DNA from: Burkholderiales bacterium
GTDB lineage: Bacteria > Pseudomonadota > Gammaproteobacteria > Burkholderiales > Burkholderiaceae_C
Assembly (NCBI GenBank): GCA_947372465.1
Contig: CANBTT010000001.1
Coordinates: 1 to 64,000, forward strand
Length of the DNA: 64,000 nt
Direction: 5' to 3'
Below the pieces are notes generated by a model. It saw only the letters and a list, made by a program, of their open reading frames with translations. It did no database searches and was not told where the DNA came from. The first letter of the stretch is position 1. Each line of letters opens with the position of its first letter. Positions 1 to 64,000 of the stretch are shown piece after piece. The position numbers were made by a program, and so were the translations under genes.

Positions 1-121
1 TAAATACGATTTAACCAAGCCTCAAATTATAGCAAATATTTTAAGCTTTTTCCATTCCATTCAAACTCTCCTTTATTTAGACAGCCAGCAAACCATTTTT
101 TCCAGTTGAGTTAAGAACAAT

Positions 122-910
122 TTATTGGGACAAGCGACCTAAAACCCAACCAGCCGCACAAAATCCAAAGGCTGCCGTCACAGCCACAGAGGACCCATAG
201 CCATGACAACTGAGATCGCGGGCAGAATTGTCGATGTTTGAACTCTCTTGACTGCCATTTTTCCAAGGATTGAGAATCTCCTCTTTGCTAAAAACACATT
301 GAATCAAGCTTTTTTTCTGATCCCTTCCAATCACACCATTTTTTCTCAAACTGTATCTCAGTTTTGCCAGCATGGGGTCATGGGTGACACTCAGCAAATC
401 CTCCACTTGGGTCAACTCAGCGCGTTTTTTACCACCCGCAGCCCCAACACACACCGTGTTGACTTTGTTCTCTAGACACCAAGAAGCCAAGGCCATTTTG
501 GCCTTGAATTGATCACAGGCATCGATCAAGAAATCGATGGGTTGAGGGATCGTTTGAACCATGTCCAGCCAATTTTCGGGTTGCACAAACTCATCAATGA
601 TTTGCACCTCACACAAAGGATGAATATTGAGCACGCGCGCCTTCATGGCTAGGCATTTGGATTGACCCAAGGTGTCGCTTAAAGAGTGAATCTGACGGTT
701 GATGTTCGACTCAGAAATATGATCCATATCAATCAGGCTTATTCGCCCGACACCACTTCTTGCCAGTGCTTCTACCGCCCAAGAACCAACACCACCAATG
801 CCAACGACCACAACATGTGCGCTAAAAATCTTTTGCGCCCCCAAGGCGCCATAGAGCCGTCCAACGCCGCCAAAGCGGCGCTCAAGGTCAAATTCTTCTG
901 CTTGGGTCAA
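122..910 (-). CDS. tcdA: tRNA threonylcarbamoyladenosine dehydratase TcdA (ThiF/E1-like)
   Basis: This 262-residue protein is expected to activate t6A37 of ANN-decoding tRNAs with ATP and close it to the cyclic ct6A form. The Rossmann nucleotide-binding loop GIGGVGS lies at about residues 37-43. It is followed by the acidic strand end LIDMD near residue 60 and the SNINRQ stretch typical of the ThiF/MoeB/TcdA group. The C-terminus has a hydrophobic helix, as in E. coli TcdA (CsdL/YgdL). There is no rhodanese or ubiquitin-like partner next to it, which favours TcdA over ThiF or MoeB. It sits downstream of the YeeE-like gene on the same strand with a gap of about 55 bases. The family call is firm and the exact substrate is inferred from family. 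Confidence 0.9.
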   Translation of the reverse strand: MTQAEEFDLERRFGGVGRLYGALGAQKIFSAHVVVVGIGGVGSWAVEALARSGVGRISLIDMDHISESNINRQIHSLSDTLGQSKCLAMKARVLNIHPLCEVQIIDEFVQPENWLDMVQTIPQPIDFLIDACDQFKAKMALASWCLENKVNTVCVGAAGGKKRAELTQVEDLLSVTHDPMLAKLRYSLRKNGVIGRDQKKSLIQCVFSKEEILNPWKNGSQESSNIDNSARDLSCHGYGSSVAVTAAFGFCAAGWVLGRLSQ

Positions 911-965
911 AATACTTGTCCTCGCCTTTTGATCTGAATGTGGATTAAGGCTTGGAATGCCTCAC

Positions 966-2108
966 TCAAAGATTCTTTTCCAAGGTATAAGTTTGGTACC
1001 TAAAAGCCATTTGTGCGCCAATGACGATGAAGCCGATCACTTCAAACGCATTCAGGCTCAATGTGGACAAGGAACTCAACCCTTGGCCGAATGTACAGCC
1101 CATGGCAATGACACCACCAACCCCCATCATCAAAGCACCAGTCAAGTGAAAGGCAAGGTCTTGCACGCCATTGAAGCTCTCCCATCTAAGTTTTTTGTTG
1201 ATCAAGGCACTCACAAATGCACCCGACAAGACGCCTAGCGCACTCACACAGGCGTAGTTCAACACTTTGCTTTGATCAGAGAAATAAATCAACCACTCGA
1301 TCAAATACGCCATGGGAGAGACAAAGGTCAAAGCTTCAATTTTCCCCGAGGTGCTTGCCAAATACACCTCTTCAAGTGTCAGGGGGTTTTCCAAAACGTG
1401 GCCCACATGAGCGCTCAAAAACCAGGCAGAACTGACCATCAGACCGACAGCAACACCCGGCCACAAGTCCTTGAGACGTGTCGCCCATGAGCTTGATTGC
1501 GTTTGATTAAAACCCCAACTGAACCAAGAAAACACCAACAAGGCCAAGCCAAGCAAAAAACCCAGCGCACTTTGGTTGCGTGCCGGATCCTCAGAAAACA
1601 AGGGCAGCAAGTGACCCAAGTCCGCGCCTTGTGGAACAAGGAGGTAAAAGGTCTCCAACACATTGACCCTGAACACCGCCGTCACCCCTTTGAGTGAGGC
1701 GAGCGCAGCAAATCCCATGAAGACAAACACCACCCAGGACTTCAAATTGCCTGTCCCCATGCGAATGAGCGTTTTATTGCCACAGCCAGACGCCAACACC
1801 ATCCCTACACCGAACAAGGTGCCGCCGATCGCATTGGACAACCAGAAGAATTTAGTTGTGGCATAAAGTGTTTTCTCTGGCGTCAAATAGCCTGCGGCGA
1901 CCAGCATCGAAAAGCCCAAAATAGACACGGCCATGGCAGACAACACTTGCGAGGCTCGAATCCAGGAGCCAAAACTAAACACATCGGCCAAGGCACCCAT
2001 GGTGCAAAAATGTGTTGATTGGGAGAGGTACCCCAATAAAAAGGTCAGCGCGAACGAACACCAGAGAACAGTGTGCGCTAAAGCAATGTATTGAACTTCA
2101 TCGATCAT
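966..2108 (-). CDS. YeeE/YedE family membrane protein (TsuA-like thiosulfate/sulfur-compound transporter)
   Basis: This 380-residue polytopic inner-membrane protein has roughly nine to ten hydrophobic segments. It carries the conserved cysteine motifs of the YeeE/YedE family: HFCTMG (Cys35), ASGCGN (Cys109) and MGCTFGQG (Cys338). In the thiosulfate transporter TsuA, cysteines of this kind relay thiosulfate across the membrane. Thiosulfate or a related sulfur species is therefore the likely substrate, but this is a family inference. No TusA-like partner gene lies next to it. A strong terminator separates it from the upstream tol-pal genes, so it probably has its own promoter within the short gap at 2109-2129, or is reached by read-through. 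Confidence 0.8.
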   Translation of the reverse strand: MIDEVQYIALAHTVLWCSFALTFLLGYLSQSTHFCTMGALADVFSFGSWIRASQVLSAMAVSILGFSMLVAAGYLTPEKTLYATTKFFWLSNAIGGTLFGVGMVLASGCGNKTLIRMGTGNLKSWVVFVFMGFAALASLKGVTAVFRVNVLETFYLLVPQGADLGHLLPLFSEDPARNQSALGFLLGLALLVFSWFSWGFNQTQSSSWATRLKDLWPGVAVGLMVSSAWFLSAHVGHVLENPLTLEEVYLASTSGKIEALTFVSPMAYLIEWLIYFSDQSKVLNYACVSALGVLSGAFVSALINKKLRWESFNGVQDLAFHLTGALMMGVGGVIAMGCTFGQGLSSLSTLSLNAFEVIGFIVIGAQMAFRYQTYTLEKNL

Positions 2109-2116
2109 GGCGGCTT

Positions 2117-2148
2117 AAAAAAAAATGAAGGCACTCCGTGCGAGTGCC
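2117..2148 (-). terminator. Rho-independent terminator after tolB-pal-cpoB
   Basis: On the minus strand a perfect 7-bp stem (GGCACTC/GAGTGCC, plus-strand 2130-2136 and 2142-2148) with a 5-nt loop is followed by a T tract, seen as the A run at 2117-2125 on the plus strand. It lies about 75 bases past the cpoB stop codon and just before the YeeE-like gene. It therefore marks the 3' end of the tolB-pal-cpoB transcript. Confidence 0.85.
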
Positions 2149-2222
2149 CCCTTTGAATGCCCATCACGCTTGTGACAAGGGAGTAAGAAAAAAACAGCTT
2201 TATCAGAAGATCAAATTGGACA

Positions 2223-3002
2223 TCATTTCAACCTCAGAATTCTTTCTTTGGCCGACTGCGCTGCCTCAGACTGTGGATGCTCTTTGATCAATTCTTCGAG
2301 TGTCTTTCTCGCGCCCTTGATGTCCTTGAGCTCGATCTGGCAACTGGCAATCGACAACTTGGCATCTGGGACACGTGGATGAGTTGGTGCAATAGAGACC
2401 AAATTTCTAAAGCCATTGATGGCTGTCTTGTAATCCCTGACGGCGTATTGGGCAGTTGCCATAAAGTACACCGAAGAGGGGGAATAGCCACTGGACGGAA
2501 AGCGTTTGCTGAATTCAGCAAAGGCCACAGCCGCCAACTGGTAATCGGCCTTTTTGAACAGAGCCAATGCGTTCTCAAAATCTTTGATCTCTGCTTGATC
2601 GGCCAAAAACTCTTGGTCATCCAGACTCACTTTTTGAGGCTCTACACGCGCCATCCTGTCTTCCAAACTTTGAGCCTGCGTTTTAAGCTGTCTTTGTGTC
2701 TCCGACAAGGCCTTGGTCAAAACCTCTTTGTCCCCGCTCAGGACCTGAATTTCTTGCTTCAAACCCTCGATCATGGATTGAAGGTTCAGAATGCTTTTCT
2801 TCAGTTGCACGATTTCCTCTTGAAACGCATTTTGATTGACCTGCTGGCCTTCAAAATTGCTTTTGAGAACCTCCACTTTTTGTCTCAGATCCAAAATGGC
2901 TTTTCTCGCCTCATCATCGTCAAAAATGCCAGCGTGCACCGAGGAGCCCAAACCCATGTTCAAAAGGCCTGCGAACAAAACAGCGTTAAAGAGTTTGATC
3001 AT
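2223..3002 (-). CDS. cpoB: Cell division coordinator CpoB (YbgF, Tol-Pal system)
   Basis: This periplasmic protein of 259 residues links the Tol-Pal machine to peptidoglycan synthesis by PBP1B during constriction. It has an N-terminal signal peptide ending near residue 25. A trimerising coiled coil rich in Gln, Glu, Leu and Lys covers about residues 35-125. A C-terminal TPR domain covers about residues 140-259, with phrases such as YxxAAxAF and FPxSGYSPxSVYFMATAQY. It follows pal with an 8-base gap, which is the standard order. A terminator lies directly downstream. Confidence 0.92.
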   Translation of the reverse strand: MIKLFNAVLFAGLLNMGLGSSVHAGIFDDDEARKAILDLRQKVEVLKSNFEGQQVNQNAFQEEIVQLKKSILNLQSMIEGLKQEIQVLSGDKEVLTKALSETQRQLKTQAQSLEDRMARVEPQKVSLDDQEFLADQAEIKDFENALALFKKADYQLAAVAFAEFSKRFPSSGYSPSSVYFMATAQYAVRDYKTAINGFRNLVSIAPTHPRVPDAKLSIASCQIELKDIKGARKTLEELIKEHPQSEAAQSAKERILRLK

Positions 3003-3010
3003 CGTGTGCT

Positions 3011-3544
3011 TTATCTGTAATTGAATTCAACGCGACGGTTCTTGGCATAAGCCTGCTCGTCATTGCCTGAAACCGCGGGCTTTTCTTTTCCAAAGCTCAC
3101 GGCATCAATTTGCCCCTCAGCAACCCCCAAGAGCGTCAAGGACTTTTTGACCGCTTCAGATCTTTTTTGACCCAAAGCCAAGTTGTACTCGCGACCGCCT
3201 CGGTCATCGGTGTGCCCCTCAAGGGAGACTTTGCGTGACTTGTCTGTGCTCAAGAATTTGGCATGAGACTCAACCGTGGGTTGCGCCTCTGCCTTGATGG
3301 CATAGCTGTCGTAATCAAAGTAAACCACTTTCTCAACGCCTGAAGGCCCCATGTTGATAGAGCCTAGCGCTGAGGTCTGAACACTGGTGACGGCAGATTT
3401 ACCAGAGAGTGCGTTGACATTGTCCGCATTGACCAAGCTGGATGATTTGTCCTCCACTGGCACTTGGTTGAGCTTCACACCTGAGGCACAGCCCACCAAC
3501 ATCAAGACCATTGCCAAAAAAACACCACTTAATACTTTTTTCAT
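3011..3544 (-). CDS. pal: Peptidoglycan-associated lipoprotein Pal
   Basis: This outer-membrane lipoprotein binds peptidoglycan through an OmpA-like domain and interacts with TolB. I chose the start at 3544 because the signal peptide begins MKKVLSG there and an AAAGGG ribosome site lies six bases upstream. An in-frame ATG exists 18 bases earlier at 3562. The lipobox LVGC sits about 20 residues in. The OmpA-like domain covers the C-terminal half, with YFDYDSYAIK, the LEGHTDDRG motif that binds diaminopimelate, and NRRVEF near the end. The length (177 residues) is normal. It lies in the tolB-pal-cpoB operon. Confidence 0.95.
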   Translation of the reverse strand: MKKVLSGVFLAMVLMLVGCASGVKLNQVPVEDKSSSLVNADNVNALSGKSAVTSVQTSALGSINMGPSGVEKVVYFDYDSYAIKAEAQPTVESHAKFLSTDKSRKVSLEGHTDDRGGREYNLALGQKRSEAVKKSLTLLGVAEGQIDAVSFGKEKPAVSGNDEQAYAKNRRVEFNYR

Positions 3545-3604
3545 CACGTGCCCTTTAATCAAACATTGTTAAATTTTTGCATTTTTTTCATTCCATCAAA
3601 ACCA

Positions 3605-4945
3605 TCAATTGCCCTTTGTAAAAGGCCCCCAATGCGGCTCTCTGATGTCACCCGCTTGACCTGATAGGCGAGCAGATATTTTATTGTCCCAATTGACCGT
3701 CATCAAGGCCTCCTTGCCCTGAATTTGGGTGGCATAAATGATGAGTTTGCCGTTCGGTGCAAAACTGGGTTTTTCGTCGGCACTGGTTTCCGTCAAAGCT
3801 TGCACCTTCTCCGTGGTCAAATCCATCAAGTAAAGCTTGAATTGGCCGCCCTGCCTAGAGATGTAGGCCAAAAACTTTCCATCCGGACTGAGACTTGGGG
3901 AGATGTTGTAGGTCCCATTGAATGTCACACGAGCAACTGGCCCCCCTTTGGCCGGCATGCGATAAATTTGTGGGGAACCGCCTCGGTCACTGACAAAATA
4001 AATGGCACTGCCATCTGGCATGAAGGTGGGTTCGGTGTCAATGCTGCTGGACTGGGTCAGGCGCTGGGGCTCACCCCCAGAAGCGGCAATGAGGTAAATC
4101 TGTGAGCCCCCATCGCGACTGAGCGTGACGGCCAAAGATTGCCCATCGGGTGACCAAGAAGGCGCGCTGTTGGAGCCCTTGAAGTTGGCCACAATTCGTC
4201 TTTTGCCAGAGGCCACGTCGTGCACATAGACCACAGGCTTTCTGGACTCGAAGGACACATAAGCAAGCTGCTGACCATTGGGTGCCCAGTTGGGGGAGAT
4301 GATCGGCTCAGGCGATGTCAGGGCGGCCTGAGCGTTTTCACCATCTGCATCCGCAATCCATAAATTAAAGCGGTTCGCACTTTTTGTCACATAAGCAATT
4401 CGGGTTGAGAAAACGCCCTTCTCGCCTGTGAGCTTTTCATAAATGAAGTCTGAAATTTGATGCGCCGCACGTCTGAGGTCCGGTGCCACCACAGCAAAAC
4501 TTGCGCCCCCTAAATCTTGCGTCTTGATCAAGTCCCACAACCTAAAGCGCACATCAAAACGACCATCGGCGAGTTTGGTCACGCTTCCCGTTAAAAAGTT
4601 TTCCAGTGCTTTTTGTCTCAAACCATTGAAATCGGGTCTAGAACTTTCGTCCATCGCAAACGCATTGGTAGACACTTTGAACTTGGCACTTCTCTCCAAA
4701 TCGGCTTGGATGATTTGTGTGATTTTTTGGGGTGAGAGGGTCTCGTCTTTGAATTGATTGATGTTGATTGGAATTTGAGTGATCCCAACACCCGCGACCT
4801 CCACTCTGAACTGCGCATGCGCGTGGCCCATCAAGCACAATGCGCCCACTGTGAACGCACACGCATGCAAGAACTTGAGAAATGCGGCTCTCTTGGCAGG
4901 CTGAAAGCATGTGTTTTGAAACAGAACAAAGAGTGAGTTAGACAT
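3605..4945 (-). CDS. tolB: Tol-Pal system beta-propeller protein TolB
   Basis: This 446-residue periplasmic protein has an N-terminal signal sequence (cleavage after AHA, about residue 44) and a small alpha/beta domain. A six-bladed beta-propeller follows, built from WD40-like PD40 repeats such as [30 protein letters not shown] and [14 protein letters not shown]. It binds Pal and TolA in outer-membrane constriction. Its 5' end overlaps the stop of the upstream glycosyltransferase gene by 8 bases. The tolQ-tolR-tolA genes that usually precede tolB are not here. Confidence 0.95.
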
Positions 4946-5717
4946 GATTTTTTTGATTCAAACAATAAAGCGTGAAGTATTTCGCAAAGGTGCCCTGGGC
5001 TTGCATCACACACACCGCCAAGCCCATGGCACCATCTAAAAACCCCAATTGAAAAAAATAACTTCTGAAAAATGCAAACAGTGCCGATGCAAAGGCCCTG
5101 GCAACACTGGTTTTTTGCCCTTGGGCGTGTCGCTGCTCAGCCCAAATTTGGCTGTAACTCTTGAGTTTTCGCCAGTAATCATCGGGATTCAAGTAGCTGT
5201 AGTGAAGCATTGGGGTCTTCAAGTGGCCAATTTGCTCATTATCCCAGTTATTTCGCCCTTTAGGAACCAAGCGCTCATGCACCTTGTCATCTGAAAACTG
5301 GGCTTGATCGGCCTTAAAAAGCCGCAGCACGCGGTCTGGTGTCCAGCCGCAATGGCGTATCCATTGACCACAAAAGTAAGTGCTTCTGGGGATGTCAAAC
5401 ACGAGAGCCGGCCCCTGCCCACCCGACACAGCGGCCATGATCTCGCTCGCCAGGGCCTCGCTCACCCGCTCATCGGCATCAATGCTGAGCACCCACTCAG
5501 AAGAAACCAATGACAGGGCCCGGTTCTTTTGCTCCCCAAAGCCTGGAAAATCAGCCGTTTGGTGAACCATGGCCCCCATCTCCTTGGCCATGTACACCGT
5601 GTCATCGCTGCTGGCGCTGTCGAGCACAATCACTTCCGTGGCAAAAGACACACTTTCCAAACACGCTTGGATGTTTTTCGCTTCATTGCGAGTGATGATG
5701 ACAACAGACAGGGTCAT
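4938..5717 (-). CDS. Family 2 glycosyltransferase (WaaE/KdtX-like, LPS core)
   Basis: This 259-residue protein starts with the GT-A nucleotide-sugar fold signature [12 protein letters not shown] and carries the metal-binding DADE motif at residues 80-83. The overall length and the C-terminal hydrophobic helix match the WaaE/KdtX group, which adds a hexose to the inner LPS core. The neighbouring msbA and two other glycosyltransferase genes support an LPS role. It overlaps tolB by 8 bases and is likely co-transcribed with it. The exact sugar and linkage cannot be read from the sequence. Confidence 0.8.
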
Positions 5718-5777
5718 GAGGATGAACTAAAACAAAGGGGCTTGGTATGGACAGAATATATCGCTCTTTGACAAAAC

Positions 5778-5792
5778 GCACTTAACTGGTGC
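5778..5792. promoter_or_regulatory. Possible NtrC-type binding site
   Basis: The 15-mer GCACTTAACTGGTGC has the form GCAC-N5-TGGTGC, which matches the known NtrC enhancer pattern upstream of enterobacterial glnA. I see no clear sigma-54 -24/-12 element close by. It may be coincidental. Confidence 0.3.
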
Positions 5793-5843
5793 AAATCGCG
5801 AACATTCCCATACAATAAGAGATTCTAACCTTGAAGCATTGCG

Positions 5844-5861
5844 CCTGACCCACGGGTCAGG
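5844..5861. repeat. Perfect inverted repeat in the msbA leader region
   Basis: CCTGACC and GGTCAGG (7 bp each) enclose a 4-base loop CACG. The hairpin lies 17 bases upstream of a 29-codon ORF. No T run follows, so it looks more like an operator or a leader structure than a terminator. Confidence 0.6.
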
Positions 5862-5878
5862 GCATTAAAAGCCGGATA

Positions 5879-5968
5879 ATGAACGCCAAGAAAGGCCTTG
5901 GCGCCAAAGGGATTTTAAATGCCCTTGGCGCCATGGCCCAATCCAAAGTCAAAGACGCCAGCCCCTAA
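5879..5968 (+). CDS. Possible 29-residue small basic peptide
   Basis: An ATG at 5879 opens 29 codons ending in TAA at 5966-5968. The peptide is Gly/Ala/Lys-rich, and its centre (GLGAKGILNALGA) could form an amphipathic helix. The same decamer CCTTGGCGCC encodes the repeated LGA pieces. Codon choice resembles the neighbours, but the ribosome site (GGA four bases upstream) is weak. A T7 run follows the stop at 5977-5983. It could be a real small protein, a leader peptide of msbA, or chance. I recognise no family. Confidence 0.3.
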   Translation: MNAKKGLGAKGILNALGAMAQSKVKDASP

Positions 5969-6017
5969 GATCCCTGTTTTTTTGTTTGTTCGAGGCGAAA
6001 TTAAACTCCACCGATCC

Positions 6018-7769
6018 ATGACTGAAGTTCCTGTTGACTCTTTTTACAAGCGCTTTAAACGCGTTTGGCCCTATTTCAACACCCCATTGTCGGCCTGGGG
6101 CTTGGCTGTGCTCTCGGTGATTGTGGTGTCTGCTTCCGAACCCATGATTCCAGCCCTTTTGAAACCCCTTCTTGACAACGGCTTTGTCACGGGGTCCTTG
6201 GAACTGTGGTCTGTCCCTGCGGCCATTCTGACCCTCTTTACTGTTCGTGGCTTGGGCGCCTTTGCAGCACAGGTTTCATTGGCCAAAATTGCCAATGAAG
6301 GTGTTCTGGCTTTGAGAGTGGCGATGTTTTCAAAACTGCAAAGCGCGCACCCCAGTTTTTTCTCGACCACCCCCAGCAGCAGTTTGTCCAACACCTTGGT
6401 CTTTGAGGTACAAAACGGTGCGGGCACCTTGGTCAATGCCTCATTGAGTCTTGCCAGAGACTCCCTCACCTTGCTGGCCTTGGCAGGTTATTTGCTCTAC
6501 TTGAACTGGAAGCTCAGCCTCATCGTGGCCCTCTTGTTGCCTGCCGTGGCTTGGGTCATGCGTGTGTTGACCCACCGTTTAACGCGCTTGACGCATTTAA
6601 GCCAAGCGTCAACCGATGCACTGGCGTACGCGGTCGAAGAAAACTCTTTGGCCTACAGAGAGATTCGACTCCAAGGGGCCCAAATTCAACAAGAAAACCG
6701 GTTCGTGCAACTCGGTAGCACCCTTCAGTCCTTGGTGATGAAAGGCATGGTGAGTTCGGCGGCCATCACACCCCTTACACAAATTTTATCGGCCGTGGCT
6801 TTGTCGGCGGTCATCAGCGTCGCACTCTTTCAAAGCACCACCGACGGCACGACTGTGGGTGGCTTTGCCTCATTTGTGACGGCCATGTTGATGTTGGTGG
6901 CACCCATCAAACATCTCTCTGAGGTCGCAGCGCCCATGACGCGAGGTTTGGCCGCACTTGAGCGGGGTTTGGATTTGATTGAAAAAACCAATGACCAAAC
7001 AGAGGGCACCTACGCTCCAACCAAGGTGCTGGGTGAGCTTGAATTCAAAGACATCCTTGTGCGCTACCAAGCCGACTTGGAGCCGGCCATTGAGCGTTTG
7101 AATCTGAAGCTGCATGCTGGAGAAATTTTGGCCCTGGTCGGCGCATCTGGATCGGGCAAAACAACTTTGGCCAACTTGATCCCCCGCTTGATCGACCCCA
7201 GTGAAGGAGCCCTCTTCCTTGACGGGGTCGACATTCGAGACTGGCAACTTCACAGCTTGAGACAACAAATTGCTCTGGTCAGTCAAAATGTGGTGGTGCT
7301 CAATGACACCTTGCTCAACAACGTGATGCTTGGGCAAGCAGCGCATCCAGAAAAAGCGATTGAATGCTTGAAGGCGGCCAATTTGGGCGACTATTTACAA
7401 ACCTTGCCCAAGGGCGCCGATTCCATGGTCGGTCACAATGCCTCGCAGTTGTCTGGCGGCCAAAGACAGCGTTTGGCCATCGCAAGAGCACTTTACAAAA
7501 ATGCACCGATTTTGTTGCTCGATGAGGCCACCTCAGCACTGGACAATGAATCTGAACGACTGGTTCAAGAGGCCTTGAACCGTTTGACCATTGGGCGAAC
7601 CACCCTTGTGATTGCACACCGGCTCTCCACCATCGAACATGCGCACCGAATTGTGGTCCTAGAAAAGGGACGCATTGTTGAGACGGGCACCCATCAAGAA
7701 CTCTTGGAAAAAGCTGGGGTCTACGCCAGTTATTTCAAACTCGGGCAAGTCGTTGATCTAGCGTCCTAA
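6018..7769 (+). CDS. msbA: Lipid A export ABC transporter MsbA-like (permease plus ATPase)
   Basis: This fused half-transporter of about 583 residues flips lipid A-core across the inner membrane. The six-helix transmembrane domain fills roughly residues 1-320. The ATPase domain follows, with Walker A GASGSGKTT near 374, signature LSGGQRQR near 477, Walker B ILLLDEATSALD near 500 and H-loop IAHRLS near 532. I place the start at 6018 (MTEVPVDS), because the 33 codons upstream in frame from 5919 are not MsbA-like and overlap the leader structures. The LPS glycosyltransferases on both sides support lipid A-core as cargo. Confidence 0.88.
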   Translation: MTEVPVDSFYKRFKRVWPYFNTPLSAWGLAVLSVIVVSASEPMIPALLKPLLDNGFVTGSLELWSVPAAILTLFTVRGLGAFAAQVSLAKIANEGVLALRVAMFSKLQSAHPSFFSTTPSSSLSNTLVFEVQNGAGTLVNASLSLARDSLTLLALAGYLLYLNWKLSLIVALLLPAVAWVMRVLTHRLTRLTHLSQASTDALAYAVEENSLAYREIRLQGAQIQQENRFVQLGSTLQSLVMKGMVSSAAITPLTQILSAVALSAVISVALFQSTTDGTTVGGFASFVTAMLMLVAPIKHLSEVAAPMTRGLAALERGLDLIEKTNDQTEGTYAPTKVLGELEFKDILVRYQADLEPAIERLNLKLHAGEILALVGASGSGKTTLANLIPRLIDPSEGALFLDGVDIRDWQLHSLRQQIALVSQNVVVLNDTLLNNVMLGQAAHPEKAIECLKAANLGDYLQTLPKGADSMVGHNASQLSGGQRQRLAIARALYKNAPILLLDEATSALDNESERLVQEALNRLTIGRTTLVIAHRLSTIEHAHRIVVLEKGRIVETGTHQELLEKAGVYASYFKLGQVVDLAS

Positions 7770-7791
7770 GCCCTCCTGAAGTCCCTGCACC

Positions 7792-8979
7792 TTACTGACC
7801 CAACAAGTTCAGTGCCAAACGCGTGAATTGATCCGTGCTTGGATTCACCACGTGCTTGCACCACGCATCCTCATGGTAAGAGGCCTGCTCCTCCTTGATG
7901 AACCACGCGAGTGTTGGCCTCTTCAAGGCCACTGACATGTGATAGGGGCCAGAATCCGTGCTCACCAACAAATCACACGTTTCAATCAGCGCACTGAGTT
8001 CGGGCAAACTGGTTTTGCCCGCGCAATCCATCCACAGCAAGGGGGGCTGGATCGTGGACTGGGGTCCGCTGCGAAGGCGCAATGCTGCTTCAAATGCTGC
8101 CATGAAGGCCTCGTTCACATCTTTTTCAAATGGCGCGCCGGTCAATAACAAATCAAAAGGCTCCACGGCATAAAGTGCGGCCATGGCTCGAACAAGATCC
8201 CCCATCACTGGGCGTTTGTACACAGCATCCGGTGTGCCGCACCCAATGTTCAATCCAAGTAAAAATCGCTCACGTTTCATGGGCGTGCCGAGTCGAGTCG
8301 CTTCAAAATCTTGCAACAAGCGCTCAACTGTGAGCCGGGCCTCTTGGCTTGACTGCAGTTGAATGCTTCGACCTTGGCGTTCAATCCCAAGCGATGAAAG
8401 GGCCACAAAGTCTCGGTTGGTGTAATCCATGGGCAAGCTCAAACCCTGCGCCTTGGCAAAAGTTTTCAAACTTTGAGCCGCATGGTCGTAAAAAAACCGT
8501 TTAAGAAAAAACTGTCCTACACCCACCGTTTGAACCGACTGCTTCAAAGCAGCAAGTTCTCTTTGAAGGCGCCATGTGAGCCATGCGCTGCGCATGCCGT
8601 GCATCTCAAAATCAATGATCATGTCAATTTTTTGATCAATACAAATTTGAAGGCTTTCTTGAATCAATGCGCGCATGGCTGTCTTTTGCACCCCCAGGTC
8701 TTGAGGGCTCTTTTGCCGCAGGGTCAAAAAGTGTGCACTGCTGAGCAAATGATGCTCTTTGATCAAAGACTCTGTTGCGTAGCCCGGGTGCTTGCTCAAA
8801 AACAACAAGTGCAACTGTGCGGCGCCATAATGCGCCTTCAAGGCGCCCCAAGCCGAGGAGCTCCTGAGCACATCGCCCACCCCCATGCTGTGGGACTTGA
8901 TGAGCAAAATGTGTTTGGGCTGGGGTGTCTTCGGGCCCAAGTTTTGCGCGCTCTGCAGGGATGGGGTCTCAAGGGGCAT
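7792..8979 (-). CDS. Family 9 glycosyltransferase (heptosyltransferase-like)
   Basis: This 395-residue protein has the ADP-heptose:LPS heptosyltransferase architecture. An N-terminal strand with a basic start (ILLIKSHSMGVGDVLRSS) leads to the C-terminal donor-site motif STDSGPYHMSVAL near residue 350. It converges with msbA with a 22-base gap. It is the last gene of a minus-strand series that includes a GT4 glycosyltransferase and a deacetylase, so it probably acts on LPS core or another surface glycan. It is divergent enough that I do not assign waaC, waaF or waaQ. Confidence 0.75.
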   Translation of the reverse strand: MPLETPSLQSAQNLGPKTPQPKHILLIKSHSMGVGDVLRSSSAWGALKAHYGAAQLHLLFLSKHPGYATESLIKEHHLLSSAHFLTLRQKSPQDLGVQKTAMRALIQESLQICIDQKIDMIIDFEMHGMRSAWLTWRLQRELAALKQSVQTVGVGQFFLKRFFYDHAAQSLKTFAKAQGLSLPMDYTNRDFVALSSLGIERQGRSIQLQSSQEARLTVERLLQDFEATRLGTPMKRERFLLGLNIGCGTPDAVYKRPVMGDLVRAMAALYAVEPFDLLLTGAPFEKDVNEAFMAAFEAALRLRSGPQSTIQPPLLWMDCAGKTSLPELSALIETCDLLVSTDSGPYHMSVALKRPTLAWFIKEEQASYHEDAWCKHVVNPSTDQFTRLALNLLGQ

Positions 8980-9009
8980 ATCAAGTGTGCTTCTAAAGTA
9001 TGGCCGGCA

Positions 9010-10260
9010 TCAGGGCTGGGTCGTTGTGGCCTTGGCGCAAGACCCAAGGACCATCGATTTAAAATAAATCTCTTGCATGCCTAGCGCTTTGCTCGCCCAA
9101 TTTTGGGTCTGGGACCACGTCAGACCGGCGTTGGCCACGCGTTCAAAATTCTCAGCCCGCAAGACCCATTCAATGCCATGCAACAAAGCCGCCGAGTCCA
9201 GGGGATCTTCAATCACGTAGGCATTGTCTTGGTGTTGCAAATGCGCTGCAATGCCGCAAAATTTGGCCGCGCTCACACAGACTGGCCTGCCCCATGACAT
9301 GGCCTCCAAGACCACCATCCCAAACGTGTCCTCCAAGGTCGGATGAACCAATACATCTGAGGCCAGGTAGGCCATGGAAACATCCGCTTGTGAGCCCAAA
9401 AACCGTAGCCTTGACGCCAAGGCCTTTGGGACGCCACGGGAGCGCAATTGGCGCAAAACTTTGTCTGCGTGACGGGCTTGGCCCACCACCATCAGATGCA
9501 CTTGATCTGGCAAGTCCTTCAAAGCGTTCAGCAAAGTGAGCAGGCCCTTTTTGCGTGCATCGTTGCCCACCCACAAAAGCCAGGTGAGCTCGCTGTCCAA
9601 TCCCAAGTGTTCTCGTGCATGGCGCTTCAATTGATCTTGATCCATGTGATCCAAAGCATGGGCCTTTAACCAGTCTGTGTTGTCATCAACACCTGGGCTG
9701 ATGGTGCTCAAATGTTTTGCATCAAGCCCAAATCGCAAGCTGAGTTCTTGCTCCAAAGATCTAGAAACACTCACCACGTGTTTGCCAAACTTCGGATGCA
9801 GCCTTCTGTGTTCAAGCCACAAGTAACTCATTTTGCGTGGACTGCTCAAAACCCCCAAACACCGCCAAGCTGTTTTGAACCAATGCCCAAAGCCTCGTGA
9901 AGCATGAACTGCGCCCAGCAAGTTCAACCAAGCGGGCCTCACGTGAACGCTTTGCACTTGGCCGTGCCATGTGTTCTCGTGTGAGTGAACCACATCAAAC
10001 CCCGCTCGCGTGAGTTGCCATGTTTTGAAGGCATACCACCATTGATTGAGCCACCTTGGACGCTTCAAGGGCTCGCCAATCAAGTGATAGTGAACCCCTT
10101 CGGGTGCGAACTCAACGCGTTGAGCAAAGACGTGGACCTCATGGTGCGCACACAAAGCCCTCACCAAGGCCATCGCATATCTTTCAGCCCCGCCCGCCTT
10201 GGGACTGAAATGACGGGTCAACACTGCAATTTTCAAAGGCTTGAACGGCACCTCCCTCAT
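9010..10260 (-). CDS. Family 4 glycosyltransferase (WaaG-like)
   Basis: This 416-residue GT-B enzyme has an N-terminal acceptor domain beginning IAVLTRHFSPKAGGAERYA. Its C-terminal donor domain carries the family 4 EX7E-type signature EDTFGMVVLEAMSWGRPV near residue 330. WaaG, the LPS core glucosyltransferase, has the same layout, and the neighbours are LPS genes. Its start codon overlaps the stop of the upstream deacetylase gene in an ATGA arrangement (10257-10260), which implies translational coupling. Confidence 0.8.
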   Translation of the reverse strand: MREVPFKPLKIAVLTRHFSPKAGGAERYAMALVRALCAHHEVHVFAQRVEFAPEGVHYHLIGEPLKRPRWLNQWWYAFKTWQLTRAGFDVVHSHENTWHGQVQSVHVRPAWLNLLGAVHASRGFGHWFKTAWRCLGVLSSPRKMSYLWLEHRRLHPKFGKHVVSVSRSLEQELSLRFGLDAKHLSTISPGVDDNTDWLKAHALDHMDQDQLKRHAREHLGLDSELTWLLWVGNDARKKGLLTLLNALKDLPDQVHLMVVGQARHADKVLRQLRSRGVPKALASRLRFLGSQADVSMAYLASDVLVHPTLEDTFGMVVLEAMSWGRPVCVSAAKFCGIAAHLQHQDNAYVIEDPLDSAALLHGIEWVLRAENFERVANAGLTWSQTQNWASKALGMQEIYFKSMVLGSCAKATTTQP

Positions 10261-11018
10261 GACCCACGCCGATCTTCATAAGCGGTCAAGGTCTTGAGCA
10301 AAAACTGTGGCCACACCGTGCTGCGCACGATGGGCACACGCGGCAAGGCAAACACATCGCTCGGGCTCTCCCCCTTGATCACCTTCACCCGAGAGCGCTT
10401 GGTGGTCGTTGCCGCCTCGTAACCCGCCGCTTGAACCATGCGGGCAATGTCACCGTTGAATTCTCCATAGGGATAACAAAACTGGTTGACCGGTGCTTGA
10501 AGGAGCGACTCCAAGCTGCGCTTGCTGCGCTCAATTTCTCTTTGAGCATCGGCCAACGAGCATTGCGTGAGATGCACATGGTGCTCGGTGTGAGAGCCCA
10601 CCTCTTGACCGCTTTGGTGCCACTTGATGAGATCTTGCTCGCTCATCAGTTGCGAGGGAGGAATGCCAAGGTGTGCATCCCAGGTGTTGCTGGCATTTGG
10701 GTGTGCAGAGACCGCGTACACGGTGGCGCTGAATTGATGCTGCACCAACACCTCAAGCGCATGGGTGACATTGTTTTGGTAACCATCGTCAAAGGTGATG
10801 CCCACCACCCGTCCCACTTTCTCCCCCCTGATGTAGGGCATGATGTCTCGCATGGACAGGCCTTGAAAACCGCATCGGCGCAACCACGTCATTTGTTGGC
10901 GAAAGCGTTCTGGGCTCACACACAAACTGCGAAAAGCAGTGTCCTTGGCCGGTGCTGGCGCAATTTGATGGTAGGTCAAAATGGGGATGAATCTTTGAAC
11001 GGACATGGGACTTTGCAA
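10257..11018 (-). CDS. Polysaccharide deacetylase (NodB domain)
   Basis: This 253-residue carbohydrate esterase family 4 protein has the metal-binding TFDDGY motif near residue 94 and the second motif GSHTEHHVHL near residue 151. A third region, FCYPYGEFN, lies near residue 189. It probably removes acyl groups from a surface polysaccharide or LPS sugar. I see no clear signal peptide, so a cytoplasmic or membrane-face role is possible. An alternative start four codons downstream (MSVQRF, 11006) is equally plausible. It is coupled to the GT4 gene and lies 38 bases after rng. Confidence 0.8.
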   Translation of the reverse strand: MQSPMSVQRFIPILTYHQIAPAPAKDTAFRSLCVSPERFRQQMTWLRRCGFQGLSMRDIMPYIRGEKVGRVVGITFDDGYQNNVTHALEVLVQHQFSATVYAVSAHPNASNTWDAHLGIPPSQLMSEQDLIKWHQSGQEVGSHTEHHVHLTQCSLADAQREIERSKRSLESLLQAPVNQFCYPYGEFNGDIARMVQAAGYEAATTTKRSRVKVIKGESPSDVFALPRVPIVRSTVWPQFLLKTLTAYEDRRGS

Positions 11019-11056
11019 ATGGCGCGTCTGGTGAGTTTTTTTAAAAGTCGGTCGGC

Positions 11057-12547
11057 TTAAACCAACACAATGTCAAACTGCTCTTGCCCCATCACAGGGT
11101 CCACTTTCAGCGAGATCGGCTTGCCAATGAATTCACTCAAGGACGCCACATGCTCACGCTCTTCATCGAGCAGCATATCGATCACACTTTGTGAGGCCAG
11201 AATGCGAAACTCTTTGGGATTGAATTGACGCGCTTCACGCAAAATTTCCCGCAAAATGGAGTACGCCACAGTTCGCGCCGTCTTCACAAATCCCTTGCCC
11301 TGGCAAGCCTCACAAGGCTCACACAACAAATGGGCCAAGGAGTCCCGGGTTCGTTTGCGGGTCATCTCCACCAAGCCCAACGCTGAAAACCCACTCACCA
11401 TGGTCTTCACACGGTCGCGCTGCAAGTGTTTGGAGAATTCTTGCAAAATGGCCTGCTGGTGCTCAGCGCTGCTCATGTCAATGAAGTCCGCAATGATGAT
11501 GCCCCCGAGGTTTCTGAGCCTGAGTTGACGGGCGATCGCTCCTGCTGCCTCCAAGTTGGTTTTGAAAATCGTTTCGTCAAAGTTCCTTGCCCCGACAAAC
11601 CCGCCCGTGTTCACGTCCACGGTCGTCAGGGCCTCGGTTTGATCAATCATCAAATACCCACCCGACTTCAAGTCCACCCGGCGACCCAAGGCCTTGCCCA
11701 AATCGTCTTCAATGCCAAAAAGATCAAACAGGGGACGCTCTCCGGTGTAATGAACCAATCGGCTCACAGAGGCGGGCATGAACGCTTCGCCAAAGGCTTG
11801 CAAGGCGATGAATTGCTCCTTGGAGTCAATGCGAATGCTTTGAGTGATGTCGCTCACCATGTCTCTGAGCACACGCTGCAGCAAGCTCAAATCCTGGTGC
11901 AAATTGGACATTGGGGGCAACTTGGAGCTTTGTTCGTGGATGCGTGCCCAGGTCTTTCTCAGGTAGACCAAATCATCGGACAGCTCTTGGTCGCTCGCGT
12001 CCTCTGCGTTGGTGCGCAAAATAAAGCCACCCGTGGGTGCGGGTGCAAAGGCCGCGACCGCCAAGCGTGTCAGACGTTTTTTAAGCACCTCACGCGTTTC
12101 TTGAGGAATTTTTTGCGACACGCCAATGTGCTGATCTTGGGGCAGATAGACCAAAAATCGACCCGCAATGCTGATTTGCGTGGACAACCTGGCGCCCTTG
12201 GTCCCAATCGGATCTTTGATGACCTGAACCAACAGGGTTTGTCCCTCAAACACTTGTTTCTCAATGGGCAAGATGCTGGCAGCCCCTTGAGCTTCAAGGT
12301 CGGCGTGTCTGGCATTTAAACTCGAGAGCAAATCGGCCACATGCAAAAAGGCGGCGCGCTCAAGACCGATGTCAATAAAGGCCGACTGCATGCCCGGGAG
12401 CACGCGCGCCACACGGCCCAAGTAAACATTGCCCACCAAGCCGCGCTCCAAAGTTCTCTCCAAATGCACCTCTTGCAGTGCACCGCCCTCCACCACCGCC
12501 ACTCGCGTCTCGTGGGGTGTCCAATTGATCAATATGTCTTGCTGCAT
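11057..12547 (-). CDS. rng: Ribonuclease G
   Basis: This 496-residue endoribonuclease of the RNase E/G family matures the 5' end of 16S rRNA and degrades mRNA. An S1-type RNA-binding domain lies at about residues 35-125 (GNVYLGRVARVLPGMQSAFIDIG). The catalytic region holds a VDVNTGG segment and the IIADFIDM motif with magnesium-binding aspartates near residues 340-350. A zinc-link CEPCEACQGKG lies near residue 410. No long RNase E-type C-terminal scaffold is present, which supports Rng. It follows maf with a 2-base gap. Confidence 0.93.
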   Translation of the reverse strand: MQQDILINWTPHETRVAVVEGGALQEVHLERTLERGLVGNVYLGRVARVLPGMQSAFIDIGLERAAFLHVADLLSSLNARHADLEAQGAASILPIEKQVFEGQTLLVQVIKDPIGTKGARLSTQISIAGRFLVYLPQDQHIGVSQKIPQETREVLKKRLTRLAVAAFAPAPTGGFILRTNAEDASDQELSDDLVYLRKTWARIHEQSSKLPPMSNLHQDLSLLQRVLRDMVSDITQSIRIDSKEQFIALQAFGEAFMPASVSRLVHYTGERPLFDLFGIEDDLGKALGRRVDLKSGGYLMIDQTEALTTVDVNTGGFVGARNFDETIFKTNLEAAGAIARQLRLRNLGGIIIADFIDMSSAEHQQAILQEFSKHLQRDRVKTMVSGFSALGLVEMTRKRTRDSLAHLLCEPCEACQGKGFVKTARTVAYSILREILREARQFNPKEFRILASQSVIDMLLDEEREHVASLSEFIGKPISLKVDPVMGQEQFDIVLV

Positions 12548-12549
12548 GG

Positions 12550-13227
12550 CTATTTTGATGTTGGGGATCGAGTGTTGTGTGTGTGTTGCAAGACCTCTAG
12601 GCCAAAGCTTCTCAGCATGCCCGAGACCTCAAACACGGGAAGACCCATAATACCTGAGTAACTCCCCCGGATGGACGCAATCATGCTGCTGGCTTTGCCT
12701 TGAATGGCATACCCACCCGCCTTGCCACGCCACTCCTCAGACTCCACATAGGCACGAATTTGCGCCTTGCTCCATGCGGACATCGTCACCCAGGAACGGC
12801 TCAAGCACTGCACATGCCCCTTGGCGTCTCCGAGCACCACACTTGTATAAACCCGGTGGGTCTGACCCGACAAGGCGCTCATCATGGCGCTCGCCTCTTT
12901 GGCGTCACGGGGTTTACCAAGGATCTGGCCATCCAGACAAACGGTCGTGTCGGCACAAAGAATGGGCCGATTCGACTCAAACCTGGCCCCCAGGGCTTGC
13001 CCCCTGAGTCTTGCAGCTTGGTACTTCAACAAGGTCACCCGTTGCACATATTGAACGGCCGACTCTGAGGGCCTTTGGGCCTCAAGCGCTTCAAGGGCCA
13101 GGAGCTGCGCGGCCAAAACTTTGGCGCGCGTGTCTTGAGGCAGCAAGAGCTTAAACCCCACCCCCATTTGGAGCAACAACTCTTGACGCCTAGGGCTTTG
13201 AGAGGCGAGGTAAATGAAAGCACTCAA
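12550..13227 (-). CDS. maf: Maf-like nucleoside triphosphate pyrophosphatase
   Basis: This 225-residue house-cleaning pyrophosphatase hydrolyses non-canonical or pyrimidine NTPs. The N-terminal signature is LASQSPRRQELLLQMG. A second conserved part, LCADTTVCLDGQILGKP, lies near residue 95, and AGGYAIQGKAS lies near residue 170. It falls between rlmH and rng in the usual Burkholderiales order. Whether it is the YhdE (dTTP/UTP) or YceF (m7GTP) type is not clear to me. Confidence 0.9.
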   Translation of the reverse strand: MSAFIYLASQSPRRQELLLQMGVGFKLLLPQDTRAKVLAAQLLALEALEAQRPSESAVQYVQRVTLLKYQAARLRGQALGARFESNRPILCADTTVCLDGQILGKPRDAKEASAMMSALSGQTHRVYTSVVLGDAKGHVQCLSRSWVTMSAWSKAQIRAYVESEEWRGKAGGYAIQGKASSMIASIRGSYSGIMGLPVFEVSGMLRSFGLEVLQHTHNTRSPTSK

Positions 13228-13273
13228 AACTTAACTCCTGAACGGGTAGCGGTGTTGATCCAAAGAACGGGGT

Positions 13274-13741
13274 CTATTCGCGGTGGTAGGGGTGTCCGGT
13301 TTGCAAAGAAAACACCCGGTACAGCTGCTCGAGCAACATGACCCTCACCATGGCATGAGGCCAGGTCATTGAAGACAAACGGATCTGATCATGCGCACTC
13401 TTTTTGAACGCTTCATCGATCCCATCAGGCCCTCCAATGACAAAAACAATGTCTTTGCCCACACCTTTCCAGCGATCAAAACGTTTGGACAACTCAAGGG
13501 TCGTGAGGGCCGCACCGTGCTCATCGAGGACCACCACGAGGGCGTCCTTGGGCAAGGCCTCTGTGATTTTTTGCGCTTCGAGCTGCATCAACTTGTCAGC
13601 CGTCTGCCCCTCCCGAGTTGGGGTCTTGAGGGCTTTGATGTGAACGCGCCAATCGCTTGGAAAACGTTTTAAAAAATCCTCACAGGCCCCTTGAGCCCAT
13701 GCGGGCAAGCGGTTCCCTAGTGCAATCACCCAAATCTTCAT
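13274..13741 (-). CDS. rlmH: 23S rRNA pseudouridine-1915 N3-methyltransferase RlmH
   Basis: This 155-residue SPOUT methyltransferase modifies pseudouridine 1915 in helix 69 of 23S rRNA. The conserved C-terminal knot is visible as FVIGGPDGIDEAF near residue 100, followed by LSSMTWPHAMVRVMLLEQLYR and the YHRE C-terminus. The length matches the family exactly. The start overlaps the rsfS stop by four bases, so the two are translationally coupled. Confidence 0.95.
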   Translation of the reverse strand: MKIWVIALGNRLPAWAQGACEDFLKRFPSDWRVHIKALKTPTREGQTADKLMQLEAQKITEALPKDALVVVLDEHGAALTTLELSKRFDRWKGVGKDIVFVIGGPDGIDEAFKKSAHDQIRLSSMTWPHAMVRVMLLEQLYRVFSLQTGHPYHRE

Positions 13742-14622
13742 GCCCTCTTGGTTGTCTTTTTAGCCGCTGGTTTTTTGGCAGAATCGGCTCGCGTCGCTTT
13801 CGGGGCGACTTTGCTCGCTGGCTTTGCTGCGCCAGAGCTCGCGGCTTTGACGGGTGCTTTGCTAGGGGCTTTGCTTGTCGCTCGGCCCGTTGATTTGGCA
13901 GGCCCTTGGGTTGAAGAAGCCGACTTCTTGGCCCCCTTCAAAGGCGAGCTTGGCTTGGCTTTGGGCGCCTCAGCAGGCAACTCGGCCAAATAGGGGCGCT
14001 TGTCAATGGCGCGACGGCTGTTGTTGACCGGCACGGTGAGCCCAGTTTTCGGATCCACCGTTGTTTTAAGACCGCGGGCATTGCTCTTTGTGGAGCGGGT
14101 GCTTTTGGCACTGGTTTTGGCACTGGTTTTGGCACTGGTTTTGGCACCGCTTTTGGCGCCGCCCTTGCCTGGCGATGATTTTGACGCAGCCGATGCAGAT
14201 TTTTTGGCCACTTTCTTTGGTTCAGGCTCTTCGGCCTTGGCAAAGACGGGCTTGGGCGCACCGAACTTCAAACGCACAGGCTTGTCGCCCCAAATCTCCT
14301 CCAAGTGATAGTACTCACGGATATTGGGTTGCATGATGTGCACCACGGCTGCACCGCAGTCCACAATGATCCACTCGCCGTTTTCCTCACCCTCAATGCG
14401 AGGTTTGCCATGACCGGACTTTCGCACCTCGTCTCTGACATTGGCAGCGAGCGCCTTGGTTTGACGGTTTGAGGTGCCACTGGCCAAGATGACCCGCTCA
14501 AAGAGGGAGGACAAGTGTTCTGTGTTGTACACCGCAATGTCAACGGCTTTGACGTCCTCTAAGGCATCAACAATGATGCGTTGGAGTTTTTGAACGTCTT
14601 TTTTTTCTGCTGCTTCTGTCAT
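13738..14622 (-). CDS. rsfS: Ribosome silencing factor RsfS with a long Lys/Ala/Ser-rich tail
   Basis: RsfS binds ribosomal protein uL14 and blocks subunit joining in starvation. The conserved domain fills about residues 8-120 (DIAVYNTEHLSSLFERVILASG, EGEENGEWIIVDCGAAVVHIM). The remaining roughly 170 residues are a low-complexity Lys/Ala/Ser/Thr/Pro tail resembling a histone H1 tail, so the protein is more than twice the usual length. The tail includes AKTS units encoded by tandem 12-bp DNA repeats. It overlaps rlmH downstream and nadD upstream by four bases each. Confidence 0.92.
   Translation of the reverse strand: MTEAAEKKDVQKLQRIIVDALEDVKAVDIAVYNTEHLSSLFERVILASGTSNRQTKALAANVRDEVRKSGHGKPRIEGEENGEWIIVDCGAAVVHIMQPNIREYYHLEEIWGDKPVRLKFGAPKPVFAKAEEPEPKKVAKKSASAASKSSPGKGGAKSGAKTSAKTSAKTSAKSTRSTKSNARGLKTTVDPKTGLTVPVNNSRRAIDKRPYLAELPAEAPKAKPSSPLKGAKKSASSTQGPAKSTGRATSKAPSKAPVKAASSGAAKPASKVAPKATRADSAKKPAAKKTTKRA
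14103..14162 (-). repeat. Tandem 12-bp repeats inside the rsfS tail
   Basis: TTTTGGCACTGG occurs three times without mismatch (14103-14114, 14115-14126, 14127-14138) and is followed by two degenerate copies. On the coding strand these give repeating AKTS/AKS units. The array keeps the frame and probably changes length by slippage. Confidence 0.85.
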
Positions 14623-15284
14623 GAATTGTTCGAGTAAAGACCCTGTTGTTGAATATAGTGCAGAACCAACTCAGGGACAAGTTGGCTCACATCGAGACCT
14701 TGATCAATGGATGCTCTCACCTCGGTGGCACTGATGGGCATCAAAGGGCAGTTCAAATAAATAGCATCCCCTAAAACCGCTGGCTTTTGTAGCGAAAGCC
14801 CTGCGGGGCTTGTCGCTTGAAGGCCCGCGTCTCGAGCAGCAATCACGACTTGCGTTTTTTGGACAAGGAGCGCATGTTCCCTCCAACTGCTAAAGGCCTG
14901 TGCTTGATCTTGACCAATGATCAAGTAAATCGTGGCCCCTGGATAGAGTTGCTCAATTTCTTTGACCGTATCAATGGTGAAACTGGGACCCGATCGAAGA
15001 ATTTCGCGCTCATCGACCACTATTTTATCAGAAGAGCGCTCGACTGGCGAGGACTCTAGAAAAGCCAGTCGCGCCATGGCAACTCGGTCCTTGGCCAGGC
15101 TCAGCATGCGGGCCTTGTGCCAAGCCGCCCCCGTCGGCACCACATGCAAGACATCCAGCAGCAACTGCGACAACGCACTCCGAGCCAAGGCCACATGGGC
15201 CTTGTGGGGGGGGTCAAAAGATCCCCCCAAAATGCCAACTCGATCGATCACATGACTCCAAGCATTTAACTCACCCAATTTCAA
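14619..15284 (-). CDS. nadD: Nicotinate-nucleotide adenylyltransferase NadD
   Basis: This enzyme makes deamido-NAD from nicotinate mononucleotide and ATP. The nucleotidyltransferase signature GILGGSFDPPHKAHVALA lies near the N-terminus, and the C-terminal ISATEVRASI motif lies near residue 188. The start is uncertain. The TTG at 15284 forms a TTGA overlap with the stop of the hemF remnant, while a GTG eleven codons later (15251) would give a more typical N-terminus. The four-base overlap with rsfS is normal for this order. Confidence 0.92.
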   Translation of the reverse strand: MKLGELNAWSHVIDRVGILGGSFDPPHKAHVALARSALSQLLLDVLHVVPTGAAWHKARMLSLAKDRVAMARLAFLESSPVERSSDKIVVDEREILRSGPSFTIDTVKEIEQLYPGATIYLIIGQDQAQAFSSWREHALLVQKTQVVIAARDAGLQATSPAGLSLQKPAVLGDAIYLNCPLMPISATEVRASIDQGLDVSQLVPELVLHYIQQQGLYSNNS

Positions 15285-15540
15285 GGCAGCAAGAATTCCT
15301 CCAAAAGCCCCATCTCAAAAGAGCCTTTTGGGTCTTGCTGCGGATACAAGAAGGGCACCAAGGGCAGCATCTTCAACAAAGTGGACGCTGTTCGTGCACT
15401 CAACTGTAACCCAAAGTGCGTGCCCATGCCCTCACTAAAAGCAAATTGAACGCCACACGGCGCCCTCTGCCCATGCATCGATGCGCCCGTTGCCGCTGAG
15501 TGCCCGTGCCGTGCTGTTGCATGGCGGTGTTCTCAACAGT
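15281..15540 (-). pseudogene. hemF: Degraded 3' remnant of hemF (oxygen-dependent coproporphyrinogen III oxidase)
   Basis: The last 60 or so codons before nadD match the HemF C-terminus: HFGLQLSARTASTLLKMLP corresponds to the family pattern LFGLQTGGRTESILMSMPP, and the frame ends near EEFLL. Just upstream, in another frame, GRGRRVAFNL corresponds to the family pattern RRGRYVEFNL, so a frameshift near 15430-15445 breaks the gene. The first two-thirds of the roughly 300-codon gene are missing, replaced by the plsC-like gene end. The old stop codon still overlaps the nadD start in a TTGA arrangement, a relic of hemF-nadD coupling. Haem synthesis would then need HemN or HemG-type replacements elsewhere. 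Confidence 0.8.
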
Positions 15541-15595
15541 GCATTTTTGGCTGCACAGGGCAGGACCCTTTACCAAGGTCCTTATTGCGCAAAAT

Positions 15596-16261
15596 TCAAG
15601 GCCTGTCTTTCACCAAGGGCGCAATGGCAGAGGCGTTCTTTTCATGAAAACCCTTGACCCCCTCGTAAGCCTTGGCCATCCTCGAAAAATCAAACGCCAT
15701 GTCGCCACTCAAACGGATGCATTGATCAACCGCAATGATTTTTTGACCATGGTCAAAACGCACCAGCAAAAGGGGCACCTCGCTTTGAAGGGCGATTTGA
15801 TAAAACCCAGTTTTCCAGCCCGCTTGGTATTTGCGTGTGCCCTCGGGCGCCACCCCTAACCAAAACATCTCACCACGGGCTTTGCAATTGGCAAAATGCT
15901 CCACCATTTGCCCAACCACACCCCGAGTTTGCGAGCGATCAATGGGCAGACCGCCCAAAGACTTGAGCCAAGGGCCAAAGACCGGCCATTTGAACAAAGA
16001 GTCCTTGGCCATGAAACGCGCTTGAACGCCAATGGCCGACTTGGCCAACATGGCAATGGGGAAATCCCAGTTGCTCGTGTGGGGGTAGACGATGGCGACC
16101 CCCACAGGACCCGGCATGCCGTTGAACTGCAACTTCCAACCCATCAGCTGCAGCAACTGCAAGGCCCACTTGCGCTTGGATTTGGGAAAGAAAATTCGCT
16201 CAAGCTCAGGATAATCGTTGAGCAACTGGGGGCTTGAGTTGTCTTTTGTAGGCGTGAGCAA
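15596..16261 (-). CDS. 1-acylglycerol-3-phosphate acyltransferase family protein (PlsC-like)
   Basis: This 221-residue acyltransferase has the catalytic HX4D motif as HTSNWD near residue 61 and the substrate motif APEGTR near residue 139. Both are typical of the PlsC/LPLAT fold. It is shorter than PlsC and lacks an obvious N-terminal membrane anchor pair, so it may be one of the accessory LPLAT proteins. The start is a TTG at 16261, directly touching the purD stop. It lies where hemF normally stands between purD and nadD, and the remnant of hemF follows it. Confidence 0.8.
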   Translation of the reverse strand: MLTPTKDNSSPQLLNDYPELERIFFPKSKRKWALQLLQLMGWKLQFNGMPGPVGVAIVYPHTSNWDFPIAMLAKSAIGVQARFMAKDSLFKWPVFGPWLKSLGGLPIDRSQTRGVVGQMVEHFANCKARGEMFWLGVAPEGTRKYQAGWKTGFYQIALQSEVPLLLVRFDHGQKIIAVDQCIRLSGDMAFDFSRMAKAYEGVKGFHEKNASAIAPLVKDRP

Positions 16262-17581
16262 TCAAAGCCCCTTTTTGGCTCGCCAACCAATGTCTGTGCG
16301 GTACTGCATGCCCTCAAAATGGATGTGCTCGATGGCGTCATAAGCGACTTGCTGAGCTTGTGTGAGGGTGCCGCCCAAAGCACTTACACACAACACTCGC
16401 CCGCCAGTGGTCTTCCATTGCCCAGCGTCAAAAGCGGTCCCAGCGTGGAACACCGAGCAGTCCTCGGTCTCTTTGGGCAAATGGGCGATCAGATCCCCCG
16501 TTCGCACCGACTGGGGGTAGCCATGGGACGCCAACACAACCCCCACTGCAACTCGCCGGTCCCAGATGAGCTCAATGCTCTCCAAAGGGTGCACATCACG
16601 TGCCAAGGCCTCAGAATGCGCACTGGGCTCCGTGCTGGCCCACAGCACATCGACCCAATCGTTTTTGAGCCGCATCATGATGGGCTGCGTCTCTGGGTCT
16701 CCAAGTCGTGTATTGAACTCCAAGGTCTTCACGACACCCGTTTTGGAGATCATCAATCCAGCGTACAAAAAGCCCGTGAACGGCGTGCCCTCTTTCATCA
16801 TGCCCTCCAGGGTTGGACGGATGATTTCTCGCATCACTTTGGCATGAATTTCTGGCGTCACGATGGGCGCCGGTGAATAAGCCCCCATGCCACCGGTGTT
16901 GGGCCCAAGGTCTTGATCCAGTAAACGTTTGTGGTCTTGAGAGGTGGCCAAAGCCAAGGCCGACAAGCCGTTGCACAGCACCATGAAACTGGCCTCTTGT
17001 CCGTCCAAGAACTCCTCAATCACCACCCTCGCCCCGCCCTCGTTGTGCACCACAACACCCGAGTCGTTGGAGAGCATCCAGTCGATGGCCTCGTGGGCCT
17101 GTGCGATGTCCATGGCCACCACCACGCCCTTGCCCGCAGCCAAGCCGTCGGCTTTGATCACAATGGGCGCGCCTTTGAGGTCGACATAGGCGTGCGCGAG
17201 CGCGGCATCGCTAAAGGTCTCAAACTCAGCCGTTGGAATGTGGTGACGAAGCATGAAGGCTTTAGAAAACGCTTTAGAGCTTTCAAGCTGAGCGGCGGCT
17301 TTGCTCGGCCCCACAATTCTCATGGCGCGTGACCTAAAGAGATCGACCACGCCTTGGGACAAAGGCCCCTCAGGTCCGACAACAGTCAAAGAGACGCCCT
17401 CTGACTGCGCCCAGTCGCACAGCGCATGAATGTCCGTGATGGGCACATTTTGAAGTCTTGCGTCACAAGCAGTGCCCCCGTTGCCGGGTGCAACATAAAC
17501 GCATTGAACTTTTTTCGATTGAGCCAGCTTCCAAGCCAAAGCGTGTTCTCGCCCACCGGAGCCGATGACCAATATTTTCAT
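16262..17581 (-). CDS. purD: Phosphoribosylamine-glycine ligase PurD
   Basis: This enzyme is the second step of purine synthesis: ATP-dependent ligation of glycine to phosphoribosylamine. I place the start at 17581 (MKILVIGSGGREHALAWKL), because the 14 codons before it overlap the yebC end and are not conserved. ATP-grasp features include VIKADGLAAGKGVVVA near residue 140 and LEFNTRLGDPETQ near residue 285. The length of 439 residues is normal. It follows yebC with a 4-base gap. Confidence 0.96.
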   Translation of the reverse strand: MKILVIGSGGREHALAWKLAQSKKVQCVYVAPGNGGTACDARLQNVPITDIHALCDWAQSEGVSLTVVGPEGPLSQGVVDLFRSRAMRIVGPSKAAAQLESSKAFSKAFMLRHHIPTAEFETFSDAALAHAYVDLKGAPIVIKADGLAAGKGVVVAMDIAQAHEAIDWMLSNDSGVVVHNEGGARVVIEEFLDGQEASFMVLCNGLSALALATSQDHKRLLDQDLGPNTGGMGAYSPAPIVTPEIHAKVMREIIRPTLEGMMKEGTPFTGFLYAGLMISKTGVVKTLEFNTRLGDPETQPIMMRLKNDWVDVLWASTEPSAHSEALARDVHPLESIELIWDRRVAVGVVLASHGYPQSVRTGDLIAHLPKETEDCSVFHAGTAFDAGQWKTTGGRVLCVSALGGTLTQAQQVAYDAIEHIHFEGMQYRTDIGWRAKKGL

Positions 17582-17585
17582 GGGC

Positions 17586-18305
17586 TTATATCTCGGCGTT
17601 GTGATAGACCTCTTGCACATCATCGAGGTCTTCTAAAGCGTCCAAGATCTTTTGCATCTTGACTTGATCGTCTCCTGAGAGGGCCACAGAATTTTCAGCT
17701 CGAAACGTGACTTCAGCCACCTCGGGGTGCAAATCCTTGGCCATCAAGGCGGTTTTGACGGCTTCAAAATCCTGCGGCGAAGTGATCACTTCAATCACAC
17801 CGTCCTCGGACGTGATCACGTCCTCCGCACCCGCCTCAATCGCACACTCCATCACCGCATCTTCTGAGGTCCCGGGCGCAAACATCATCAAACCACAATG
17901 CTTGAACTGAAAGGAGACGGAGCCCTCCGTGCCCAAATTGCCGCCGTGTTTGCTGAACGCGTGACGCACCTCTGCAACCGTTCTCACCTTGTTGTCGGTC
18001 ATCGTGTCCACAATGATTGCGGCCCCCGCGATGCCGTAACCCTCATAACGAATTTCCTCGTAATTGACGCCTTCGAGTTGACCCGTGGCTTTGTCAATGT
18101 TGCGCTTGATGGTGTCTGCGGGCATGTTGGCCGCTTTGGCCTTCTCAACCGCGAGCCTCAATCTGGGATTGGTCGCCAAATCGGCCCCACCCGCACGGGC
18201 CGAGACCATGATCTCTCGTATCACACGGGTCCAGACTTTGCCCCGCTTTTCATCTTGACGGCCCTTGCGATGTTGAATGTTCGCCCATTTACTGTGTCCA
18301 GCCAC
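17586..18305 (-). CDS. yebC: YebC/PmpR family protein (TACO1-type)
   Basis: This 239-residue cytoplasmic protein has the unmistakable N-terminus [20 protein letters not shown]. Family members act as transcriptional regulators (PmpR) or as translation factors that relieve stalls at proline-rich stretches. The central phrase [14 protein letters not shown] and the acidic C-terminus are typical. It is the first gene of the run purD, plsC-like, nadD, rsfS, rlmH, maf, rng. No convincing promoter could be read upstream. Confidence 0.95.
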
Positions 18306-18408
18306 GTTGATTCCTAGTGATTTGATTCAAAGGCGTGATTTTAAACCCATGCTGGGCCAGTATCTTCACAATGGAGAGACTTAGATCGGATTGGGCGGCT
18401 GAGTGCGC

Positions 18409-18567
18409 TTAAAAACGCTCCGACAGCATGGCAGGCACAATCGCTTCGACGGCGACCTTGCGGACACCAAGCTCTTTCAATGCATGCCACCAGACCGATC
18501 CCTTTTCATGCATCCGAACGGTCTCAGCACGGACTTCATGAAAATCCTTGGGCTTGTGGTGAGCTCT
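18409..18567 (-). pseudogene. Unidentified coding-like fragment (possible gene remnant or small protein)
   Basis: An open minus-strand frame of 52 codons ends in TAA at 18409-18411. Its codons show a strong excess of G in first position (GCC, GTC, GAA, GAG), as in real genes here. The translation includes EVRAETVRMHEKGSVWWHAL and ends in PAMLSERF. A stop at 18568-18570 closes the frame, but the sequence just upstream in another frame also looks protein-like (DVQRHRHVKS), suggesting a frameshift. The only ATG is at 18513, which gives 34 residues. I cannot name a family. Confidence 0.45.
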
Positions 18568-18592
18568 TTACATGACGATGGCGCTGGACGTC

Positions 18593-18647
18593 AAAAAACA
18601 AAAAAACCTTATTCGACCGCCAGAAATGCTTGAACGATCGAATAAGG
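18593..18647 (-). terminator. Rho-independent terminator of clpS-clpA
   Basis: A 10-bp perfect inverted repeat (CCTTATTCGA at 18607-18616, TCGAATAAGG at 18638-18647) with a 21-base loop is followed on the minus strand by an interrupted T tract (A runs at 18593-18606 on the plus strand). It lies about 70 bases past the clpA stop. Confidence 0.75.
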
Positions 18648-18715
18648 CAGGCACAGGTCTAAAACGGCCACAGGACTGCAATGGTCATGGAAGCCAATTT
18701 TTTAGCCCTTGAGCC

Positions 18716-21043
18716 TTAGCTGGCTTGGGCTTCCTCAGGCTCTGTTGGCTCTGATTTGGCCGCTCTTGACTCCTTCTTTGGCAAAGGGGTGATGTCCAGC
18801 AACACCTCACCCTTGTCGTCCAAGTCCACATTCAAGCGCCCGCCATCCATCAAGCGACCAAAGAGCAACTCATCCGCCAAGGCACGCCTGATGGTGTCTT
18901 GAATCAAGCGCTGCATGGGTCTGGCCCCCATCAAGGGGTCAAAGCCTTTCTTGGCCAAATGCTGGCGCAATTTGTCCGTGAAGGTGACTTCAACACGCTT
19001 TTCAGCCAATTGCGTCTCGAGTTGCAACAAGAACTTGTCAACCACACGCATGATGATTTGCTCATCCAAGGCCTTGAAGCTCACGATGGCGTCCAAGCGA
19101 TTGCGGAATTCGGGGGTGAAAATGCGCTTGATGTCGACCATCTCGTCGCCCGATTCCCGGTTGGTGGTGAAACCAATGGTGGACTTGTTCATGGTCTCGG
19201 CACCGGCGTTCGTGGTCATGATGATGATCACGTTTCTAAAGTCCGCCTTGCGTCCGTTGTTGTCCGTCAAGGTGCCATGGTCCATCACCTGCAAGAGCAC
19301 GTTAAAGATATCTGGGTGCGCCTTTTCAATCTCATCGAGCAAGAGCACGCAATGGGGCTTCTTGGTGACCGCCTCGGTCAAGAGACCCCCTTGGTCAAAG
19401 CCCACATAACCGGGAGGCGCTCCAATCATGCGAGAGACAGCATGGCGCTCCATGTACTCGGACATGTCAAATCGAATCAACTCAATGCCCATGATGTAGG
19501 CCAACTGCTTGGCAGCCTCTGTTTTACCAACACCCGTTGGACCACTGAACAAAAAGGCACCAATGGGTTTGTCGGCTTTGCCAAGACCAGAGCGCGCCAT
19601 TTTGACCGCTGAGGCCAAGACCTCAAGCGCTTTGTCTTGACCAAAGACCACGCTCTTCAAATCGCGTTCAAGCGTTTGCAATTTGCCGCGGTCGTCGTTG
19701 GACACGTTGGCTGGCGGAATGCGCGCAATTTTGGCCACGATGTCCTCGATCTCCGTCTTGCTGATGGTCTTCTTTCTTTTGGAGACCGGCAAAATTCTTT
19801 GCGCTGCGCCCGCCTCGTCGATCACGTCAATGGCTTTGTCTGGCAGGTGGCGATCGTTGATGTACTTGGCACTCAACTCGGCCGCCGCTTGAAGGGCTGC
19901 CAAGGCGTACTTCACATTGTGGTGCTCTTCAAAGCGAGACTTTAGGCCTTTGAGAATATCAACCGTTTGCTCAACACTGGGCTCGACCACATCCACCTTT
20001 TGGAAGCGTCTGGAGAGGGCTGCGTCTTTCTCAAAAATGCCCCTGTACTCTGTAAACGTGGTGGCACCAATGCATTTGAGCTGACCCGAGCTCAAAGCGG
20101 GCTTTAAGAGGTTGGAGGCGTCCAAGGTGCCGCCTGAGGCCGCACCAGCACCAATCAAGGTGTGTATCTCATCAATGAACAAAATAGCGTTGGGGCGGTC
20201 CTTGAGTGACTTCAAAACGCCCTTGAGGCGTTGCTCAAAATCACCCCTGTATTTTGTGCCCGCAAGCAAGGCGCCCATGTCCAAAGAATAGACCTGTGAG
20301 TCGGCCAAAATTTCTGGCACATCCTTTTGCGTGATTCTCCAAGCCAAGCCCTCAGCAATCGCGGTTTTACCCACGCCTGCCTCACCCACCAACAAGGGGT
20401 TGTTTTTGCGGCGACGGCAAAGAATTTGGATGACACGCTCAACCTCAAACTCACGACCAATCAAGGGGTCGATCTTGCCGTCCTTGGCCAATTGATTCAA
20501 ATTCTGTGTGAATTGCTCAAGCGCCGACGCTTTTTCATTTTTCTCGCCGCCTTCCTCCGACTCGGTCGGTGTGGCCTCTTGCGGCTTGCTCGGCTCTGGG
20601 GGATCGCTCTTTTTAATACCGTGGGCAATAAAGTTGACCACATCCAGACGGGTCACGCCTTGTTGGTGCAAATAGTAAACAGCGTGAGAGTCCTTCTCTC
20701 CAAAAATGGCCACCAGCACATTGGCTCCCGTGACTTCCTTTTTACCGTTGCCCGTTGATTGAACGTGCATGATGGCGCGTTGAATCACACGCTGAAAACC
20801 CAGGGTCGGTTGTGTATCAACCTCTTCAGTGCCTGAGACTTGCGGGGTGTTGTCTTTGATGAAATTGCTCAAAGACTTTCTAAGGTCATCCAAATTGGCT
20901 GAGCACGCCCTGAGCACCTCTGCTGCGGAAGGGTTGTCCAACAAAGCGAGCAACAAATGCTCAACCGTGATGAATTCATGGCGCTGCTGGCGGGCCTCGA
21001 CAAAGGCCATGTGCAAGCTCACTTCTAGTTCCTGGGCAATCAT
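18716..21043 (-). CDS. clpA: ATP-dependent Clp protease ATPase subunit ClpA
   Basis: This 775-residue AAA+ unfoldase feeds substrates to ClpP and works with ClpS in N-end-rule degradation. The N-domain with two Clp repeats spans about residues 1-145. A charged linker follows (150-175), then the first ATPase module with GEAGVGKT at 220-227, and the second with GPTGVGKT near 501. The STIGF segment near residue 625 is the ClpP-docking loop (IGF/L). The absence of a ClpB-type middle coiled coil supports ClpA. clpS lies about 50 bases upstream. Confidence 0.95.
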
Positions 21044-21094
21044 TTCGAGTTCCTTTACGCTTGCAAAATTTGAAAAATTCTATTTACATTCATG

Positions 21095-21469
21095 TCAAAT
21101 TGACTCAATGGGCTCACTCACGCACTGCAAAGGGTGTCCTTGCTTGGTCGCCGCATCCAGCACTTGGTCCACTTTTGTCGCGGCCACATCTTTGCTGTAC
21201 ACACCGCAAACCCCTTTGCCATCCAAATGGATTTTTAACATGATTTGAGTCGCTGTTTCACGGTCTTTGCTGAAAAATTCTTGCAACACCATCACCACAA
21301 ACTCCATGGGCGTGAAATCGTCATTGAGCATCAACACTTGATGCATTTGGGGCGGCTTGGTTTTTTCTGTGCGCCTCTCCAACACCACAGAGTTGCCCTC
21401 AGCGCCTCCAGGCGTCTGAATTTTTGGATTGGGTAATTTTGTTGCCATAACACTCATTCTATCGGTCAC
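21095..21469 (-). CDS. clpS: ClpA adaptor protein ClpS
   Basis: This 124-residue N-recognin delivers proteins with destabilising N-terminal residues to ClpA. The core [18 protein letters not shown] near residue 40 holds the conserved Asn-Asp pair of the N-degron pocket, followed by the helix [18 protein letters not shown] 35-residue polar N-terminal extension precedes the core, which is longer than in E. coli but common in the order. The clpS-clpA pair forms an operon. Confidence 0.95.
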
Positions 21470-21909
21470 CTGATAGGCCTACAGTCACAGGTGTGATCTG
21501 TTGCAAAATATTTACAAACCCATCAAAAAACCCACACAACTCCTCTCTTTTGGTTCAAGTTTAAATCCAAGCCATGCCCTTGGAGGCGTCGAGGAGCAAA
21601 AAAAACCTCTTTGTCCTATGACCCTAGGGAGATCGGCTTGGAGCACTGGAACGTCTCAAGATGAGCAAGTCTTGCCTTGGCGCCCGCCCAACGGATCCCA
21701 TCACTGACCTATACGTGGGGGGGCTCAGCGGAAAAACAATACGCCCAAGACCACCTTTGCTAAAAATAATGCCTGCAGCGCCTGTGCTTTGCCCAAAAAA
21801 CCACCCCAACAGCGTGACTGCACAGAAAGCACTCAACCTGACACTCAACTTACAAATGAAGCCTTCAGCCACAAAGAAGGGCCCGCCACAGGCCCAGTAG
21901 CCAGCGCAA
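21470..21909. other. 440-base gap between clpS and icd without a recognisable gene
   Basis: Relatives of this organism often carry a cold-shock gene here, but no CspA motif is present in any frame. The two overlapping ORFs of about 80 codons (plus 21661-21900, minus 21624-21872) match no family and are antisense to each other. The region holds a possible icd terminator (21879-21895) and an A8 tract near 21600. The clpS promoter should lie at the low-coordinate end. Confidence 0.55.
21876..21895 (-). terminator. Possible terminator of icd
   Basis: On the minus strand a 5-bp GC stem (GGGCC at 21879-21883 pairing with GGCCC at 21891-21895) with a 7-base loop is followed by TTCTTTG. It starts about 15 bases past the icd stop. 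The stem is short, so this is tentative. Confidence 0.4.
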
Positions 21910-23163
21910 TCACATCAACTCGATCAACACTTGTCCAAAACCTGAGCAGCTCACCTGGACCGCTTCGTCCATCAGTCTGGCAAAGTCATACGTCACCCGT
22001 TTGTTCAAAATGGCCTGCTGCATGGACGCGAGGATCAAGTCCGCCGCCTCGCTCCAACCGATGTGCCTGAGCATCATCTCGGCAGCCAAAATAGAAGAGC
22101 CTGGATTGACATAGTCTTTGCCCGCGTATTTTGGCGCCGTGCCATGCGTGGCCTCAAAGCAAGCAATCGTGTCTGAGAGGTTGGCGCCAGGCGCAATGCC
22201 CGTGCCCCCCACGTGGGCGGCCAATGCGTCTGAAATGTAATCCCCCGTCAAATTCAAGGTCGCAATGACGCTGTACTCCACGGGACGCAACAAAATTTGC
22301 TGCAAAAAGGCATCGGTGACCACATCTTTGATGATGATGTCTTTGCCTGTTTTGGGGTTTTTGAGTTTGTACCAAGGCCCGCCATCAATCATCTGAGCGC
22401 CAAACTCCTTCACCGCCAAACCATAGCCCCAGTCCCGAAAGGCGCCCTCTGTGTACTTCATGATGTTGCCCTTGTGCACCATGGTCACGCTGGGTTTGTT
22501 GTGGTCAATGGCATATTGAATGGCCTTTTTGACCAAACGCTCGGAACCCTCTTTGGACACGGGCTTGATGCCAATGCCAGAGGTGCTTGGGAAACGCATC
22601 TTCTTGACCCCCAAGTCATTGATCAAGAAATGGATCAATTTCTTGGCACTCTCGCTCTCGGCTTGGAATTCAATGCCAGCATAAATATCTTCTGAATTTT
22701 CCCGAAAAATCACCATATTGGTTTTCTCGGGCTCCCTCAAAGGAGAAGGCACGCCACTGAAATATTGAACCGGCCTTAAACAGACAAACAAATCCAAGTC
22801 TTGTCTCAAAGCCACATTCAGTGAGCGGATCCCCCCCACCACGGGTGCGCTCAACGGCCCTTTGATCGAGACCACGTACTCTCGCATGATCTCCAGCGTC
22901 TCTTGGGGCAAGAGCGTATCGGCGCCGTAAAGCTCTGCGGCCTTGTCGCCGGCAAAAATCTCCATCCAATGTATTTTCTTGCTGCCCGCATAGGCCTTTT
23001 GAACCGCAGCGTCCACCACCTTGATCATCACAGGTGTGATGTCCAAACCCGTCCCATCGCCTTGAATAAAGGGAATGATCGGCTCATCAGGCACATTCAA
23101 TGAAAAATCCTCATTGACGCTGATTTTGGCCCCTTTGCTGGGGACTTGAACGTGTTTGTACAT
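21910..23163 (-). CDS. icd: NADP-dependent isocitrate dehydrogenase
   Basis: This 417-residue TCA-cycle enzyme oxidises isocitrate to 2-oxoglutarate. The N-terminal [13 protein letters not shown], the substrate site [12 protein letters not shown] near residue 115 (whose Ser is the one phosphorylated by AceK in enterobacteria), and [13 protein letters not shown] near residue 240 are all present. [17 protein letters not shown] near residue 345 agrees with an NADP-type dimeric enzyme. The length matches E. coli Icd (416). It is a single gene, divergent from the DUF192 gene. Confidence 0.95.
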
Positions 23164-23461
23164 GGAACAACTCCAAATTAGATCTGCTGCAAATTGGGGT
23201 TTCTAAAGGGGAAGAAGCCCCTTGAAATCCGCTGCTTGTTCGATTCTAACAAGTCGCCCATGCACCAGGGCGCTTTGTTGCTGCTGAACGGGATCAGATG
23301 ACCGCTAAATTTTCATTCCATCAAATAGATGATCCAATCGCATCGAACTTTGCCAAGATCTGTGTTCTCGCTTTTCAGCCCATCCGCACCCTGTATGATC
23401 ACACGCTTGAAAATGAACTTCTCTAGTCTTTGTCTTGCCCCAGCTCGCACCGCCAAAAAAA
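23164..23461. other. Divergent promoter region between icd and the DUF192 gene
   Basis: This gap of about 300 bases separates two divergent genes and should hold both promoters. I see no conserved gene, no clear operator and no convincing -35/-10 pair. Confidence 0.4.
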
Positions 23462-23971
23462 ATGTCAATGTCCTATCCCAAGCACTCCCCTGCGCACCGC
23501 CTCGTCAAACCCTTGCAAATCAAGGCGCTCAGCGCGTTCTTTGCCCTCCTTGGTCTTTTGGCTCCAAGTCTCGTGCGGGCTCAAGAGAGCCCACAACTTG
23601 ACTTGCAGCGCGTAAAAATACAAGCGGGTTTCTTTCAAATCGACGCCCAAGTGGCACTGAGCCCAGAGCAGCGATCCGTGGGTTTGATGTTCAGAAAAGA
23701 CATGCCGCAACACGAAGGCATGATCTTTGTCTTCGAACAAGCTGCCAAGCAATGCTTTTGGATGAAAAACACCCTCCTTCCACTGAGCGCGGCATTTGTG
23801 GCCGATGACGGCAGCATTGTCAACATCGTTAACATGAAACCCCAAACACTTGACAGCCACTGCTCGGCAAAACCAGTGCGCTTCGTTTTAGAGATGCATC
23901 AAGGCTGGTTCAGCAAAAAGAACATCCAAGCGGGCTTTAAGCTCGGTGGCGTGTTGTTCAAATCGCCATAA
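23462..23971 (+). CDS. Secreted DUF192 family protein
   Basis: This protein of about 169 residues has an N-terminal signal peptide with cleavage after VRA (about residue 42). A DUF192 domain follows, with the conserved LMFRKDMPQHEGMIFVF near residue 80 and a CFWMKNTLLPLSAAFVADDG stretch near residue 102. The function of DUF192 is not established. The start at 23462 is a choice between two nearby ATGs (23462 and 23468), and the upstream in-frame TTG is less likely. The gene is divergent from icd and converges on sodB. Confidence 0.8.
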   Translation: MSMSYPKHSPAHRLVKPLQIKALSAFFALLGLLAPSLVRAQESPQLDLQRVKIQAGFFQIDAQVALSPEQRSVGLMFRKDMPQHEGMIFVFEQAAKQCFWMKNTLLPLSAAFVADDGSIVNIVNMKPQTLDSHCSAKPVRFVLEMHQGWFSKKNIQAGFKLGGVLFKSP

Positions 23972-24013
23972 AAAAAGCAGCCAAAACGCCCGAAGGTGTC
24001 GCGACTGCTTTTT
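23972..24013. terminator. Bidirectional terminator between the DUF192 gene and sodB
   Basis: AAAAAGCAG (23972-23980) and CTGCTTTTT (24005-24013) form a perfect 9-bp inverted repeat. Read from either strand the stem ends in T5, so it can serve both convergent genes. Confidence 0.75.
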
Positions 24014-24065
24014 GAAGCCCTTTGCGTGCGCCTAAGAACTAGACGCCTGCAAAGGATTGCTCTGC

Positions 24066-24647
24066 TCAAGCGAAGTTGGCTTGCACAAAGTCCCAGTTGA
24101 CCAAATGCTCGAGGTAAGCCTCAACAAACTTGGGACGCAAGTTGCGGTAATCGATGTAGTAGGCATGCTCCCACACGTCAACGGTCAACAAAGCCTTGTC
24201 GGCTGTGGTCAAAGGCGTACCGGCGGCCCCTGTGTTGACAATGTCCACAGAGCCATCGGCCTTTTTGACCAACCAAGTCCAACCCGAGCCGAAGTTGCCC
24301 ACGGCTGATTTGACAAAGGCTTCCTTGAAAGCCGCGAAAGTGCCCCACTTGGCATTGATGGCCGCCAAAAGAGCGCCTGTGGGCTCGCCGCCACCGTTGG
24401 GCTTCATGCAATTCCAAAAGAAGGTGTGGTTCCAAATTTGGGCCGCGTTGTTGTAGACACCGCCACTGGACTTTTTGATGATCTCTTCCAGACTCAAACT
24501 CTCGAACTCAGTGCCTTTTTGCAAGTTGTTCAAGTTGACCACATAAGCATTGTGGTGCTTACCGTGGTGAAACTCTAGCGTTTCTTTAGAATAGTGAGGG
24601 GCCAAAGCATCAATGGCGTAGGGCAAAGCGGGCAACTGGTGTTCCAT
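24066..24647 (-). CDS. sodB: Iron superoxide dismutase SodB
   Basis: This 193-residue Fe/Mn-family dismutase converts superoxide to peroxide and oxygen. Metal ligands are visible as [11 protein letters not shown] (His near residue 27), NHTFFWN (His near 74) and [11 protein letters not shown] (Asp and His near 157-161). The N-terminal-half Gln in NAAQIWNH and the short length match the Fe type. It has no signal peptide, so it is cytoplasmic. It converges with the DUF192 gene on a shared terminator. Confidence 0.95.
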
Positions 24648-24786
24648 AAGTTCCTTCGAATCGAGTTGAAATTAAGTGGATGAAAACGCTGAGTTTAAAC
24701 GATAACCCAAAAAATTCAAATCCACAGGGGCTTTTGACTCGACATGATCCTCAGGCCTTGCATTTTCGTGAGGCTGCCCCTCAGGG

Positions 24787-26136
24787 CTAAGGCTGCAAGA
24801 CCTTGACCTGCAAAGCGCCATCGCTCAACTGCGCACTGAGCACTTGACCCGCCTGAACGCTTTGACGGCTCGTCACGGGCACCCCACTTTCATCGCTGAG
24901 CCAGGCAAAGCCTCTTTGCAAGACCAAGGAGGGGTCGAGCAACTGAAGCCGCAACTGAGCGCGCGAGACGCTCTCCTCGTGCACCTTGAGCTGCCCCGCC
25001 TTCGCAGCAAAGAGCCGAGTCGAGAGCTGGTGCAGCGTGCTTTGAGCCCTCTCAAAGCCCAAATTCAAACCGGGCGCCAGGCGCTGCTCCGCCATCAAGA
25101 GCTTGCCCTCAGCCCTTTCTACAGCACGCGAAACACTGGGCAGCAACTTGTGCGCGAAGAGCTCCAGTTTAGAGCGCTCTTTGGACATGTACAAAGAGGG
25201 TCGTCCAAGCTTCAATTGCAAGGTATCCAAGGCTTGTGCCTCTCGATCAAGTCGAGTGTTCAAGAGCCTGGACAGCAGGAGCTGGTGCGCTTGTAATTCA
25301 TTGATCATTTGATCGGTGGGGGTGGCCACGAGTTCAGCCGCTGCGGTGGGGGTGGCCGCTCTGAGATCGGCACAAAAGTCCACAATGGTGAAGTCCGTCT
25401 CGTGCCCAACGCCACTGATGAGCGGCAAAGGACTTTGTGCCACGACACGGGCCAGTCTCTCATCGTTAAAGCACCACAAATCCTCAACAGAGCCACCGCC
25501 TCGGACCAACAAAATCACGTCAATGTCTTGCCTGTTGTACAAATGTCTCAGCGCTTGAGCGATGCTCCTTGGCGCATCTTGTCCCTGCACCAAGGCCGGC
25601 GCCAGCACCACCGGAATGTGGGGCACGCGACGCTTTAAAGCGATCAACACATCTTGGAATGCAGCGGCCCCAAGAGAGGTCACCACACCAATGCCCTTGG
25701 GGTACAGGGGAATCGGTCTTTTTTTATCTGCCTCAAACAGCCCCTCAGCCATGAGCTTGGCTTTGATTTTTAAAAACTCTTCGTACAAATTGCCTTGTCC
25801 AGCCATTTGCACCGCCTCGACAATCAGCTGCAAGTCACCTCGACCCGCGTAAACACCCAAATTGCCCTTCGCAACGACCAAGTCACCATCGCGCAAAGGA
25901 CGCTCGAGTTGCGAGGCCGCTCGCTTGAACATCGCGCAACGCAATTGACCGCTTTCGTCCTTTAAGTTGAAATAACAATGCCCACTGCTGGCCCTTGCAA
26001 AGCTGGAAACCTCGCCCTGAACCTGCACGGGATTGAATTTGGCCTGAAGAAGGTCGGCAATCAGCACGCACAACTCACCAACCGCCCATATTCTTGGCGC
26101 ATTGCTTGACTCTTCAAACTGAAAACGAGTGTTCAT
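24787..26136 (-). CDS. xseA: Exodeoxyribonuclease VII large subunit
   Basis: This 449-residue subunit degrades single-stranded DNA into oligonucleotides with XseB. The N-terminal OB-fold is seen in VQGEVSSFARASSGHCYFNLKD near residue 38. The catalytic domain has GIGVVTSLGAAAFQDVL near 148, VILLVRGGGSVEDLWCFNDE near 205 and ISGVGHETDFTIVDFCAD near 240. A long helical C-terminal half follows. xseB is not adjacent. The gene is divergent from exbB across the DnaA-box gap. Confidence 0.94.
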   Translation of the reverse strand: MNTRFQFEESSNAPRIWAVGELCVLIADLLQAKFNPVQVQGEVSSFARASSGHCYFNLKDESGQLRCAMFKRAASQLERPLRDGDLVVAKGNLGVYAGRGDLQLIVEAVQMAGQGNLYEEFLKIKAKLMAEGLFEADKKRPIPLYPKGIGVVTSLGAAAFQDVLIALKRRVPHIPVVLAPALVQGQDAPRSIAQALRHLYNRQDIDVILLVRGGGSVEDLWCFNDERLARVVAQSPLPLISGVGHETDFTIVDFCADLRAATPTAAAELVATPTDQMINELQAHQLLLSRLLNTRLDREAQALDTLQLKLGRPSLYMSKERSKLELFAHKLLPSVSRAVERAEGKLLMAEQRLAPGLNLGFERAQSTLHQLSTRLFAAKAGQLKVHEESVSRAQLRLQLLDPSLVLQRGFAWLSDESGVPVTSRQSVQAGQVLSAQLSDGALQVKVLQP

Positions 26137-26451
26137 GCGGTGTCAGACCCCTATCTTGTTAACTTTCCAATGACTTAAAGTAAGCTTTTGCCATTCCCGG
26201 TCAAATCCTCCAAAAATCACGAGCCCTCATTGTAAGTCATTGATTTTTAAAGCTTTATTTATGCTTAATTTGTGACCGTTTTGTGTAAAGGCGCGAATTG
26301 CCTTGTCTTTTCCTACAAAAAAAGAAGTTATCCACAAACTTGTCCACGGTATTTGTGAAGATCCTCGGCTGGTGGATAATACCTCTTGTGTTCATGAACT
26401 GGTGCTCAAGCCTTGGGCTTGTTCATCCCCCCTATTTTAGGAGCCCCCTCT
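26137..26451. other. 315-base divergent gap between xseA and exbB with AT-rich tract and DnaA-box-like sites
   Basis: An AT-rich stretch at about 26235-26280 precedes three 9-mers close to the DnaA-box consensus (26328-26379). The dominant coding strand of the whole window switches here. No gene is visible except an in-frame extension of exbB. Confidence 0.55.
26328..26379. promoter_or_regulatory. Cluster of three DnaA-box-like 9-mers
   Basis: TTATCCACA at 26328-26336 is the perfect consensus DnaA box. TTGTCCACG at 26340-26348 lies in the same orientation 12 bases on, and GGTGGATAA at 26371-26379 is TTATCCACC on the minus strand. They could be part of a replication origin, a DnaA-titrating site, or a DnaA-controlled promoter of exbB or xseA. 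Confidence 0.6.
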
Positions 26452-27078
26452 TTGTTGTCCATTATTCAAGCCGCCGGTTGGCCCATTTGGCCCTTGCTCC
26501 TGTGCTCTGTGTTGGCGTTGGCCATTATCATCGAACGTGGGGTGAATTTACAAACCAAAAAGATTGCGCCAAGCGACCTGTTGGAAGACGTCTTGGAGCA
26601 AATACAAAGCAGGCCATTGAGCTTCAATGAAATTGAAAATTTAAAGACACAGTCTTTCTTGGGCCAACTGATCGTCGAAGGTTTGGCTTTGCAAAAACAT
26701 CCACATGACACCCATTTTGAACGCACCTTGGCCTTTCAGCTTGAAAGCAAGGGCAAAGAAATTGCAGCACAACTTGAAAAAAACCTCTCCGCTTTGGCCA
26801 CCCTTGCCTCGGCCTCCCCCCTTTTGGGTCTCCTGGGTACCGTCATTGGCATGATTGAGATCTTTGCCTCTCAGTCCACGACCGGCAATCAACCGGCTGA
26901 TTTGGGGCTTGGCATCTCCATGGCCTTGTACAACACCGCCATGGGCTTGGTGATCGCCATTCCTGCCTTGATCGCTTGGAGAACCTTTCGATCAAAAGTC
27001 GATGGCTTGATGGTTCAACTCGAAGTCGCCAGCGAGCGGCTGCTCTTGGCCAGACTGCAAATTGAGTCCTTGAACTGA
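26452..27078 (+). CDS. exbB: MotA/TolQ/ExbB family proton channel
   Basis: This inner-membrane channel subunit pairs with the next gene (ExbD) to use the proton gradient to energise outer-membrane processes. I place the start at the TTG at 26452, giving M-L-S-I-I-Q-A-A-G-W, with AGGAG at 26439-26443 eight bases upstream. The 13 codons further upstream are not conserved. The 208-residue product has three membrane segments, with the conserved SPLLGLLGTVIGMIE and NTAMGLVIAIPALIAW in the C-terminal half. Its place before lpxK is standard in Burkholderiales, so the pair may serve envelope rather than TonB functions. Confidence 0.88.
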   Translation: MLSIIQAAGWPIWPLLLCSVLALAIIIERGVNLQTKKIAPSDLLEDVLEQIQSRPLSFNEIENLKTQSFLGQLIVEGLALQKHPHDTHFERTLAFQLESKGKEIAAQLEKNLSALATLASASPLLGLLGTVIGMIEIFASQSTTGNQPADLGLGISMALYNTAMGLVIAIPALIAWRTFRSKVDGLMVQLEVASERLLLARLQIESLN

Positions 27079-27144
27079 ACGCGACATGAACCCCTTGTCG
27101 CCCCAGTTGCGCCCTTTGAGCATTCACCCCCATGCAAGGCATCC

Positions 27145-27630
27145 ATGCTGAAATTCCAAACTCACAAAACCCCTGAGCCGGAGATCAACCTGATCCCCTT
27201 CATTGATGTGTTGCTCGTGATTTTGATTTTCCTCATGCTCACCACCAGCTTCAGTAAAAACGCCCAACTCAACATCAGCTTGCCCAAAGCGCAAGCCCAA
27301 AATGCTTCCAACAAAGCCCAGCAAATCGCCATTCAGATCACCGCCTCCGGACGCTTCTTTGTCCAAGGCAAAGACACCAACGAAGCACTGATCAGCACCT
27401 CGGCAATGGGCTCAGAAAAGAACCCGTCCGGGCTCACTGCGCAAGAACTTGAAGCGGCACTTTTGAGCGCGGCTGCTGGCATCGAGCAGCCCCTGGTCGT
27501 GATCTATGCCGACGCACAAACGCCGCACCAATTCGTTGTTCAAGCACTTTCTGCGGCTCAAAAAAACCAACTCAACAACATTGCTTTTGCCACCGATGCG
27601 CCAGCGCAAATGGGCTCAAGCAAACGATAA
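27145..27630 (+). CDS. exbD: Biopolymer transport protein ExbD/TolR
   Basis: This 161-residue single-span protein has the proton-binding aspartate in INLIPFIDVLLVILIFL near residue 20 and a periplasmic C-terminal domain. It is the partner of ExbB 66 bases upstream. At about residues 80-105 it carries an insertion with a Ser/Gly-rich stretch. The gene precedes lpxK by 67 bases in the same operon. Confidence 0.9.
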   Translation: MLKFQTHKTPEPEINLIPFIDVLLVILIFLMLTTSFSKNAQLNISLPKAQAQNASNKAQQIAIQITASGRFFVQGKDTNEALISTSAMGSEKNPSGLTAQELEAALLSAAAGIEQPLVVIYADAQTPHQFVVQALSAAQKNQLNNIAFATDAPAQMGSSKR

Positions 27631-27697
27631 AGAAATGGGGCCCTATAGCTCCTAGCACCTGGCTCTTCACCCTTGACCCCCTTGAACCTCACCCATT

Positions 27698-28819
27698 GTG
27701 ACAAATTTCTCCCAATTGTTGACCCAATCCCTTGAGCGCTCCTGGCTCAAAGGCTCACGGCTCACTTGGCTTTTTGCACCTGTCTTGTGGCCCATCTCAA
27801 AGTTGATTTGGTACGCGCTTCGCTTGCGCGCGTTCATGCATCCAGAGAGCCCAAGCCGTCCTCTGGGCGTCCCACTCTTGGTGGTGGGCAACGTCTTTGT
27901 TGGGGGAGTAGGCAAAACCCCTTTGGTGATTGCACTCACTTTGCACTTTAAAACCCAAGGGCTCCAAGTGGCTGTGATCTCCAGAGGCTATTCGCCCAAG
28001 GGCAAGCAATCAGCTCGCGAACCCAGACTTGTGACGCCTTTGTCCAAAGCCAATGAGGTGGGAGATGAACCGCTGTTGATTTTTGAGCGCACTGGGGTTC
28101 CCGTCTGCGTGGGTACACATCGATTCAAAGCCGCTCAGCATGTGCTAAAGATGCACCCCCAACTGCAATTGATCATCAGTGACGACGGTCTACAAAATGA
28201 CAGCCTCAGTCCCGAGATGACGGTGTGCGTGTTTGATGACCGCGGTACTGGCAACGGCTGGACCCTGCCCGCTGGGCCATTGCGAGAACCCTGGCCCAGA
28301 ATTCAAGGCCTGCACCCAAGCCAAAGGGCCCCCTTCCAATGGGTCATGAACACGGGCGAGCAGCCAAAAATCGATGGCTTTTGTGCCACTCGGCGCTTGG
28401 CGAAAACACTCGTTGATGCACAGGGCCAGCGCTTGACCCTGAAAGAACTGGGCGCCGACTCGACAGGCCCTTTGATCGCACTGGCTGGCGTGGCTCAGCC
28501 AGACTTGTTTTTTAAGATGCTTAAAGATGAAGGTCTCGCTATAGATGAGTGCCTGGGTTTGCCTGACCATGCACCGCTTGAAAGCTACGAAGCCCTTGTG
28601 CGGCGCTTGATGGCGACCCATGGGCCCGAGCTGCGCTTGGTCTGCACGCAAAAGGATGCCGTGAAGTTATGGACCCTTTGCCCCCAAGCCCTGGCCATCG
28701 AGCTCGAGGTGAACTTGCCCATCGCCTTCTTGCAAGAACTGGACCGCGCCGTGGCGCAGACCCTTTCAGAGCGCTTTGGATTTTCAAACCCGACGAATAA
28801 GGCTATCATTGAACAATGA
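27698..28819 (+). CDS. lpxK: Tetraacyldisaccharide 4'-kinase LpxK
   Basis: This inner-membrane kinase phosphorylates the 4' position of the lipid A disaccharide precursor. A hydrophobic N-terminal helix (about residues 23-42) is followed by the P-loop [10 protein letters not shown] at 67-76. The conserved ISDDGLQND and VVISRGY parts (the latter here as AVISRGYSP) are present. The start codon is GTG. The stop overlaps the next gene in an ATGA arrangement. The length of 373 residues is slightly above E. coli LpxK (328) but normal in the order. Confidence 0.93.
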
Positions 28820-29013
28820 ACGCTCAAACCATTGACCCCAAACTTCTTGAACTCCTTGTCTGTCCAGTGACCAAAGGGCCCTTGGAGTTATCAGCCAACA
28901 AAGCAGAGCTGGTCTCCAAGTCCGCAAAACTGGCCTATCCCATCAAAGACGGCATCCCCATCATGCTCGAGGTCCAAGCACGTGTTTTGAGTCAAGAGGA
29001 ATGCGATCGATGA
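28816..29013 (+). CDS. Trm112/YcaR family small zinc-binding-like protein
   Basis: This 65-residue protein matches the Trm112 family ([14 protein letters not shown] at residues 12-25 and the [12 protein letters not shown] motif near 40). In eukaryotes such proteins activate methyltransferases. In bacteria the role is unknown, but the gene is conserved between lpxK and kdsB, as here. It overlaps lpxK by four bases. Confidence 0.92.
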
Positions 29014-29026
29014 ATGCGAGAGGCAA

Positions 29027-29824
29027 ATGACGCGCCGCCAATTGGATTACACCGTTCTCATCCCCTCGCGACTGAGCTCGAGCCGCTTGCCTGAAAAGCC
29101 ATTGGCCGATATCGCTGGCTTGCCCATGGTTGTGAGAGTGGCACAAAGGGCCCAACTCAGCCAGGCAGCACGGGTGGTCGTTGCAACCGATGATGGGCGT
29201 ATTTTTAAGGTCTGCCAAGACCACGGCATTGACGTCTTGATGACCGACCAGGACCACCCCTCAGGCAGTGATCGATTGGCCCAGTGCTGTGAATTGCTCA
29301 ACTTGTCCGATGAGCACATCGTGGTCAATGTGCAAGGCGATGAACCTTTGATTGAGCCCACGCTCATTGACCAAGTGGCAAACCTCCTGCTTGAACACGA
29401 CACCTGTCCAATGGGCACGGTGGCCCACCCCATCGATAAGATGGAGGACTTTTTAAATCCCAATGTGGTCAAAGTGGTTTTGAACAAACACCACATGGCA
29501 CACTACTTCTCTCGCTCTGCCATTCCCTTTAGTCGAGACACGCCCAATTGGCCTCAGATGGAACAACCTGAGGCTTTTTTACAAAGCATTCAGGCGCTCA
29601 GACACATCGGCATCTATGCTTACAAGGCGGCCTTCTTGAAGACCTTTCCAAAGTTAGCGCTCAGCCCTTTGGAGCGGATTGAAGCTTTGGAGCAACTGCG
29701 CGTCTTGTGGCACGGCTTTGAGATTGCCGTGCATGTGACCCAATTGACCTGTCATGCCGGGGTGGACACCCAAGAAGATTTAGACAGAATCCGTCAGTTT
29801 TTTCTTACAAATCCATTAAAATAA
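29027..29824 (+). CDS. kdsB: 3-deoxy-manno-octulosonate cytidylyltransferase KdsB
   Basis: This 265-residue enzyme activates Kdo with CTP to CMP-Kdo for LPS core assembly. The nucleotide-binding start is IPSRLSSSRLPEKPL. Further signatures are VVATDDGRI near residue 50, VNVQGDEPLIEP near 103 and HIGIYAYKAAFL near 193. It follows trm112 by 13 bases and precedes adk, in the canonical operon. Confidence 0.95.
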   Translation: MTRRQLDYTVLIPSRLSSSRLPEKPLADIAGLPMVVRVAQRAQLSQAARVVVATDDGRIFKVCQDHGIDVLMTDQDHPSGSDRLAQCCELLNLSDEHIVVNVQGDEPLIEPTLIDQVANLLLEHDTCPMGTVAHPIDKMEDFLNPNVVKVVLNKHHMAHYFSRSAIPFSRDTPNWPQMEQPEAFLQSIQALRHIGIYAYKAAFLKTFPKLALSPLERIEALEQLRVLWHGFEIAVHVTQLTCHAGVDTQEDLDRIRQFFLTNPLK

Positions 29825-29949
29825 GTCCAGTCAGTGGCCTGTGCGACCTCAGAGCCCAAACAAGAGCCTATGCCCTTCACCGCTGACAGAGACCGGTTTG
29901 AGGAACGATAAAATTCCCGACATTCTCCTAAAATAAATGAAAGACATGA

Positions 29950-30606
<657 letters not shown>

Positions 30607-30633
30607 TTTTTTCTTGGCTTTGATTGGGCATGC

Positions 30634-31683
30634 TCAAGCGCACGCCATCAAGTGCAACATCAATGCAATTCTGGCCTTGGCAGGGTCCAGGCTGCTGAAG
30701 ACAAAGTGCTCATGCGCGAGCAAAGCACCCTTGGCCGGCTGAGACTGCCCCCAAGGCACTTGTGAACACAAAACCAACCAAACGCCCAGGTCCAGCAGTT
30801 GCCTCAACTGCAATTCCAGCACCTTGGGCCAGGTCCCACTGCCCAGACCCGATATGACCAAACCACTTAAAGTTTGCCTCTTATCCCCATGATTTACATT
30901 GGATTTTAAGTCAAGCAAATAATCCAGGTAGTGATTGTTTGTCATGTCCGCATGACAGCTCAGCAACTCAATGTGCGGCCAAGTACGGGGGTCCGATTGG
31001 GGATCAAAGACCCAAGTTTTCCAGTGCATGGGGTCTTGTAGAGGATCAAATGCAAGCGGGGACCTGTGCTCGTCGATCAAACGAATGGGGTCAATTCGCT
31101 CTTTGAGCACATCAGCCTCATAAGAATGGAAGGCATGCTTGGACTGCGCGCTGACCTTTTTAACCCTAGAAGGCTCATGCACAACGCCATCAAATACCAG
31201 CCACACGCCAGAAAGTCCGGCCTGAGACAAACGCGCCGCATGGTCAACCGCATCCCTTAAGTTTTTCGGTCCATCCGCTTGAGGATCGTTGTGCGCTCTC
31301 ATGGCCCCAGTGATCACCAAAGGCTTTTGCGCGTGCTGAAAGAGCCTTTGCAGCAGATAAGCCGTTTCTGCCATCGTGTCGGTGCCATGGGTAATGACCA
31401 ACGCCATGACCTCAGGATCATTGATGTGCGCCAAACAGCTTGAACACAATGCATGCCAAACGAATCTGTCCATGTCTTTGCTATCGATTTGTGCCACCTG
31501 TTGCGATCGCAGACCCCAAGCCAAGGTTTTCAAGACACTCGCCAAATCGGCCTGGTCCGTGATCGCGCTCACACTCACTTGCGCTGCGTCATAGCCGCTA
31601 GAGCGGTTTGAATCAGACAAAAGGCCCGCAATCGTGCCACCTGTGCCCAAAACAACAACATTTTTTGAAAAAGATGCAGACAT
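30634..31683 (-). CDS. Asparaginase family protein
   Basis: This 349-residue amidohydrolase has both threonine signatures of the family: GTGGTIAGL near residue 13 and ITHGTDTMAETAYLL near residue 98. A Lys in the ALRS/AMRAHND region (TGAMRAHNDPQADGP near 127) completes the site. I see no signal peptide, so it may be a cytoplasmic enzyme rather than the periplasmic type II. Asparagine or glutamine is the likely substrate. Its promoter shares the divergent region with lexA, where the SOS box lies. Confidence 0.85.
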   Translation of the reverse strand: MSASFSKNVVVLGTGGTIAGLLSDSNRSSGYDAAQVSVSAITDQADLASVLKTLAWGLRSQQVAQIDSKDMDRFVWHALCSSCLAHINDPEVMALVITHGTDTMAETAYLLQRLFQHAQKPLVITGAMRAHNDPQADGPKNLRDAVDHAARLSQAGLSGVWLVFDGVVHEPSRVKKVSAQSKHAFHSYEADVLKERIDPIRLIDEHRSPLAFDPLQDPMHWKTWVFDPQSDPRTWPHIELLSCHADMTNNHYLDYLLDLKSNVNHGDKRQTLSGLVISGLGSGTWPKVLELQLRQLLDLGVWLVLCSQVPWGQSQPAKGALLAHEHFVFSSLDPAKARIALMLHLMACA

Positions 31684-31722
31684 TGCTTGATTTTTTAATT
31701 TAACTGATTAAAAATACAGTTA

Positions 31723-31738
31723 CTGTACAGAAAAACAG
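31723..31738 (+). promoter_or_regulatory. LexA operator (SOS box) upstream of lexA
   Basis: CTGT-N8-ACAG (31723-31738), preceded by TA and followed by AT, fits the proteobacterial LexA-box pattern. A 13-bp palindrome TACAGTTACTGTA (31715-31727) overlaps it. The position 45 bases before the lexA start indicates autoregulation, and the asparaginase promoter on the other side may be touched as well. Confidence 0.8.
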
Positions 31739-31782
31739 ATTCCTTGCTGGTTTTTTATCCTACATTTTTCTTGGAGATATCC

Positions 31783-32457
31783 ATGGACAACACTTACAAA
31801 CTGACAGACCGTCAACAAGAGATTTTAGATCTGATTAAGAACAAAATCGCAACGACGGGCTCACCCCCGACACGGGCTGAAATTGCCGATCATTTGGGAT
31901 TCAAATCGGCCAATGCAGCCGAGGACCACCTCAAAGCCTTGGCGAAAAAGGGCGTGATCGAGCTGGTGAGCGGGACATCCAGAGGCATTCGTTTGAAATC
32001 CTCTGCACTCAAGAACCTTCAATCCAATCATTTTGAACAAGCCATGTTGCCCCTGGAGAGCTTGGCTCAACTGTGCTTGCCCTTGATTGGCCGAGTGGCT
32101 GCAGGATCCCCCATTTTGGCCCAAGAGCACGTGGATCAGACCTATTACGTTGAGCAAAGTTTGTTCAACAAGAAGCCAGACTACTTGCTCAAAGTGCGTG
32201 GCATGTCCATGAGAGATGTTGGCATCATGGATGGAGATTTGCTGGCAGTGAAAGCCACCAAAGATGCGAAAAATGGACAAATTGTTGTTGCTCGCATCGG
32301 CGAAGAGGTCACCGTCAAGAGATTCAAAAAAGTCGATGGTTTGATCGAGTTGCATCCTGAAAATGCAGATTTTCAGACCATTGTGGTCGAACCCGGCGAG
32401 CCCTTTGAAATCGAAGGCTTGGCCGTTGGGTTGATCAGAAACACCATGTTAATGTAA
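31783..32457 (+). CDS. lexA: SOS repressor LexA
   Basis: This repressor of DNA-damage genes is 224 residues from the ATG at 31783, which has a GGAG site upstream. The 13 codons before that start are not LexA-like. The winged helix-turn-helix covers residues 1-70 ([28 protein letters not shown]). The autocleavage bond is Ala107-Gly108, the nucleophile Ser142 (RGMSMRDVG) and the general base Lys179 (EVTVKR). The Ser-Lys spacing of 37 is identical to E. coli. It is led by an SOS box and followed after 10 bases by a small unknown gene. Confidence 0.96.
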
Positions 32458-32467
32458 GGAGTACGTT

Positions 32468-32779
32468 ATGTCGATTGCCCTATTGAGTCTCTTTCGCTTG
32501 CTCACCCGTTCAGCTGTGGACACCAACATCACGCGCGTCAAAGATCCTGAGTTTTCATGGTCTGAGCCCACCCAAGCGAGCGAATTCATTCGCCAAACCA
32601 GCGACCCGATCTTGCTCTACCCAAGACTAGCCCACAAAAAACCCTTGCGTGTGTCCCGAGTCATGGACCACCCCAACACCAAGTTGTCCAGTGGGCGCAT
32701 GGTCATCTCCGGCACCATGAAGGATGTGTGCGCCGAGCTCGACAGACTCGTGATGTTGGAAAATAAAACATCTTTTTAA
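32468..32779 (+). CDS. Hypothetical protein co-transcribed with lexA
   Basis: This 103-residue protein starts 10 bases after the lexA stop with a strong AAGGAG ribosome site, so it is very probably in the lexA transcript and SOS-regulated. I recognise no domain. The N-terminus is mildly hydrophobic, and the C-terminal third (TKLSSGRMVISGTMKDVCAELDRL) looks like the best-conserved part. It contains one cysteine. It could be a cell-division or damage-response modulator by position only. Confidence 0.7.
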   Translation: MSIALLSLFRLLTRSAVDTNITRVKDPEFSWSEPTQASEFIRQTSDPILLYPRLAHKKPLRVSRVMDHPNTKLSSGRMVISGTMKDVCAELDRLVMLENKTSF

Positions 32780-32997
32780 ATTGAAAACGCAAAATGCGTG
32801 CAAAATAGACCACTCAGACCTGCCCATTGAGGATTGGATCATGGAGTGAACTCTAATTCGCCACTTTTTGCGGCCTTCACGCTGAGATTCGATCAATGGG
32901 CAACCCGGGAACCGATCTTCAGCGTGACCTTGAATCGAGAGATGAGAGCCTATTCACGCTTTTAGACGGTCAAGCTTGACGTGTCCAAAGGTGGAAA

Positions 32998-34005
32998 ATG
33001 AATATCGTTGTCATCGATGATTACCAAGATGTGGTTCGAAAACTCGAGTGTGCAAAAAAACTCGAAAACTATCCCACCAAAGTCTATACCAACACCGTCA
33101 AAGGGCTGGGTCAACTCAGCGTTCGGTTGAAGGAGGCCGAGATTTTGGTCCTCATTCGTGAGCGCAGTCAAATCAGCAAAGCGCTTTTAGACAAGCTGCC
33201 AAAATTAAAAATGATCTCCCAAACGGGCAAGATCAGCTCACACATTGACCTTCAAGCCTGCACGGATCGCGGCATCGTGGTGAGCGAAGGCTACGGCTCT
33301 CCCATTGCGCCAGCCGAAATGACTTGGGCCCTGATCCTGGCCGCCAGCAGAAGGCTTCCTCAATACATCAGCAACTTAAAGCACGGTGTGTGGCAACAAT
33401 CTGGGCTTAAATCCGCCAGCTTGCCCAACAACTTTGGCTTAGGCACCGTGCTGCACGGCAAAACAATGGGCATTTGGGGTTATGGGAAAATCGGCCAAAT
33501 GGTTGCCCAATATGCCAAGGTGTTTGGCATGCAAGTGATGGTCTGGGGCCGCGAAGGCTCTAGAAAGAAAGCCATTGAAGACGGCTTCCTTGCTGCAGAC
33601 AGCAAACAGGCATTTTTTGAAAGCGTTGACGTCTTGACCGTGCACCTGCGCTTGAACGATGACACCCGAGGCATCGTCACGGCCAGTGATTTGGCGCTCA
33701 TGAAAAAAACGGCCCTCTTTGTCAACACCTCCAGAGCTGAACTGGTCCAAACGGATGCATTGGCGCAAGCCCTCTCCAAAGGGCGTCCAGGCTTGGGGGC
33801 CATTGACGTCTTCGAGAGCGAGCCCATCCTTCAAGGCCACACGCTCTTGAAACTAGAGAACTGCATTTGTACGCCACACATTGGTTACGTTGAGGAGGAG
33901 ACCTATGAGCTCTACTTTGGAACGGCCTTTGACAATGTGGTGAACTTTATCAAGGGCACACCCACCGCTGTCGCAAACCCTGAGGCGTTGAACCACAAGC
34001 GTTAG
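32998..34005 (+). CDS. D-2-hydroxyacid dehydrogenase family protein
   Basis: This 335-residue NAD(P)-dependent oxidoreductase of the PGDH/formate dehydrogenase fold reduces a 2-oxo acid or oxidises a 2-hydroxy acid. The Rossmann loop is IWGYGKIGQMV near residue 158. The catalytic triad is visible as Arg in NTSRAELV, Glu in DVFESEP and His in CTPHIGY. An AGGTGG site precedes the ATG. It stands upstream of an orphan Bug receptor, which suggests use of an imported hydroxy or oxo acid, but the substrate is not determined. Confidence 0.85.
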   Translation: MNIVVIDDYQDVVRKLECAKKLENYPTKVYTNTVKGLGQLSVRLKEAEILVLIRERSQISKALLDKLPKLKMISQTGKISSHIDLQACTDRGIVVSEGYGSPIAPAEMTWALILAASRRLPQYISNLKHGVWQQSGLKSASLPNNFGLGTVLHGKTMGIWGYGKIGQMVAQYAKVFGMQVMVWGREGSRKKAIEDGFLAADSKQAFFESVDVLTVHLRLNDDTRGIVTASDLALMKKTALFVNTSRAELVQTDALAQALSKGRPGLGAIDVFESEPILQGHTLLKLENCICTPHIGYVEEETYELYFGTAFDNVVNFIKGTPTAVANPEALNHKR

Positions 34006-34390
34006 GCCTTGCCTCACAAGGCACACCGGGCGTTGACTCAAGAGGACCACAGAGCGCAAACATCGCGCACAGACCGCTTTATGGAGCCCGTGTGAGCCCG
34101 TGTGCGCGACTGTCTGCAAATCAGCACCTCTGACCCAGTCGATTTGGGCTGAGCCGCTCCATGCACCATGGCCCACCTCAAGTCCAATCCAGAAGTCATC
34201 ACTGAGACCATCGTGCCAAGAAAGACGCGGACCGGTATCGATCGTGATCGCTAGCATTCTCCCATCCCTCTTCCTTGACCTGCGAAAAGAACAGGTAAAC
34301 CCTGCTTGAACAAACTGCTCAAAACCAATATGGTTGCACCATCGGTAAAACATCTCTCATTGATTCAAGCGCTTAAAGGTTTTCATCGCA
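34006..34390. other. 385-base gap between the dehydrogenase and the first Bug receptor
   Basis: It starts with a GCCTTG/CAAGGC hairpin (34006-34022, no T run) and contains a direct duplication of GAGCCCGTGT (34084-34103). A 28-codon ORF (34168-34254, ending RKTRTGIDRDR) looks mildly coding but matches nothing I know. No complete gene is visible. Confidence 0.45.
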
Positions 34391-35383
34391 ATGGCTCACA
34401 CCAGTTTTTTCAAACCCAGAGTTTTTCTTCTTTGGCTGCTGCTCTGTCTTGCATTTTTGGGGCCGAACACTTGGGCTCAAAGCCCCTACCCCAACCGAGC
34501 TGTGCGAGTGATCATTCCCTTTTTAAGCGGTGGCGCACTTGACCAAATGGCCAGAATCGTTGCAGACAATTTAAGCCTTCGGTTCAAACAGGCCTTTGTC
34601 GTCGAAGCGCGTGCAGGAGCAGGCGGCGTGATCGGCACAGACTTTGTGGCCAAATCAAACCCCGATGGTTACACCTTGCTCTTTAGCGTTCAAGCCCCCA
34701 TCACCGCCGCCCCCTTTCTCAGCAAACAACTGCCCTACGATCCCCAAACCGCGCTCATCCCCATTTCTTTGGTGACCATTGCACCCAATGTGCTCATCGC
34801 CTACCCTGGCGTGCCTTTTAAAACCGTGGCAGAGTTGTTGACGGTGGCCAAATCTGCTCCCAACAAAGTGAGCTTTGCCTCTCAGGGCCAAGGCACCACA
34901 GGCCACATCACCGGCGCCATGATTGACATGATGGCTGGCACCAAATTGCTTCACGTTCCCTACAAAGGCTTTCCTCCCATGCTCACCGATGTTGAGACGG
35001 GACGCGTGGACATGATGTTTGCCGACTCGATCAATGCCATTCCCCGCATCAAATCAAAAGAGTTGATCGCCATTGCCGTGGCTTCCGACAAACGACTGGA
35101 CGTCTTGCCAGAGGTCCCCACCTTTGCCGAAGCGGGTCTGCCTGGCATTGTCTCTGGGCCACAGTTTTCATTGTTCGCTCCCGCCAATACCCCAAACGAG
35201 ATCATCCTTAAAATCTCTTCTGAAATCAAAGCCATCCTTAAAAGCCAAAGCGTTCTCACTACACTGAAGGAGCTTGGCGTGGAGATCAAGGGCACCAGCC
35301 CCGAAGAGGCCAAAATCCTCTTGCAAGCCGAGTACTTGAGAACCAAAGAGGCCGTCAAATCCGCGGGCATTCAACCGCTTTGA
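34391..35383 (+). CDS. Bug family solute-binding protein (tripartite tricarboxylate transporter receptor, orphan) 1
   Basis: This 330-residue periplasmic receptor has a signal peptide ending at TWAQS (about residue 30), then the family start YPNRAVRVIIPF. The carboxylate-binding loop region (GAGGVIGTDFVAKSNPDGYTLL) lies near residue 78, and LLHVPYKGFPPML lies near 190. No TctA/TctB membrane genes accompany it, as is usual for Bug proteins in Burkholderiales. The ligand is probably an organic acid or amide. It precedes the CoA-linked gene set by about 100 bases. Confidence 0.88.
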   Translation: MAHTSFFKPRVFLLWLLLCLAFLGPNTWAQSPYPNRAVRVIIPFLSGGALDQMARIVADNLSLRFKQAFVVEARAGAGGVIGTDFVAKSNPDGYTLLFSVQAPITAAPFLSKQLPYDPQTALIPISLVTIAPNVLIAYPGVPFKTVAELLTVAKSAPNKVSFASQGQGTTGHITGAMIDMMAGTKLLHVPYKGFPPMLTDVETGRVDMMFADSINAIPRIKSKELIAIAVASDKRLDVLPEVPTFAEAGLPGIVSGPQFSLFAPANTPNEIILKISSEIKAILKSQSVLTTLKELGVEIKGTSPEEAKILLQAEYLRTKEAVKSAGIQPL

Positions 35384-35484
35384 GCCGTCGGATTGACTTC
35401 ACTGCACTCAAGCGCCCTTGCCTGTCCTGGGCTGCGCAAATAAGGTCTTAGAATGATCATCTATTTGATGACCATTAACAAGAC

Positions 35485-37020
35485 ATGACCACCCTATTCA
35501 AAACAGTCGGCATCGTTGGCACTGGCGCCATGGGCCGAGGCATTGCGCAGCTTGCCGCCCAGACGGGCGCGCAGGTCCTCCTCTTTGATGTGAATGCGCA
35601 AGCCGCCGTGGATGCAAAAAAGAGCATCGAATCACAATGGCAAAAATTGCTTGTCAAAGAAAAAATAAGCGACGCTCAACTCAAAACCTACAGTGCCTGC
35701 CTTCAACCCGTGACCCAACTCAATGAACTGAAGGACTGTGAGTTGATCGTTGAGGCCATCGTTGAGCTCTTGAGTGTCAAGCAAGAACTCTTTGCTCAGT
35801 TGGAGTCCTTGGTGAGCAAGGACTGTGTCTTGACCAGCAACACCTCCTCTTTGAGCATCACCTCGATCGCCAAAGTGCTCAAACACCCCGAACGATTTGC
35901 GGGCTTTCACTTCTTCAATCCCGTGCCTCTCATGAAAGTGGTCGAAGTCGTGCGCGCCTTAAAGAGCCGCGCCGACATCTTGGACAAGTTGTGCGACTTC
36001 ACAAAAGCCTTTGGACACACACCCATCATTGCTGAAGACACCCCCGGCTTTGTGGTGAACCATGCAGGACGAGCTTATGGCACAGAGGCTTTGCGCGTGG
36101 TCTCAGAAGGCGTCAGTGACTTTGCCACCATTGACCGAATTTTGAAAGATCAAGTGGGCTTTAAATTGGGCCCCTTTGAACTCTTTGATCTGACCGCGCT
36201 GGACGTGTCACACCCAGTGATGGAATCGATCTACAACCAATACTACCAAGAAGCACGGTACCGACCCAACTACATCACGGCACAGCGATTGGCTGCGGGC
36301 GTGGTTGGCAAAAAGGTGGGGGAAGGGTTTTACAAATACAAAGAGGGGGTGTGCGTGATGCCCGATGAGGAAATTCACCCAACCCTCCAAGACATCCCCC
36401 TTGAGAGTTTGCCCCCAGTTTGGGTCTCTGCCAGAGCAGCCAGACGCGCGCCTTTGTTTCAATTGCTCAAAGATTTAGGGGCCAACATTGAAACGTCCCC
36501 CCAACCCAGCCCCAATGCGCTTTGCTTGGTGGCCCCCTTGGGCTTTGATGTCACCACGGCCTGCGTCTTGGAGAGGCTTGACCCGGCCAGAACCATTGGC
36601 ATCGATATGCTCTTTGATGACCAAGAAACCAAGCGCCGCGTGATTGCCACCAACCCGGCTTTGAGACAAGACATGAAAAAAGCCGCACAAGTGATTTTCA
36701 CATTGGACGGCAAAGCGCTGAGCGTCATTCGAGACTCGGGCGGATTTGTCACGCAGCGGGTCGTGGCCTGCATTGTCAACATTGCAAGCGATATTTGCCA
36801 GCAACAAATATGCGCCCCCCAAGACTTGGACACGGCCGTGAAATTGGGCTTGGGTTACCCCAAAGGGCCCTTGGGCCTGGGCAACCACTTGGGCGCTGAG
36901 AACATCCTTGAAGTGCTCTTTAATCTTCAAACGGTCTACGCCGACCCGAGATACCGGCCCAGCCCTTGGCTCAGACGCAGAGGCGCCTTGGGCTTGAGTC
37001 TTTTGCACGTCGAGGCCTAA
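35485..37020 (+). CDS. 3-hydroxyacyl-CoA dehydrogenase (PaaH/PaaC-like)
   Basis: This 511-residue NAD-dependent dehydrogenase oxidises a 3-hydroxyacyl-CoA. The Rossmann loop is GIVGTGAMGRGIAQ at about 9-22. The catalytic His lies in FAGFHFFNPVPLMKVVE near 145 and a conserved Asn in NHAGRAYGTEALR near 192. Two C-terminal dimerisation domains, the second near 395-490, give the long form known from phenylacetate degradation. The following crotonase gene starts 5 bases after its stop, so the two likely catalyse consecutive steps. No other paa genes are nearby. Confidence 0.87.
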   Translation: MTTLFKTVGIVGTGAMGRGIAQLAAQTGAQVLLFDVNAQAAVDAKKSIESQWQKLLVKEKISDAQLKTYSACLQPVTQLNELKDCELIVEAIVELLSVKQELFAQLESLVSKDCVLTSNTSSLSITSIAKVLKHPERFAGFHFFNPVPLMKVVEVVRALKSRADILDKLCDFTKAFGHTPIIAEDTPGFVVNHAGRAYGTEALRVVSEGVSDFATIDRILKDQVGFKLGPFELFDLTALDVSHPVMESIYNQYYQEARYRPNYITAQRLAAGVVGKKVGEGFYKYKEGVCVMPDEEIHPTLQDIPLESLPPVWVSARAARRAPLFQLLKDLGANIETSPQPSPNALCLVAPLGFDVTTACVLERLDPARTIGIDMLFDDQETKRRVIATNPALRQDMKKAAQVIFTLDGKALSVIRDSGGFVTQRVVACIVNIASDICQQQICAPQDLDTAVKLGLGYPKGPLGLGNHLGAENILEVLFNLQTVYADPRYRPSPWLRRRGALGLSLLHVEA

Positions 37021-37024
37021 GACC

Positions 37025-37807
37025 ATGAGCAGCGCACAACTCAAAAGCACCACCGTGGGACACACCATGGTCCTCACCTTGTCCAACCCCTTGGCAAGAA
37101 ACGCCATGACGCCAGAAATCTACGCCGCAGGCGTAGAGGCCATCACCCAAGCCGATGCCAACGACAACATCCGAAGCGTCATCCTTCAAGGTGAAGGCGA
37201 GCACTTTTGTGCTGGGGGCAACGTCAACCGCCTGCTCGAGCAACGCTCTTTGCCGCCGCACACCCAAGAGGCCCACTTGGATGTGTTGGCATCCTGGGTG
37301 GAGAGCATTCGAACCTGCTCCAAGCCCATCGTGGCCTGTGTTGAGGGTGCGGCGGCGGGGGCAGGCTTTTCTATCGCTTTGGCTTGTGATTTTTTGATCA
37401 GCGCACAAAACAGCGTCTTTGTGATGGCCTATGTCAACATCGCCTTGTCGCCGGACGGGGGGGGCAGTTGGCACTTGGCCAAACAGTTGCCCAAAGCCTT
37501 GTGCTCTGAAATCCTCATGCTTGGCGGCAGAATCGATGCCCCCAGACTTCACCAATTGGGCCTCATCAATGAACTCGCTGCAAGCGGGCAAAGTTTCAAA
37601 CAAAGTTTGGCACTTTGTGATCAACTCAACAAAAAAGCCCCCAACGCCTTGCTGAGCATCAAACAGCTCTTGAACCAAGCGCCCGACCAAACGCTTGCAC
37701 AGCACATGGCCATGGAGAAAGCAGCCTTTGTGGAGAACCTCTACCACCCCAACGCACAAATGGGCTTGGACGCGTTTGTACAAAAAAAAGAGGCCCACTA
37801 TCCTTAG
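37025..37807 (+). CDS. Enoyl-CoA hydratase/isomerase family protein
   Basis: This 260-residue crotonase has the oxyanion-hole sequences FCAGGNVNRL near residue 62 and EGAAAGAGFSIALACD near 108. The next conserved part is NIALSPDGGGSWHL near 138, where one of the two usual glutamates is replaced by Asp, so it may not be a classical hydratase. Burkholderiales often carry this type beside paaH-like genes and annotate it as oxepin-CoA hydrolase of an alternative type. It is coupled to the dehydrogenase before it. Confidence 0.82.
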   Translation: MSSAQLKSTTVGHTMVLTLSNPLARNAMTPEIYAAGVEAITQADANDNIRSVILQGEGEHFCAGGNVNRLLEQRSLPPHTQEAHLDVLASWVESIRTCSKPIVACVEGAAAGAGFSIALACDFLISAQNSVFVMAYVNIALSPDGGGSWHLAKQLPKALCSEILMLGGRIDAPRLHQLGLINELAASGQSFKQSLALCDQLNKKAPNALLSIKQLLNQAPDQTLAQHMAMEKAAFVENLYHPNAQMGLDAFVQKKEAHYP

Positions 37808-37851
37808 CCCCTTGAGCGCACGTTTTTCGCCTTCACAAAAGCCCACACACC

Positions 37852-38937
37852 ATGCGTCAAATTGAGCAAAATTTCTCAGGCACCCAAGACATCCCAGCCC
37901 ACCACCAGTTCAATCTGCAAGCTTTGGAGCAATGGCTTCATCACCACCTTGAGGGCTTTAAGGGCCCCTTGAGCGCACGAATGTTCAAAGGCGGTCAATC
38001 CAACCCCACCTTTTTGTTGCACACCCCAACGCAACAATATGTGATGCGTTCAAAACCAGCCCCTGTGGCCCAACTGCTGCCCTCGGCACACGCCATCGAG
38101 CGTGAGTTTCGGGTCATGAAGGCTTTAGAAGACAGCGCCGTGCCCGTGGCACGCATGCTGGCCTTGTGCAGTGACGAGCGCATCACCGGTCGCGCCTTTT
38201 TCATCATGGAGATGGTTCAGGGTCGGGTGTTTTGGGACCAGTCCTTGCCCGAGCTCGATGCGCTCCATCGCCGCCGAGTCTATCAACACATGAACGAGGT
38301 GATGTCGAGCTTGCACAAAGTCGATGTGCACAGCTCGGGTTTGGGAGATTATGGCCGTGCGGGCAATTATTTTGAGCGTCAAATTGCGCGTTGGAGTCAG
38401 CAGTATGTGGCCTCCGAGACCGAACCCATCCAAGAGATGCAGCGCCTGATTGAGTGGCTCCCCAAGAACATGCCCGCCTCCGCCCAAGACGGCAAGATGT
38501 GCCTGGTGCATGGCGACTACAGACTCGACAATTTGATCTTTGATGAGCAAGGCGAGCGCATCTTGGCCGTTTTGGATTGGGAGCTTTCTACCTTGGGTCA
38601 CCCCTTGGCCGACTTCAGCTATCACTGCATGTCTTGGCACGTCACACCCGAGCGCTTTAGAGGCATCTTGGGCTTTGATTTGAAGTCGCTTGGCATCCCC
38701 CTTGAAGATGAATACATCAAATGGTATTGCGATCACACTGGCACCTCAAGTCCCGAGCAACTGAAGGCCGACTGGGCCTTTTTTCTGTCCTACAATATGT
38801 TTCGGATGGCCGCCATTTTGCAAGGCATTGCCAAGCGCGCTCAAATCGGGACCGCGTCCAGTGTGCAAGCAAAAAGCGCTGGCGAGCGCGCCAGGCCCAT
38901 GGCCGAATTGGCCTGGAAATACGCCCAAATGTGCTGA
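37852..38937 (+). CDS. Phosphotransferase family protein (ACAD10/APH-like)
   Basis: This 361-residue protein has the aminoglycoside-phosphotransferase kinase fold. The catalytic loop VHGDYRLDNLIFD lies near residue 220 and the metal-binding LDWELSTLGHPLADF near 242. Such genes sit beside acyl-CoA dehydrogenases and hydratases in beta-oxidation-like clusters, and in mammals ACAD10/11 use a similar domain to phosphorylate 4-hydroxyacyl-CoA. Here it follows the dehydrogenase-crotonase pair, so a role in hydroxyacyl-CoA turnover is plausible. Confidence 0.82.
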   Translation: MRQIEQNFSGTQDIPAHHQFNLQALEQWLHHHLEGFKGPLSARMFKGGQSNPTFLLHTPTQQYVMRSKPAPVAQLLPSAHAIEREFRVMKALEDSAVPVARMLALCSDERITGRAFFIMEMVQGRVFWDQSLPELDALHRRRVYQHMNEVMSSLHKVDVHSSGLGDYGRAGNYFERQIARWSQQYVASETEPIQEMQRLIEWLPKNMPASAQDGKMCLVHGDYRLDNLIFDEQGERILAVLDWELSTLGHPLADFSYHCMSWHVTPERFRGILGFDLKSLGIPLEDEYIKWYCDHTGTSSPEQLKADWAFFLSYNMFRMAAILQGIAKRAQIGTASSVQAKSAGERARPMAELAWKYAQMC

Positions 38938-38987
38938 CGCGAGACTGAGTTTTTTTCTTACATGGTTTGATTACAAGGCAGCCCAAG

Positions 38988-39692
38988 ATGATCGATGTTT
39001 ATACATGGCCCACCCCAAACGGACACAAAGTTCACATCATGCTCGAAGAGTGCGGCTTAAAATTGGGGCGAGACTGGCAAGCGATTCCCATCAACATTGG
39101 CACAGGTGAGCAGTTCACCCCCGAGTTCTTAAAAATAAGTCCCAACAACAAAATTCCCGCCCTGGTGGATCCCCATGGCCCTGATGGCAAACCCATTCAC
39201 CTCTTTGAGTCGGGCGCCATTTTGCTTTACTTGGGCGCCAAATACGGCAAATTCCTCCCCAAAACAGACCGCGCGAAGTTTGAGATGCTCCAGTGGTTGA
39301 TGTTTCAAATGGGCGGTGTTGGCCCCATGCTGGGTCAAGCACATCATTTCAGAATGTATGCCCCTGAAAAAATTGATTACGCCATCCATCGCTACACACA
39401 AGAGGCCAAACGCATTTACAACGTCATGGACAAGCGACTGCAAACGAGTGCTTTCCTTGGCGGCTCCAAATACTCCATCGCCGACATGGCCGTCTACCCG
39501 TGGCTAAGAAGTTGGCAAAATCAAGGCATTGACTGGGCGGACTTTCCCACCCTCAAAACTTGGTTTGATTTGATCGACAAACGCCCCGCTGTTCAAAGAG
39601 GGGTCAGCGTTTTGGCCCATCTTAGAAAGCCCGTGCACGATGAAAAATCAAAGGAAATGCTCTTTGGGCAAACGCAGTACCAAAAGCGTTGA
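38988..39692 (+). CDS. Glutathione S-transferase family protein (YfcG/Ure2-like)
   Basis: From the ATG at 38988, which has an AAGG site upstream, this is a 234-residue GST. The N-terminal thioredoxin domain begins MIDVYTWPTPNGHK with the Thr/Asn pair that binds glutathione in Nu-class enzymes, then NNKIPALVD and LFESGAILLYLG. A helical C-terminal domain contains YSIADMAVYPWLR near 167. Nu-class members act as disulfide-bond oxidoreductases. An upstream in-frame TTG at 38967 is less likely. It ends the plus-strand catabolic set. Confidence 0.88.
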   Translation: MIDVYTWPTPNGHKVHIMLEECGLKLGRDWQAIPINIGTGEQFTPEFLKISPNNKIPALVDPHGPDGKPIHLFESGAILLYLGAKYGKFLPKTDRAKFEMLQWLMFQMGGVGPMLGQAHHFRMYAPEKIDYAIHRYTQEAKRIYNVMDKRLQTSAFLGGSKYSIADMAVYPWLRSWQNQGIDWADFPTLKTWFDLIDKRPAVQRGVSVLAHLRKPVHDEKSKEMLFGQTQYQKR

Positions 39693-39720
39693 GACGTTTG
39701 CACCCCCACGCTTGAGAGAC

Positions 39721-39748
39721 AAGGCTTGTTGACTGCGCATCAAGCCTT
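39721..39748. repeat. Perfect hairpin between convergent genes (possible terminator)
   Basis: AAGGCTTG (39721-39728) and CAAGCCTT (39741-39748) pair perfectly across a 12-base loop between the GST gene and the FG-GAP lipoprotein gene. No T run follows on either strand, so termination is only possible. Confidence 0.5.
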
Positions 39749-39800
39749 GGGGGACGCCACAAGTGCTGTGAAAATAATTTTCAGCTCAAAACCAGTCCGG

Positions 39801-41099
39801 TCACTTCACCAAGAGAGAACAGCGACTGTACATGTTCTTAAGCACCGCAACACTTTGTGACTCACAGTTGGCATCCATGACCACAATGTTGCCCGCACTG
39901 TTTTTTAAGAACTGTGCGCTCACGCCATCGGTGTTTTTAACGGACACCATCATCGAGGGGATCACCTCGCCCCAAGTTGCCTCGGAGATCTTGGCCACAC
40001 GCATCATGGTCTGCGTGGGGTCTTGCAAATTGAGGTAGAAAAACCCCGCCTCATAGAACACGTCATAACTCTCCATCGATGTGATGGGAAACAACAAGGC
40101 AAAACTGCTGTTGGCATAAAAGAACGTACCCGCTTGCGGGTTGGAGATGACCGTATCGGGTGAGCCTTTGATCCAGACCGAAGGTCGCCCATTGCTTAAA
40201 CTGCCCATCAAGAACAAATCCAAGCGCTTGCTGGCAGAGGGAATGATCTGCACGCTGTGCAGCTGGGTTGGAATCATCGCGTTTTGAGCGCTGTCGATGA
40301 TGCGTGTGGGCGCCAATTCAAAAGAACGCTCGTTGGTGAGCAAGCTCTTGTTGGCCAAGAGCACGATGGGCGCTTGTGTGGGATCGACCACGACCAAATC
40401 CATCAAACCATCCCCATTCAAATCTGCAGCGGAGGCCTGATAGGCCTTGAATTGATAAGGCGTCATGGATTTGTCGTGCAAGGTGATTTTTTGATAGGCA
40501 CCCGTTTTTGCATCACTCAAATAGAGCAGTTGACTCTCTTTGCCGCTCGCCGCACTGCCCTTACAAGTGACCATCACGTCGTGACGCTGGTCGCCGTTGA
40601 AATCTGCCGTGATGGCAAAGGTGGCCTCTTGGCAGCCCACCGTGTCCTTCAAGAGCAGCGCAGTTCTGTCCACCCACTGACCCGACTCCAAGTGAAAGAA
40701 GTGCGCACTGGACAAGCCTGCGGAGGAGTTGACCATCACAAATGCTGAGAACTGACCCACCCCTTCCCTAAAGAAATCCCCAAAGGTGATGGCATTTCTC
40801 GTGTTCAGATCGCTGATGGGGACGCCCAAAATGCTGGCCACATTCAAGGAGGGCACCAAAAGTTTTCTGGCGTCTTGCTTGTACTCGTAGGACGTTGAAA
40901 AGACCGATGAGGGCGGCGCATTGGCCACCACCGGCAAAAGGGTGTTTGGATCGACGCCAGAAGGTGCTGGCACCACTAAATTGGACTCTGGCGTGCCTTT
41001 GCCAGAGCCACAGGCCACGACAAGCACGCACACACACCCACACAGGACCCAGGGCCAAGGGTTAAAGAAGTTGCGTTGAGCCAAAAGTTGCTTAATCAT
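39801..41099 (-). CDS. Lipoprotein with FG-GAP/VCBS-type repeats
   Basis: This 432-residue protein has a lipoprotein signal with Cys30 as the likely acylated residue (LVVAC). Two calcium-loop-like FG-GAP motifs are visible: ITADFNGDQRHDVMV near 163-176 and SAADLNGDGLMDLVVV near 223-238. These predict a beta-propeller exposed on the outer membrane or periplasm. A disulfide could form between Cys156 and Cys179. I do not know its role. It is divergent from the six-cysteine gene pair, with only 170 bases between, and could be functionally linked. Confidence 0.75.
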   Translation of the reverse strand: MIKQLLAQRNFFNPWPWVLCGCVCVLVVACGSGKGTPESNLVVPAPSGVDPNTLLPVVANAPPSSVFSTSYEYKQDARKLLVPSLNVASILGVPISDLNTRNAITFGDFFREGVGQFSAFVMVNSSAGLSSAHFFHLESGQWVDRTALLLKDTVGCQEATFAITADFNGDQRHDVMVTCKGSAASGKESQLLYLSDAKTGAYQKITLHDKSMTPYQFKAYQASAADLNGDGLMDLVVVDPTQAPIVLLANKSLLTNERSFELAPTRIIDSAQNAMIPTQLHSVQIIPSASKRLDLFLMGSLSNGRPSVWIKGSPDTVISNPQAGTFFYANSSFALLFPITSMESYDVFYEAGFFYLNLQDPTQTMMRVAKISEATWGEVIPSMMVSVKNTDGVSAQFLKNSAGNIVVMDANCESQSVAVLKNMYSRCSLLVK

Positions 41100-41272
41100 T
41101 ACAATGAGGGTGACAAGAGCACCTGTTTAGAACCGTGAACTGTTGTGCAGAGCGCAAAATACTTTGACCACTGTCGCGCCTTACTGATAAAGTACGAGAC
41201 TGTGACCCTGTCCCTGAACAAACCGCTTTGCATTTCCATTGTATCGACTCCAAAGACCCTAATCCTTAGCGC

Positions 41273-41980
41273 ATGAGAACCTTTATTTTCCTATTGGCCT
41301 TTTGGGGGCTCTTTCTAACCGGTCTTGCATGGTCCGAGGAAAAACCCGAGCCCAAATACAAACCCTACCCTGTCAAAAAGAGCGCCGAGGGCAAGGAAGA
41401 GGACGCTGTGGGCAAATCCTCTGTCAGCAAACAGTCAACGCCCGGGAGCTCCTCGAGCACGGGCTCCATGCTTTCCAACAAGCCATTTGGCGTTGAGCCC
41501 ACATTGTCCTTGAAACACAAGCCCCCAAGATCGGGCAAAGAGCCCATGCTCAGGCTCGACTCCAAACTCAAACCCTTGACCGAACCGGTCTATGAAAACG
41601 ACCGGTTCACGTTCTACGATTGCCAAGGCGTGCTTGGGGCGTGGTTTCAAGAGCTCTTGACAGCTGAGATGAACTATTTCAATGAACTTGTCGAGTTGCC
41701 CATGGTCAACGGCCAAGCCTGCGTGGTGGGCATCGGAACGCCTAAAAGTTTGACCGCTGGGCGCATCAATGTTCAACTCTACGCAAGCATTCGGCAAATG
41801 AACGACTGCGTTCGGGACGACAGGTGCGCGGTTTTTCGAAGTGTCAGTTTGCTCCCAAGAGAGGACAACGTCTACCGAAGCTACTTTCTTTCGGACCTGA
41901 ACCGAAAACTCATCTCCCAGCAATGCGTGACCTCCAAAGGCAAACTTTTCCCAGACACCACGTGCTACACCGTGGATTGA
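41273..41980 (+). CDS. Secreted six-cysteine protein, copy A (unknown family)
   Basis: This 235-residue protein has a signal peptide (about residues 1-21, cleaved after LAW or thereabouts), then a Lys/Pro/Ser-rich linker (22-105), then a C-terminal domain. The domain has six cysteines at 117, 150, 179, 185, 218 and 231. The next gene has the same pattern with spacings of 33, 30, 6, 33 and 13 (here 33, 29, 6, 33, 13), so the two are paralogues by duplication. Shared anchors are W at the first Cys plus about 7, YAS/YAN, and YR before a Ser/Thr-Asp pair. I recognise no family. Even numbers of cysteines suggest three disulfides in the periplasm. Confidence 0.7.
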   Translation: MRTFIFLLAFWGLFLTGLAWSEEKPEPKYKPYPVKKSAEGKEEDAVGKSSVSKQSTPGSSSSTGSMLSNKPFGVEPTLSLKHKPPRSGKEPMLRLDSKLKPLTEPVYENDRFTFYDCQGVLGAWFQELLTAEMNYFNELVELPMVNGQACVVGIGTPKSLTAGRINVQLYASIRQMNDCVRDDRCAVFRSVSLLPREDNVYRSYFLSDLNRKLISQQCVTSKGKLFPDTTCYTVD

Positions 41981-42116
41981 GCAAGACCACACCCTTATCT
42001 GGGTGCGAGCCCAAAGGTGTCTTGGTCGCTGGGTCAAAATGCCCTGGCATCCCTTTTTGCCAGGCGCATTCAAGACTTTTGCCAAGCGGTCGAATCATCT
42101 TGAATCAATTTGTATT

Positions 42117-42908
42117 ATGAACGCTCAAACCTCCACCCAATTTCGCAAGCTTCAGCGCCCCGTGAACCCGAGCATGTGGCTCTTGGCTCTGAGCTTGGTG
42201 TGTTACGGCCTTTTGACGCTGCCCTTTGCCGCTTTGGCCAATTCGGGGCACGGAGAGCCGAAAAAAGAGGAGCACGGGGCCAAAAAGGAAGAACATGGGG
42301 GCGGTGGCGGGCACGGCAAGGAAGAGAAAAAAGCCGAAAGGCCCAAAAAAACCTTTGAAGGCATCGAGCCCCTCTTCTACCTTGACGAAAAACGCAGACC
42401 CTTTGCTGAACCCTTTCACAAAAAGGAGGGTGAGGAATTCTTCCTTTGCCGAGCCAATGTGGGCGAATGGTACAGGGCGATGAATGCCGATGATTTCAAC
42501 ACCTTGGCAGAAAAAAATGGACTGAGCAACATCAGCGGTTCAACCTGTGCCCTCCATCTCATCCCGTCCAACAAGGGCAAAAAACTGCCCTATCTTTTGC
42601 TTGAGTTCTACGCCAATTCAGACGTGATGAAAGAGTGCATCTTGACGGAAGAATGCAGTGAAGTGCGCACCATCATCATGTACATCAAGGACAAGACGCT
42701 TTATCGCAACTTCATCATCACCGACGCGCACAAACGCGTTCACAAACAGTATTGCTTGAACAACAAAAGTGAAATCATTGCAGAAAAGGCCTGCTGGCGC
42801 TACTTCCAAGACCAGGCCTTTAAGCGACTGCAAGAGGCTGAAAACGTGAAGGAAGAGGCGCCTGAAGAAAAACCAAAAAGACGCCGCGCCTCTAAAAAAG
42901 AGGAATGA
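42117..42908 (+). CDS. Secreted six-cysteine protein, copy B (unknown family)
   Basis: I start this 263-residue protein at 42117, where a normal signal peptide (about 1-42, ending FAALANS) begins. The 38 codons upstream in frame from 42003 lack one. The linker is His/Gly/Lys/Glu-rich (44-77), which could bind metal. The domain has six cysteines at 111, 144, 174, 180, 213 and 226, matching copy A almost exactly. A charged Lys/Arg/Glu tail follows (232-263). It lies 136 bases after copy A in the same direction and converges on the DUF4936 gene. Function unknown. Confidence 0.7.
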   Translation: MNAQTSTQFRKLQRPVNPSMWLLALSLVCYGLLTLPFAALANSGHGEPKKEEHGAKKEEHGGGGGHGKEEKKAERPKKTFEGIEPLFYLDEKRRPFAEPFHKKEGEEFFLCRANVGEWYRAMNADDFNTLAEKNGLSNISGSTCALHLIPSNKGKKLPYLLLEFYANSDVMKECILTEECSEVRTIIMYIKDKTLYRNFIITDAHKRVHKQYCLNNKSEIIAEKACWRYFQDQAFKRLQEAENVKEEAPEEKPKRRRASKKEE

Positions 42909-42986
42909 GGGAAATACCCCTGAACACACAGGCCCGACCATGCCTCACTTGCGTGAGACACACGCCGCGGCCAGGGAAACCGGGAT

Positions 42987-43283
42987 TCAGTCGCTCAGAG
43001 GGATGAAAAATTCACTCGCACGCTTGAAGGGCAAGCCCGATGCTTTGACCTCTTGAGCGACCAAGTCAAGCATGGCTTGATCGATGCCACTGGTGTGCTC
43101 ATACACTTCCATCCAAGTCTCAAAGCCCTCGCCCGAGACCTCGGGGCGCTTTAACAAAGAGGCCTTCAAGCCCGATGAGATTTTGCGAAGAATCTCTTGC
43201 TGCATGCGCTCAACAACAGGCTTCCAGTGCGCATGCTCGCCCTGAGGGACCTTGTAATAAACAAAAAGTGTTTGTTGATTCAT
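42987..43283 (-). CDS. DUF4936 family protein
   Basis: This 98-residue protein matches DUF4936, a small family of betaproteobacteria. It begins FVYYKVP, continues with a helix containing MQQEIL, and has the ETWMEVYEH strand near residue 57. The ferredoxin-like layout recalls dimeric alpha-beta barrel proteins. No function is established. It lies 25 bases after the Bug receptor, at the end of the minus-strand ubiD-ubiX series, and may be part of that transcript. Confidence 0.8.
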   Translation of the reverse strand: MNQQTLFVYYKVPQGEHAHWKPVVERMQQEILRKISSGLKASLLKRPEVSGEGFETWMEVYEHTSGIDQAMLDLVAQEVKASGLPFKRASEFFIPLSD

Positions 43284-43308
43284 GGTGCATCAAGAATGGG
43301 AACAGGGT

Positions 43309-44304
43309 TCACATTCTTTCCATTTTGAGTGTGTTGACCAAATTGTTCCACTTGTCAATTTCATTGGACAAGAGGTCTCTCAAGTCCTCAGGTGAACCGC
43401 CGCGAGAGTCGATCCCCACTTCCAAGAACTTTTGCTTGACATCGGGCATGTTCAAAATCAAATTGACTTCCTTGTTCAAACGGTCCACGATGGCTTTGGG
43501 TGTTTTGGCGGGTGCTGCAATGCCGTTCCATGCCATCACGTCATAGCCTTTGACGCCACTCTCGTTGATCGTGGGCACATCTGACAGTCCCTTGAAGCGG
43601 TTGCCAGAGGAGACCGCAAGCGCTTTGATTTCACCACTCTTGATCAGCGACATCGCAGGCGAGATGATCTCAAAGGCAACAGCAACGTCCTTGCTTTTCA
43701 AAGCCATCATGAGAGAAGGTGTGGTCTTAAAAGGCACAAGCGTTGTGTGCAGTCCAGCCATGCTGACAAAGAGGTTGGCCGACATGTGTTGACCGCTTCC
43801 AATGCTCACCGAACCCACATTGTATTTTTCTGGGTTCGCGCGTGCTTTGTTGATGAAGTCCTGAACATTTTGAATGTCTGAGTTTTTGTCCACCAGCATC
43901 AAGACGTCAAAGAAGCCCATGGCAGAGATCGGTACAAAATCCTTCTTGATGTCGTAGGGGAGTTTCTTGAACAAGGCCTGGCTCACCGCGTTGCCATAGT
44001 TCATGTGCAGCAGTGTGTAACCATCGGGATCGGCTTTGGCCACCGTTTCACCGGCCACGATCCCTCCAGCACTTGGGCGGTTGTCCACCACCACTTGCTG
44101 ACCCAATGCGTCTGTGAGTTTTTGAGCCACAAGGCGTGCTGTGATGTCGGCCACACCGCCTGCACCGTAACCCAGGACCAATCGAATGGGCTTGTTGGGG
44201 TAGTTTTGTGCATTTTGCGCCCCAGCGTTCAAGCCCAATAAAAGAGCGAAACCGATGGCGGTGATGGACTTCAAAGAGTTGAGCATAAATGAGGTTTTAT
44301 TCAT
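43309..44304 (-). CDS. Bug family solute-binding protein (orphan) 2
   Basis: This 331-residue periplasmic receptor is started at 44304 (MNKTSFMLN), where a GAG ribosome site lies just upstream and a signal peptide ending at LNAGAQN follows. The extended frame from 44373 overlaps ubiX. Family marks are YPNKPIRLVLGYGAGG, then RPSAGGIVAGETVAKADPDGYTLL and GIAAPAKTPKAIVDRLNKEV. It lies 44 bases after ubiX in a transcript with ubiD, so it probably imports the carboxylate that the decarboxylase handles. Confidence 0.88.
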   Translation of the reverse strand: MNKTSFMLNSLKSITAIGFALLLGLNAGAQNAQNYPNKPIRLVLGYGAGGVADITARLVAQKLTDALGQQVVVDNRPSAGGIVAGETVAKADPDGYTLLHMNYGNAVSQALFKKLPYDIKKDFVPISAMGFFDVLMLVDKNSDIQNVQDFINKARANPEKYNVGSVSIGSGQHMSANLFVSMAGLHTTLVPFKTTPSLMMALKSKDVAVAFEIISPAMSLIKSGEIKALAVSSGNRFKGLSDVPTINESGVKGYDVMAWNGIAAPAKTPKAIVDRLNKEVNLILNMPDVKQKFLEVGIDSRGGSPEDLRDLLSNEIDKWNNLVNTLKMERM

Positions 44305-44348
44305 GGCGGTTCTCGGTGTTAAATGTTGATAAATGCAGTGACTTGCAA

Positions 44349-45068
44349 TCACTTCTTGCCCATGCCAGCCCACCTTGTGACCATCGATGTTTCAATGTCA
44401 AAGAGGTCCAAGGCTCGACCAACACTGTGGTTGACCATGTCATCGAGTGTTTTCGGTCTGGCGTAAAAAGCGGGCATGGGCGGCATCAAAATGGCGCCGT
44501 TCTCACTGGCTTGTGTCATGGCTTTTAAGTGTCCCGCATGCAGGGGCGTTTCACGCACCATCAGCACCAATCGACGTCTTTCTTTGAGCACAACATCGGC
44601 CGCTCTTGATAAAAGCGAGGTCGTCATGCCGTAAGCGATTTCAGACAAAGAGCGAATGGAGCAAGGCGCCACGACCATGCCCATGGTCTTGAAAGAACCC
44701 GAGGAAATGGTTGCACCAATGTTTTTGGCATTGTGAACCTGTGTGGCCAGGCTTTGAACCTCCTCAATGCTCATCTCAAGCTCGGTGGCCAAAGTCATTT
44801 TGGCCGAGTCGCTCATGACCAAATGGGTCTCAATGTCTGAGTGTTGCAACACTTGCAAAATTCTCACCCCGTACACGATGCCAGAGGCCCCACTGATGCC
44901 CACAATCAAACGCCTGGGCTCATGCGATGAGGGGACTTTGGCGCTTGTTTTTTTGACCCCTTGAGTGCTTGCACTCTTTGCTGCCTTGCTGGAGGGCCCT
45001 GCCACCTTTGGCTTTTTGTTGGAGGTGATCAACTTGTCTTCCTGTTGCGTTTTGAAATTATTGTTCAT
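44349..45068 (-). CDS. ubiX: UbiX family flavin prenyltransferase with N-terminal extension
   Basis: UbiX makes prenylated FMN, the cofactor of UbiD decarboxylases, from FMN and dimethylallyl phosphate. The FMN-binding start RRLIVGISGASGIVYGVRIL begins only at residue 52. Later motifs are MVVAPCSIRSLSEIAYG near 134 and RRRLVLMVRETPLHAGHL near 162. The first 50 residues are a Lys/Ser-rich low-complexity tail, which is absent from normal UbiX (about 190 residues). No start codon exists between the tail and the domain, so the tail seems real. It overlaps the ubiD-like gene by 11 bases. Confidence 0.92.
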   Translation of the reverse strand: MNNNFKTQQEDKLITSNKKPKVAGPSSKAAKSASTQGVKKTSAKVPSSHEPRRLIVGISGASGIVYGVRILQVLQHSDIETHLVMSDSAKMTLATELEMSIEEVQSLATQVHNAKNIGATISSGSFKTMGMVVAPCSIRSLSEIAYGMTTSLLSRAADVVLKERRRLVLMVRETPLHAGHLKAMTQASENGAILMPPMPAFYARPKTLDDMVNHSVGRALDLFDIETSMVTRWAGMGKK

Positions 45069-46689
45069 CGGGGCGGAACTTGCTTTCCGCCTTGACGTCG
45101 TTTCTTTGTTGCTTCAAACTGATCAAACCATTTTCCAAGTAACGGCCTGTGGCCGCTCTCTTTGCGGCCTCGTCCCACTGGGGCAACCAGTCGCCCAAAG
45201 AGTAACCAAACCAAGGGGCTTGGGGGCGGAGTTTGGGCAGACCCAACTCTTCCCAAATCTCTTTGGATTTCTCCATGTATTCACGCGTGGGCAAGGCCAA
45301 TGGGGGCATGTCTGACTTCATGGTCGCATCCATGAGCAAGGTCGAGTCCTCTTCGCCGTCGTTCTCTCGCTTGGGTCCATGGCCTTGGCCACGGTGATCC
45401 AAGGTTTGCACATCAACGGTTGGGTTCATGCGGTAGGCCATGGCCCAAAGAATCGCATCGGCATTGTCCGGATCGATGTCATCGTTCACAGCAATACAGA
45501 TCTTGCCACAGTCACCCTTGAAGAAGGCCGCACCGTAAAGGGCACGCCAAACTTCGGTCTTGGGCATTTTTCTGTCCACCGTGATCACCGTCACTCTCAA
45601 CAAACCGGTGAGCGGCTCATGGAGGGAGACTTTTTGCACGCCACGAATTCCCAAGGTGTTTTTTAGGTATGACAAGAACAAGGGCTCATAGGCCACGCGC
45701 TTGATCACGCTGGACTCGGATGGGGCCACTTGGCTGATGTAGGAAGGAATCACGGGCTTGAAGCGGTGGGTGATGGCCGTGATCTTCATCGGCAAATTGA
45801 ATTCTTCTAGCGCCACGTGACCGTGGGACTCACCAAAGGGTGCCTCGGGCTCTAAAAACTCCAAATCAATCTCACCCTCGATCACAATTTCAGCCTGAGC
45901 GGGCACTCTGAGTGGCACGCTTCGGGCATTGATCACTTGAATGGCCACGCCAGCCAAACCACCCGCCACATCAAACTCATCCATGCCGATGGGCAATTTT
46001 TGCGGTCCCATGAAGGCCACCAAAGGAGGACAGCCCAAAACGACAGCACATGGCATGGTTTTGTGACCGGCTTTTTTCCACTCTTGATAATGCAAATAAC
46101 CACCCGCACCGCCCACACGAGTGGCCATTCTGACCACCATGCGGTCAGGCGCCTTCAAGGCACATCGGTAGGTGCCCATGTTTTGAACCCCCGTCACAGG
46201 GTGCTTGGTGATGACGTTCGTGGCAGTCAAGGTCGGCGCACTGTCAAAACCGGGTGTGGAGATGGGAATGGGCAACATGTCCAAACCCTTGCCTTCACCG
46301 ATCAAATCAGCCCCTTCGTGAATGACCTCTTGGCAAACGGCCTTGTTCACCAAGACAGGGGGTATGGGATGCTGAATCGCTTGGTCCCATTTCTTTTGAA
46401 TATCTTCCACTGCGCAACCCATGCCCACACCGTAAATCGCACGGTTGGCCGCCAAGGCACCCACCACCACGGGGATATCGTACTTTCTGCCTTGCGCATT
46501 GACGATATTGGTGAACAAAAATGCTTTTCTCTCTGCCTCGTCCATTCCACCTACAAACTGCCACCTCACCAAGGGGTGCAACTCAGAATCTTTGTCAATG
46601 GCGCGATCGATGACTTGCAACAAACCGTGCTGCTGAAGAGACTTTAAGTGATCGTGTAAATCTGGGTATCCGGTGTGTTCTTGACTCAT
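45058..46689 (-). CDS. UbiD family decarboxylase 1
   Basis: This 543-residue prenyl-FMN-dependent (de)carboxylase acts on an unsaturated or (hetero)aromatic acid. The catalytic set is in place: Arg175 (GTYR), Glu282 and Glu287 in PEAPFGE, corresponding to Arg173, Glu277 and Glu282 of Fdc1. It starts with LHDHLKSL and HPLVRWQF, unlike ubiquinone-pathway UbiD, and resembles catabolic members. It is coupled to ubiX and follows the LysR gene on the same strand. The substrate is inferred to be an imported aromatic or furan-type acid. Confidence 0.88.
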   Translation of the reverse strand: MSQEHTGYPDLHDHLKSLQQHGLLQVIDRAIDKDSELHPLVRWQFVGGMDEAERKAFLFTNIVNAQGRKYDIPVVVGALAANRAIYGVGMGCAVEDIQKKWDQAIQHPIPPVLVNKAVCQEVIHEGADLIGEGKGLDMLPIPISTPGFDSAPTLTATNVITKHPVTGVQNMGTYRCALKAPDRMVVRMATRVGGAGGYLHYQEWKKAGHKTMPCAVVLGCPPLVAFMGPQKLPIGMDEFDVAGGLAGVAIQVINARSVPLRVPAQAEIVIEGEIDLEFLEPEAPFGESHGHVALEEFNLPMKITAITHRFKPVIPSYISQVAPSESSVIKRVAYEPLFLSYLKNTLGIRGVQKVSLHEPLTGLLRVTVITVDRKMPKTEVWRALYGAAFFKGDCGKICIAVNDDIDPDNADAILWAMAYRMNPTVDVQTLDHRGQGHGPKRENDGEEDSTLLMDATMKSDMPPLALPTREYMEKSKEIWEELGLPKLRPQAPWFGYSLGDWLPQWDEAAKRAATGRYLENGLISLKQQRNDVKAESKFRPDEQ

Positions 46690-46857
46690 AGACTTTTTAT
46701 AAAATGAATGGACTGATGGACGCTTTGCGTTCCTGCCCTATTGTCGCTTAAATGAAGACGCCTCGGTTGAGAAAAACTCACACAAAAAGCAAAGCTCAGC
46801 ACACCCGATACCCGCCTGTGTGGGACGGCCCCTGCCATTTCACTGGTCAATGCAGCA

Positions 46858-47805
46858 CTAGGCCTCGTTTGCTTTCCAGCCCATGCTGATGGAGAGCTGC
46901 TCAATGGATTGCTCGGTGTCCTTGCCTTCTTTGAGCAACCATTCACAAAAATTCTCCAAACTGGGCATGGCCATCAGGTTGCTTGGGAAGTTGGCGTAAT
47001 ACATTCTTTGCCTCGCACCGGTCAAGCCAAAGGGCGCGCACAAGCGACCCGCGATGATGTCATCGGCCACCAAAAACAAAGGCACCAACACCACCCCCAG
47101 CCCCTCAATGGCGGCTTGAAGCGCAAAATACATTTGCTCAAACTGCAAAGTACTTGGGTGAGAGGATTCGCTCCAATGGTTTTGATCCCCCCCCTCTCGC
47201 CATTGCTGCCAACTCACGGGCTCAGTGTCGTAGCTGATCAAGGTGTGGTGCTCCAAGGCTTTGGGGCTTTTTAAGGCGCCGGCATCAAGCAAATCGGGAT
47301 GACAAATGGGCACAATCGTCTCCGTCATGAACGGCACACTGCGCATGTTGGCAAAGGGCTGCAAAGCACCTCGGATGGCCAAATCGTATTGCCGGGCCTC
47401 AAAATCAATGCCCTCTGTTGACGTGGTCAACTTCACCTCCAAGCCCTCGCGACGGCGCTGAAAGGCAGAAATTCGTGGAATCAACCAACGCATCGTGAAC
47501 GTGGGCGGCGCGTTCACACGAATCACCATCGGCTGCGTTTGGTCCATGATCTGCATGGCCGTGACCGAGATGCGGTCCAAAGCGGGCGTCACCGAGGCCA
47601 TGAGGGTCTTGCCCTCCTCGGTCAACAAGAGCTGAGACTGGTTGCGCTTGAACAAGGACACCCCAAGCCAACTCTCAAGCAAGGCCACTTGCTTGCTGAT
47701 GGCGCCGTGGGTCACAAACAGCTCCTTGGCCGCCTTGCTAAAGCTCACATGCCGGGCCGCCGCCTCAAAGGCACGCACCGCATTCAAAGGAGGCAATTTC
47801 CTCAC
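46858..47805 (-). CDS. LysR family transcriptional regulator (GcvA-like)
   Basis: This regulator of about 315 residues starts VRKLPPLNAVRAFEAAARH, the typical GcvA-subgroup N-terminus. I chose the GTG at 47805, nine bases from a GGAG site (47815-47818). The GTG at 47811 is too close. The winged helix-turn-helix contains SFSKAAKELFVTHGAISKQV. The C-terminal effector domain covers about 90-300. It sits between the two arms of the catabolic island, divergent from the molybdenum hydroxylase operon and upstream of ubiD on its own strand, so it probably controls both. Confidence 0.88.
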   Translation of the reverse strand: MRKLPPLNAVRAFEAAARHVSFSKAAKELFVTHGAISKQVALLESWLGVSLFKRNQSQLLLTEEGKTLMASVTPALDRISVTAMQIMDQTQPMVIRVNAPPTFTMRWLIPRISAFQRRREGLEVKLTTSTEGIDFEARQYDLAIRGALQPFANMRSVPFMTETIVPICHPDLLDAGALKSPKALEHHTLISYDTEPVSWQQWREGGDQNHWSESSHPSTLQFEQMYFALQAAIEGLGVVLVPLFLVADDIIAGRLCAPFGLTGARQRMYYANFPSNLMAMPSLENFCEWLLKEGKDTEQSIEQLSISMGWKANEA

Positions 47806-48160
47806 AAGCACTTACTCCAAAAATAAACCACGCACAGCAAGGCATTGGGGCTCCCCATGCACAAAGCATTTAAAAGAGCAATGATTATCCACCAGGCTGT
47901 GAGATTTTCTCCCGTGAAATTGAAAAATATTTTTAGAATTATGAGCTCGGCTGAATAAAATCAGCAAAACCTCCTGAAATTGAACCCAAGCCAATGTGTG
48001 AGTTTTCGTCTTCATTTCTCATTAAAATATGCACCATGGGTTCAAGCCTTGCCTTTGAGCCATTTTGGAATTGAACGCCCTCAATCTTCACCTCTTTTCA
48101 CTTTGGTCTTGCGCCCACCCCAGTGCGCAATGACTTTAAGACACAACGGGATACCCATTC
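47806..48160. other. 355-base divergent control region between lysR and the molybdenum hydroxylase operon
   Basis: The region is AT-rich around 47880-47980 and holds a 12-bp perfect palindrome AAAAATATTTTT at 47923-47934. It is the expected place for LysR binding (T-N11-A sites) and both promoters. I cannot single out one operator. Confidence 0.5.
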
Positions 48161-49057
48161 ATGAAAGCAGCACCCTTTGATTACGTCTTGGCCCAAGACT
48201 TGGATGAAGCCTTGAGCTTGATTGACGAACATGGCCCAGACGCCAAACTGATCGCGGGAGGCCAAAGCTTGGTGCCCATGATGGCCATGCGCTTGGCCAG
48301 GCCTCAGTTGCTCGTGGACATCAACCGTTTGAGCGAACTCAAACACCTTGACATTCAATCTGATCGCGTGTCGATTGGGGCCGGTGTTAGACAAAGAGAC
48401 GTTGAGTTCAATGCTCAACTGCACCAACACGTGCCGCTTTTAAAGCACGCATTGGCCTGGGTGGGGCACATTCAAACCAGAAACCGAGGCACCATTGGGG
48501 GCAGCTTGGCCTATGCCGACCCCTCAGCAGAATTGCCTTTGAGCGCCCTGCTGCTGAATGCAAAGATTCATTTAAAGAGCAAAACCGGCGGTGAGCGCGA
48601 GGTCATGGCCGAAGATTTCTTTCTTGGCCCCATGTTCACAGAAATCGCCGACAACGAATGCCTGAGCACCATTGAGTGGCCCATCTGGGCTGGCGCCAAC
48701 GTGGGTGTTGCCTTTGAAGAAACGGCCATCCGCAAGGGCGACTTTGCCATGGCATCGGCCGCTTGTCAGATCCAGTTGGACCCGGCTGGCGTGATCCAAC
48801 GCGTGAGTTTTGGCTTGGGCGGCGTTGACGGCACGCCCCGAGTCTTTCCTCATTTGGCCACACAAATGGTGGGTCAAAAAATCAGCGACTTGACCCTGTC
48901 CGACATTGCCCAAGCGGCCATCCAAGAATGCGATCCGGGCAGTGACATGCATGCAAGCAGCGCTTACCGCAAACACTTGGCGCAAGCCCTTTTGTGCCGC
49001 GTGACGCACCAAGCCGCCGAGCAGGCCCTGGGTCGCACCATCAACTTCAAACACTAA
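48161..49057 (+). CDS. FAD-binding subunit of xanthine dehydrogenase-family hydroxylase (CoxM-like)
   Basis: This 298-residue medium subunit carries FAD between the iron-sulfur and acceptor sites. The two FAD motifs are AGGQS at 32-36 and TIGGS at 111-115, at the same positions as in CoxM. It is the first gene of the operon in the order medium-small-large, as in cox clusters. The partner genes follow at once. No extra Fe-S insertion of the 4-hydroxybenzoyl-CoA reductase type is evident. Confidence 0.92.
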   Translation: MKAAPFDYVLAQDLDEALSLIDEHGPDAKLIAGGQSLVPMMAMRLARPQLLVDINRLSELKHLDIQSDRVSIGAGVRQRDVEFNAQLHQHVPLLKHALAWVGHIQTRNRGTIGGSLAYADPSAELPLSALLLNAKIHLKSKTGGEREVMAEDFFLGPMFTEIADNECLSTIEWPIWAGANVGVAFEETAIRKGDFAMASAACQIQLDPAGVIQRVSFGLGGVDGTPRVFPHLATQMVGQKISDLTLSDIAQAAIQECDPGSDMHASSAYRKHLAQALLCRVTHQAAEQALGRTINFKH

Positions 49058-49119
49058 GCCCTTCTGCCCCCTAGAGACCTGGTCATCATCCACCCCTTCC
49101 ACTTCTATCAAGCCCACCC

Positions 49120-49635
49120 ATGAACAACAAACTGCCCGTTGCCATCACCGTCAATGGCGTGCAATACGAACGTGATGTAGAACCCAGAACCACTTTGGTT
49201 GATTTTCTAAGAGACACGTTGGCCTTGACCGGCACGCACGTTGGATGCGAACACGGCGTGTGTGGCGCCTGTTCGGTGCTCTTGAACGACGACCCTGTCA
49301 GATCGTGCTGCATGTTCGCCGTTCAAGCCAATGGCATGCATGTCACCACGGTCGAAGGCCTGAGCGTTCAAAGAGGTCAAATGAGCGAACTGCAAGACGC
49401 CTTTTGTGAAAAGCATGCCCTTCAATGCGGTTACTGCACACCCGGCATGCTGGTCTCTTGCTCGGCCCTCTTGAAGGACAACCCCAAGCCCACCACCGAA
49501 GAAGTCAGAGAGGCCATCAGTGGAAATTTGTGTCGTTGCACCGGCTACCAACAAATCGTAGACGCCGTGATGTACGCCACCAGAGACAAAGCGTCAGACA
49601 CAGACGCATCGAAAGTGAGCCAACATGTCAATTGA
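49120..49635 (+). CDS. Two-[2Fe-2S] subunit of xanthine dehydrogenase-family hydroxylase (CoxS-like)
   Basis: This 171-residue small subunit has the plant-ferredoxin cluster cysteines 43, 48, 51 and 63 (CEHGVCGAC) and the second cluster cysteines 103, 106, 138 and 140 (CGYC, CRC). It passes electrons from the molybdenum subunit to FAD. Its stop overlaps the large-subunit gene by 11 bases. Confidence 0.94.
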   Translation: MNNKLPVAITVNGVQYERDVEPRTTLVDFLRDTLALTGTHVGCEHGVCGACSVLLNDDPVRSCCMFAVQANGMHVTTVEGLSVQRGQMSELQDAFCEKHALQCGYCTPGMLVSCSALLKDNPKPTTEEVREAISGNLCRCTGYQQIVDAVMYATRDKASDTDASKVSQHVN

Positions 49636-52033
49636 AAAAACCGCTTTTAAATACATTGGACGCCACCGCCGTGCCGTTGAGCACAAGCGTTTTGTCGTGG
49701 GTCAAGGCCATTACGCGGCCGACATCCACCGTGCGGGCATGCTCCATGTCGCCTTGATTGCCAGCCCTTACGCGAGTGCCCATATTTTGAGCATCGATGG
49801 CACCGACGCTTTGGCCATGCCAGGCGTGCACGCCGTGCTGACGGGCGACGAGCTCTTTGCTGCCATCGACCCCATCTTGCCTGGTGTAGACGCCCCCCAA
49901 GTCACACGCTATCCCTTGGCCATTGGGACCGCACGTTACGCGGGCGAATGGGTGGCGGCTGTTGTGGCCGAGACCCGCGCTTTGGCCGAAGATGCCGCAG
50001 AGTTGGTCAACATTGAGTACGAAGTGCTTGAACACATCGTCAATCCAGAGAAAGCCCTTTTGGCAGGCGCGCCCCTGGTTCACCCCAAGCACGGCTCCAA
50101 TGTCATCTTTCACAGAAAATTTGTCTGGGGGCCCGTTGAGGAAGACTTCAAAGCCTGTGAACACCAATTGAGCTACCGCGTCCACTGGGCGAGAAACTCC
50201 ACCGTGCCCATTGAGACCTTCGCTGTCGTTTGTGAATGGAACGATGCAATGTCCGTCTTGGATGTCTGGGCCTCTATTCAAATGCCCAAGTTTCCTGACC
50301 AAGTGGCCAAAGCGCTTCGACTCCCAGGCAACGCTGTCAGAGTTCACTTTGATGTGGACGTTGGCGGCAGTTACGGGGTCAAGCGGGGCTTGAAGCACAC
50401 CATTCTTGTGGCCTATTTGGCCAAAAAATTGGGCCGCCCTGTTAGACTGATTGAAGACCGTTTAGAGAACATGCGCGGGGGCGACATGCAAGGGCCTGAC
50501 CGCATCTTTGATGTGACCCTTGGCTTTAACGCGGGAGGCGAAATCCTCAGCATGAAAATGCATGCGCTGGAAGACATTGGCGCCTACTCGGGCCGCTCAC
50601 CCCTGCAGCTCGGCAAACCCGTCGGAGCAATCGTGGGCCCTTACAAAATCAAAAGCGTCGAATACGACGCCAAAGCGGTGTTGACCAACAAAACACCCCA
50701 AGAGGCGGTCCGTGGTTTTGGTCAATCCCCAACCAACTATGCCATTGAAACCGGCATCGATAAAGTGGCAAGGTTCCTCAAGATGGACCGCATCGCGCTT
50801 AGAAAACTCAACATGATTGAGCACGATCAATTCCCCTACCTCATCCCAAGTGGCACCTCCTACGACTCGGGCGACTATGCCGTGGTGCTTGACAAGGCAC
50901 TGAAGGAGGCGGGACTGGAGCGTTTGCTCCAGCAACGCGACGCGCTCAGAGCCCAAGGCATTCACGCGGGCGTGGGCATCTCCACCTGCCTTGAGCCTTC
51001 AGGGGGCAACTCCTCCTTTGAGCCCTTGTTCAATCCCAAAAATGAAACCACCACCTGGATGGACTCGTGCTTGGTCAGGATCGATTTATCGGGCAGCATC
51101 ACCGCCCTCATGGGCACCTCGTCCTCTGGACAAGCGCACGAAACCTTGGTGTCCACCGTGGTTGGAGAAATTCTTGAGCGCGAGCCCGATGGCATTCGTG
51201 TGCTCCATGCAGACTCCTTGAACGCCTTGCCCTCCAACAGCCCCGTGGGTTCTCGCATGGCGATCATGCTCGGGGGGGCGGCAGCGGGAGCCGCGAAAAA
51301 AATTCGCGCCAAATTGATGCTCATCGCTGCGCACAACATGAAGTGCTCAGTCGACGAGTTGGCTTTTGAGGGGGGAGGCGTGTTTGAGAAAAACAAACCT
51401 GAACACCATATGTCTTGGGATGCGTTGGTAGAAATTGCTCACCGCAAATACCATTGCCTGCCCCCCAACATGGAGCCCGGACTGCAAGAGAAATTTGTCT
51501 GGGAAGTGCCAACAGGTGGTGATTTACCCACCGCAGATGGGCGCGTGCAGATGTACCCTTGCCACTCTTTTGAGGCCCATGTGATTTTGGCCAGCATCGA
51601 TCCGGGCAGTTTCAAGGTGCAAATTCACCGCTACGTCTGCGGCCATGACTGCGGCGTGATGATCTCTCCCGATGTCGTGCACGGCATGACCTACGGGGGC
51701 ATTGCCCACGGTCTGGGTGCGGCCCTCATGGAGAAATTTGCTTTCTCCGATGATGGACAACTCTTGGCGGGCACTTTCATGGATTACCTCTTGCCAAGTG
51801 CGCATGAGGTGCCTGAGATCACGATTGTGGACCATTGCACACCCTCCCCCTTGACGGAGTTTGGACAAAAGGGCTCAGGAGAAGCCGGCTACTTGGGCGC
51901 TCCAGCGGCCATTGCGAGCGCCATCAATGACGCCTTGGCCCCCATGGGCGCGAGCATCGATCACTTGCCCATGACGCCTCAAGCGATTTGGAGTGCCGTG
52001 GAGAAGTCCAAGCACCCCCAAGAAGTGGCTTGA
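49625..52033 (+). CDS. Molybdenum-cofactor subunit of xanthine dehydrogenase-family hydroxylase (CoxL-like)
   Basis: This 802-residue large subunit hydroxylates its substrate with water at a Mo centre. The active-site loop reads AVRGFGQ at 361-367, closer to the RGFG loop of xanthine and aromatic hydroxylases than to the Cys-containing loop of form I CO dehydrogenase. The base glutamate is Glu753 in QKGSGEAG. A substrate on a ring (heteroaromatic acid, CoA ester or similar) is therefore more likely than CO. It ends 56 bases before the hydrolase gene. Confidence 0.9.
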   Translation: MSIEKTAFKYIGRHRRAVEHKRFVVGQGHYAADIHRAGMLHVALIASPYASAHILSIDGTDALAMPGVHAVLTGDELFAAIDPILPGVDAPQVTRYPLAIGTARYAGEWVAAVVAETRALAEDAAELVNIEYEVLEHIVNPEKALLAGAPLVHPKHGSNVIFHRKFVWGPVEEDFKACEHQLSYRVHWARNSTVPIETFAVVCEWNDAMSVLDVWASIQMPKFPDQVAKALRLPGNAVRVHFDVDVGGSYGVKRGLKHTILVAYLAKKLGRPVRLIEDRLENMRGGDMQGPDRIFDVTLGFNAGGEILSMKMHALEDIGAYSGRSPLQLGKPVGAIVGPYKIKSVEYDAKAVLTNKTPQEAVRGFGQSPTNYAIETGIDKVARFLKMDRIALRKLNMIEHDQFPYLIPSGTSYDSGDYAVVLDKALKEAGLERLLQQRDALRAQGIHAGVGISTCLEPSGGNSSFEPLFNPKNETTTWMDSCLVRIDLSGSITALMGTSSSGQAHETLVSTVVGEILEREPDGIRVLHADSLNALPSNSPVGSRMAIMLGGAAAGAAKKIRAKLMLIAAHNMKCSVDELAFEGGGVFEKNKPEHHMSWDALVEIAHRKYHCLPPNMEPGLQEKFVWEVPTGGDLPTADGRVQMYPCHSFEAHVILASIDPGSFKVQIHRYVCGHDCGVMISPDVVHGMTYGGIAHGLGAALMEKFAFSDDGQLLAGTFMDYLLPSAHEVPEITIVDHCTPSPLTEFGQKGSGEAGYLGAPAAIASAINDALAPMGASIDHLPMTPQAIWSAVEKSKHPQEVA

Positions 52034-52089
52034 GCCGTGAGGATATGATCGAGGCACTGTTTTTTTATCACGCTTGAATCGACTTGAAC

Positions 52090-52917
52090 ATGACACCATC
52101 CATTCACACGAAAATGATCCCCATCCAGGGCGGCGAATTGGCCGTTCACATCCAGGGCCCCAGCACTGGGCCTGCCATTGTCATGGCGCACTCCATTTTG
52201 TCGAGTGCCATGATGTGGCAAGCACAGTCTGAGTTGCTGAGCGCCTGTGGCTTTCAAGTCATTTGTGCCGACACCCGTGGCCACGGTCAATCCACGGCCC
52301 CTCAAGCGCCCTATCACATGGACGACTTGGCCCATGACTGCATCAGCATCATGGATGCCTTGGGACTTGAAAAAGCCCATTATGTGGGCCTGTCCTTGGG
52401 CGCCATGAGTGGCTTTGGCTTGGCGCTGAACCATGCGCCAAGGCTGCTCAGCATGCTCTTGTGCGACGGTCGCGCAGACATGACCCCCGCCTTTGCACAA
52501 CCTTGGGACGAGCGCATGGAGATGGCCAAAGCCAGCGGCGTTCAAGTCCTTGCCGCGCCCACGGTTGAGAGATGGTTTGGCGCTGAATTTGTCAAGCAGC
52601 ACCCAGAAGTTGCTCAGCGCTTTGTTCAAGCGGCCGGTGCGACGCGATTGGAGGGCTTCATTGGCTGCGCCAAAGCGATTCAAACCTTGGACTATTTGGA
52701 GCAAGTCTCGAGCATCCAACTGCCCATGACCTTGCTGGTGGGTGCCAACGATGGTCCCCTGCCCCAAGCGATGACCCACATCTCTACACTTGTGCCCCAC
52801 AGCAAGTTAGAAATCATCCCCAACGCGGGGCACTTGCCCAACATCGATCAAAGCGCACTCTTTAACGCCGCTTTGATGCGTCATTTCTTTCAAAACCCTA
52901 ACTGGAGCCAATCATGA
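52090..52917 (+). CDS. Alpha/beta hydrolase (3-oxoadipate enol-lactonase-like)
   Basis: This 275-residue hydrolase from the ATG at 52090 has the nucleophile elbow GLSLG near residue 99, an Asp in VGANDGPLP near 217 and the catalytic His in NAGHLPNID near 246. The closest layout I know is PcaD, which opens enol lactones. In this operon it could open a lactone formed after ring hydroxylation. An upstream TTG at 52084 is an alternative start. Its last codon overlaps the next start as ATGA. Confidence 0.82.
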   Translation: MTPSIHTKMIPIQGGELAVHIQGPSTGPAIVMAHSILSSAMMWQAQSELLSACGFQVICADTRGHGQSTAPQAPYHMDDLAHDCISIMDALGLEKAHYVGLSLGAMSGFGLALNHAPRLLSMLLCDGRADMTPAFAQPWDERMEMAKASGVQVLAAPTVERWFGAEFVKQHPEVAQRFVQAAGATRLEGFIGCAKAIQTLDYLEQVSSIQLPMTLLVGANDGPLPQAMTHISTLVPHSKLEIIPNAGHLPNIDQSALFNAALMRHFFQNPNWSQS

Positions 52918-53645
52918 GTGATCAAATCATCGTCCAACAAGTCGGAAGAATTTTAAAAATCACCTTTAACCGCACCGAAGACAACGGTGTGTCTGACAGC
53001 ATGGCGGCCGCCTTGTCAAAGGCCGTCTTGAGCGCCCACGAAACCTCTGACATGGTGCTGTTGGACAGCGTGGGGCCAGACTTTTGCACGGGTCGCGTTC
53101 GCGATGCGGGCCACCCCCCTTCACCAGAAGCCTACACGCGGCGCGCAGAATACGACTCCATCTTCAACAGCTACAAAGCCCTGCGCTCATGTTTGGTTCC
53201 AGTGGTGGGCGTCTTAAGAGGCAAAGTCATGGGCTTTGGAACAGCGATTGCGTCTCTTTGTGATGTGACCTTCGCCAGCGACACCAGCACCTTCAACATC
53301 CCAGAGATCGCTCACAATGTGATGCCCACCATGGTGATGTCTGCCATTTATGACCGCATGAATCGCAATGCGATTTTGTGGATGGCCTACTCAGCCGACT
53401 TCATTGACGCGCACAAAGCCCTGTCTTTTGGCATCGTGAGCAATGTGGTGAGCGACGACAAGCTTGACGCTGAGGTACAAAGATTTTGTGATCTGCTCCT
53501 CTCAAGACCCAGGCCAGCCATTTTGGGCTTGAAAGAGTATTTGAGAGTGGCTCCTCGCATGGACGAGCAAGGTGCGATTGACTATGCAAGAAGCTTGCAC
53601 TCGATGGTCAATACCGCTCAAGAGATGAAGAAAAAAGCCCACTGA
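52914..53645 (+). CDS. Enoyl-CoA hydratase/isomerase-fold protein (crotonase) in the hydroxylase operon
   Basis: This 243-residue crotonase has the oxyanion regions FCTGRVRDAG near residue 60 and RGKVMGFGTAIASLCD near 102, and PEIAHNVMPTM near 126 with a conserved Glu. In the furoate pathway a hydrolase or crotonase-type enzyme releases 2-oxoglutarate from its CoA ester, so a thioester hydrolase role is conceivable. It is coupled to the lactonase-like gene by an ATGA overlap. Confidence 0.8.
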   Translation: MSDQIIVQQVGRILKITFNRTEDNGVSDSMAAALSKAVLSAHETSDMVLLDSVGPDFCTGRVRDAGHPPSPEAYTRRAEYDSIFNSYKALRSCLVPVVGVLRGKVMGFGTAIASLCDVTFASDTSTFNIPEIAHNVMPTMVMSAIYDRMNRNAILWMAYSADFIDAHKALSFGIVSNVVSDDKLDAEVQRFCDLLLSRPRPAILGLKEYLRVAPRMDEQGAIDYARSLHSMVNTAQEMKKKAH

Positions 53646-53799
53646 TCTTTGCACAGGGGTAAGATGGTTTTGAGTCAAACGGCCTCAAGCGACTTTGATG
53701 GCAGACCAACCCTTCTGACCCCTATGTTGGCCTCTGTGGGGCCTTGCCTTGAGAAAAGTCTGCCCCAGTTTTTTTAGTTTTTTAAAGAAGTCAATCCAA

Positions 53800-54474
53800 A
53801 TGGAAATCATCGGAAAAAAAATCATCCCCTCCAAGCGTGAAACGGTTTGGCATGCTTTGAACGACCCGGTCATCTTAAAGCTGTGCCTCCCAGGGTGCGA
53901 GTCGGTTGAAAAAATGGGTGCTGACGAGTTCAAAGTGATCATCAAAACGGCGATTGGTCCTTTGAGAGCGCGCTTTCAAGGCTCCTTGAAAATGACCGAA
54001 GTCAACGCGCCTGAATCGTGCGTGATGCTCTTTGAAGGCCAAGGCGGCGCGGTGGGCTTTGGCAAAGGCTCCTCAAGCGTCACACTGCGCACCGTGGACG
54101 GCGGCACCGAGTTGTCCTACGAAGCCAAAGCTCAAGTGGGTGGAAAACTGGCACAAGTGGGTTCACGTTTGATTGACTCCGTGGCCAAGAAAATGACCGA
54201 TGACTTCTTCAAAGCGTTTCAAAATCAACTCAACCCCCCACAAGTGCCCCCCAGCACAGCGGTTGTGAGCCAATCAACTGGCCACGCGGTCTCGGCCAGT
54301 GCCCCTCAAGCCAGCCCATCCAAAGAACAAGCGTTGGCGCACTCGACAGCCACAGCGTCAAGTGCTCCCGACACGTCTCATGCCAGTGAACCCATGGTGC
54401 CCGCTTGGTGGCTTGCACCAGCGGCCATTTTGGGTGCCTTTTTGGCCATCGCTGGCGCAAGATTTATTCATTGA
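53800..54474 (+). CDS. CoxG-like SRPBCC protein with C-terminal membrane anchor
   Basis: From the ATG at 53800 (AAAGAAG site nine bases upstream) this is a 224-residue protein. The SRPBCC domain covers about 1-150 and begins with KKIIPSKRETVWHALNDP. It is followed by a Ser/Ala/Pro-rich linker and a single hydrophobic span (WWLAPAAILGAFLAI) near the C-terminus. CoxG proteins tether CO-dehydrogenase-type enzymes to the membrane and its quinones. Here it would couple the Mo hydroxylase to the respiratory chain. Confidence 0.88.
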   Translation: MEIIGKKIIPSKRETVWHALNDPVILKLCLPGCESVEKMGADEFKVIIKTAIGPLRARFQGSLKMTEVNAPESCVMLFEGQGGAVGFGKGSSSVTLRTVDGGTELSYEAKAQVGGKLAQVGSRLIDSVAKKMTDDFFKAFQNQLNPPQVPPSTAVVSQSTGHAVSASAPQASPSKEQALAHSTATASSAPDTSHASEPMVPAWWLAPAAILGAFLAIAGARFIH

Positions 54475-54530
54475 ACCAAGGCTCTATGAACGTCAAGATG
54501 CCTCAAGCCCCCTGTTTTTGGAGATGAACC

Positions 54531-55544
54531 ATGAAAGACCTCACCCGTTTAAACGCCCCTAGAAGCACTCGTCGCCAAGCCCTCAAAGGCCTCTTGGCCG
54601 GCTTGGGCTGCGTCTCAGTGGGCAGCAGCTTTGCGCAACTCGCGAGCGCTAAAGTGGTCAAAGTCTTTGTGGGCTTTCCAGCCGGACAAGCCACCGACAT
54701 GGTCACGCGCGTCATTGCTGAAAAGCTCAATGCTTTAACAGGGGACAACTTCATTGTGGACAACCGCCCCGGTCAAGGTGGCAGCATGGCCTTGTCTCAA
54801 TTGGCGAAATCCCCACCCAATGGCACGGTGATGATGATGGCCCACATGTCGGCCTTGGACACCAACCCACACATCTATAAAACGGTCGGTTACGACACCT
54901 TGAAAGATTTTGAATCGGTGGGCCTTGTGGGGGACTTGCCCTTTGTTTTGGTGTGCAACCCCAATTTGCCAGCTCAAAACCTCAAAGAACTCATCGCTTA
55001 TGCCAAGAGCAATCCCGACAAATTGACCAATGCCTCTTCTGGCAACGGCACGGTCTCGCATTTGGCCATGGAAGAGCTCAAGCGACGTGCCGGTCTAAAA
55101 GTCACCCACATACCCTACAAAGGCAGTGTGGCTGGTTTGACCGATGTCGTGGCCGGCAACGTCTCCATGGCCCTTGAAACCGCCTCAGCCGTGCGCGCCC
55201 ATGTGGAATCGGGTCGACTCAGGGCCATTGCAACAGGCAGCAGCAAGCGACTCGGCGGTATTTTCTCGCAAGTGCCCACCTTCAAAGAGCAAGGCATGAA
55301 TGACTTTACCGCGGTGACATGGCTCATGCTTTTGTTGCCCCAAGGCAGTCCCAAAGCCCTTGTTCAGTCGACTTACACCGCCTTGATGAGCGTGCTCTCC
55401 ACCCCTGAGATGGATCAAAAGCTCAATGCTTTGGGTTTGCAACCGCGCTTTAGCACCTCGCCTGATGAGGCCACACAGTACATGAAAAGTGAGTTTGCGT
55501 ATTGGGGCGACGTGGTCAAGCGCAGCAATGTTGAAAAAGAATGA
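54531..55544 (+). CDS. Bug family solute-binding protein (orphan) 3, Tat-type signal
   Basis: This 337-residue receptor has a twin-arginine start (STRRQALKGLLAGLG at about 12-26) rather than a plain Sec signal. The mature domain has VFVGFPAGQATDMVTRVI, NRPGQGGSMALSQLAKSPPNGT, and KVTHIPYKGSVAGLTDVVAG. It lies inside the hydroxylase operon between coxG and the ABC binding protein gene, so its ligand is probably the pathway substrate. Confidence 0.88.
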   Translation: MKDLTRLNAPRSTRRQALKGLLAGLGCVSVGSSFAQLASAKVVKVFVGFPAGQATDMVTRVIAEKLNALTGDNFIVDNRPGQGGSMALSQLAKSPPNGTVMMMAHMSALDTNPHIYKTVGYDTLKDFESVGLVGDLPFVLVCNPNLPAQNLKELIAYAKSNPDKLTNASSGNGTVSHLAMEELKRRAGLKVTHIPYKGSVAGLTDVVAGNVSMALETASAVRAHVESGRLRAIATGSSKRLGGIFSQVPTFKEQGMNDFTAVTWLMLLLPQGSPKALVQSTYTALMSVLSTPEMDQKLNALGLQPRFSTSPDEATQYMKSEFAYWGDVVKRSNVEKE

Positions 55545-55565
55545 AGCGCCCCCGACACCCTTAAG

Positions 55566-55588
55566 CCCTAAGACCCTAAGGCCCTAAG
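55566..55588. repeat. Three tandem CCCTAAG copies with 8-bp period
   Basis: CCCTAAG occurs at 55566-55572, 55574-55580 and 55582-55588, each followed by one variable base. A small GGCCC/GGGCC hairpin follows (55588-55599). It lies between the Bug and the ABC binding protein genes. No function can be assigned. Confidence 0.7.
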
Positions 55589-55632
55589 GCCCTTGGGCCG
55601 ATGATAAAAAAAGACAGCACTGGAGAACTTGC

Positions 55633-56685
55633 ATGAAATTAGGCCTCAACCCAAGGACGCGGCGCCTCTCGCTTTGCATCCTTGCACTCTTGCAAAGCGC
55701 CGTCTTTGCACAAACCCCCCTCCCTTTGACCTATGACAAAGCCGATCGCGTTGAAAAAATCACCGCACTGGCAAAAGCTGAAGGGGGTTTGACGGTTTAC
55801 ACCGCTTCTAGGCCTCAAGATTTGGCCGCCCTTTTGGCGCCCTTTGAAGCCAAAACGGGCATCAAGGTCAAAGCGTGGCGCTCGGGCAGCGACAATGTGC
55901 TTCAACGTGTGGTGAGAGAGTCCAACTCCAAACATGCAGACGTGGATGTGATCATGACGCCAGCAGGCGAAATGCTGGCCTTGTCTCGAGAGCATTTGCT
56001 TCAACCTGTTTATTCCCCCTATCAAAAAGATTTGATCCCAAGTGCCGTGGTGGCGCATCAAATGTGGTCCAGCATGTTCATGAATGTCGTGGTTCAGTCC
56101 TACAACACACAAGCCTTCAAAAAGGACGCCCTGCCCAAGAGTTTCAATGATTTGTTGGACCCACGCTTTAAGGGCAATTTGGGCATCGAGTCCAAGGCCG
56201 AGGAGTGGTTTGCCAAAGTCACCCAATCCATGGGGGAAGAAAAAGGCGTGGCCCTTTTTAAAGAGATTGGTCAAAAAAATGGCTACTCCACCCGCCTTGG
56301 TGTTTCTTTGCTGCACAACTTGGTGATTGCTGGTGAAGTGCCTATTGGGCTCACCGTTTACATAGACCTGCCAGAAAAAGACAAAAAAGCCGGCAAGCCC
56401 GTGGATTGGTTTGCGCTTGAGCCCGTGGTCGCACAAGGCTTCAACATTGGTGTCGCCTCCAAATCGCCCCACCCTTACAGCGCTCTTCTTTTTTACGATT
56501 ACTTGCTTTCGCCTGAGACACAAAAGTTGCTCACCAGCTTGGGTTATTACCCCACCAGCAGCAAAGTGAGCAACCCTTACCCCGATCTAAAAATCAATGT
56601 GATCGACCCCACTTACATCATCGATAATTACGCCAAATGGACCAAGCTCTATGAGCAAAATGTGACCAAGATTCCCAAAAACTAA
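55633..56685 (+). CDS. Family 1 extracellular solute-binding protein (Fbp-like, orphan)
   Basis: This 350-residue periplasmic protein has a Sec signal (about 1-26, ending VFAQT) and a type II periplasmic binding fold: LTVYTASRPQDLAALLAPFEAKTGIKV, NVLQRVVRESNSKHADVDV and YSALLFYDYLLSPETQKLL. It resembles iron(III)- or phosphonate-type binding proteins. The ABC permease and ATPase genes are absent here. It could bind a metal chelate or the carboxylate substrate. Confidence 0.82.
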   Translation: MKLGLNPRTRRLSLCILALLQSAVFAQTPLPLTYDKADRVEKITALAKAEGGLTVYTASRPQDLAALLAPFEAKTGIKVKAWRSGSDNVLQRVVRESNSKHADVDVIMTPAGEMLALSREHLLQPVYSPYQKDLIPSAVVAHQMWSSMFMNVVVQSYNTQAFKKDALPKSFNDLLDPRFKGNLGIESKAEEWFAKVTQSMGEEKGVALFKEIGQKNGYSTRLGVSLLHNLVIAGEVPIGLTVYIDLPEKDKKAGKPVDWFALEPVVAQGFNIGVASKSPHPYSALLFYDYLLSPETQKLLTSLGYYPTSSKVSNPYPDLKINVIDPTYIIDNYAKWTKLYEQNVTKIPKN

Positions 56686-56747
56686 AAACCGTTTTTTCTG
56701 CCTCTGTTTCTCTTTTTCTCTTTTTATACATTCCTGGATTTTTTATA

Positions 56748-58562
56748 ATGAAAAAAACATCGCGAGCCAAACCAGCAACTGCAGCCAAAAAAGCCCCTTC
56801 TCGCGTCTTGCACGAACCCGCTCGCGCCTATCCTGATTTGCACGAACATTTGGCCGCGCTTGACCGCGCAGGCATGTTGATCACCGTGGACCGCGAGATC
56901 AACAAAGACACCGAGATGCACCCCTTGGTGAGATGGCAGTTCAGGGGCGGGATTGCAGAGCCCGACCGCAAAGCATTTTTGTTCACCAACGTCACCGACA
57001 GCAAAGGCCACAAGTACGACATCCCCGTGGTCGTCGGCGCGCTCGCTGCGAACCGTGAAATTTACAGCACCGGCATGGGCTGCAAAATTGAAGACATCGG
57101 CAAAACGTGGAACCACGCCATTGCCAACCCGATCAAGCCACGGGTCTTGAAAGAGGCACCTTGCCAAGAAATCGTGATCATGGGCAAAGATCTTTTGAAA
57201 CCCGGCCAAGGCTTGGACGGTATTCCTGTGCCCATCTCTTCTCCGGGTTGGGACAACGCGCCTTACACCACCTTGTCTCAATACATCTCCAAGGATCCTG
57301 AGACCGGCATTCAAAACATGGGCATCTACCGCGGCCAGATCAAGTCGCCCACGCGACTTGGCATGAACCCCTCCTTAGAAAACCAACCTGGCATTTATGC
57401 TCACTGGGAAAAAGCCAAAGCCAAGGGCGAGAAATTACCCGCTGCCGTGATCTTGGGCTGTCCGCCCTGCGTGGCCTTCACCTCGGCACAAAAACTCTCT
57501 GAAGACACCGACGAGATGGACGTGGCCGGTGGCTTGGCAGGCGCGCCCATCAATGTGGTCAAGTGCAAAACGGTTGACCTCTTGGTGCCCGCGGAAGCTG
57601 AGATTGTGATCGAGGGCTACATCATCACCAAGGACCTCGAGCCTGAGGCGCCCTTTGGTGAATCCCATGGACACGTGAACTTGCAAGAGTACAACGCCTA
57701 CATGGAGGTGACGGCCATTACAAGACGCAAGAAAGCGATTTTGACGTCCATCATCTCTCAAGTCACACCCTCCGAGTCCTCACTGATCAAACGCGTGGCC
57801 TTGGAGCCGGTCTTCACGAACCATTTGAAGCGCAACTTAGGGATCAAGGGCGTGAAACGCGTCTCCATGCACGAGCCCCTCACGAATTTGAGAAAAGTCA
57901 TCGCCGTGGTGGTGGACAGAAAAACCCCGCCCACAGAAGTTTGGAGAGCCTTGTACGGCGCCTCCTCATTGCTGCGCTCTGGGGGAAAATTTGTGATTGC
58001 CATCAACGATGACATCGATCCCGACAATGCAGATGCGCTCTTTTGGGCGATGAGTTACCGAGCGAACTATTCGCTGGATTTACAAATTTTGCACCACCGC
58101 GATCCAGGCCATGGCCCAAGAAGCGAGAGAAACCATGGAGAGGATGCATCCCTCTTGGTGGATGCCACCTTGAAGGATGACTTCCCCCCCATCGCTTTGC
58201 CCAAACGCGAGTTCATGGAGAACGCCAAGAAAATTTGGGAAGAGTTGAACTTGCCCCCACTTCGTCCTGAGGCACCCTGGTTTGGTTACTCTTTGGGCGA
58301 CTGGACCGAGAGAAATGAAATCATGGCCAAACGAGCGGTCAAGAGCGACTACTTCATCACGGGTGAAGAGATTGCCAAACAGCGCAGGTCCGATTTGCCC
58401 ATGAACACAGAGATCAAGCACCACATGGACGAAGCCTACTTTGCAAAAGCGGCCAAATCCAACAAAGCATTGGCCAAGAAAGCCCCTGCGAAAAAATCAG
58501 CTGCAAAATCAGCTGCAAAAAAGGCCGTGCCCAGCAAAAAGGGCGCCAAGTCCAAAAAGTAA
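56748..58562 (+). CDS. UbiD family decarboxylase 2 with Lys/Ala-rich ends
   Basis: This 604-residue protein is a paralogue of UbiD 1, sharing LHEHL, HPLVRWQF, CPP and PEAPFGESHGHV. The catalytic residues are Arg195, Glu300 and Glu305. Unlike UbiD 1 it has a basic N-terminus (MKKTSRAKPATAAKK) and a 35-residue Lys/Ala/Ser tail after about residue 570. It depends on the single ubiX in the other arm for prenyl-FMN. Its place in the hydroxylase operon suggests a second decarboxylation, or a carboxylation, in one pathway. Confidence 0.88.
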   Translation: MKKTSRAKPATAAKKAPSRVLHEPARAYPDLHEHLAALDRAGMLITVDREINKDTEMHPLVRWQFRGGIAEPDRKAFLFTNVTDSKGHKYDIPVVVGALAANREIYSTGMGCKIEDIGKTWNHAIANPIKPRVLKEAPCQEIVIMGKDLLKPGQGLDGIPVPISSPGWDNAPYTTLSQYISKDPETGIQNMGIYRGQIKSPTRLGMNPSLENQPGIYAHWEKAKAKGEKLPAAVILGCPPCVAFTSAQKLSEDTDEMDVAGGLAGAPINVVKCKTVDLLVPAEAEIVIEGYIITKDLEPEAPFGESHGHVNLQEYNAYMEVTAITRRKKAILTSIISQVTPSESSLIKRVALEPVFTNHLKRNLGIKGVKRVSMHEPLTNLRKVIAVVVDRKTPPTEVWRALYGASSLLRSGGKFVIAINDDIDPDNADALFWAMSYRANYSLDLQILHHRDPGHGPRSERNHGEDASLLVDATLKDDFPPIALPKREFMENAKKIWEELNLPPLRPEAPWFGYSLGDWTERNEIMAKRAVKSDYFITGEEIAKQRRSDLPMNTEIKHHMDEAYFAKAAKSNKALAKKAPAKKSAAKSAAKKAVPSKKGAKSKK

Positions 58563-58584
58563 ACCCACTGGTGCGCTGAAAGAC

Positions 58585-58620
58585 GCCAAGACTGCATTGC
58601 GCTGTCTTGGCCTCTTCTAG
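58585..58620 (+). terminator. Probable terminator after UbiD 2
   Basis: GCCAAGAC (58585-58592) and GTCTTGGC (58604-58611) form an 8-bp stem with an 11-base loop, followed by CTCTTCT. The T run is modest. It lies 22 bases past the ubiD stop, separating it from the MFS gene. Confidence 0.55.
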
Positions 58621-58721
58621 CGATGTCTCTCCTTTGAGCCCCTTAACAGGGCATTGAAGCAAAGCTTAAGCACCCCCAATTGCACAAAGGTTTCCCAAAG
58701 GCCTTGACTTCTACCTCAGCC

Positions 58722-59963
58722 ATGACGACCTCAACCACCCAGTCCTTTGCCGCACTCAAGAACAAGGGCTTTCAAAAGCAATTGGGCACCTTTGTGCTGG
58801 CCATGATGGCCGACAACATTGAACACGTGATCAGTTACTGGATCATGTTTGAGAAGTTCCATTCGCCTGTCCTCGGTGGCTTTGCAGTGGTGTCGCACTG
58901 GTTGCCGTTTTTACTCTTTTCTGTCCCAGCGGGTGCATTGGCCGAACGCTTTGATCCCAGGCGCCTGATTCAGTTGGGCATGCTGATGTTCATTGCAGCC
59001 TCCCTGGGCTGGGCTTACTTCTTCGTCACAGACTCCTTGACACAATGGGGCGCCATGGTGCTTCTTGTTCTCCATGGTTGCTCTGGTGTCTTGTGGCACA
59101 CCTCCAGCCAAATGCTCTTGTACGACGTGGTCGAAGCACCCCTTTTACCCAGTGCCATTCGACTCCTGGCCACGGGGCGCTACCTCAGCCTGTTGGTGGG
59201 TCCCGCCGTGGGGGGATTGATCCTTTTACAAGTGGGTCCCATTGAGGGCATGGTGCTGAATGCTTTCTTTTATGTGCCCACCATTTGGTGGCTTTGGAAG
59301 GCTCCTTATGGGCATGTCTACAACGGGGTCACCGTCACCTCTAGACGTGCCATCAAGGGATTGGCAGACATTCAAGCCACCTTTAAAGACATCTCCTTTA
59401 ACCCAACCCTGCTAAGCATGTTGCTCTTGGCCGGTGCAGCCTCTTTCTTTGTGGGCAACAGTTACCAAGCACAAATGCCCGGCTATGTGCATGACTTGGC
59501 TCACACCGATCAAGGCTTTGTCTACAGCATGCTTTTGGCGGCCGATGCATTGGGCGCCTTGCTCGCAGGCTTGATGCTTGAGAGACACAACTGGATCCCC
59601 AACACGCCCAAAGCCGTCCTCACCTTGGCGGCTCTTTGGTGTTTGTTTCTGGGCGCATTTGCGCTCAGCACGAATTATGTCTTGGCCTTGGTTTTGCTTG
59701 TGGGCGCGGGTTTTTTAGAGCTTGCTTTCAGCACCATGACCCAGGCCATTGTTCAATTGAATGCCCCGCCCCAGATGCGAGGACGCGTCATTGGGCTCTA
59801 CAACATGTCCTCTTTGGGGATGCGCGCTGGCTCGGGCTTGGTGGTCGGACTCACTGGTGGCATCCTTGGCATTCACGCCGCATTGGCCTTGGCATGCCTT
59901 ATTTTGTTGGTCGTTGTGGGCTTCATTTACACGAAAACCCGTAGAAAGAACAGCTTCACTTGA
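58722..59963 (+). CDS. MFS transporter
   Basis: This transporter of about 413 residues has about twelve hydrophobic helices, starting from the ATG at 58722 (MTTSTTQSF). The in-frame TTG at 58680 adds 14 non-conserved residues. The family marks PAGALAERFDPRRLIQ near residue 80 and MRGRVIGLYNMSSLGMRAGSGLVVG near 349 fit the DHA/enterobactin-exporter-like group. It could export a product or import the aromatic substrate. It follows the UbiD 2 terminator. Confidence 0.82.
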   Translation: MTTSTTQSFAALKNKGFQKQLGTFVLAMMADNIEHVISYWIMFEKFHSPVLGGFAVVSHWLPFLLFSVPAGALAERFDPRRLIQLGMLMFIAASLGWAYFFVTDSLTQWGAMVLLVLHGCSGVLWHTSSQMLLYDVVEAPLLPSAIRLLATGRYLSLLVGPAVGGLILLQVGPIEGMVLNAFFYVPTIWWLWKAPYGHVYNGVTVTSRRAIKGLADIQATFKDISFNPTLLSMLLLAGAASFFVGNSYQAQMPGYVHDLAHTDQGFVYSMLLAADALGALLAGLMLERHNWIPNTPKAVLTLAALWCLFLGAFALSTNYVLALVLLVGAGFLELAFSTMTQAIVQLNAPPQMRGRVIGLYNMSSLGMRAGSGLVVGLTGGILGIHAALALACLILLVVVGFIYTKTRRKNSFT

Positions 59964-60045
59964 GACGCAAAGCGTTTAAAGTAGAGGCAGGCCTTACAAA
60001 GCCCCTGGCACTCAGTGGGCACCTTTTCTAATCCAGAACAAACAC

Positions 60046-60549
60046 ATGATCACTCAAAAATTTGGGTTCGCACTGCTCACAGTCTTGGTGCTTGGCCTCA
60101 ACATGGCGTGCGCCCCCAAAGAGCAAAGCACGGCTGCACCCGTCAAAAGTGCTCCGGTCTTTGACACGCAGCAGTCGATCGCCGAATTGATGCAATGGGT
60201 CATCGATCCTGCAGCCGATGCCATTTGGGACTCGGTGTCATGGGTAAGCAATGAGAAAGGCACCAAAGCCAATGCCCCAAAAAACGAAGAGGACTGGAAA
60301 GCGCTGAGGGTGCATGCCAGCATCCTTGTCGAGTCGGCCAACTTGTTGATGCTAGAAGGTCGCGCCAAGGACCAAGACGTCTGGATGCAACAAGCTCGCA
60401 ATTTTGGGCTTGAGGCCAGGAAAAACTTAAAAGCCATTGAAGAGAAAAATGTGGACAAACTCTTTGATATCGGGGGTGACTTGGACCACGCCTGCGAGTC
60501 GTGTCACTTGAAGTACGCCAACTACAAAACAGAAACAACAGTCAAATAA
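60046..60549 (+). CDS. Lipoprotein with C-terminal c-type haem motif (cytochrome c'-like)
   Basis: This 167-residue protein has a lipoprotein signal with Cys22 (LNMAC). It then has a helical domain and a single haem-binding motif CESCH at 150-154, close to the C-terminus. Class II cytochromes (c' and c556) carry their haem in the same C-terminal position within a four-helix bundle. It is probably anchored to a membrane face in the periplasm. It may accept electrons from the Mo hydroxylase or reduce a terminal oxidase, but the link is by position only. Confidence 0.78.
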   Translation: MITQKFGFALLTVLVLGLNMACAPKEQSTAAPVKSAPVFDTQQSIAELMQWVIDPAADAIWDSVSWVSNEKGTKANAPKNEEDWKALRVHASILVESANLLMLEGRAKDQDVWMQQARNFGLEARKNLKAIEEKNVDKLFDIGGDLDHACESCHLKYANYKTETTVK

Positions 60550-60836
60550 ATCCCGCGCAAAACACGTGCAAAACTCGCGCTGGAATTGAATTGACCGCTG
60601 TTCTTTCAGAGCAACTGTTTTTTTAAAGACACCCCTTCAAAATGCCATTTGATGCATAGGCCGTGAAATGAATCCGAGAACACCTCGGCGTGCCGACAGG
60701 GCTAGAAAAAATGGGCAAGAAGTTGCGCACCCACTCACCCGTTTCTTGCGCATCGGTCTAAAAATATAAAGGCCATCCACTCACAAGCAGCACGAGCGAG
60801 AATTCACGCCACGCATGGCGTGCACAGCGCACAAGG
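60550..60836. other. 287-base convergent gap without a recognisable gene
   Basis: Between the cytochrome-like gene and the fourth Bug gene I see a 7-bp inverted repeat GCAAGAA/TTCTTGC near 60716-60755 and a T7 run near 60621. Neither makes a convincing terminator. No ORF of note. Confidence 0.4.
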
Positions 60837-61832
60837 TCAATTGTTGGGTTTCGTTAAACCCGCCGCCTTGACAGCTTCTGTATAGATGGGCAATTCTCCT
60901 TTGATCATGGCGGCCATTTGCTCCGGTGTCGTTGTCAATGCATCCACGCCGTAAGCGCCAAGTGCCTCGATGACTTTTGGATCTTTAGAGAGCTCTTGAA
61001 TGGCATTGGAGACAAGATCAATGATGGCTTTGGGTGTTTTAACAGGGGCCAAAGTGCCTTGCCAGGCTGTCATTTCAAAGTTGGGTAAAAACTCAGACAC
61101 GGTCGGGATATCGGGCAACTGCTTCATGCGCTCTTTGCTCGATACAGCCAAAATTCTCAGTCTTGGATTTTTTGAACTGCCCATCACCTCTGCAGAATTG
61201 CCAAACAACATGGGAATTTGTCCTCCAAGCAAATCAGACATCACAGGACCGCCCCCTTTGTAGGGAATGTGCACAATTTCTAGCCCAGCCCGCGCGCCAA
61301 ACAAGGCGCCAACCAGATGCCCCACAGAACCTGTTCCAGAGGAGCCATAACTGATTTTTCCTTGATTGGCTTTGCCGTAGGCGATGAACTCGGTCAAATT
61401 CTTGGCTGGCACTTGCGCATTGATCGCAAGAATCATGGTGCCGCGACCCGATGCGCTCACAGGGGCCAAATCCTCTAATTTGTAATTGACTTTTTCAGTC
61501 AGTGGCACGCTGGTCGTCTGCGCTGATGAAGCGAACAGCAATGTGTAGCCATCGGGCACCGCATGCACCACAAAATCCGTTGCAATCGCACCCGTTGCAC
61601 CAGGCATGTTGCGAACGATCACGGCTTGACCCAATTTTTGCGTTAATCCTGACGCCAGCAAGCGCGCTTGAATGTCAACCGTTCCACCGGTTGCATAAGG
61701 CAAGACCAAGGTCACGGCACGATTCGGATAGGGCGGTGTTTGCGCATGCAGCACCCCATAAAAACAAAAGACGCCAAGGAACAAGCCCTTGAGGCTTTTT
61801 GCATTCAATAGCTTAGCTGATATGTGTCTCAT
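60837..61832 (-). CDS. Bug family solute-binding protein (orphan) 4
   Basis: This 331-residue periplasmic receptor has a signal peptide (about 1-30, ending VLHAQT), followed by YPNRAVTLVLPYATGGTVDIQAR, NMPGATGAIATDFVVHAVPDGYTLLF and IVHIPYKGGGPVMSDLLGG. It is separate from the other three Bug genes and heads the DUF35-thiolase arm. The ligand is unknown. Confidence 0.88.
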   Translation of the reverse strand: MRHISAKLLNAKSLKGLFLGVFCFYGVLHAQTPPYPNRAVTLVLPYATGGTVDIQARLLASGLTQKLGQAVIVRNMPGATGAIATDFVVHAVPDGYTLLFASSAQTTSVPLTEKVNYKLEDLAPVSASGRGTMILAINAQVPAKNLTEFIAYGKANQGKISYGSSGTGSVGHLVGALFGARAGLEIVHIPYKGGGPVMSDLLGGQIPMLFGNSAEVMGSSKNPRLRILAVSSKERMKQLPDIPTVSEFLPNFEMTAWQGTLAPVKTPKAIIDLVSNAIQELSKDPKVIEALGAYGVDALTTTPEQMAAMIKGELPIYTEAVKAAGLTKPNN

Positions 61833-61890
61833 TTGAAAGCCTTTCTATGTTTTAGAGTTCACCCAACGACAGTCCTCTTGCTAGAGGTTT

Positions 61891-62301
61891 TTATTCTTTC
61901 AACAACTTAAATTTAGGCACACCCAAGGCCTCTCCCAAGGTCTCGAAAACACATTGCACCACTTTGCCAATGCCAATGTCAGACACCTCGCTTTGGATGA
62001 TGTTGCTCATCAATCGCGCCCCCTCTTGGAGCTCTATGATGGCGATGACGTAGGGCAACTCTTCTTTGAACGCTGGATCGGGTGCTCGGTGCACCTGTGT
62101 ATAAGAGATGATCACACCACGCCCCTTGGACTCCACCGATTCGAACTGCGTCGCCCCGCAAGCACACACATTGCGTGTTGGCACATGGTGAGCACCACAA
62201 CTCGTACAGCGCAAAAGCATCAAACGATCCTTTGCACAGTTCTGCCAAAACGACTCGGTCCACGCAGTGGGTGAAGGCTGGGGTTTTTTAAATTCACTCA
62301 T
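61891..62301 (-). CDS. DUF35 OB-fold/zinc-ribbon protein
   Basis: This protein of about 136 residues is started at 62301 (MSEFKKPQPS). The rubredoxin-like zinc ribbon is seen in LLRCTSCGAHHVPTRNVCACGA (Cys pairs CxxC and CxC), followed by an OB-fold with GRGVIISYTQVHRAPDPAF. DUF35 proteins form complexes with thiolase-fold partners (ChsH2-Ltp2, BbsA-BbsB). The adjacent thiolase-like gene ends 10 bases upstream. Confidence 0.88.
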   Translation of the reverse strand: MSEFKKPQPSPTAWTESFWQNCAKDRLMLLRCTSCGAHHVPTRNVCACGATQFESVESKGRGVIISYTQVHRAPDPAFKEELPYVIAIIELQEGARLMSNIIQSEVSDIGIGKVVQCVFETLGEALGVPKFKLLKE

Positions 62302-62311
62302 TTTGTAATCC

Positions 62312-63460
62312 TCATTGACCCAAGAGCAATGTGCTTGACAAGGACATGGGCCCACCAATGCCGTGCGCCAAGCTCACCTTCGCACCCTTGACCTGATTGA
62401 TGCCTGCATCTCCTCTGGCTTGTCTCACCGCTTCGGGCAACACAATGATGTGCGCATTGCCCCAAGTCATCATGCCCCCAGTGGTGTTGGTTGGCAAAGC
62501 GCCTCCAAGAGCCGTCTTGCCAGAAGCAAAATAAGATGCTCCCTCACCTTTTGCGCACAAACCGATTTCCTCCAAGGCCAAAATGGCCGCGATAGAAAAC
62601 GCGTCAAACACCTGCGCCACGTCCACATCTTTGGGCGTGAGCCCAGCCATTTCAAAGGCCCGCTTGGCGGCCACTGCGGTTGCAAGGCTTGGCAACTCTC
62701 TTGTCTCGTGCAAGTGGTATGCACCATGCCCTTCGCCCGCACCAAGTATTCTCACGGGCTTGGCCCTCATGTCCCGGGCACGCTCAAGACGGGTGACCAA
62801 GACCGCGCCACCCCAATCCGACACAGGACAGCAATCAAGCGCGTGCAAAGGAGAAGCAATCATCGGGGACTTCAACACGGCTTCAATGCTGAGGGGCTCC
62901 TTCTTAAGTGCATTGGGCTGGCGCCTGCCGTGCTCGCGAGCTGCCACAGCCACGCTGGCCAAGTCCTCAGGTCTTGCGCCGTAGCGGTGCATCCAAGCTT
63001 GTGCAATCAAGGCATATTTGGCCGGTACCGTCAAACCAAAGGGATCCTCAAAGTCATCGCTCCAAGGTCTGGCTGCACGCATGGCTTGAATTTTGTCGCC
63101 CTTGAACTTGGCTCCTCTGCTGTCGCTCTCACACACGAGCACCGTGTGCGCCTCGCCACTGGCAATGGCTCTGGCGGCATACATCACACCCAACAAGGGC
63201 GAGGCACCGGCATTTTGCAAAGCGGTGGTGACACGAGCATTGATGTTCAAGGCTTCACACACAAGAGAGGAGAAGACAAAATGCGGATCGGCCGCGGGAC
63301 TGGCCGTGATCACGCCATCTATTTCTTTTGAGCTGATCCCAGCATCGTCCATGGCTTTAAGAGCCGCCTCGACCGCCAAATCTTTGGCAGATCGAACCCG
63401 ATCAACAAAGAGATCGGCCTCTCCAACCCCCGCAATTGCAATAGAAGAATATATATTCAC
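62312..63460 (-). CDS. Thiolase-fold protein lacking the usual catalytic residues (Ltp2/SCPx-like)
   Basis: This protein of about 382 residues has the thiolase fold (SSIAIAGVGEADLF, ARAIASGEAHTVLVCESDSR, NTTGGMMTWGNAH, HGIGGPMS). The nucleophilic Cys region reads LQNAGASP instead of a CASG type, the GHP histidine is GNA, and the CGG cysteine is GIGG. It therefore should not do thiolysis. With DUF35 next door it may be an aldolase like Ltp2, which cleaves side-chain acyl-CoAs. The start is uncertain between a GTG at 63460, which I chose for N-terminal fit, and a TTG at 63496, which overlaps the upstream stop as TTGA. Confidence 0.8.
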   Translation of the reverse strand: MNIYSSIAIAGVGEADLFVDRVRSAKDLAVEAALKAMDDAGISSKEIDGVITASPAADPHFVFSSLVCEALNINARVTTALQNAGASPLLGVMYAARAIASGEAHTVLVCESDSRGAKFKGDKIQAMRAARPWSDDFEDPFGLTVPAKYALIAQAWMHRYGARPEDLASVAVAAREHGRRQPNALKKEPLSIEAVLKSPMIASPLHALDCCPVSDWGGAVLVTRLERARDMRAKPVRILGAGEGHGAYHLHETRELPSLATAVAAKRAFEMAGLTPKDVDVAQVFDAFSIAAILALEEIGLCAKGEGASYFASGKTALGGALPTNTTGGMMTWGNAHIIVLPEAVRQARGDAGINQVKGAKVSLAHGIGGPMSLSSTLLLGQ

Positions 63461-63492
63461 CGTGTTCAGCCCAACCTTTTCTTTTAAACAGA

Positions 63493-64000
63493 TCAACCCA
63501 TGGTCAAATTAAAACCCGCCTTGGACACATGAACCATGTTGCCATTGGCCACGCTTGAGAGATCCTTGATCAGCGAGGACAAATTCAAGCCCTCGGTCTG
63601 GTAAAGATCCACGCCCGTGCCTTTGGCCCGCATCTTTTGGATGTCTTCTTTTCTCATCAAGTAACTTAGCAAGAAGTCTTCGTCCGACAGGGACTCGGCA
63701 TCTAAATTTTTTCTGATCTCCTTCAAACTCAAAGCCTTGAAGGTCGACTTGGACAACTCCTTGGCCCTTGGGCTGTTCAAAATTTTCTCTCTCACCTCGG
63801 GATTCATGTCTTTGGCCACATCGCCTCCGAAATGTCCCAAAGCAAATCGAATGGACTGATCCGTCACCTGCTCATAGCGCTTGCCAGTCATCACATTCAC
63901 CGCCGCTTGGCTGCCTACAAATTGCGACAAAGGCGTGACCATGATGGGGTAGCCAAAGTCCGCTCGAACCTGAACCGCCTCTTGTAGGGCCAAAGGCAAC
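63493..64000 (-). CDS. Biotin-dependent carboxyltransferase subunit (PycB/OadA/5S type), C-terminal part
   Basis: The last 168 or so residues of a carboxyltransferase are visible. The family segment GYPIMVTPLSQFVGSQAAVNVMTGKRYEQVTDQ is followed by the ALGHFGG region and a variable helical tail. Such subunits transfer CO2 between biotin and a 2-oxo acid or acyl-CoA. The N-terminal DmpG/HMGL-like barrel lies outside the window. It heads the DUF35-thiolase-like arm, so it may carry out or undo carboxylation of the same CoA-type intermediate. Confidence 0.78.
   Translation of the reverse strand, partial: LPLALQEAVQVRADFGYPIMVTPLSQFVGSQAAVNVMTGKRYEQVTDQSIRFALGHFGGDVAKDMNPEVREKILNSPRAKELSKSTFKALSLKEIRKNLDAESLSDEDFLLSYLMRKEDIQKMRAKGTGVDLYQTEGLNLSSLIKDLSSVANGNMVHVSKAGFNLTMG

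Follow-up and report, generated by a model that had tools for sequence, protein, structure and literature searches.

The closest described system is the Hmf pathway, of which five loci were compared (L133 Cupriavidus, L134 Geobacillus, L136 Caballeronia, L137 Burkholderia, and L138 Dinoroseobacter); a Bosea plasmid (L135), with an HmfF-like locus and no Mo enzyme in the stretch shown, was kept outside this set. UbiD, the S, M and L subunits of a Mo hydroxylase, a crotonase and CoxG (fused to HmfA or separate) were present in all five loci, UbiX in four of the five, LysR in the four proteobacterial loci, and TctC in one. The substrate of HmfA is furoyl-CoA, and the Hmf cluster of P. umsongensis GO16 includes a putative ring-opening hydrolase, 'hyd', according to excerpts of one paper (PMC12064950). 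In lumichrome/riboflavin catabolism (LumJ, LumK/L), as outlined in excerpts of another, a heterocycle loses its carboxyl, is then hydroxylated by a xanthine-oxidase-type enzyme, and a pyrone is later hydrolyzed (PMC12746152), which provides a precedent for this order of steps. The route differs in its TPP-dependent decarboxylase and its Rieske and extradiol dioxygenases (same excerpts), and the term UbiD was absent among the literature matches listed for it.

The window analyzed here (the whole stretch of 64,000 nucleotides, positions 1 to 64,000 of contig CANBTT010000001.1, assembly GCA_947372465.1) belongs to a freshwater-type Burkholderiales bacterium. The initial annotation had described in it a two-armed catabolic island resembling the Hmf pathway, and Pfam profiles bore out the genes for UbiX, UbiD1, LysR, MoM/MoS/MoL, ABH, ECH, CoxG, two Bug/TctC receptors, an ABC-type binding protein, UbiD2 and the MFS transporter. 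The features are as follows.

42987..43283, minus strand: DUF4936 protein, 98 aa, downstream of Bug1 (PF16290, 49 bits)
43309..44373, minus strand: Bug1, Bug/TctC receptor (PF03401, 203 bits)
44349..45068, minus strand: UbiX, flavin prenyltransferase, predicted prFMN maker (PF02441; NF004685)
45058..46689, minus strand: UbiD1, predicted clade-I UbiD decarboxylase (PF01977, 154 bits; UbiD tree; E-R-E)
46858..47811, minus strand: LysR regulator (PF00126, PF03466)
48161..49057, plus strand: MoM, FAD subunit of the Mo hydroxylase (PF00941, PF03450)
49120..49635, plus strand: MoS, 2x[2Fe-2S] subunit (PF01799, PF00111)
49625..52033, plus strand: MoL, Mo-cofactor subunit, HmfA-related hydroxylase (PF02738, PF20256; trees)
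52084..52917, plus strand: ABH, PcaD-like alpha/beta hydrolase, proposed lactone opener (TIGR02427, 2xua, conserved residues)
52914..53645, plus strand: ECH, divergent crotonase-fold protein (PF00378; alignments; model and fold search)
53749..54474, plus strand: CoxG-like protein (PF06240, 121 bits; homology to CoxG of Hmf clusters)
54531..55544, plus strand: Bug2, Bug/TctC receptor (PF03401, 213 bits)
55633..56685, plus strand: ABC-type extracellular solute-binding protein (PF13416 and relatives)
56748..58562, plus strand: UbiD2, predicted clade-II UbiD decarboxylase, 604 aa (PF01977, 177 bits; UbiD tree)
58680..59963, plus strand: MFS transporter (PF07690)
60046..60549, plus strand: small putative lipoprotein with one CxxCH, possible haem protein (motif from sequence)

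LysR heads the minus arm and is divergent from MoM and the plus arm. The DUF4936 gene is real and lies just before position 43309, from which the island had been said to start; the putative lipoprotein carries a lipobox-like Cys and a single CxxCH, and the Pfam search of this 167-aa ORF at 60046 gave zero matches. The island shares with the Hmf loci UbiD, the three Mo hydroxylase subunits, a crotonase and CoxG, and has UbiX, LysR and TctC as well; it carries two UbiDs where Hmf has one, and its genes include no HMF-oxidizing ones. CoxG (here with a C-terminal hydrophobic segment, as read from the sequence) had been counted as an extra part, and its presence in all five Hmf clusters with a Mo enzyme ruled this out. 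The Bug receptors carry little information because the 3.05-Mb genome has 150 or more such genes beside a single TctA, and they were dropped as substrate evidence.

UbiD1 and UbiD2 are paralogues (55% identity), and both exceeded the PF01977 cut-off of 23.3 bits. After removal of sequences shorter than 480 aa, longer than 719 aa, or at least 90% identical to a retained row, 70 of 128 rows remained for the UbiD tree, in which two deep clades (100/100) were recovered with UbiD1 in clade I and UbiD2 in clade II. The E-R-E catalytic residues (R195, E300, and E305 in UbiD2 numbering) were kept in 70/70 rows, and both proteins are members of the UbiD prFMN decarboxylase family and predicted decarboxylases. 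UbiX adjoins UbiD1, as expected from the UbiD-with-UbiX arrangement of the Hmf pathway; it scored 273 bits against NF004685 (cut-off 188), is 55-60% identical to the UbiX proteins beside C. necator HmfF and beside a Neorhizobium clade-I UbiD, and has about 50 additional N-terminal residues rich in Lys, Ser and Ala. HmfF (6h6v/6h6x) was the best PDB match of the family by sequence and by structure, phthaloyl-CoA decarboxylase being a weaker one; for UbiD2, which has basic tails of low model confidence (model pLDDT 79.9), the best Foldseek match was 6h6v. HmfF shares E-R-E with the island UbiDs and differs in being shorter, in only 28-32% identity, and in its His and Arg positions. The position of HmfF Arg304, which we take to have a functional role, was occupied by Tyr, Leu, Met, Trp, Gln or Thr and by Arg in 0/70 rows, and that of the HmfF His (chain index 296, the sole His of that stretch) by Ser in 70/70, while 6/6 HmfF proteins and the Bosea HmfF-like UbiD have both residues. 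This His is named H297 and given as key to furan specificity in excerpts of PMC7976604. Close orthology to HmfF was thereby ruled out; the residues argue against HmfF-type recognition, and a furan substrate is still possible.

For the distribution of these genes, 61 genomes (own included; many incomplete, and 37, the own among them, of one genus) were scored with thresholds chosen after a gap in the matches had been seen (MoL at ≥68% identity, 10/61; UbiD family at ≥52%, 11/61): MoL and the UbiD family occurred together in 10, UbiD alone in one, MoL alone in none, and neither in 50. This count is less biased than those from fetched loci, the UbiD content of which is partly by construction because most were fetched via UbiD2. 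It indicates that the UbiD family and MoL are co-inherited and that the island is real. A class-wide scan gave MoL in 1/369 (E up to 1e-150) and the UbiD family in 5/369 (E up to 1e-120), and the subfamily turns up repeatedly in MAGs from many alpha- and betaproteobacteria. Among the 25 MoL loci (L107-L110 merged with L029, L030, L057, and L033), 18 had both UbiD clades within the sequence fetched. UbiD2 is not obligatory, since no clade-II UbiD was found at ≥50% identity in the MoL-bearing genomes G019 and G046.

It is conceivable, though somewhat unlikely, that UbiD1 and UbiD2 are subunits of one hetero-oligomeric decarboxylase and do not catalyze two separate steps. UbiD-type enzymes built from unlike subunits exist, among them phenylphosphate carboxylase, and the two clades co-occurred in 21/44 well-flanked loci, counted after removal of duplicates (L107-L110, L117, L118) and of loci L122-L124 and L126. 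The legend to a tree in PMC7976604, seen in excerpt, names alpha and beta subunits of phenylphosphate carboxylase. Against this, both island UbiDs retain the catalytic residues and are encoded on opposite arms, and single-clade loci are common (clade I alone 4/44; clade II alone 19/44, a figure that includes L029 and L030, whose clade-I gene is visible in L107 and L108).

MoM and MoS were closest among the references compared to G. kaustophilus HmfB (40%) and HmfC (53%), respectively. MoL, HmfA and two plasmid relatives formed one clade (100/100), with MoL as a separate subclade; joint clades of MoL with CO dehydrogenase (Cox) and with quinoline oxidoreductase (Qor) were rejected (p=7e-5 and p=6e-5). 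In this tree the long branches own_L141, own_L143, own_L144 and Np_MoL were left out and HmfA was cut to 820 residues; an earlier tree keeping all rows gave the HmfA-like grouping at 98/99. The signature QEAVRGFGQ was found in 27/27 rows (duplicates included), MoL has the Glu in KGSGE, and the active-site loop EAVRGFGQ is not of the AYRCSFR type, which we take to be the mark of aerobic CO dehydrogenase. Curated NCBIfam scores were 394 and 433 bits for CO dehydrogenase (cut-offs 991 and 950) and at best 270 bits for the xanthine dehydrogenase equivalogs (cut-off 780). A CO dehydrogenase identity was excluded by loop, score and tree; a firm placement of MoL with those enzymes, which would have spoken against the initial annotation, did not appear. 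The Hmf likeness proposed there stood for the island as a related catabolic unit and for the Mo hydroxylase, and failed for the UbiDs, which are not close to HmfF.

Xanthine-oxidase-family enzymes often act on N-heterocycles, and the best PDB sequence match of MoL was quinoline 2-oxidoreductase, with nicotinate dehydrogenase weaker; in two relatives (L072, L074) amidohydrolase and AA_synth genes stand beside MoL. A pyridine or pyrrole (poly)carboxylate might thus be hydroxylated beside the ring N and the lactam opened by the hydrolase, which we regard as quite improbable given the rejected Qor clade and an island hydrolase that is enol-lactonase-like.

The acyl-CoA ligase had been reported as missing, and a search of contig bases 1-100000 gave no AMP-binding gene; the genome-wide search gave 12 AMP-binding matches above and one below the cut-off, none of them on the island contig (C1). 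An AMP-binding ligase was found in 1/25 fetched MoL loci versus 6/6 control loci with non-self queries, the single case being L113, where about 1.8 kb separate UbiD1 from an AMP-ligase-like gene (25% identity, E 4e-13). CoA-transferase genes lie at 67-68 kb of the own contig, about 15 kb from MoL, and likewise in the close relatives L029 and L030. Four MoL loci thus had a CoA-activation match (EXT, L029, L030, transferase; L113, ligase), and in 21/25 neither a ligase nor a CoA-transferase of the kinds searched was present; a more distant ligase is possible because the fetched loci are mostly 11-22 kb. These CoA-transferases, the ligase-like gene of L113, the 12 matches elsewhere in the genome, and the use of furoyl-CoA by HmfA (excerpts of PMC12064950) would suit an Hmf pathway with its CoA step encoded elsewhere (ligase in trans or the transferase), MoL acting on a furoyl-CoA-like thioester. 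With 21/25 loci lacking both and a crotonase without the HmfE C-terminal segment, this version is held to be rather implausible. The absence of the ligase is regarded as a genuine difference from Hmf, and action on the free acid, as had been suggested, fits it. A related but different pathway, with an Hmf-like Mo enzyme yet no ligase nearby, was retained.

No hydrolase like ABH is annotated in the five Hmf loci. Its nearest relative in NCBIfam and PDB (best match 2xua) is PcaD of the beta-ketoadipate pathway; it differs in that ABH scored 195 bits against TIGR02427 (3-oxoadipate enol-lactonase), below the cut-off of 256, and the island has no other recognized pca gene. S104, D223 and H250, which would form the catalytic triad, did not vary over 14 rows (duplicates included). 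Candidate lactonases, which fall into two unrelated folds, were found in 15/25 MoL loci (ABH 11, with 35-38% identity in two of them; LigI-like 4, that of L041 scoring 250 bits to 4d8l), and no counted lactonase in 10/25, among them all four Rhodospirillaceae loci. That the crotonase cleaves a thioester, a step named in the initial annotation, is doubtful. HmfE-type crotonases presumably use a catalytic Glu pair; ECH keeps Glu131 and has Ala111 at the Glu144-equivalent position in the alignments, and the C-terminal FxxKRxPxF-like segment of five HmfEs was missing from ECH and from its relatives (14/14 rows). Fold search with the ECH model gave only generic crotonases without a function (17-23% identity) among the 50 matches listed. 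ECH (10 loci) and an ACMSD-like protein, c22 (11 loci), were mutually exclusive (both in 0/25 MoL loci), which may reflect ancestry alone.

The LigI-like lactonase in four MoL loci and the lack of the HmfF His in the island UbiDs would also accord with a benzenoid substrate, either a polycarboxylated benzene or an aromatic acid bearing hydroxyls, brought by the Mo hydroxylase and UbiDs to a central intermediate, with ABH and ECH acting after ring opening. The paralogous island at C9 has a clade-I UbiD, a Mo hydroxylase, ECH and CoxG. Upstream of it, on the same strand, stand genes for LigK, LigI-like, LigA, LigB and what is probably a LigC-like oxidoreductase, separated from it by an aldo/keto reductase gene and a Bug gene; these protocatechuate 4,5-cleavage genes point to benzenoid substrates for that relative of the island. 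Its Mo large subunit, however, is from a different clade than MoL, MoL clusters with HmfA, and no ring-cleaving dioxygenase family was found by Pfam among the island genes, so that a benzenoid substrate seems unlikely here.

The preferred reading, in which belief and doubt are about equal, is that the island is catabolic for a (hetero)aromatic ring polycarboxylate in an Hmf-like manner without an island-encoded CoA ligase. The substrate would be taken up by the MFS and/or receptor-dependent transporters, UbiX would make prFMN, and UbiD1, probably with UbiD2, would remove ring carboxyls to expose a ring C-H, at which the HmfA-type Mo hydroxylase (MoM/S/L, with CoxG) would add a water-derived OH. 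The hydroxylated product may tautomerize to a lactone, which the PcaD-like hydrolase would open to an open-chain oxo-acid, possibly assisted by the crotonase through isomerization, hydration or C-C cleavage. In a concrete version, a furan polycarboxylate would be converted via 2-furoate and 5-hydroxy-2-furoate to 2-oxoglutarate, 5-hydroxy-2-furoate being the enol lactone of 2-oxoglutarate and opened by hydrolysis. The sequences themselves show the protein families, the UbiD catalytic residues, the HmfA-like clade of MoL, the joint inheritance of UbiD and MoL, and the lack of a ligase close by; reaction order, lactone, free-acid substrate, ECH reaction and substrate identity are inferred.

No description matching the island was found among the matches listed from open-licence PubMed Central papers. 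As a tentative extension, which we think has a minor chance of being right, two UbiD clades would decarboxylate a naturally occurring ring polycarboxylate, the carbon so vacated would be hydroxylated by an HmfA-type Mo hydroxylase without CoA activation, and exchangeable lactonases would open the ring. This would be a CoA-independent degradation of heteroaromatic rings shared by aquatic and further Proteobacteria, with habitats taken from record titles. If true, this variant could mineralize polycarboxylated furans or pyrones in dissolved organic matter, and the Hmf principle of decarboxylation, Mo-dependent hydroxylation and lactone opening would reach free acids and two-UbiD substrates. A function would then be given to a UbiD subfamily recurring in Alpha- and Betaproteobacteria MAGs, and the attack of such bacteria on polycarboxylated ring compounds would become testable.

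All genes that the initial annotation had named in a two-armed catabolic island were found in the window, which covers the initial 64 kb of contig C1 in a 3.05-Mb genome of 108 contigs. The minus arm comprises, in order, LysR, UbiD1, UbiX (the flavin prenyltransferase making prFMN), the TctC-type receptor Bug1 and DUF4936, and the plus arm MoM, MoS and MoL (FAD, 2×[2Fe-2S] and Mo-cofactor subunits of a Mo hydroxylase), an alpha/beta hydrolase (ABH), a crotonase-fold protein (ECH), CoxG, Bug2, a binding protein, UbiD2, MFS and a small CxxCH lipoprotein. UbiX (44349-45068) has about 50 additional N-terminal residues rich in Lys, Ser and Ala, and UbiD2 (56748-58562) has Lys/Ala-rich basic ends with very low confidence in the structure model. 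TctC/Bug receptors number at least 150 in this genome (of 162 candidates, 150 were scored, and all of these exceeded the cut-off), or about one per 20 kb, against a single copy of the TctA permease.

In a BLAST comparison with the collected references, MoL was best matched by HmfA of G. kaustophilus (35% identity, 451 bits) and next by HmfA of C. necator (437 bits), and MoM and MoS by HmfB and HmfC, all Mo enzyme subunits of the furandicarboxylate/furoate (Hmf) pathway. MoL fell under the NCBIfam cut-offs for all 13 families matched, including CO dehydrogenase, xanthine dehydrogenase and 4-hydroxybenzoyl-CoA reductase; its loop QEAVRGFGQ was present in every one of 27 rows, counting duplicates, and MoL also has the Glu of KGSGE. 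In a large-subunit tree of 26 rows, which rests on a small reference set, 11 MoL, five HmfA and two plasmid relatives formed one clade (support 100/100) whose internal branching order is not fixed. Using this tree, a clade of MoL with two CO dehydrogenases was rejected (p=7e-5), as was one with quinoline oxidoreductase (p=6e-5). Near one of the plasmid relatives (L139) lie genes for an AMP ligase and a TPP enzyme.

UbiD1 and UbiD2 are 55% identical; a third paralogue on contig C9 of the same genome is 53% identical to UbiD2, and a further, more distant UbiD lies at C1:78020-79495. A tree of 70 proteins was divided by a branch with 100/100 support into clade I (26 rows, including UbiD1 and the C9 copy) and clade II (44 rows, including UbiD2), and the catalytic E-R-E residues were present in 70/70. 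The closest named records for UbiD2 were from Burkholderiales and Comamonadaceae metagenome-assembled genomes (MAGs) and Limnohabitans sp. 15K (83%). The Limnohabitans sp. 15K locus (L035) carries LysR, MoM, MoS, MoL, ABH, ECH, CoxG and UbiD2, plus a UbiD1 truncated where the fetched DNA stops. HmfF, the UbiD of the Hmf pathway, was the best match of the family by sequence profile and the best Foldseek match of the UbiD2 model (mean pLDDT 79.9; 28% identity, TM 0.82 by target and 0.62 by query length). Whereas a His and an Arg occur in 6/6 HmfFs, and also in an HmfF-like Bosea protein, the His position is Ser in all 70 island-family proteins and the Arg position is never Arg. The aligned His is probably H297, to which the accessible text of PMC7976604 assigns a key role in the specificity for furan-type substrates.

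Of 44 loci flanked by 8 kb on each side, both UbiD clades were found in 21, clade II only in 19 (counting L029 and L030, yet L107 and L108 display their clade-I gene) and clade I only in four. Stretches with no MoL (L049-L070 and others), mostly from alphaproteobacterial MAGs, also contain clade-II UbiDs, which share up to 73% identity with UbiD2 and adjoin TPP enzymes, FMN-dependent dehydrogenases, SDRs, TauD dioxygenases or ornithine-cyclodeaminase-like proteins. Clade-I UbiDs were seen on rhizobial plasmids of Sinorhizobium fredii (pNGR234b, L124) and Neorhizobium petrolearium (L123), the latter with two Mo large subunits, CoxG, UbiX, TctC and a TPP enzyme.

Co-occurrence was scored in 61 genomes (our own and 60 relatives, 36 of these in its genus) at thresholds of at least 68% identity for MoL and at least 52% for the UbiD family. 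MoL was found in 10 genomes and the UbiD family in 11; both occurred together in 10, UbiD only in one (G031, 62% complete), MoL only in none, and neither in 50. In a class-wide draw of 369 genomes, our own was the only one with MoL, and five had the UbiD family; the gene set is therefore rare and patchy. Altogether 25 distinct fetched loci carry MoL of the island type, with both UbiD clades in the stretch in 18, clade II alone in four (L031, L057, L074, L111), clade I alone in two (L113, L115) and no UbiD in one (L125). For L057, L111 and L113 the missing clade sits on a different contig of the same genome; a clade-II UbiD at 50% identity or more was not found in the genomes of L115 (G019) and L125 (G046). 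The MAG contigs L041, L042 and L045 are labelled Bordetella parapertussis or Chitinophaga pinensis, and their UbiD or MoL genes are very similar to betaproteobacterial MAG copies; these labels look doubtful.

ABH is PcaD-like. It was not found in L041, L042, L044 and L095, which hold a relative of LigI, the 2-pyrone-4,6-dicarboxylate lactonase (250 bits to 4d8l for the L041 copy). One or other lactonase candidate thus occurs in 15 of the 25 MoL loci and neither was counted in 10. The ABH of L039 and L040, included in the 15, is only 35-38% identical; a short match in L072 was left out. ECH is 77-97% identical in the nine other MoL loci having it, and the position that we take, by crotonase Glu-pair numbering, to be equivalent to Glu144 is Ala in 14/14. 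The five HmfE crotonases share a C-terminal segment that ECH lacks. An ACMSD-like amidohydrolase (c22) was found in 11 MoL loci, all devoid of ECH, and the two together in none. CoxG was found in 12/25.

For comparison, six HmfF-type loci were fetched, five with a Mo hydroxylase; the Bosea locus had none in the stretch shown. CoxG is a C-terminal domain of HmfA in four clusters and a separate gene in Geobacillus, and an AMP-binding ligase is present in 5/5 clusters with a Mo hydroxylase. The MoL loci were searched by tblastn, using 11 queries for the ligase and 3 for the CoA-transferase, in the fetched DNA only (mostly 11-22 kb per locus), and no CoA ligase was found there except one match in L113 (25% identity, E 4e-13), whose distance is about 1.8 kb to UbiD1 and 5.7 kb to MoL. 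In controls, the ligase was recovered in 6/6 loci by queries less than 60% identical. No AMP-binding hit fell on C1, the genome's 12 over the cut-off and one below it all lying elsewhere. In our own genome, MoL is separated by about 15 kb from CoA-transferase genes, which are also present in L029 and L030. From the absence of a ligase we infer that the island pathway does not use a CoA thioester.

A second cluster extends from 60837 to 64000 of the window and on to about 80.5 kb of C1, with Bugs, an OB-fold protein, a thiolase-like protein, carboxyltransferase, biotin carboxylase, BCCP, CoA-transferase A/B, a 564-aa CN-hydrolase protein, another Mo hydroxylase, an FrsA-like esterase and a 491-aa UbiD. 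On C9, a paralogous island (L007, G000:C9:30001-50000) with a clade-I UbiD, another Mo hydroxylase, ECH and CoxG lies downstream of LigK, LigI-like, LigA, LigB and (inferred) LigC-like genes; LigI-like, LigA, LigB and LigC-like clusters again adjoin a clade-I UbiD in G018 (L120) and G029 (L121). The adjoining protocatechuate 4,5-cleavage genes speak for benzenoid substrates of the C9 island.

The most likely logic for the island is that of Hmf, whose gene functions were taken from the accessible text of PMC12064950; that of PMC12746152 shows, for lumichrome, a heterocycle decarboxylated and then hydroxylated by a xanthine-oxidase enzyme. UbiD with prFMN would take off a ring carboxyl, the Mo hydroxylase would then hydroxylate the vacated position, and the hydroxylation would lead to a lactone that is hydrolysed. 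Both the kinship with HmfA and the enol-lactonase would be accounted for by a furan substrate (by general chemistry, 2-oxoglutarate has 5-hydroxy-2-furoate as its enol lactone), but the aligned UbiD residues speak against HmfF-like furan recognition. The island is real, conserved and partly Hmf-like.
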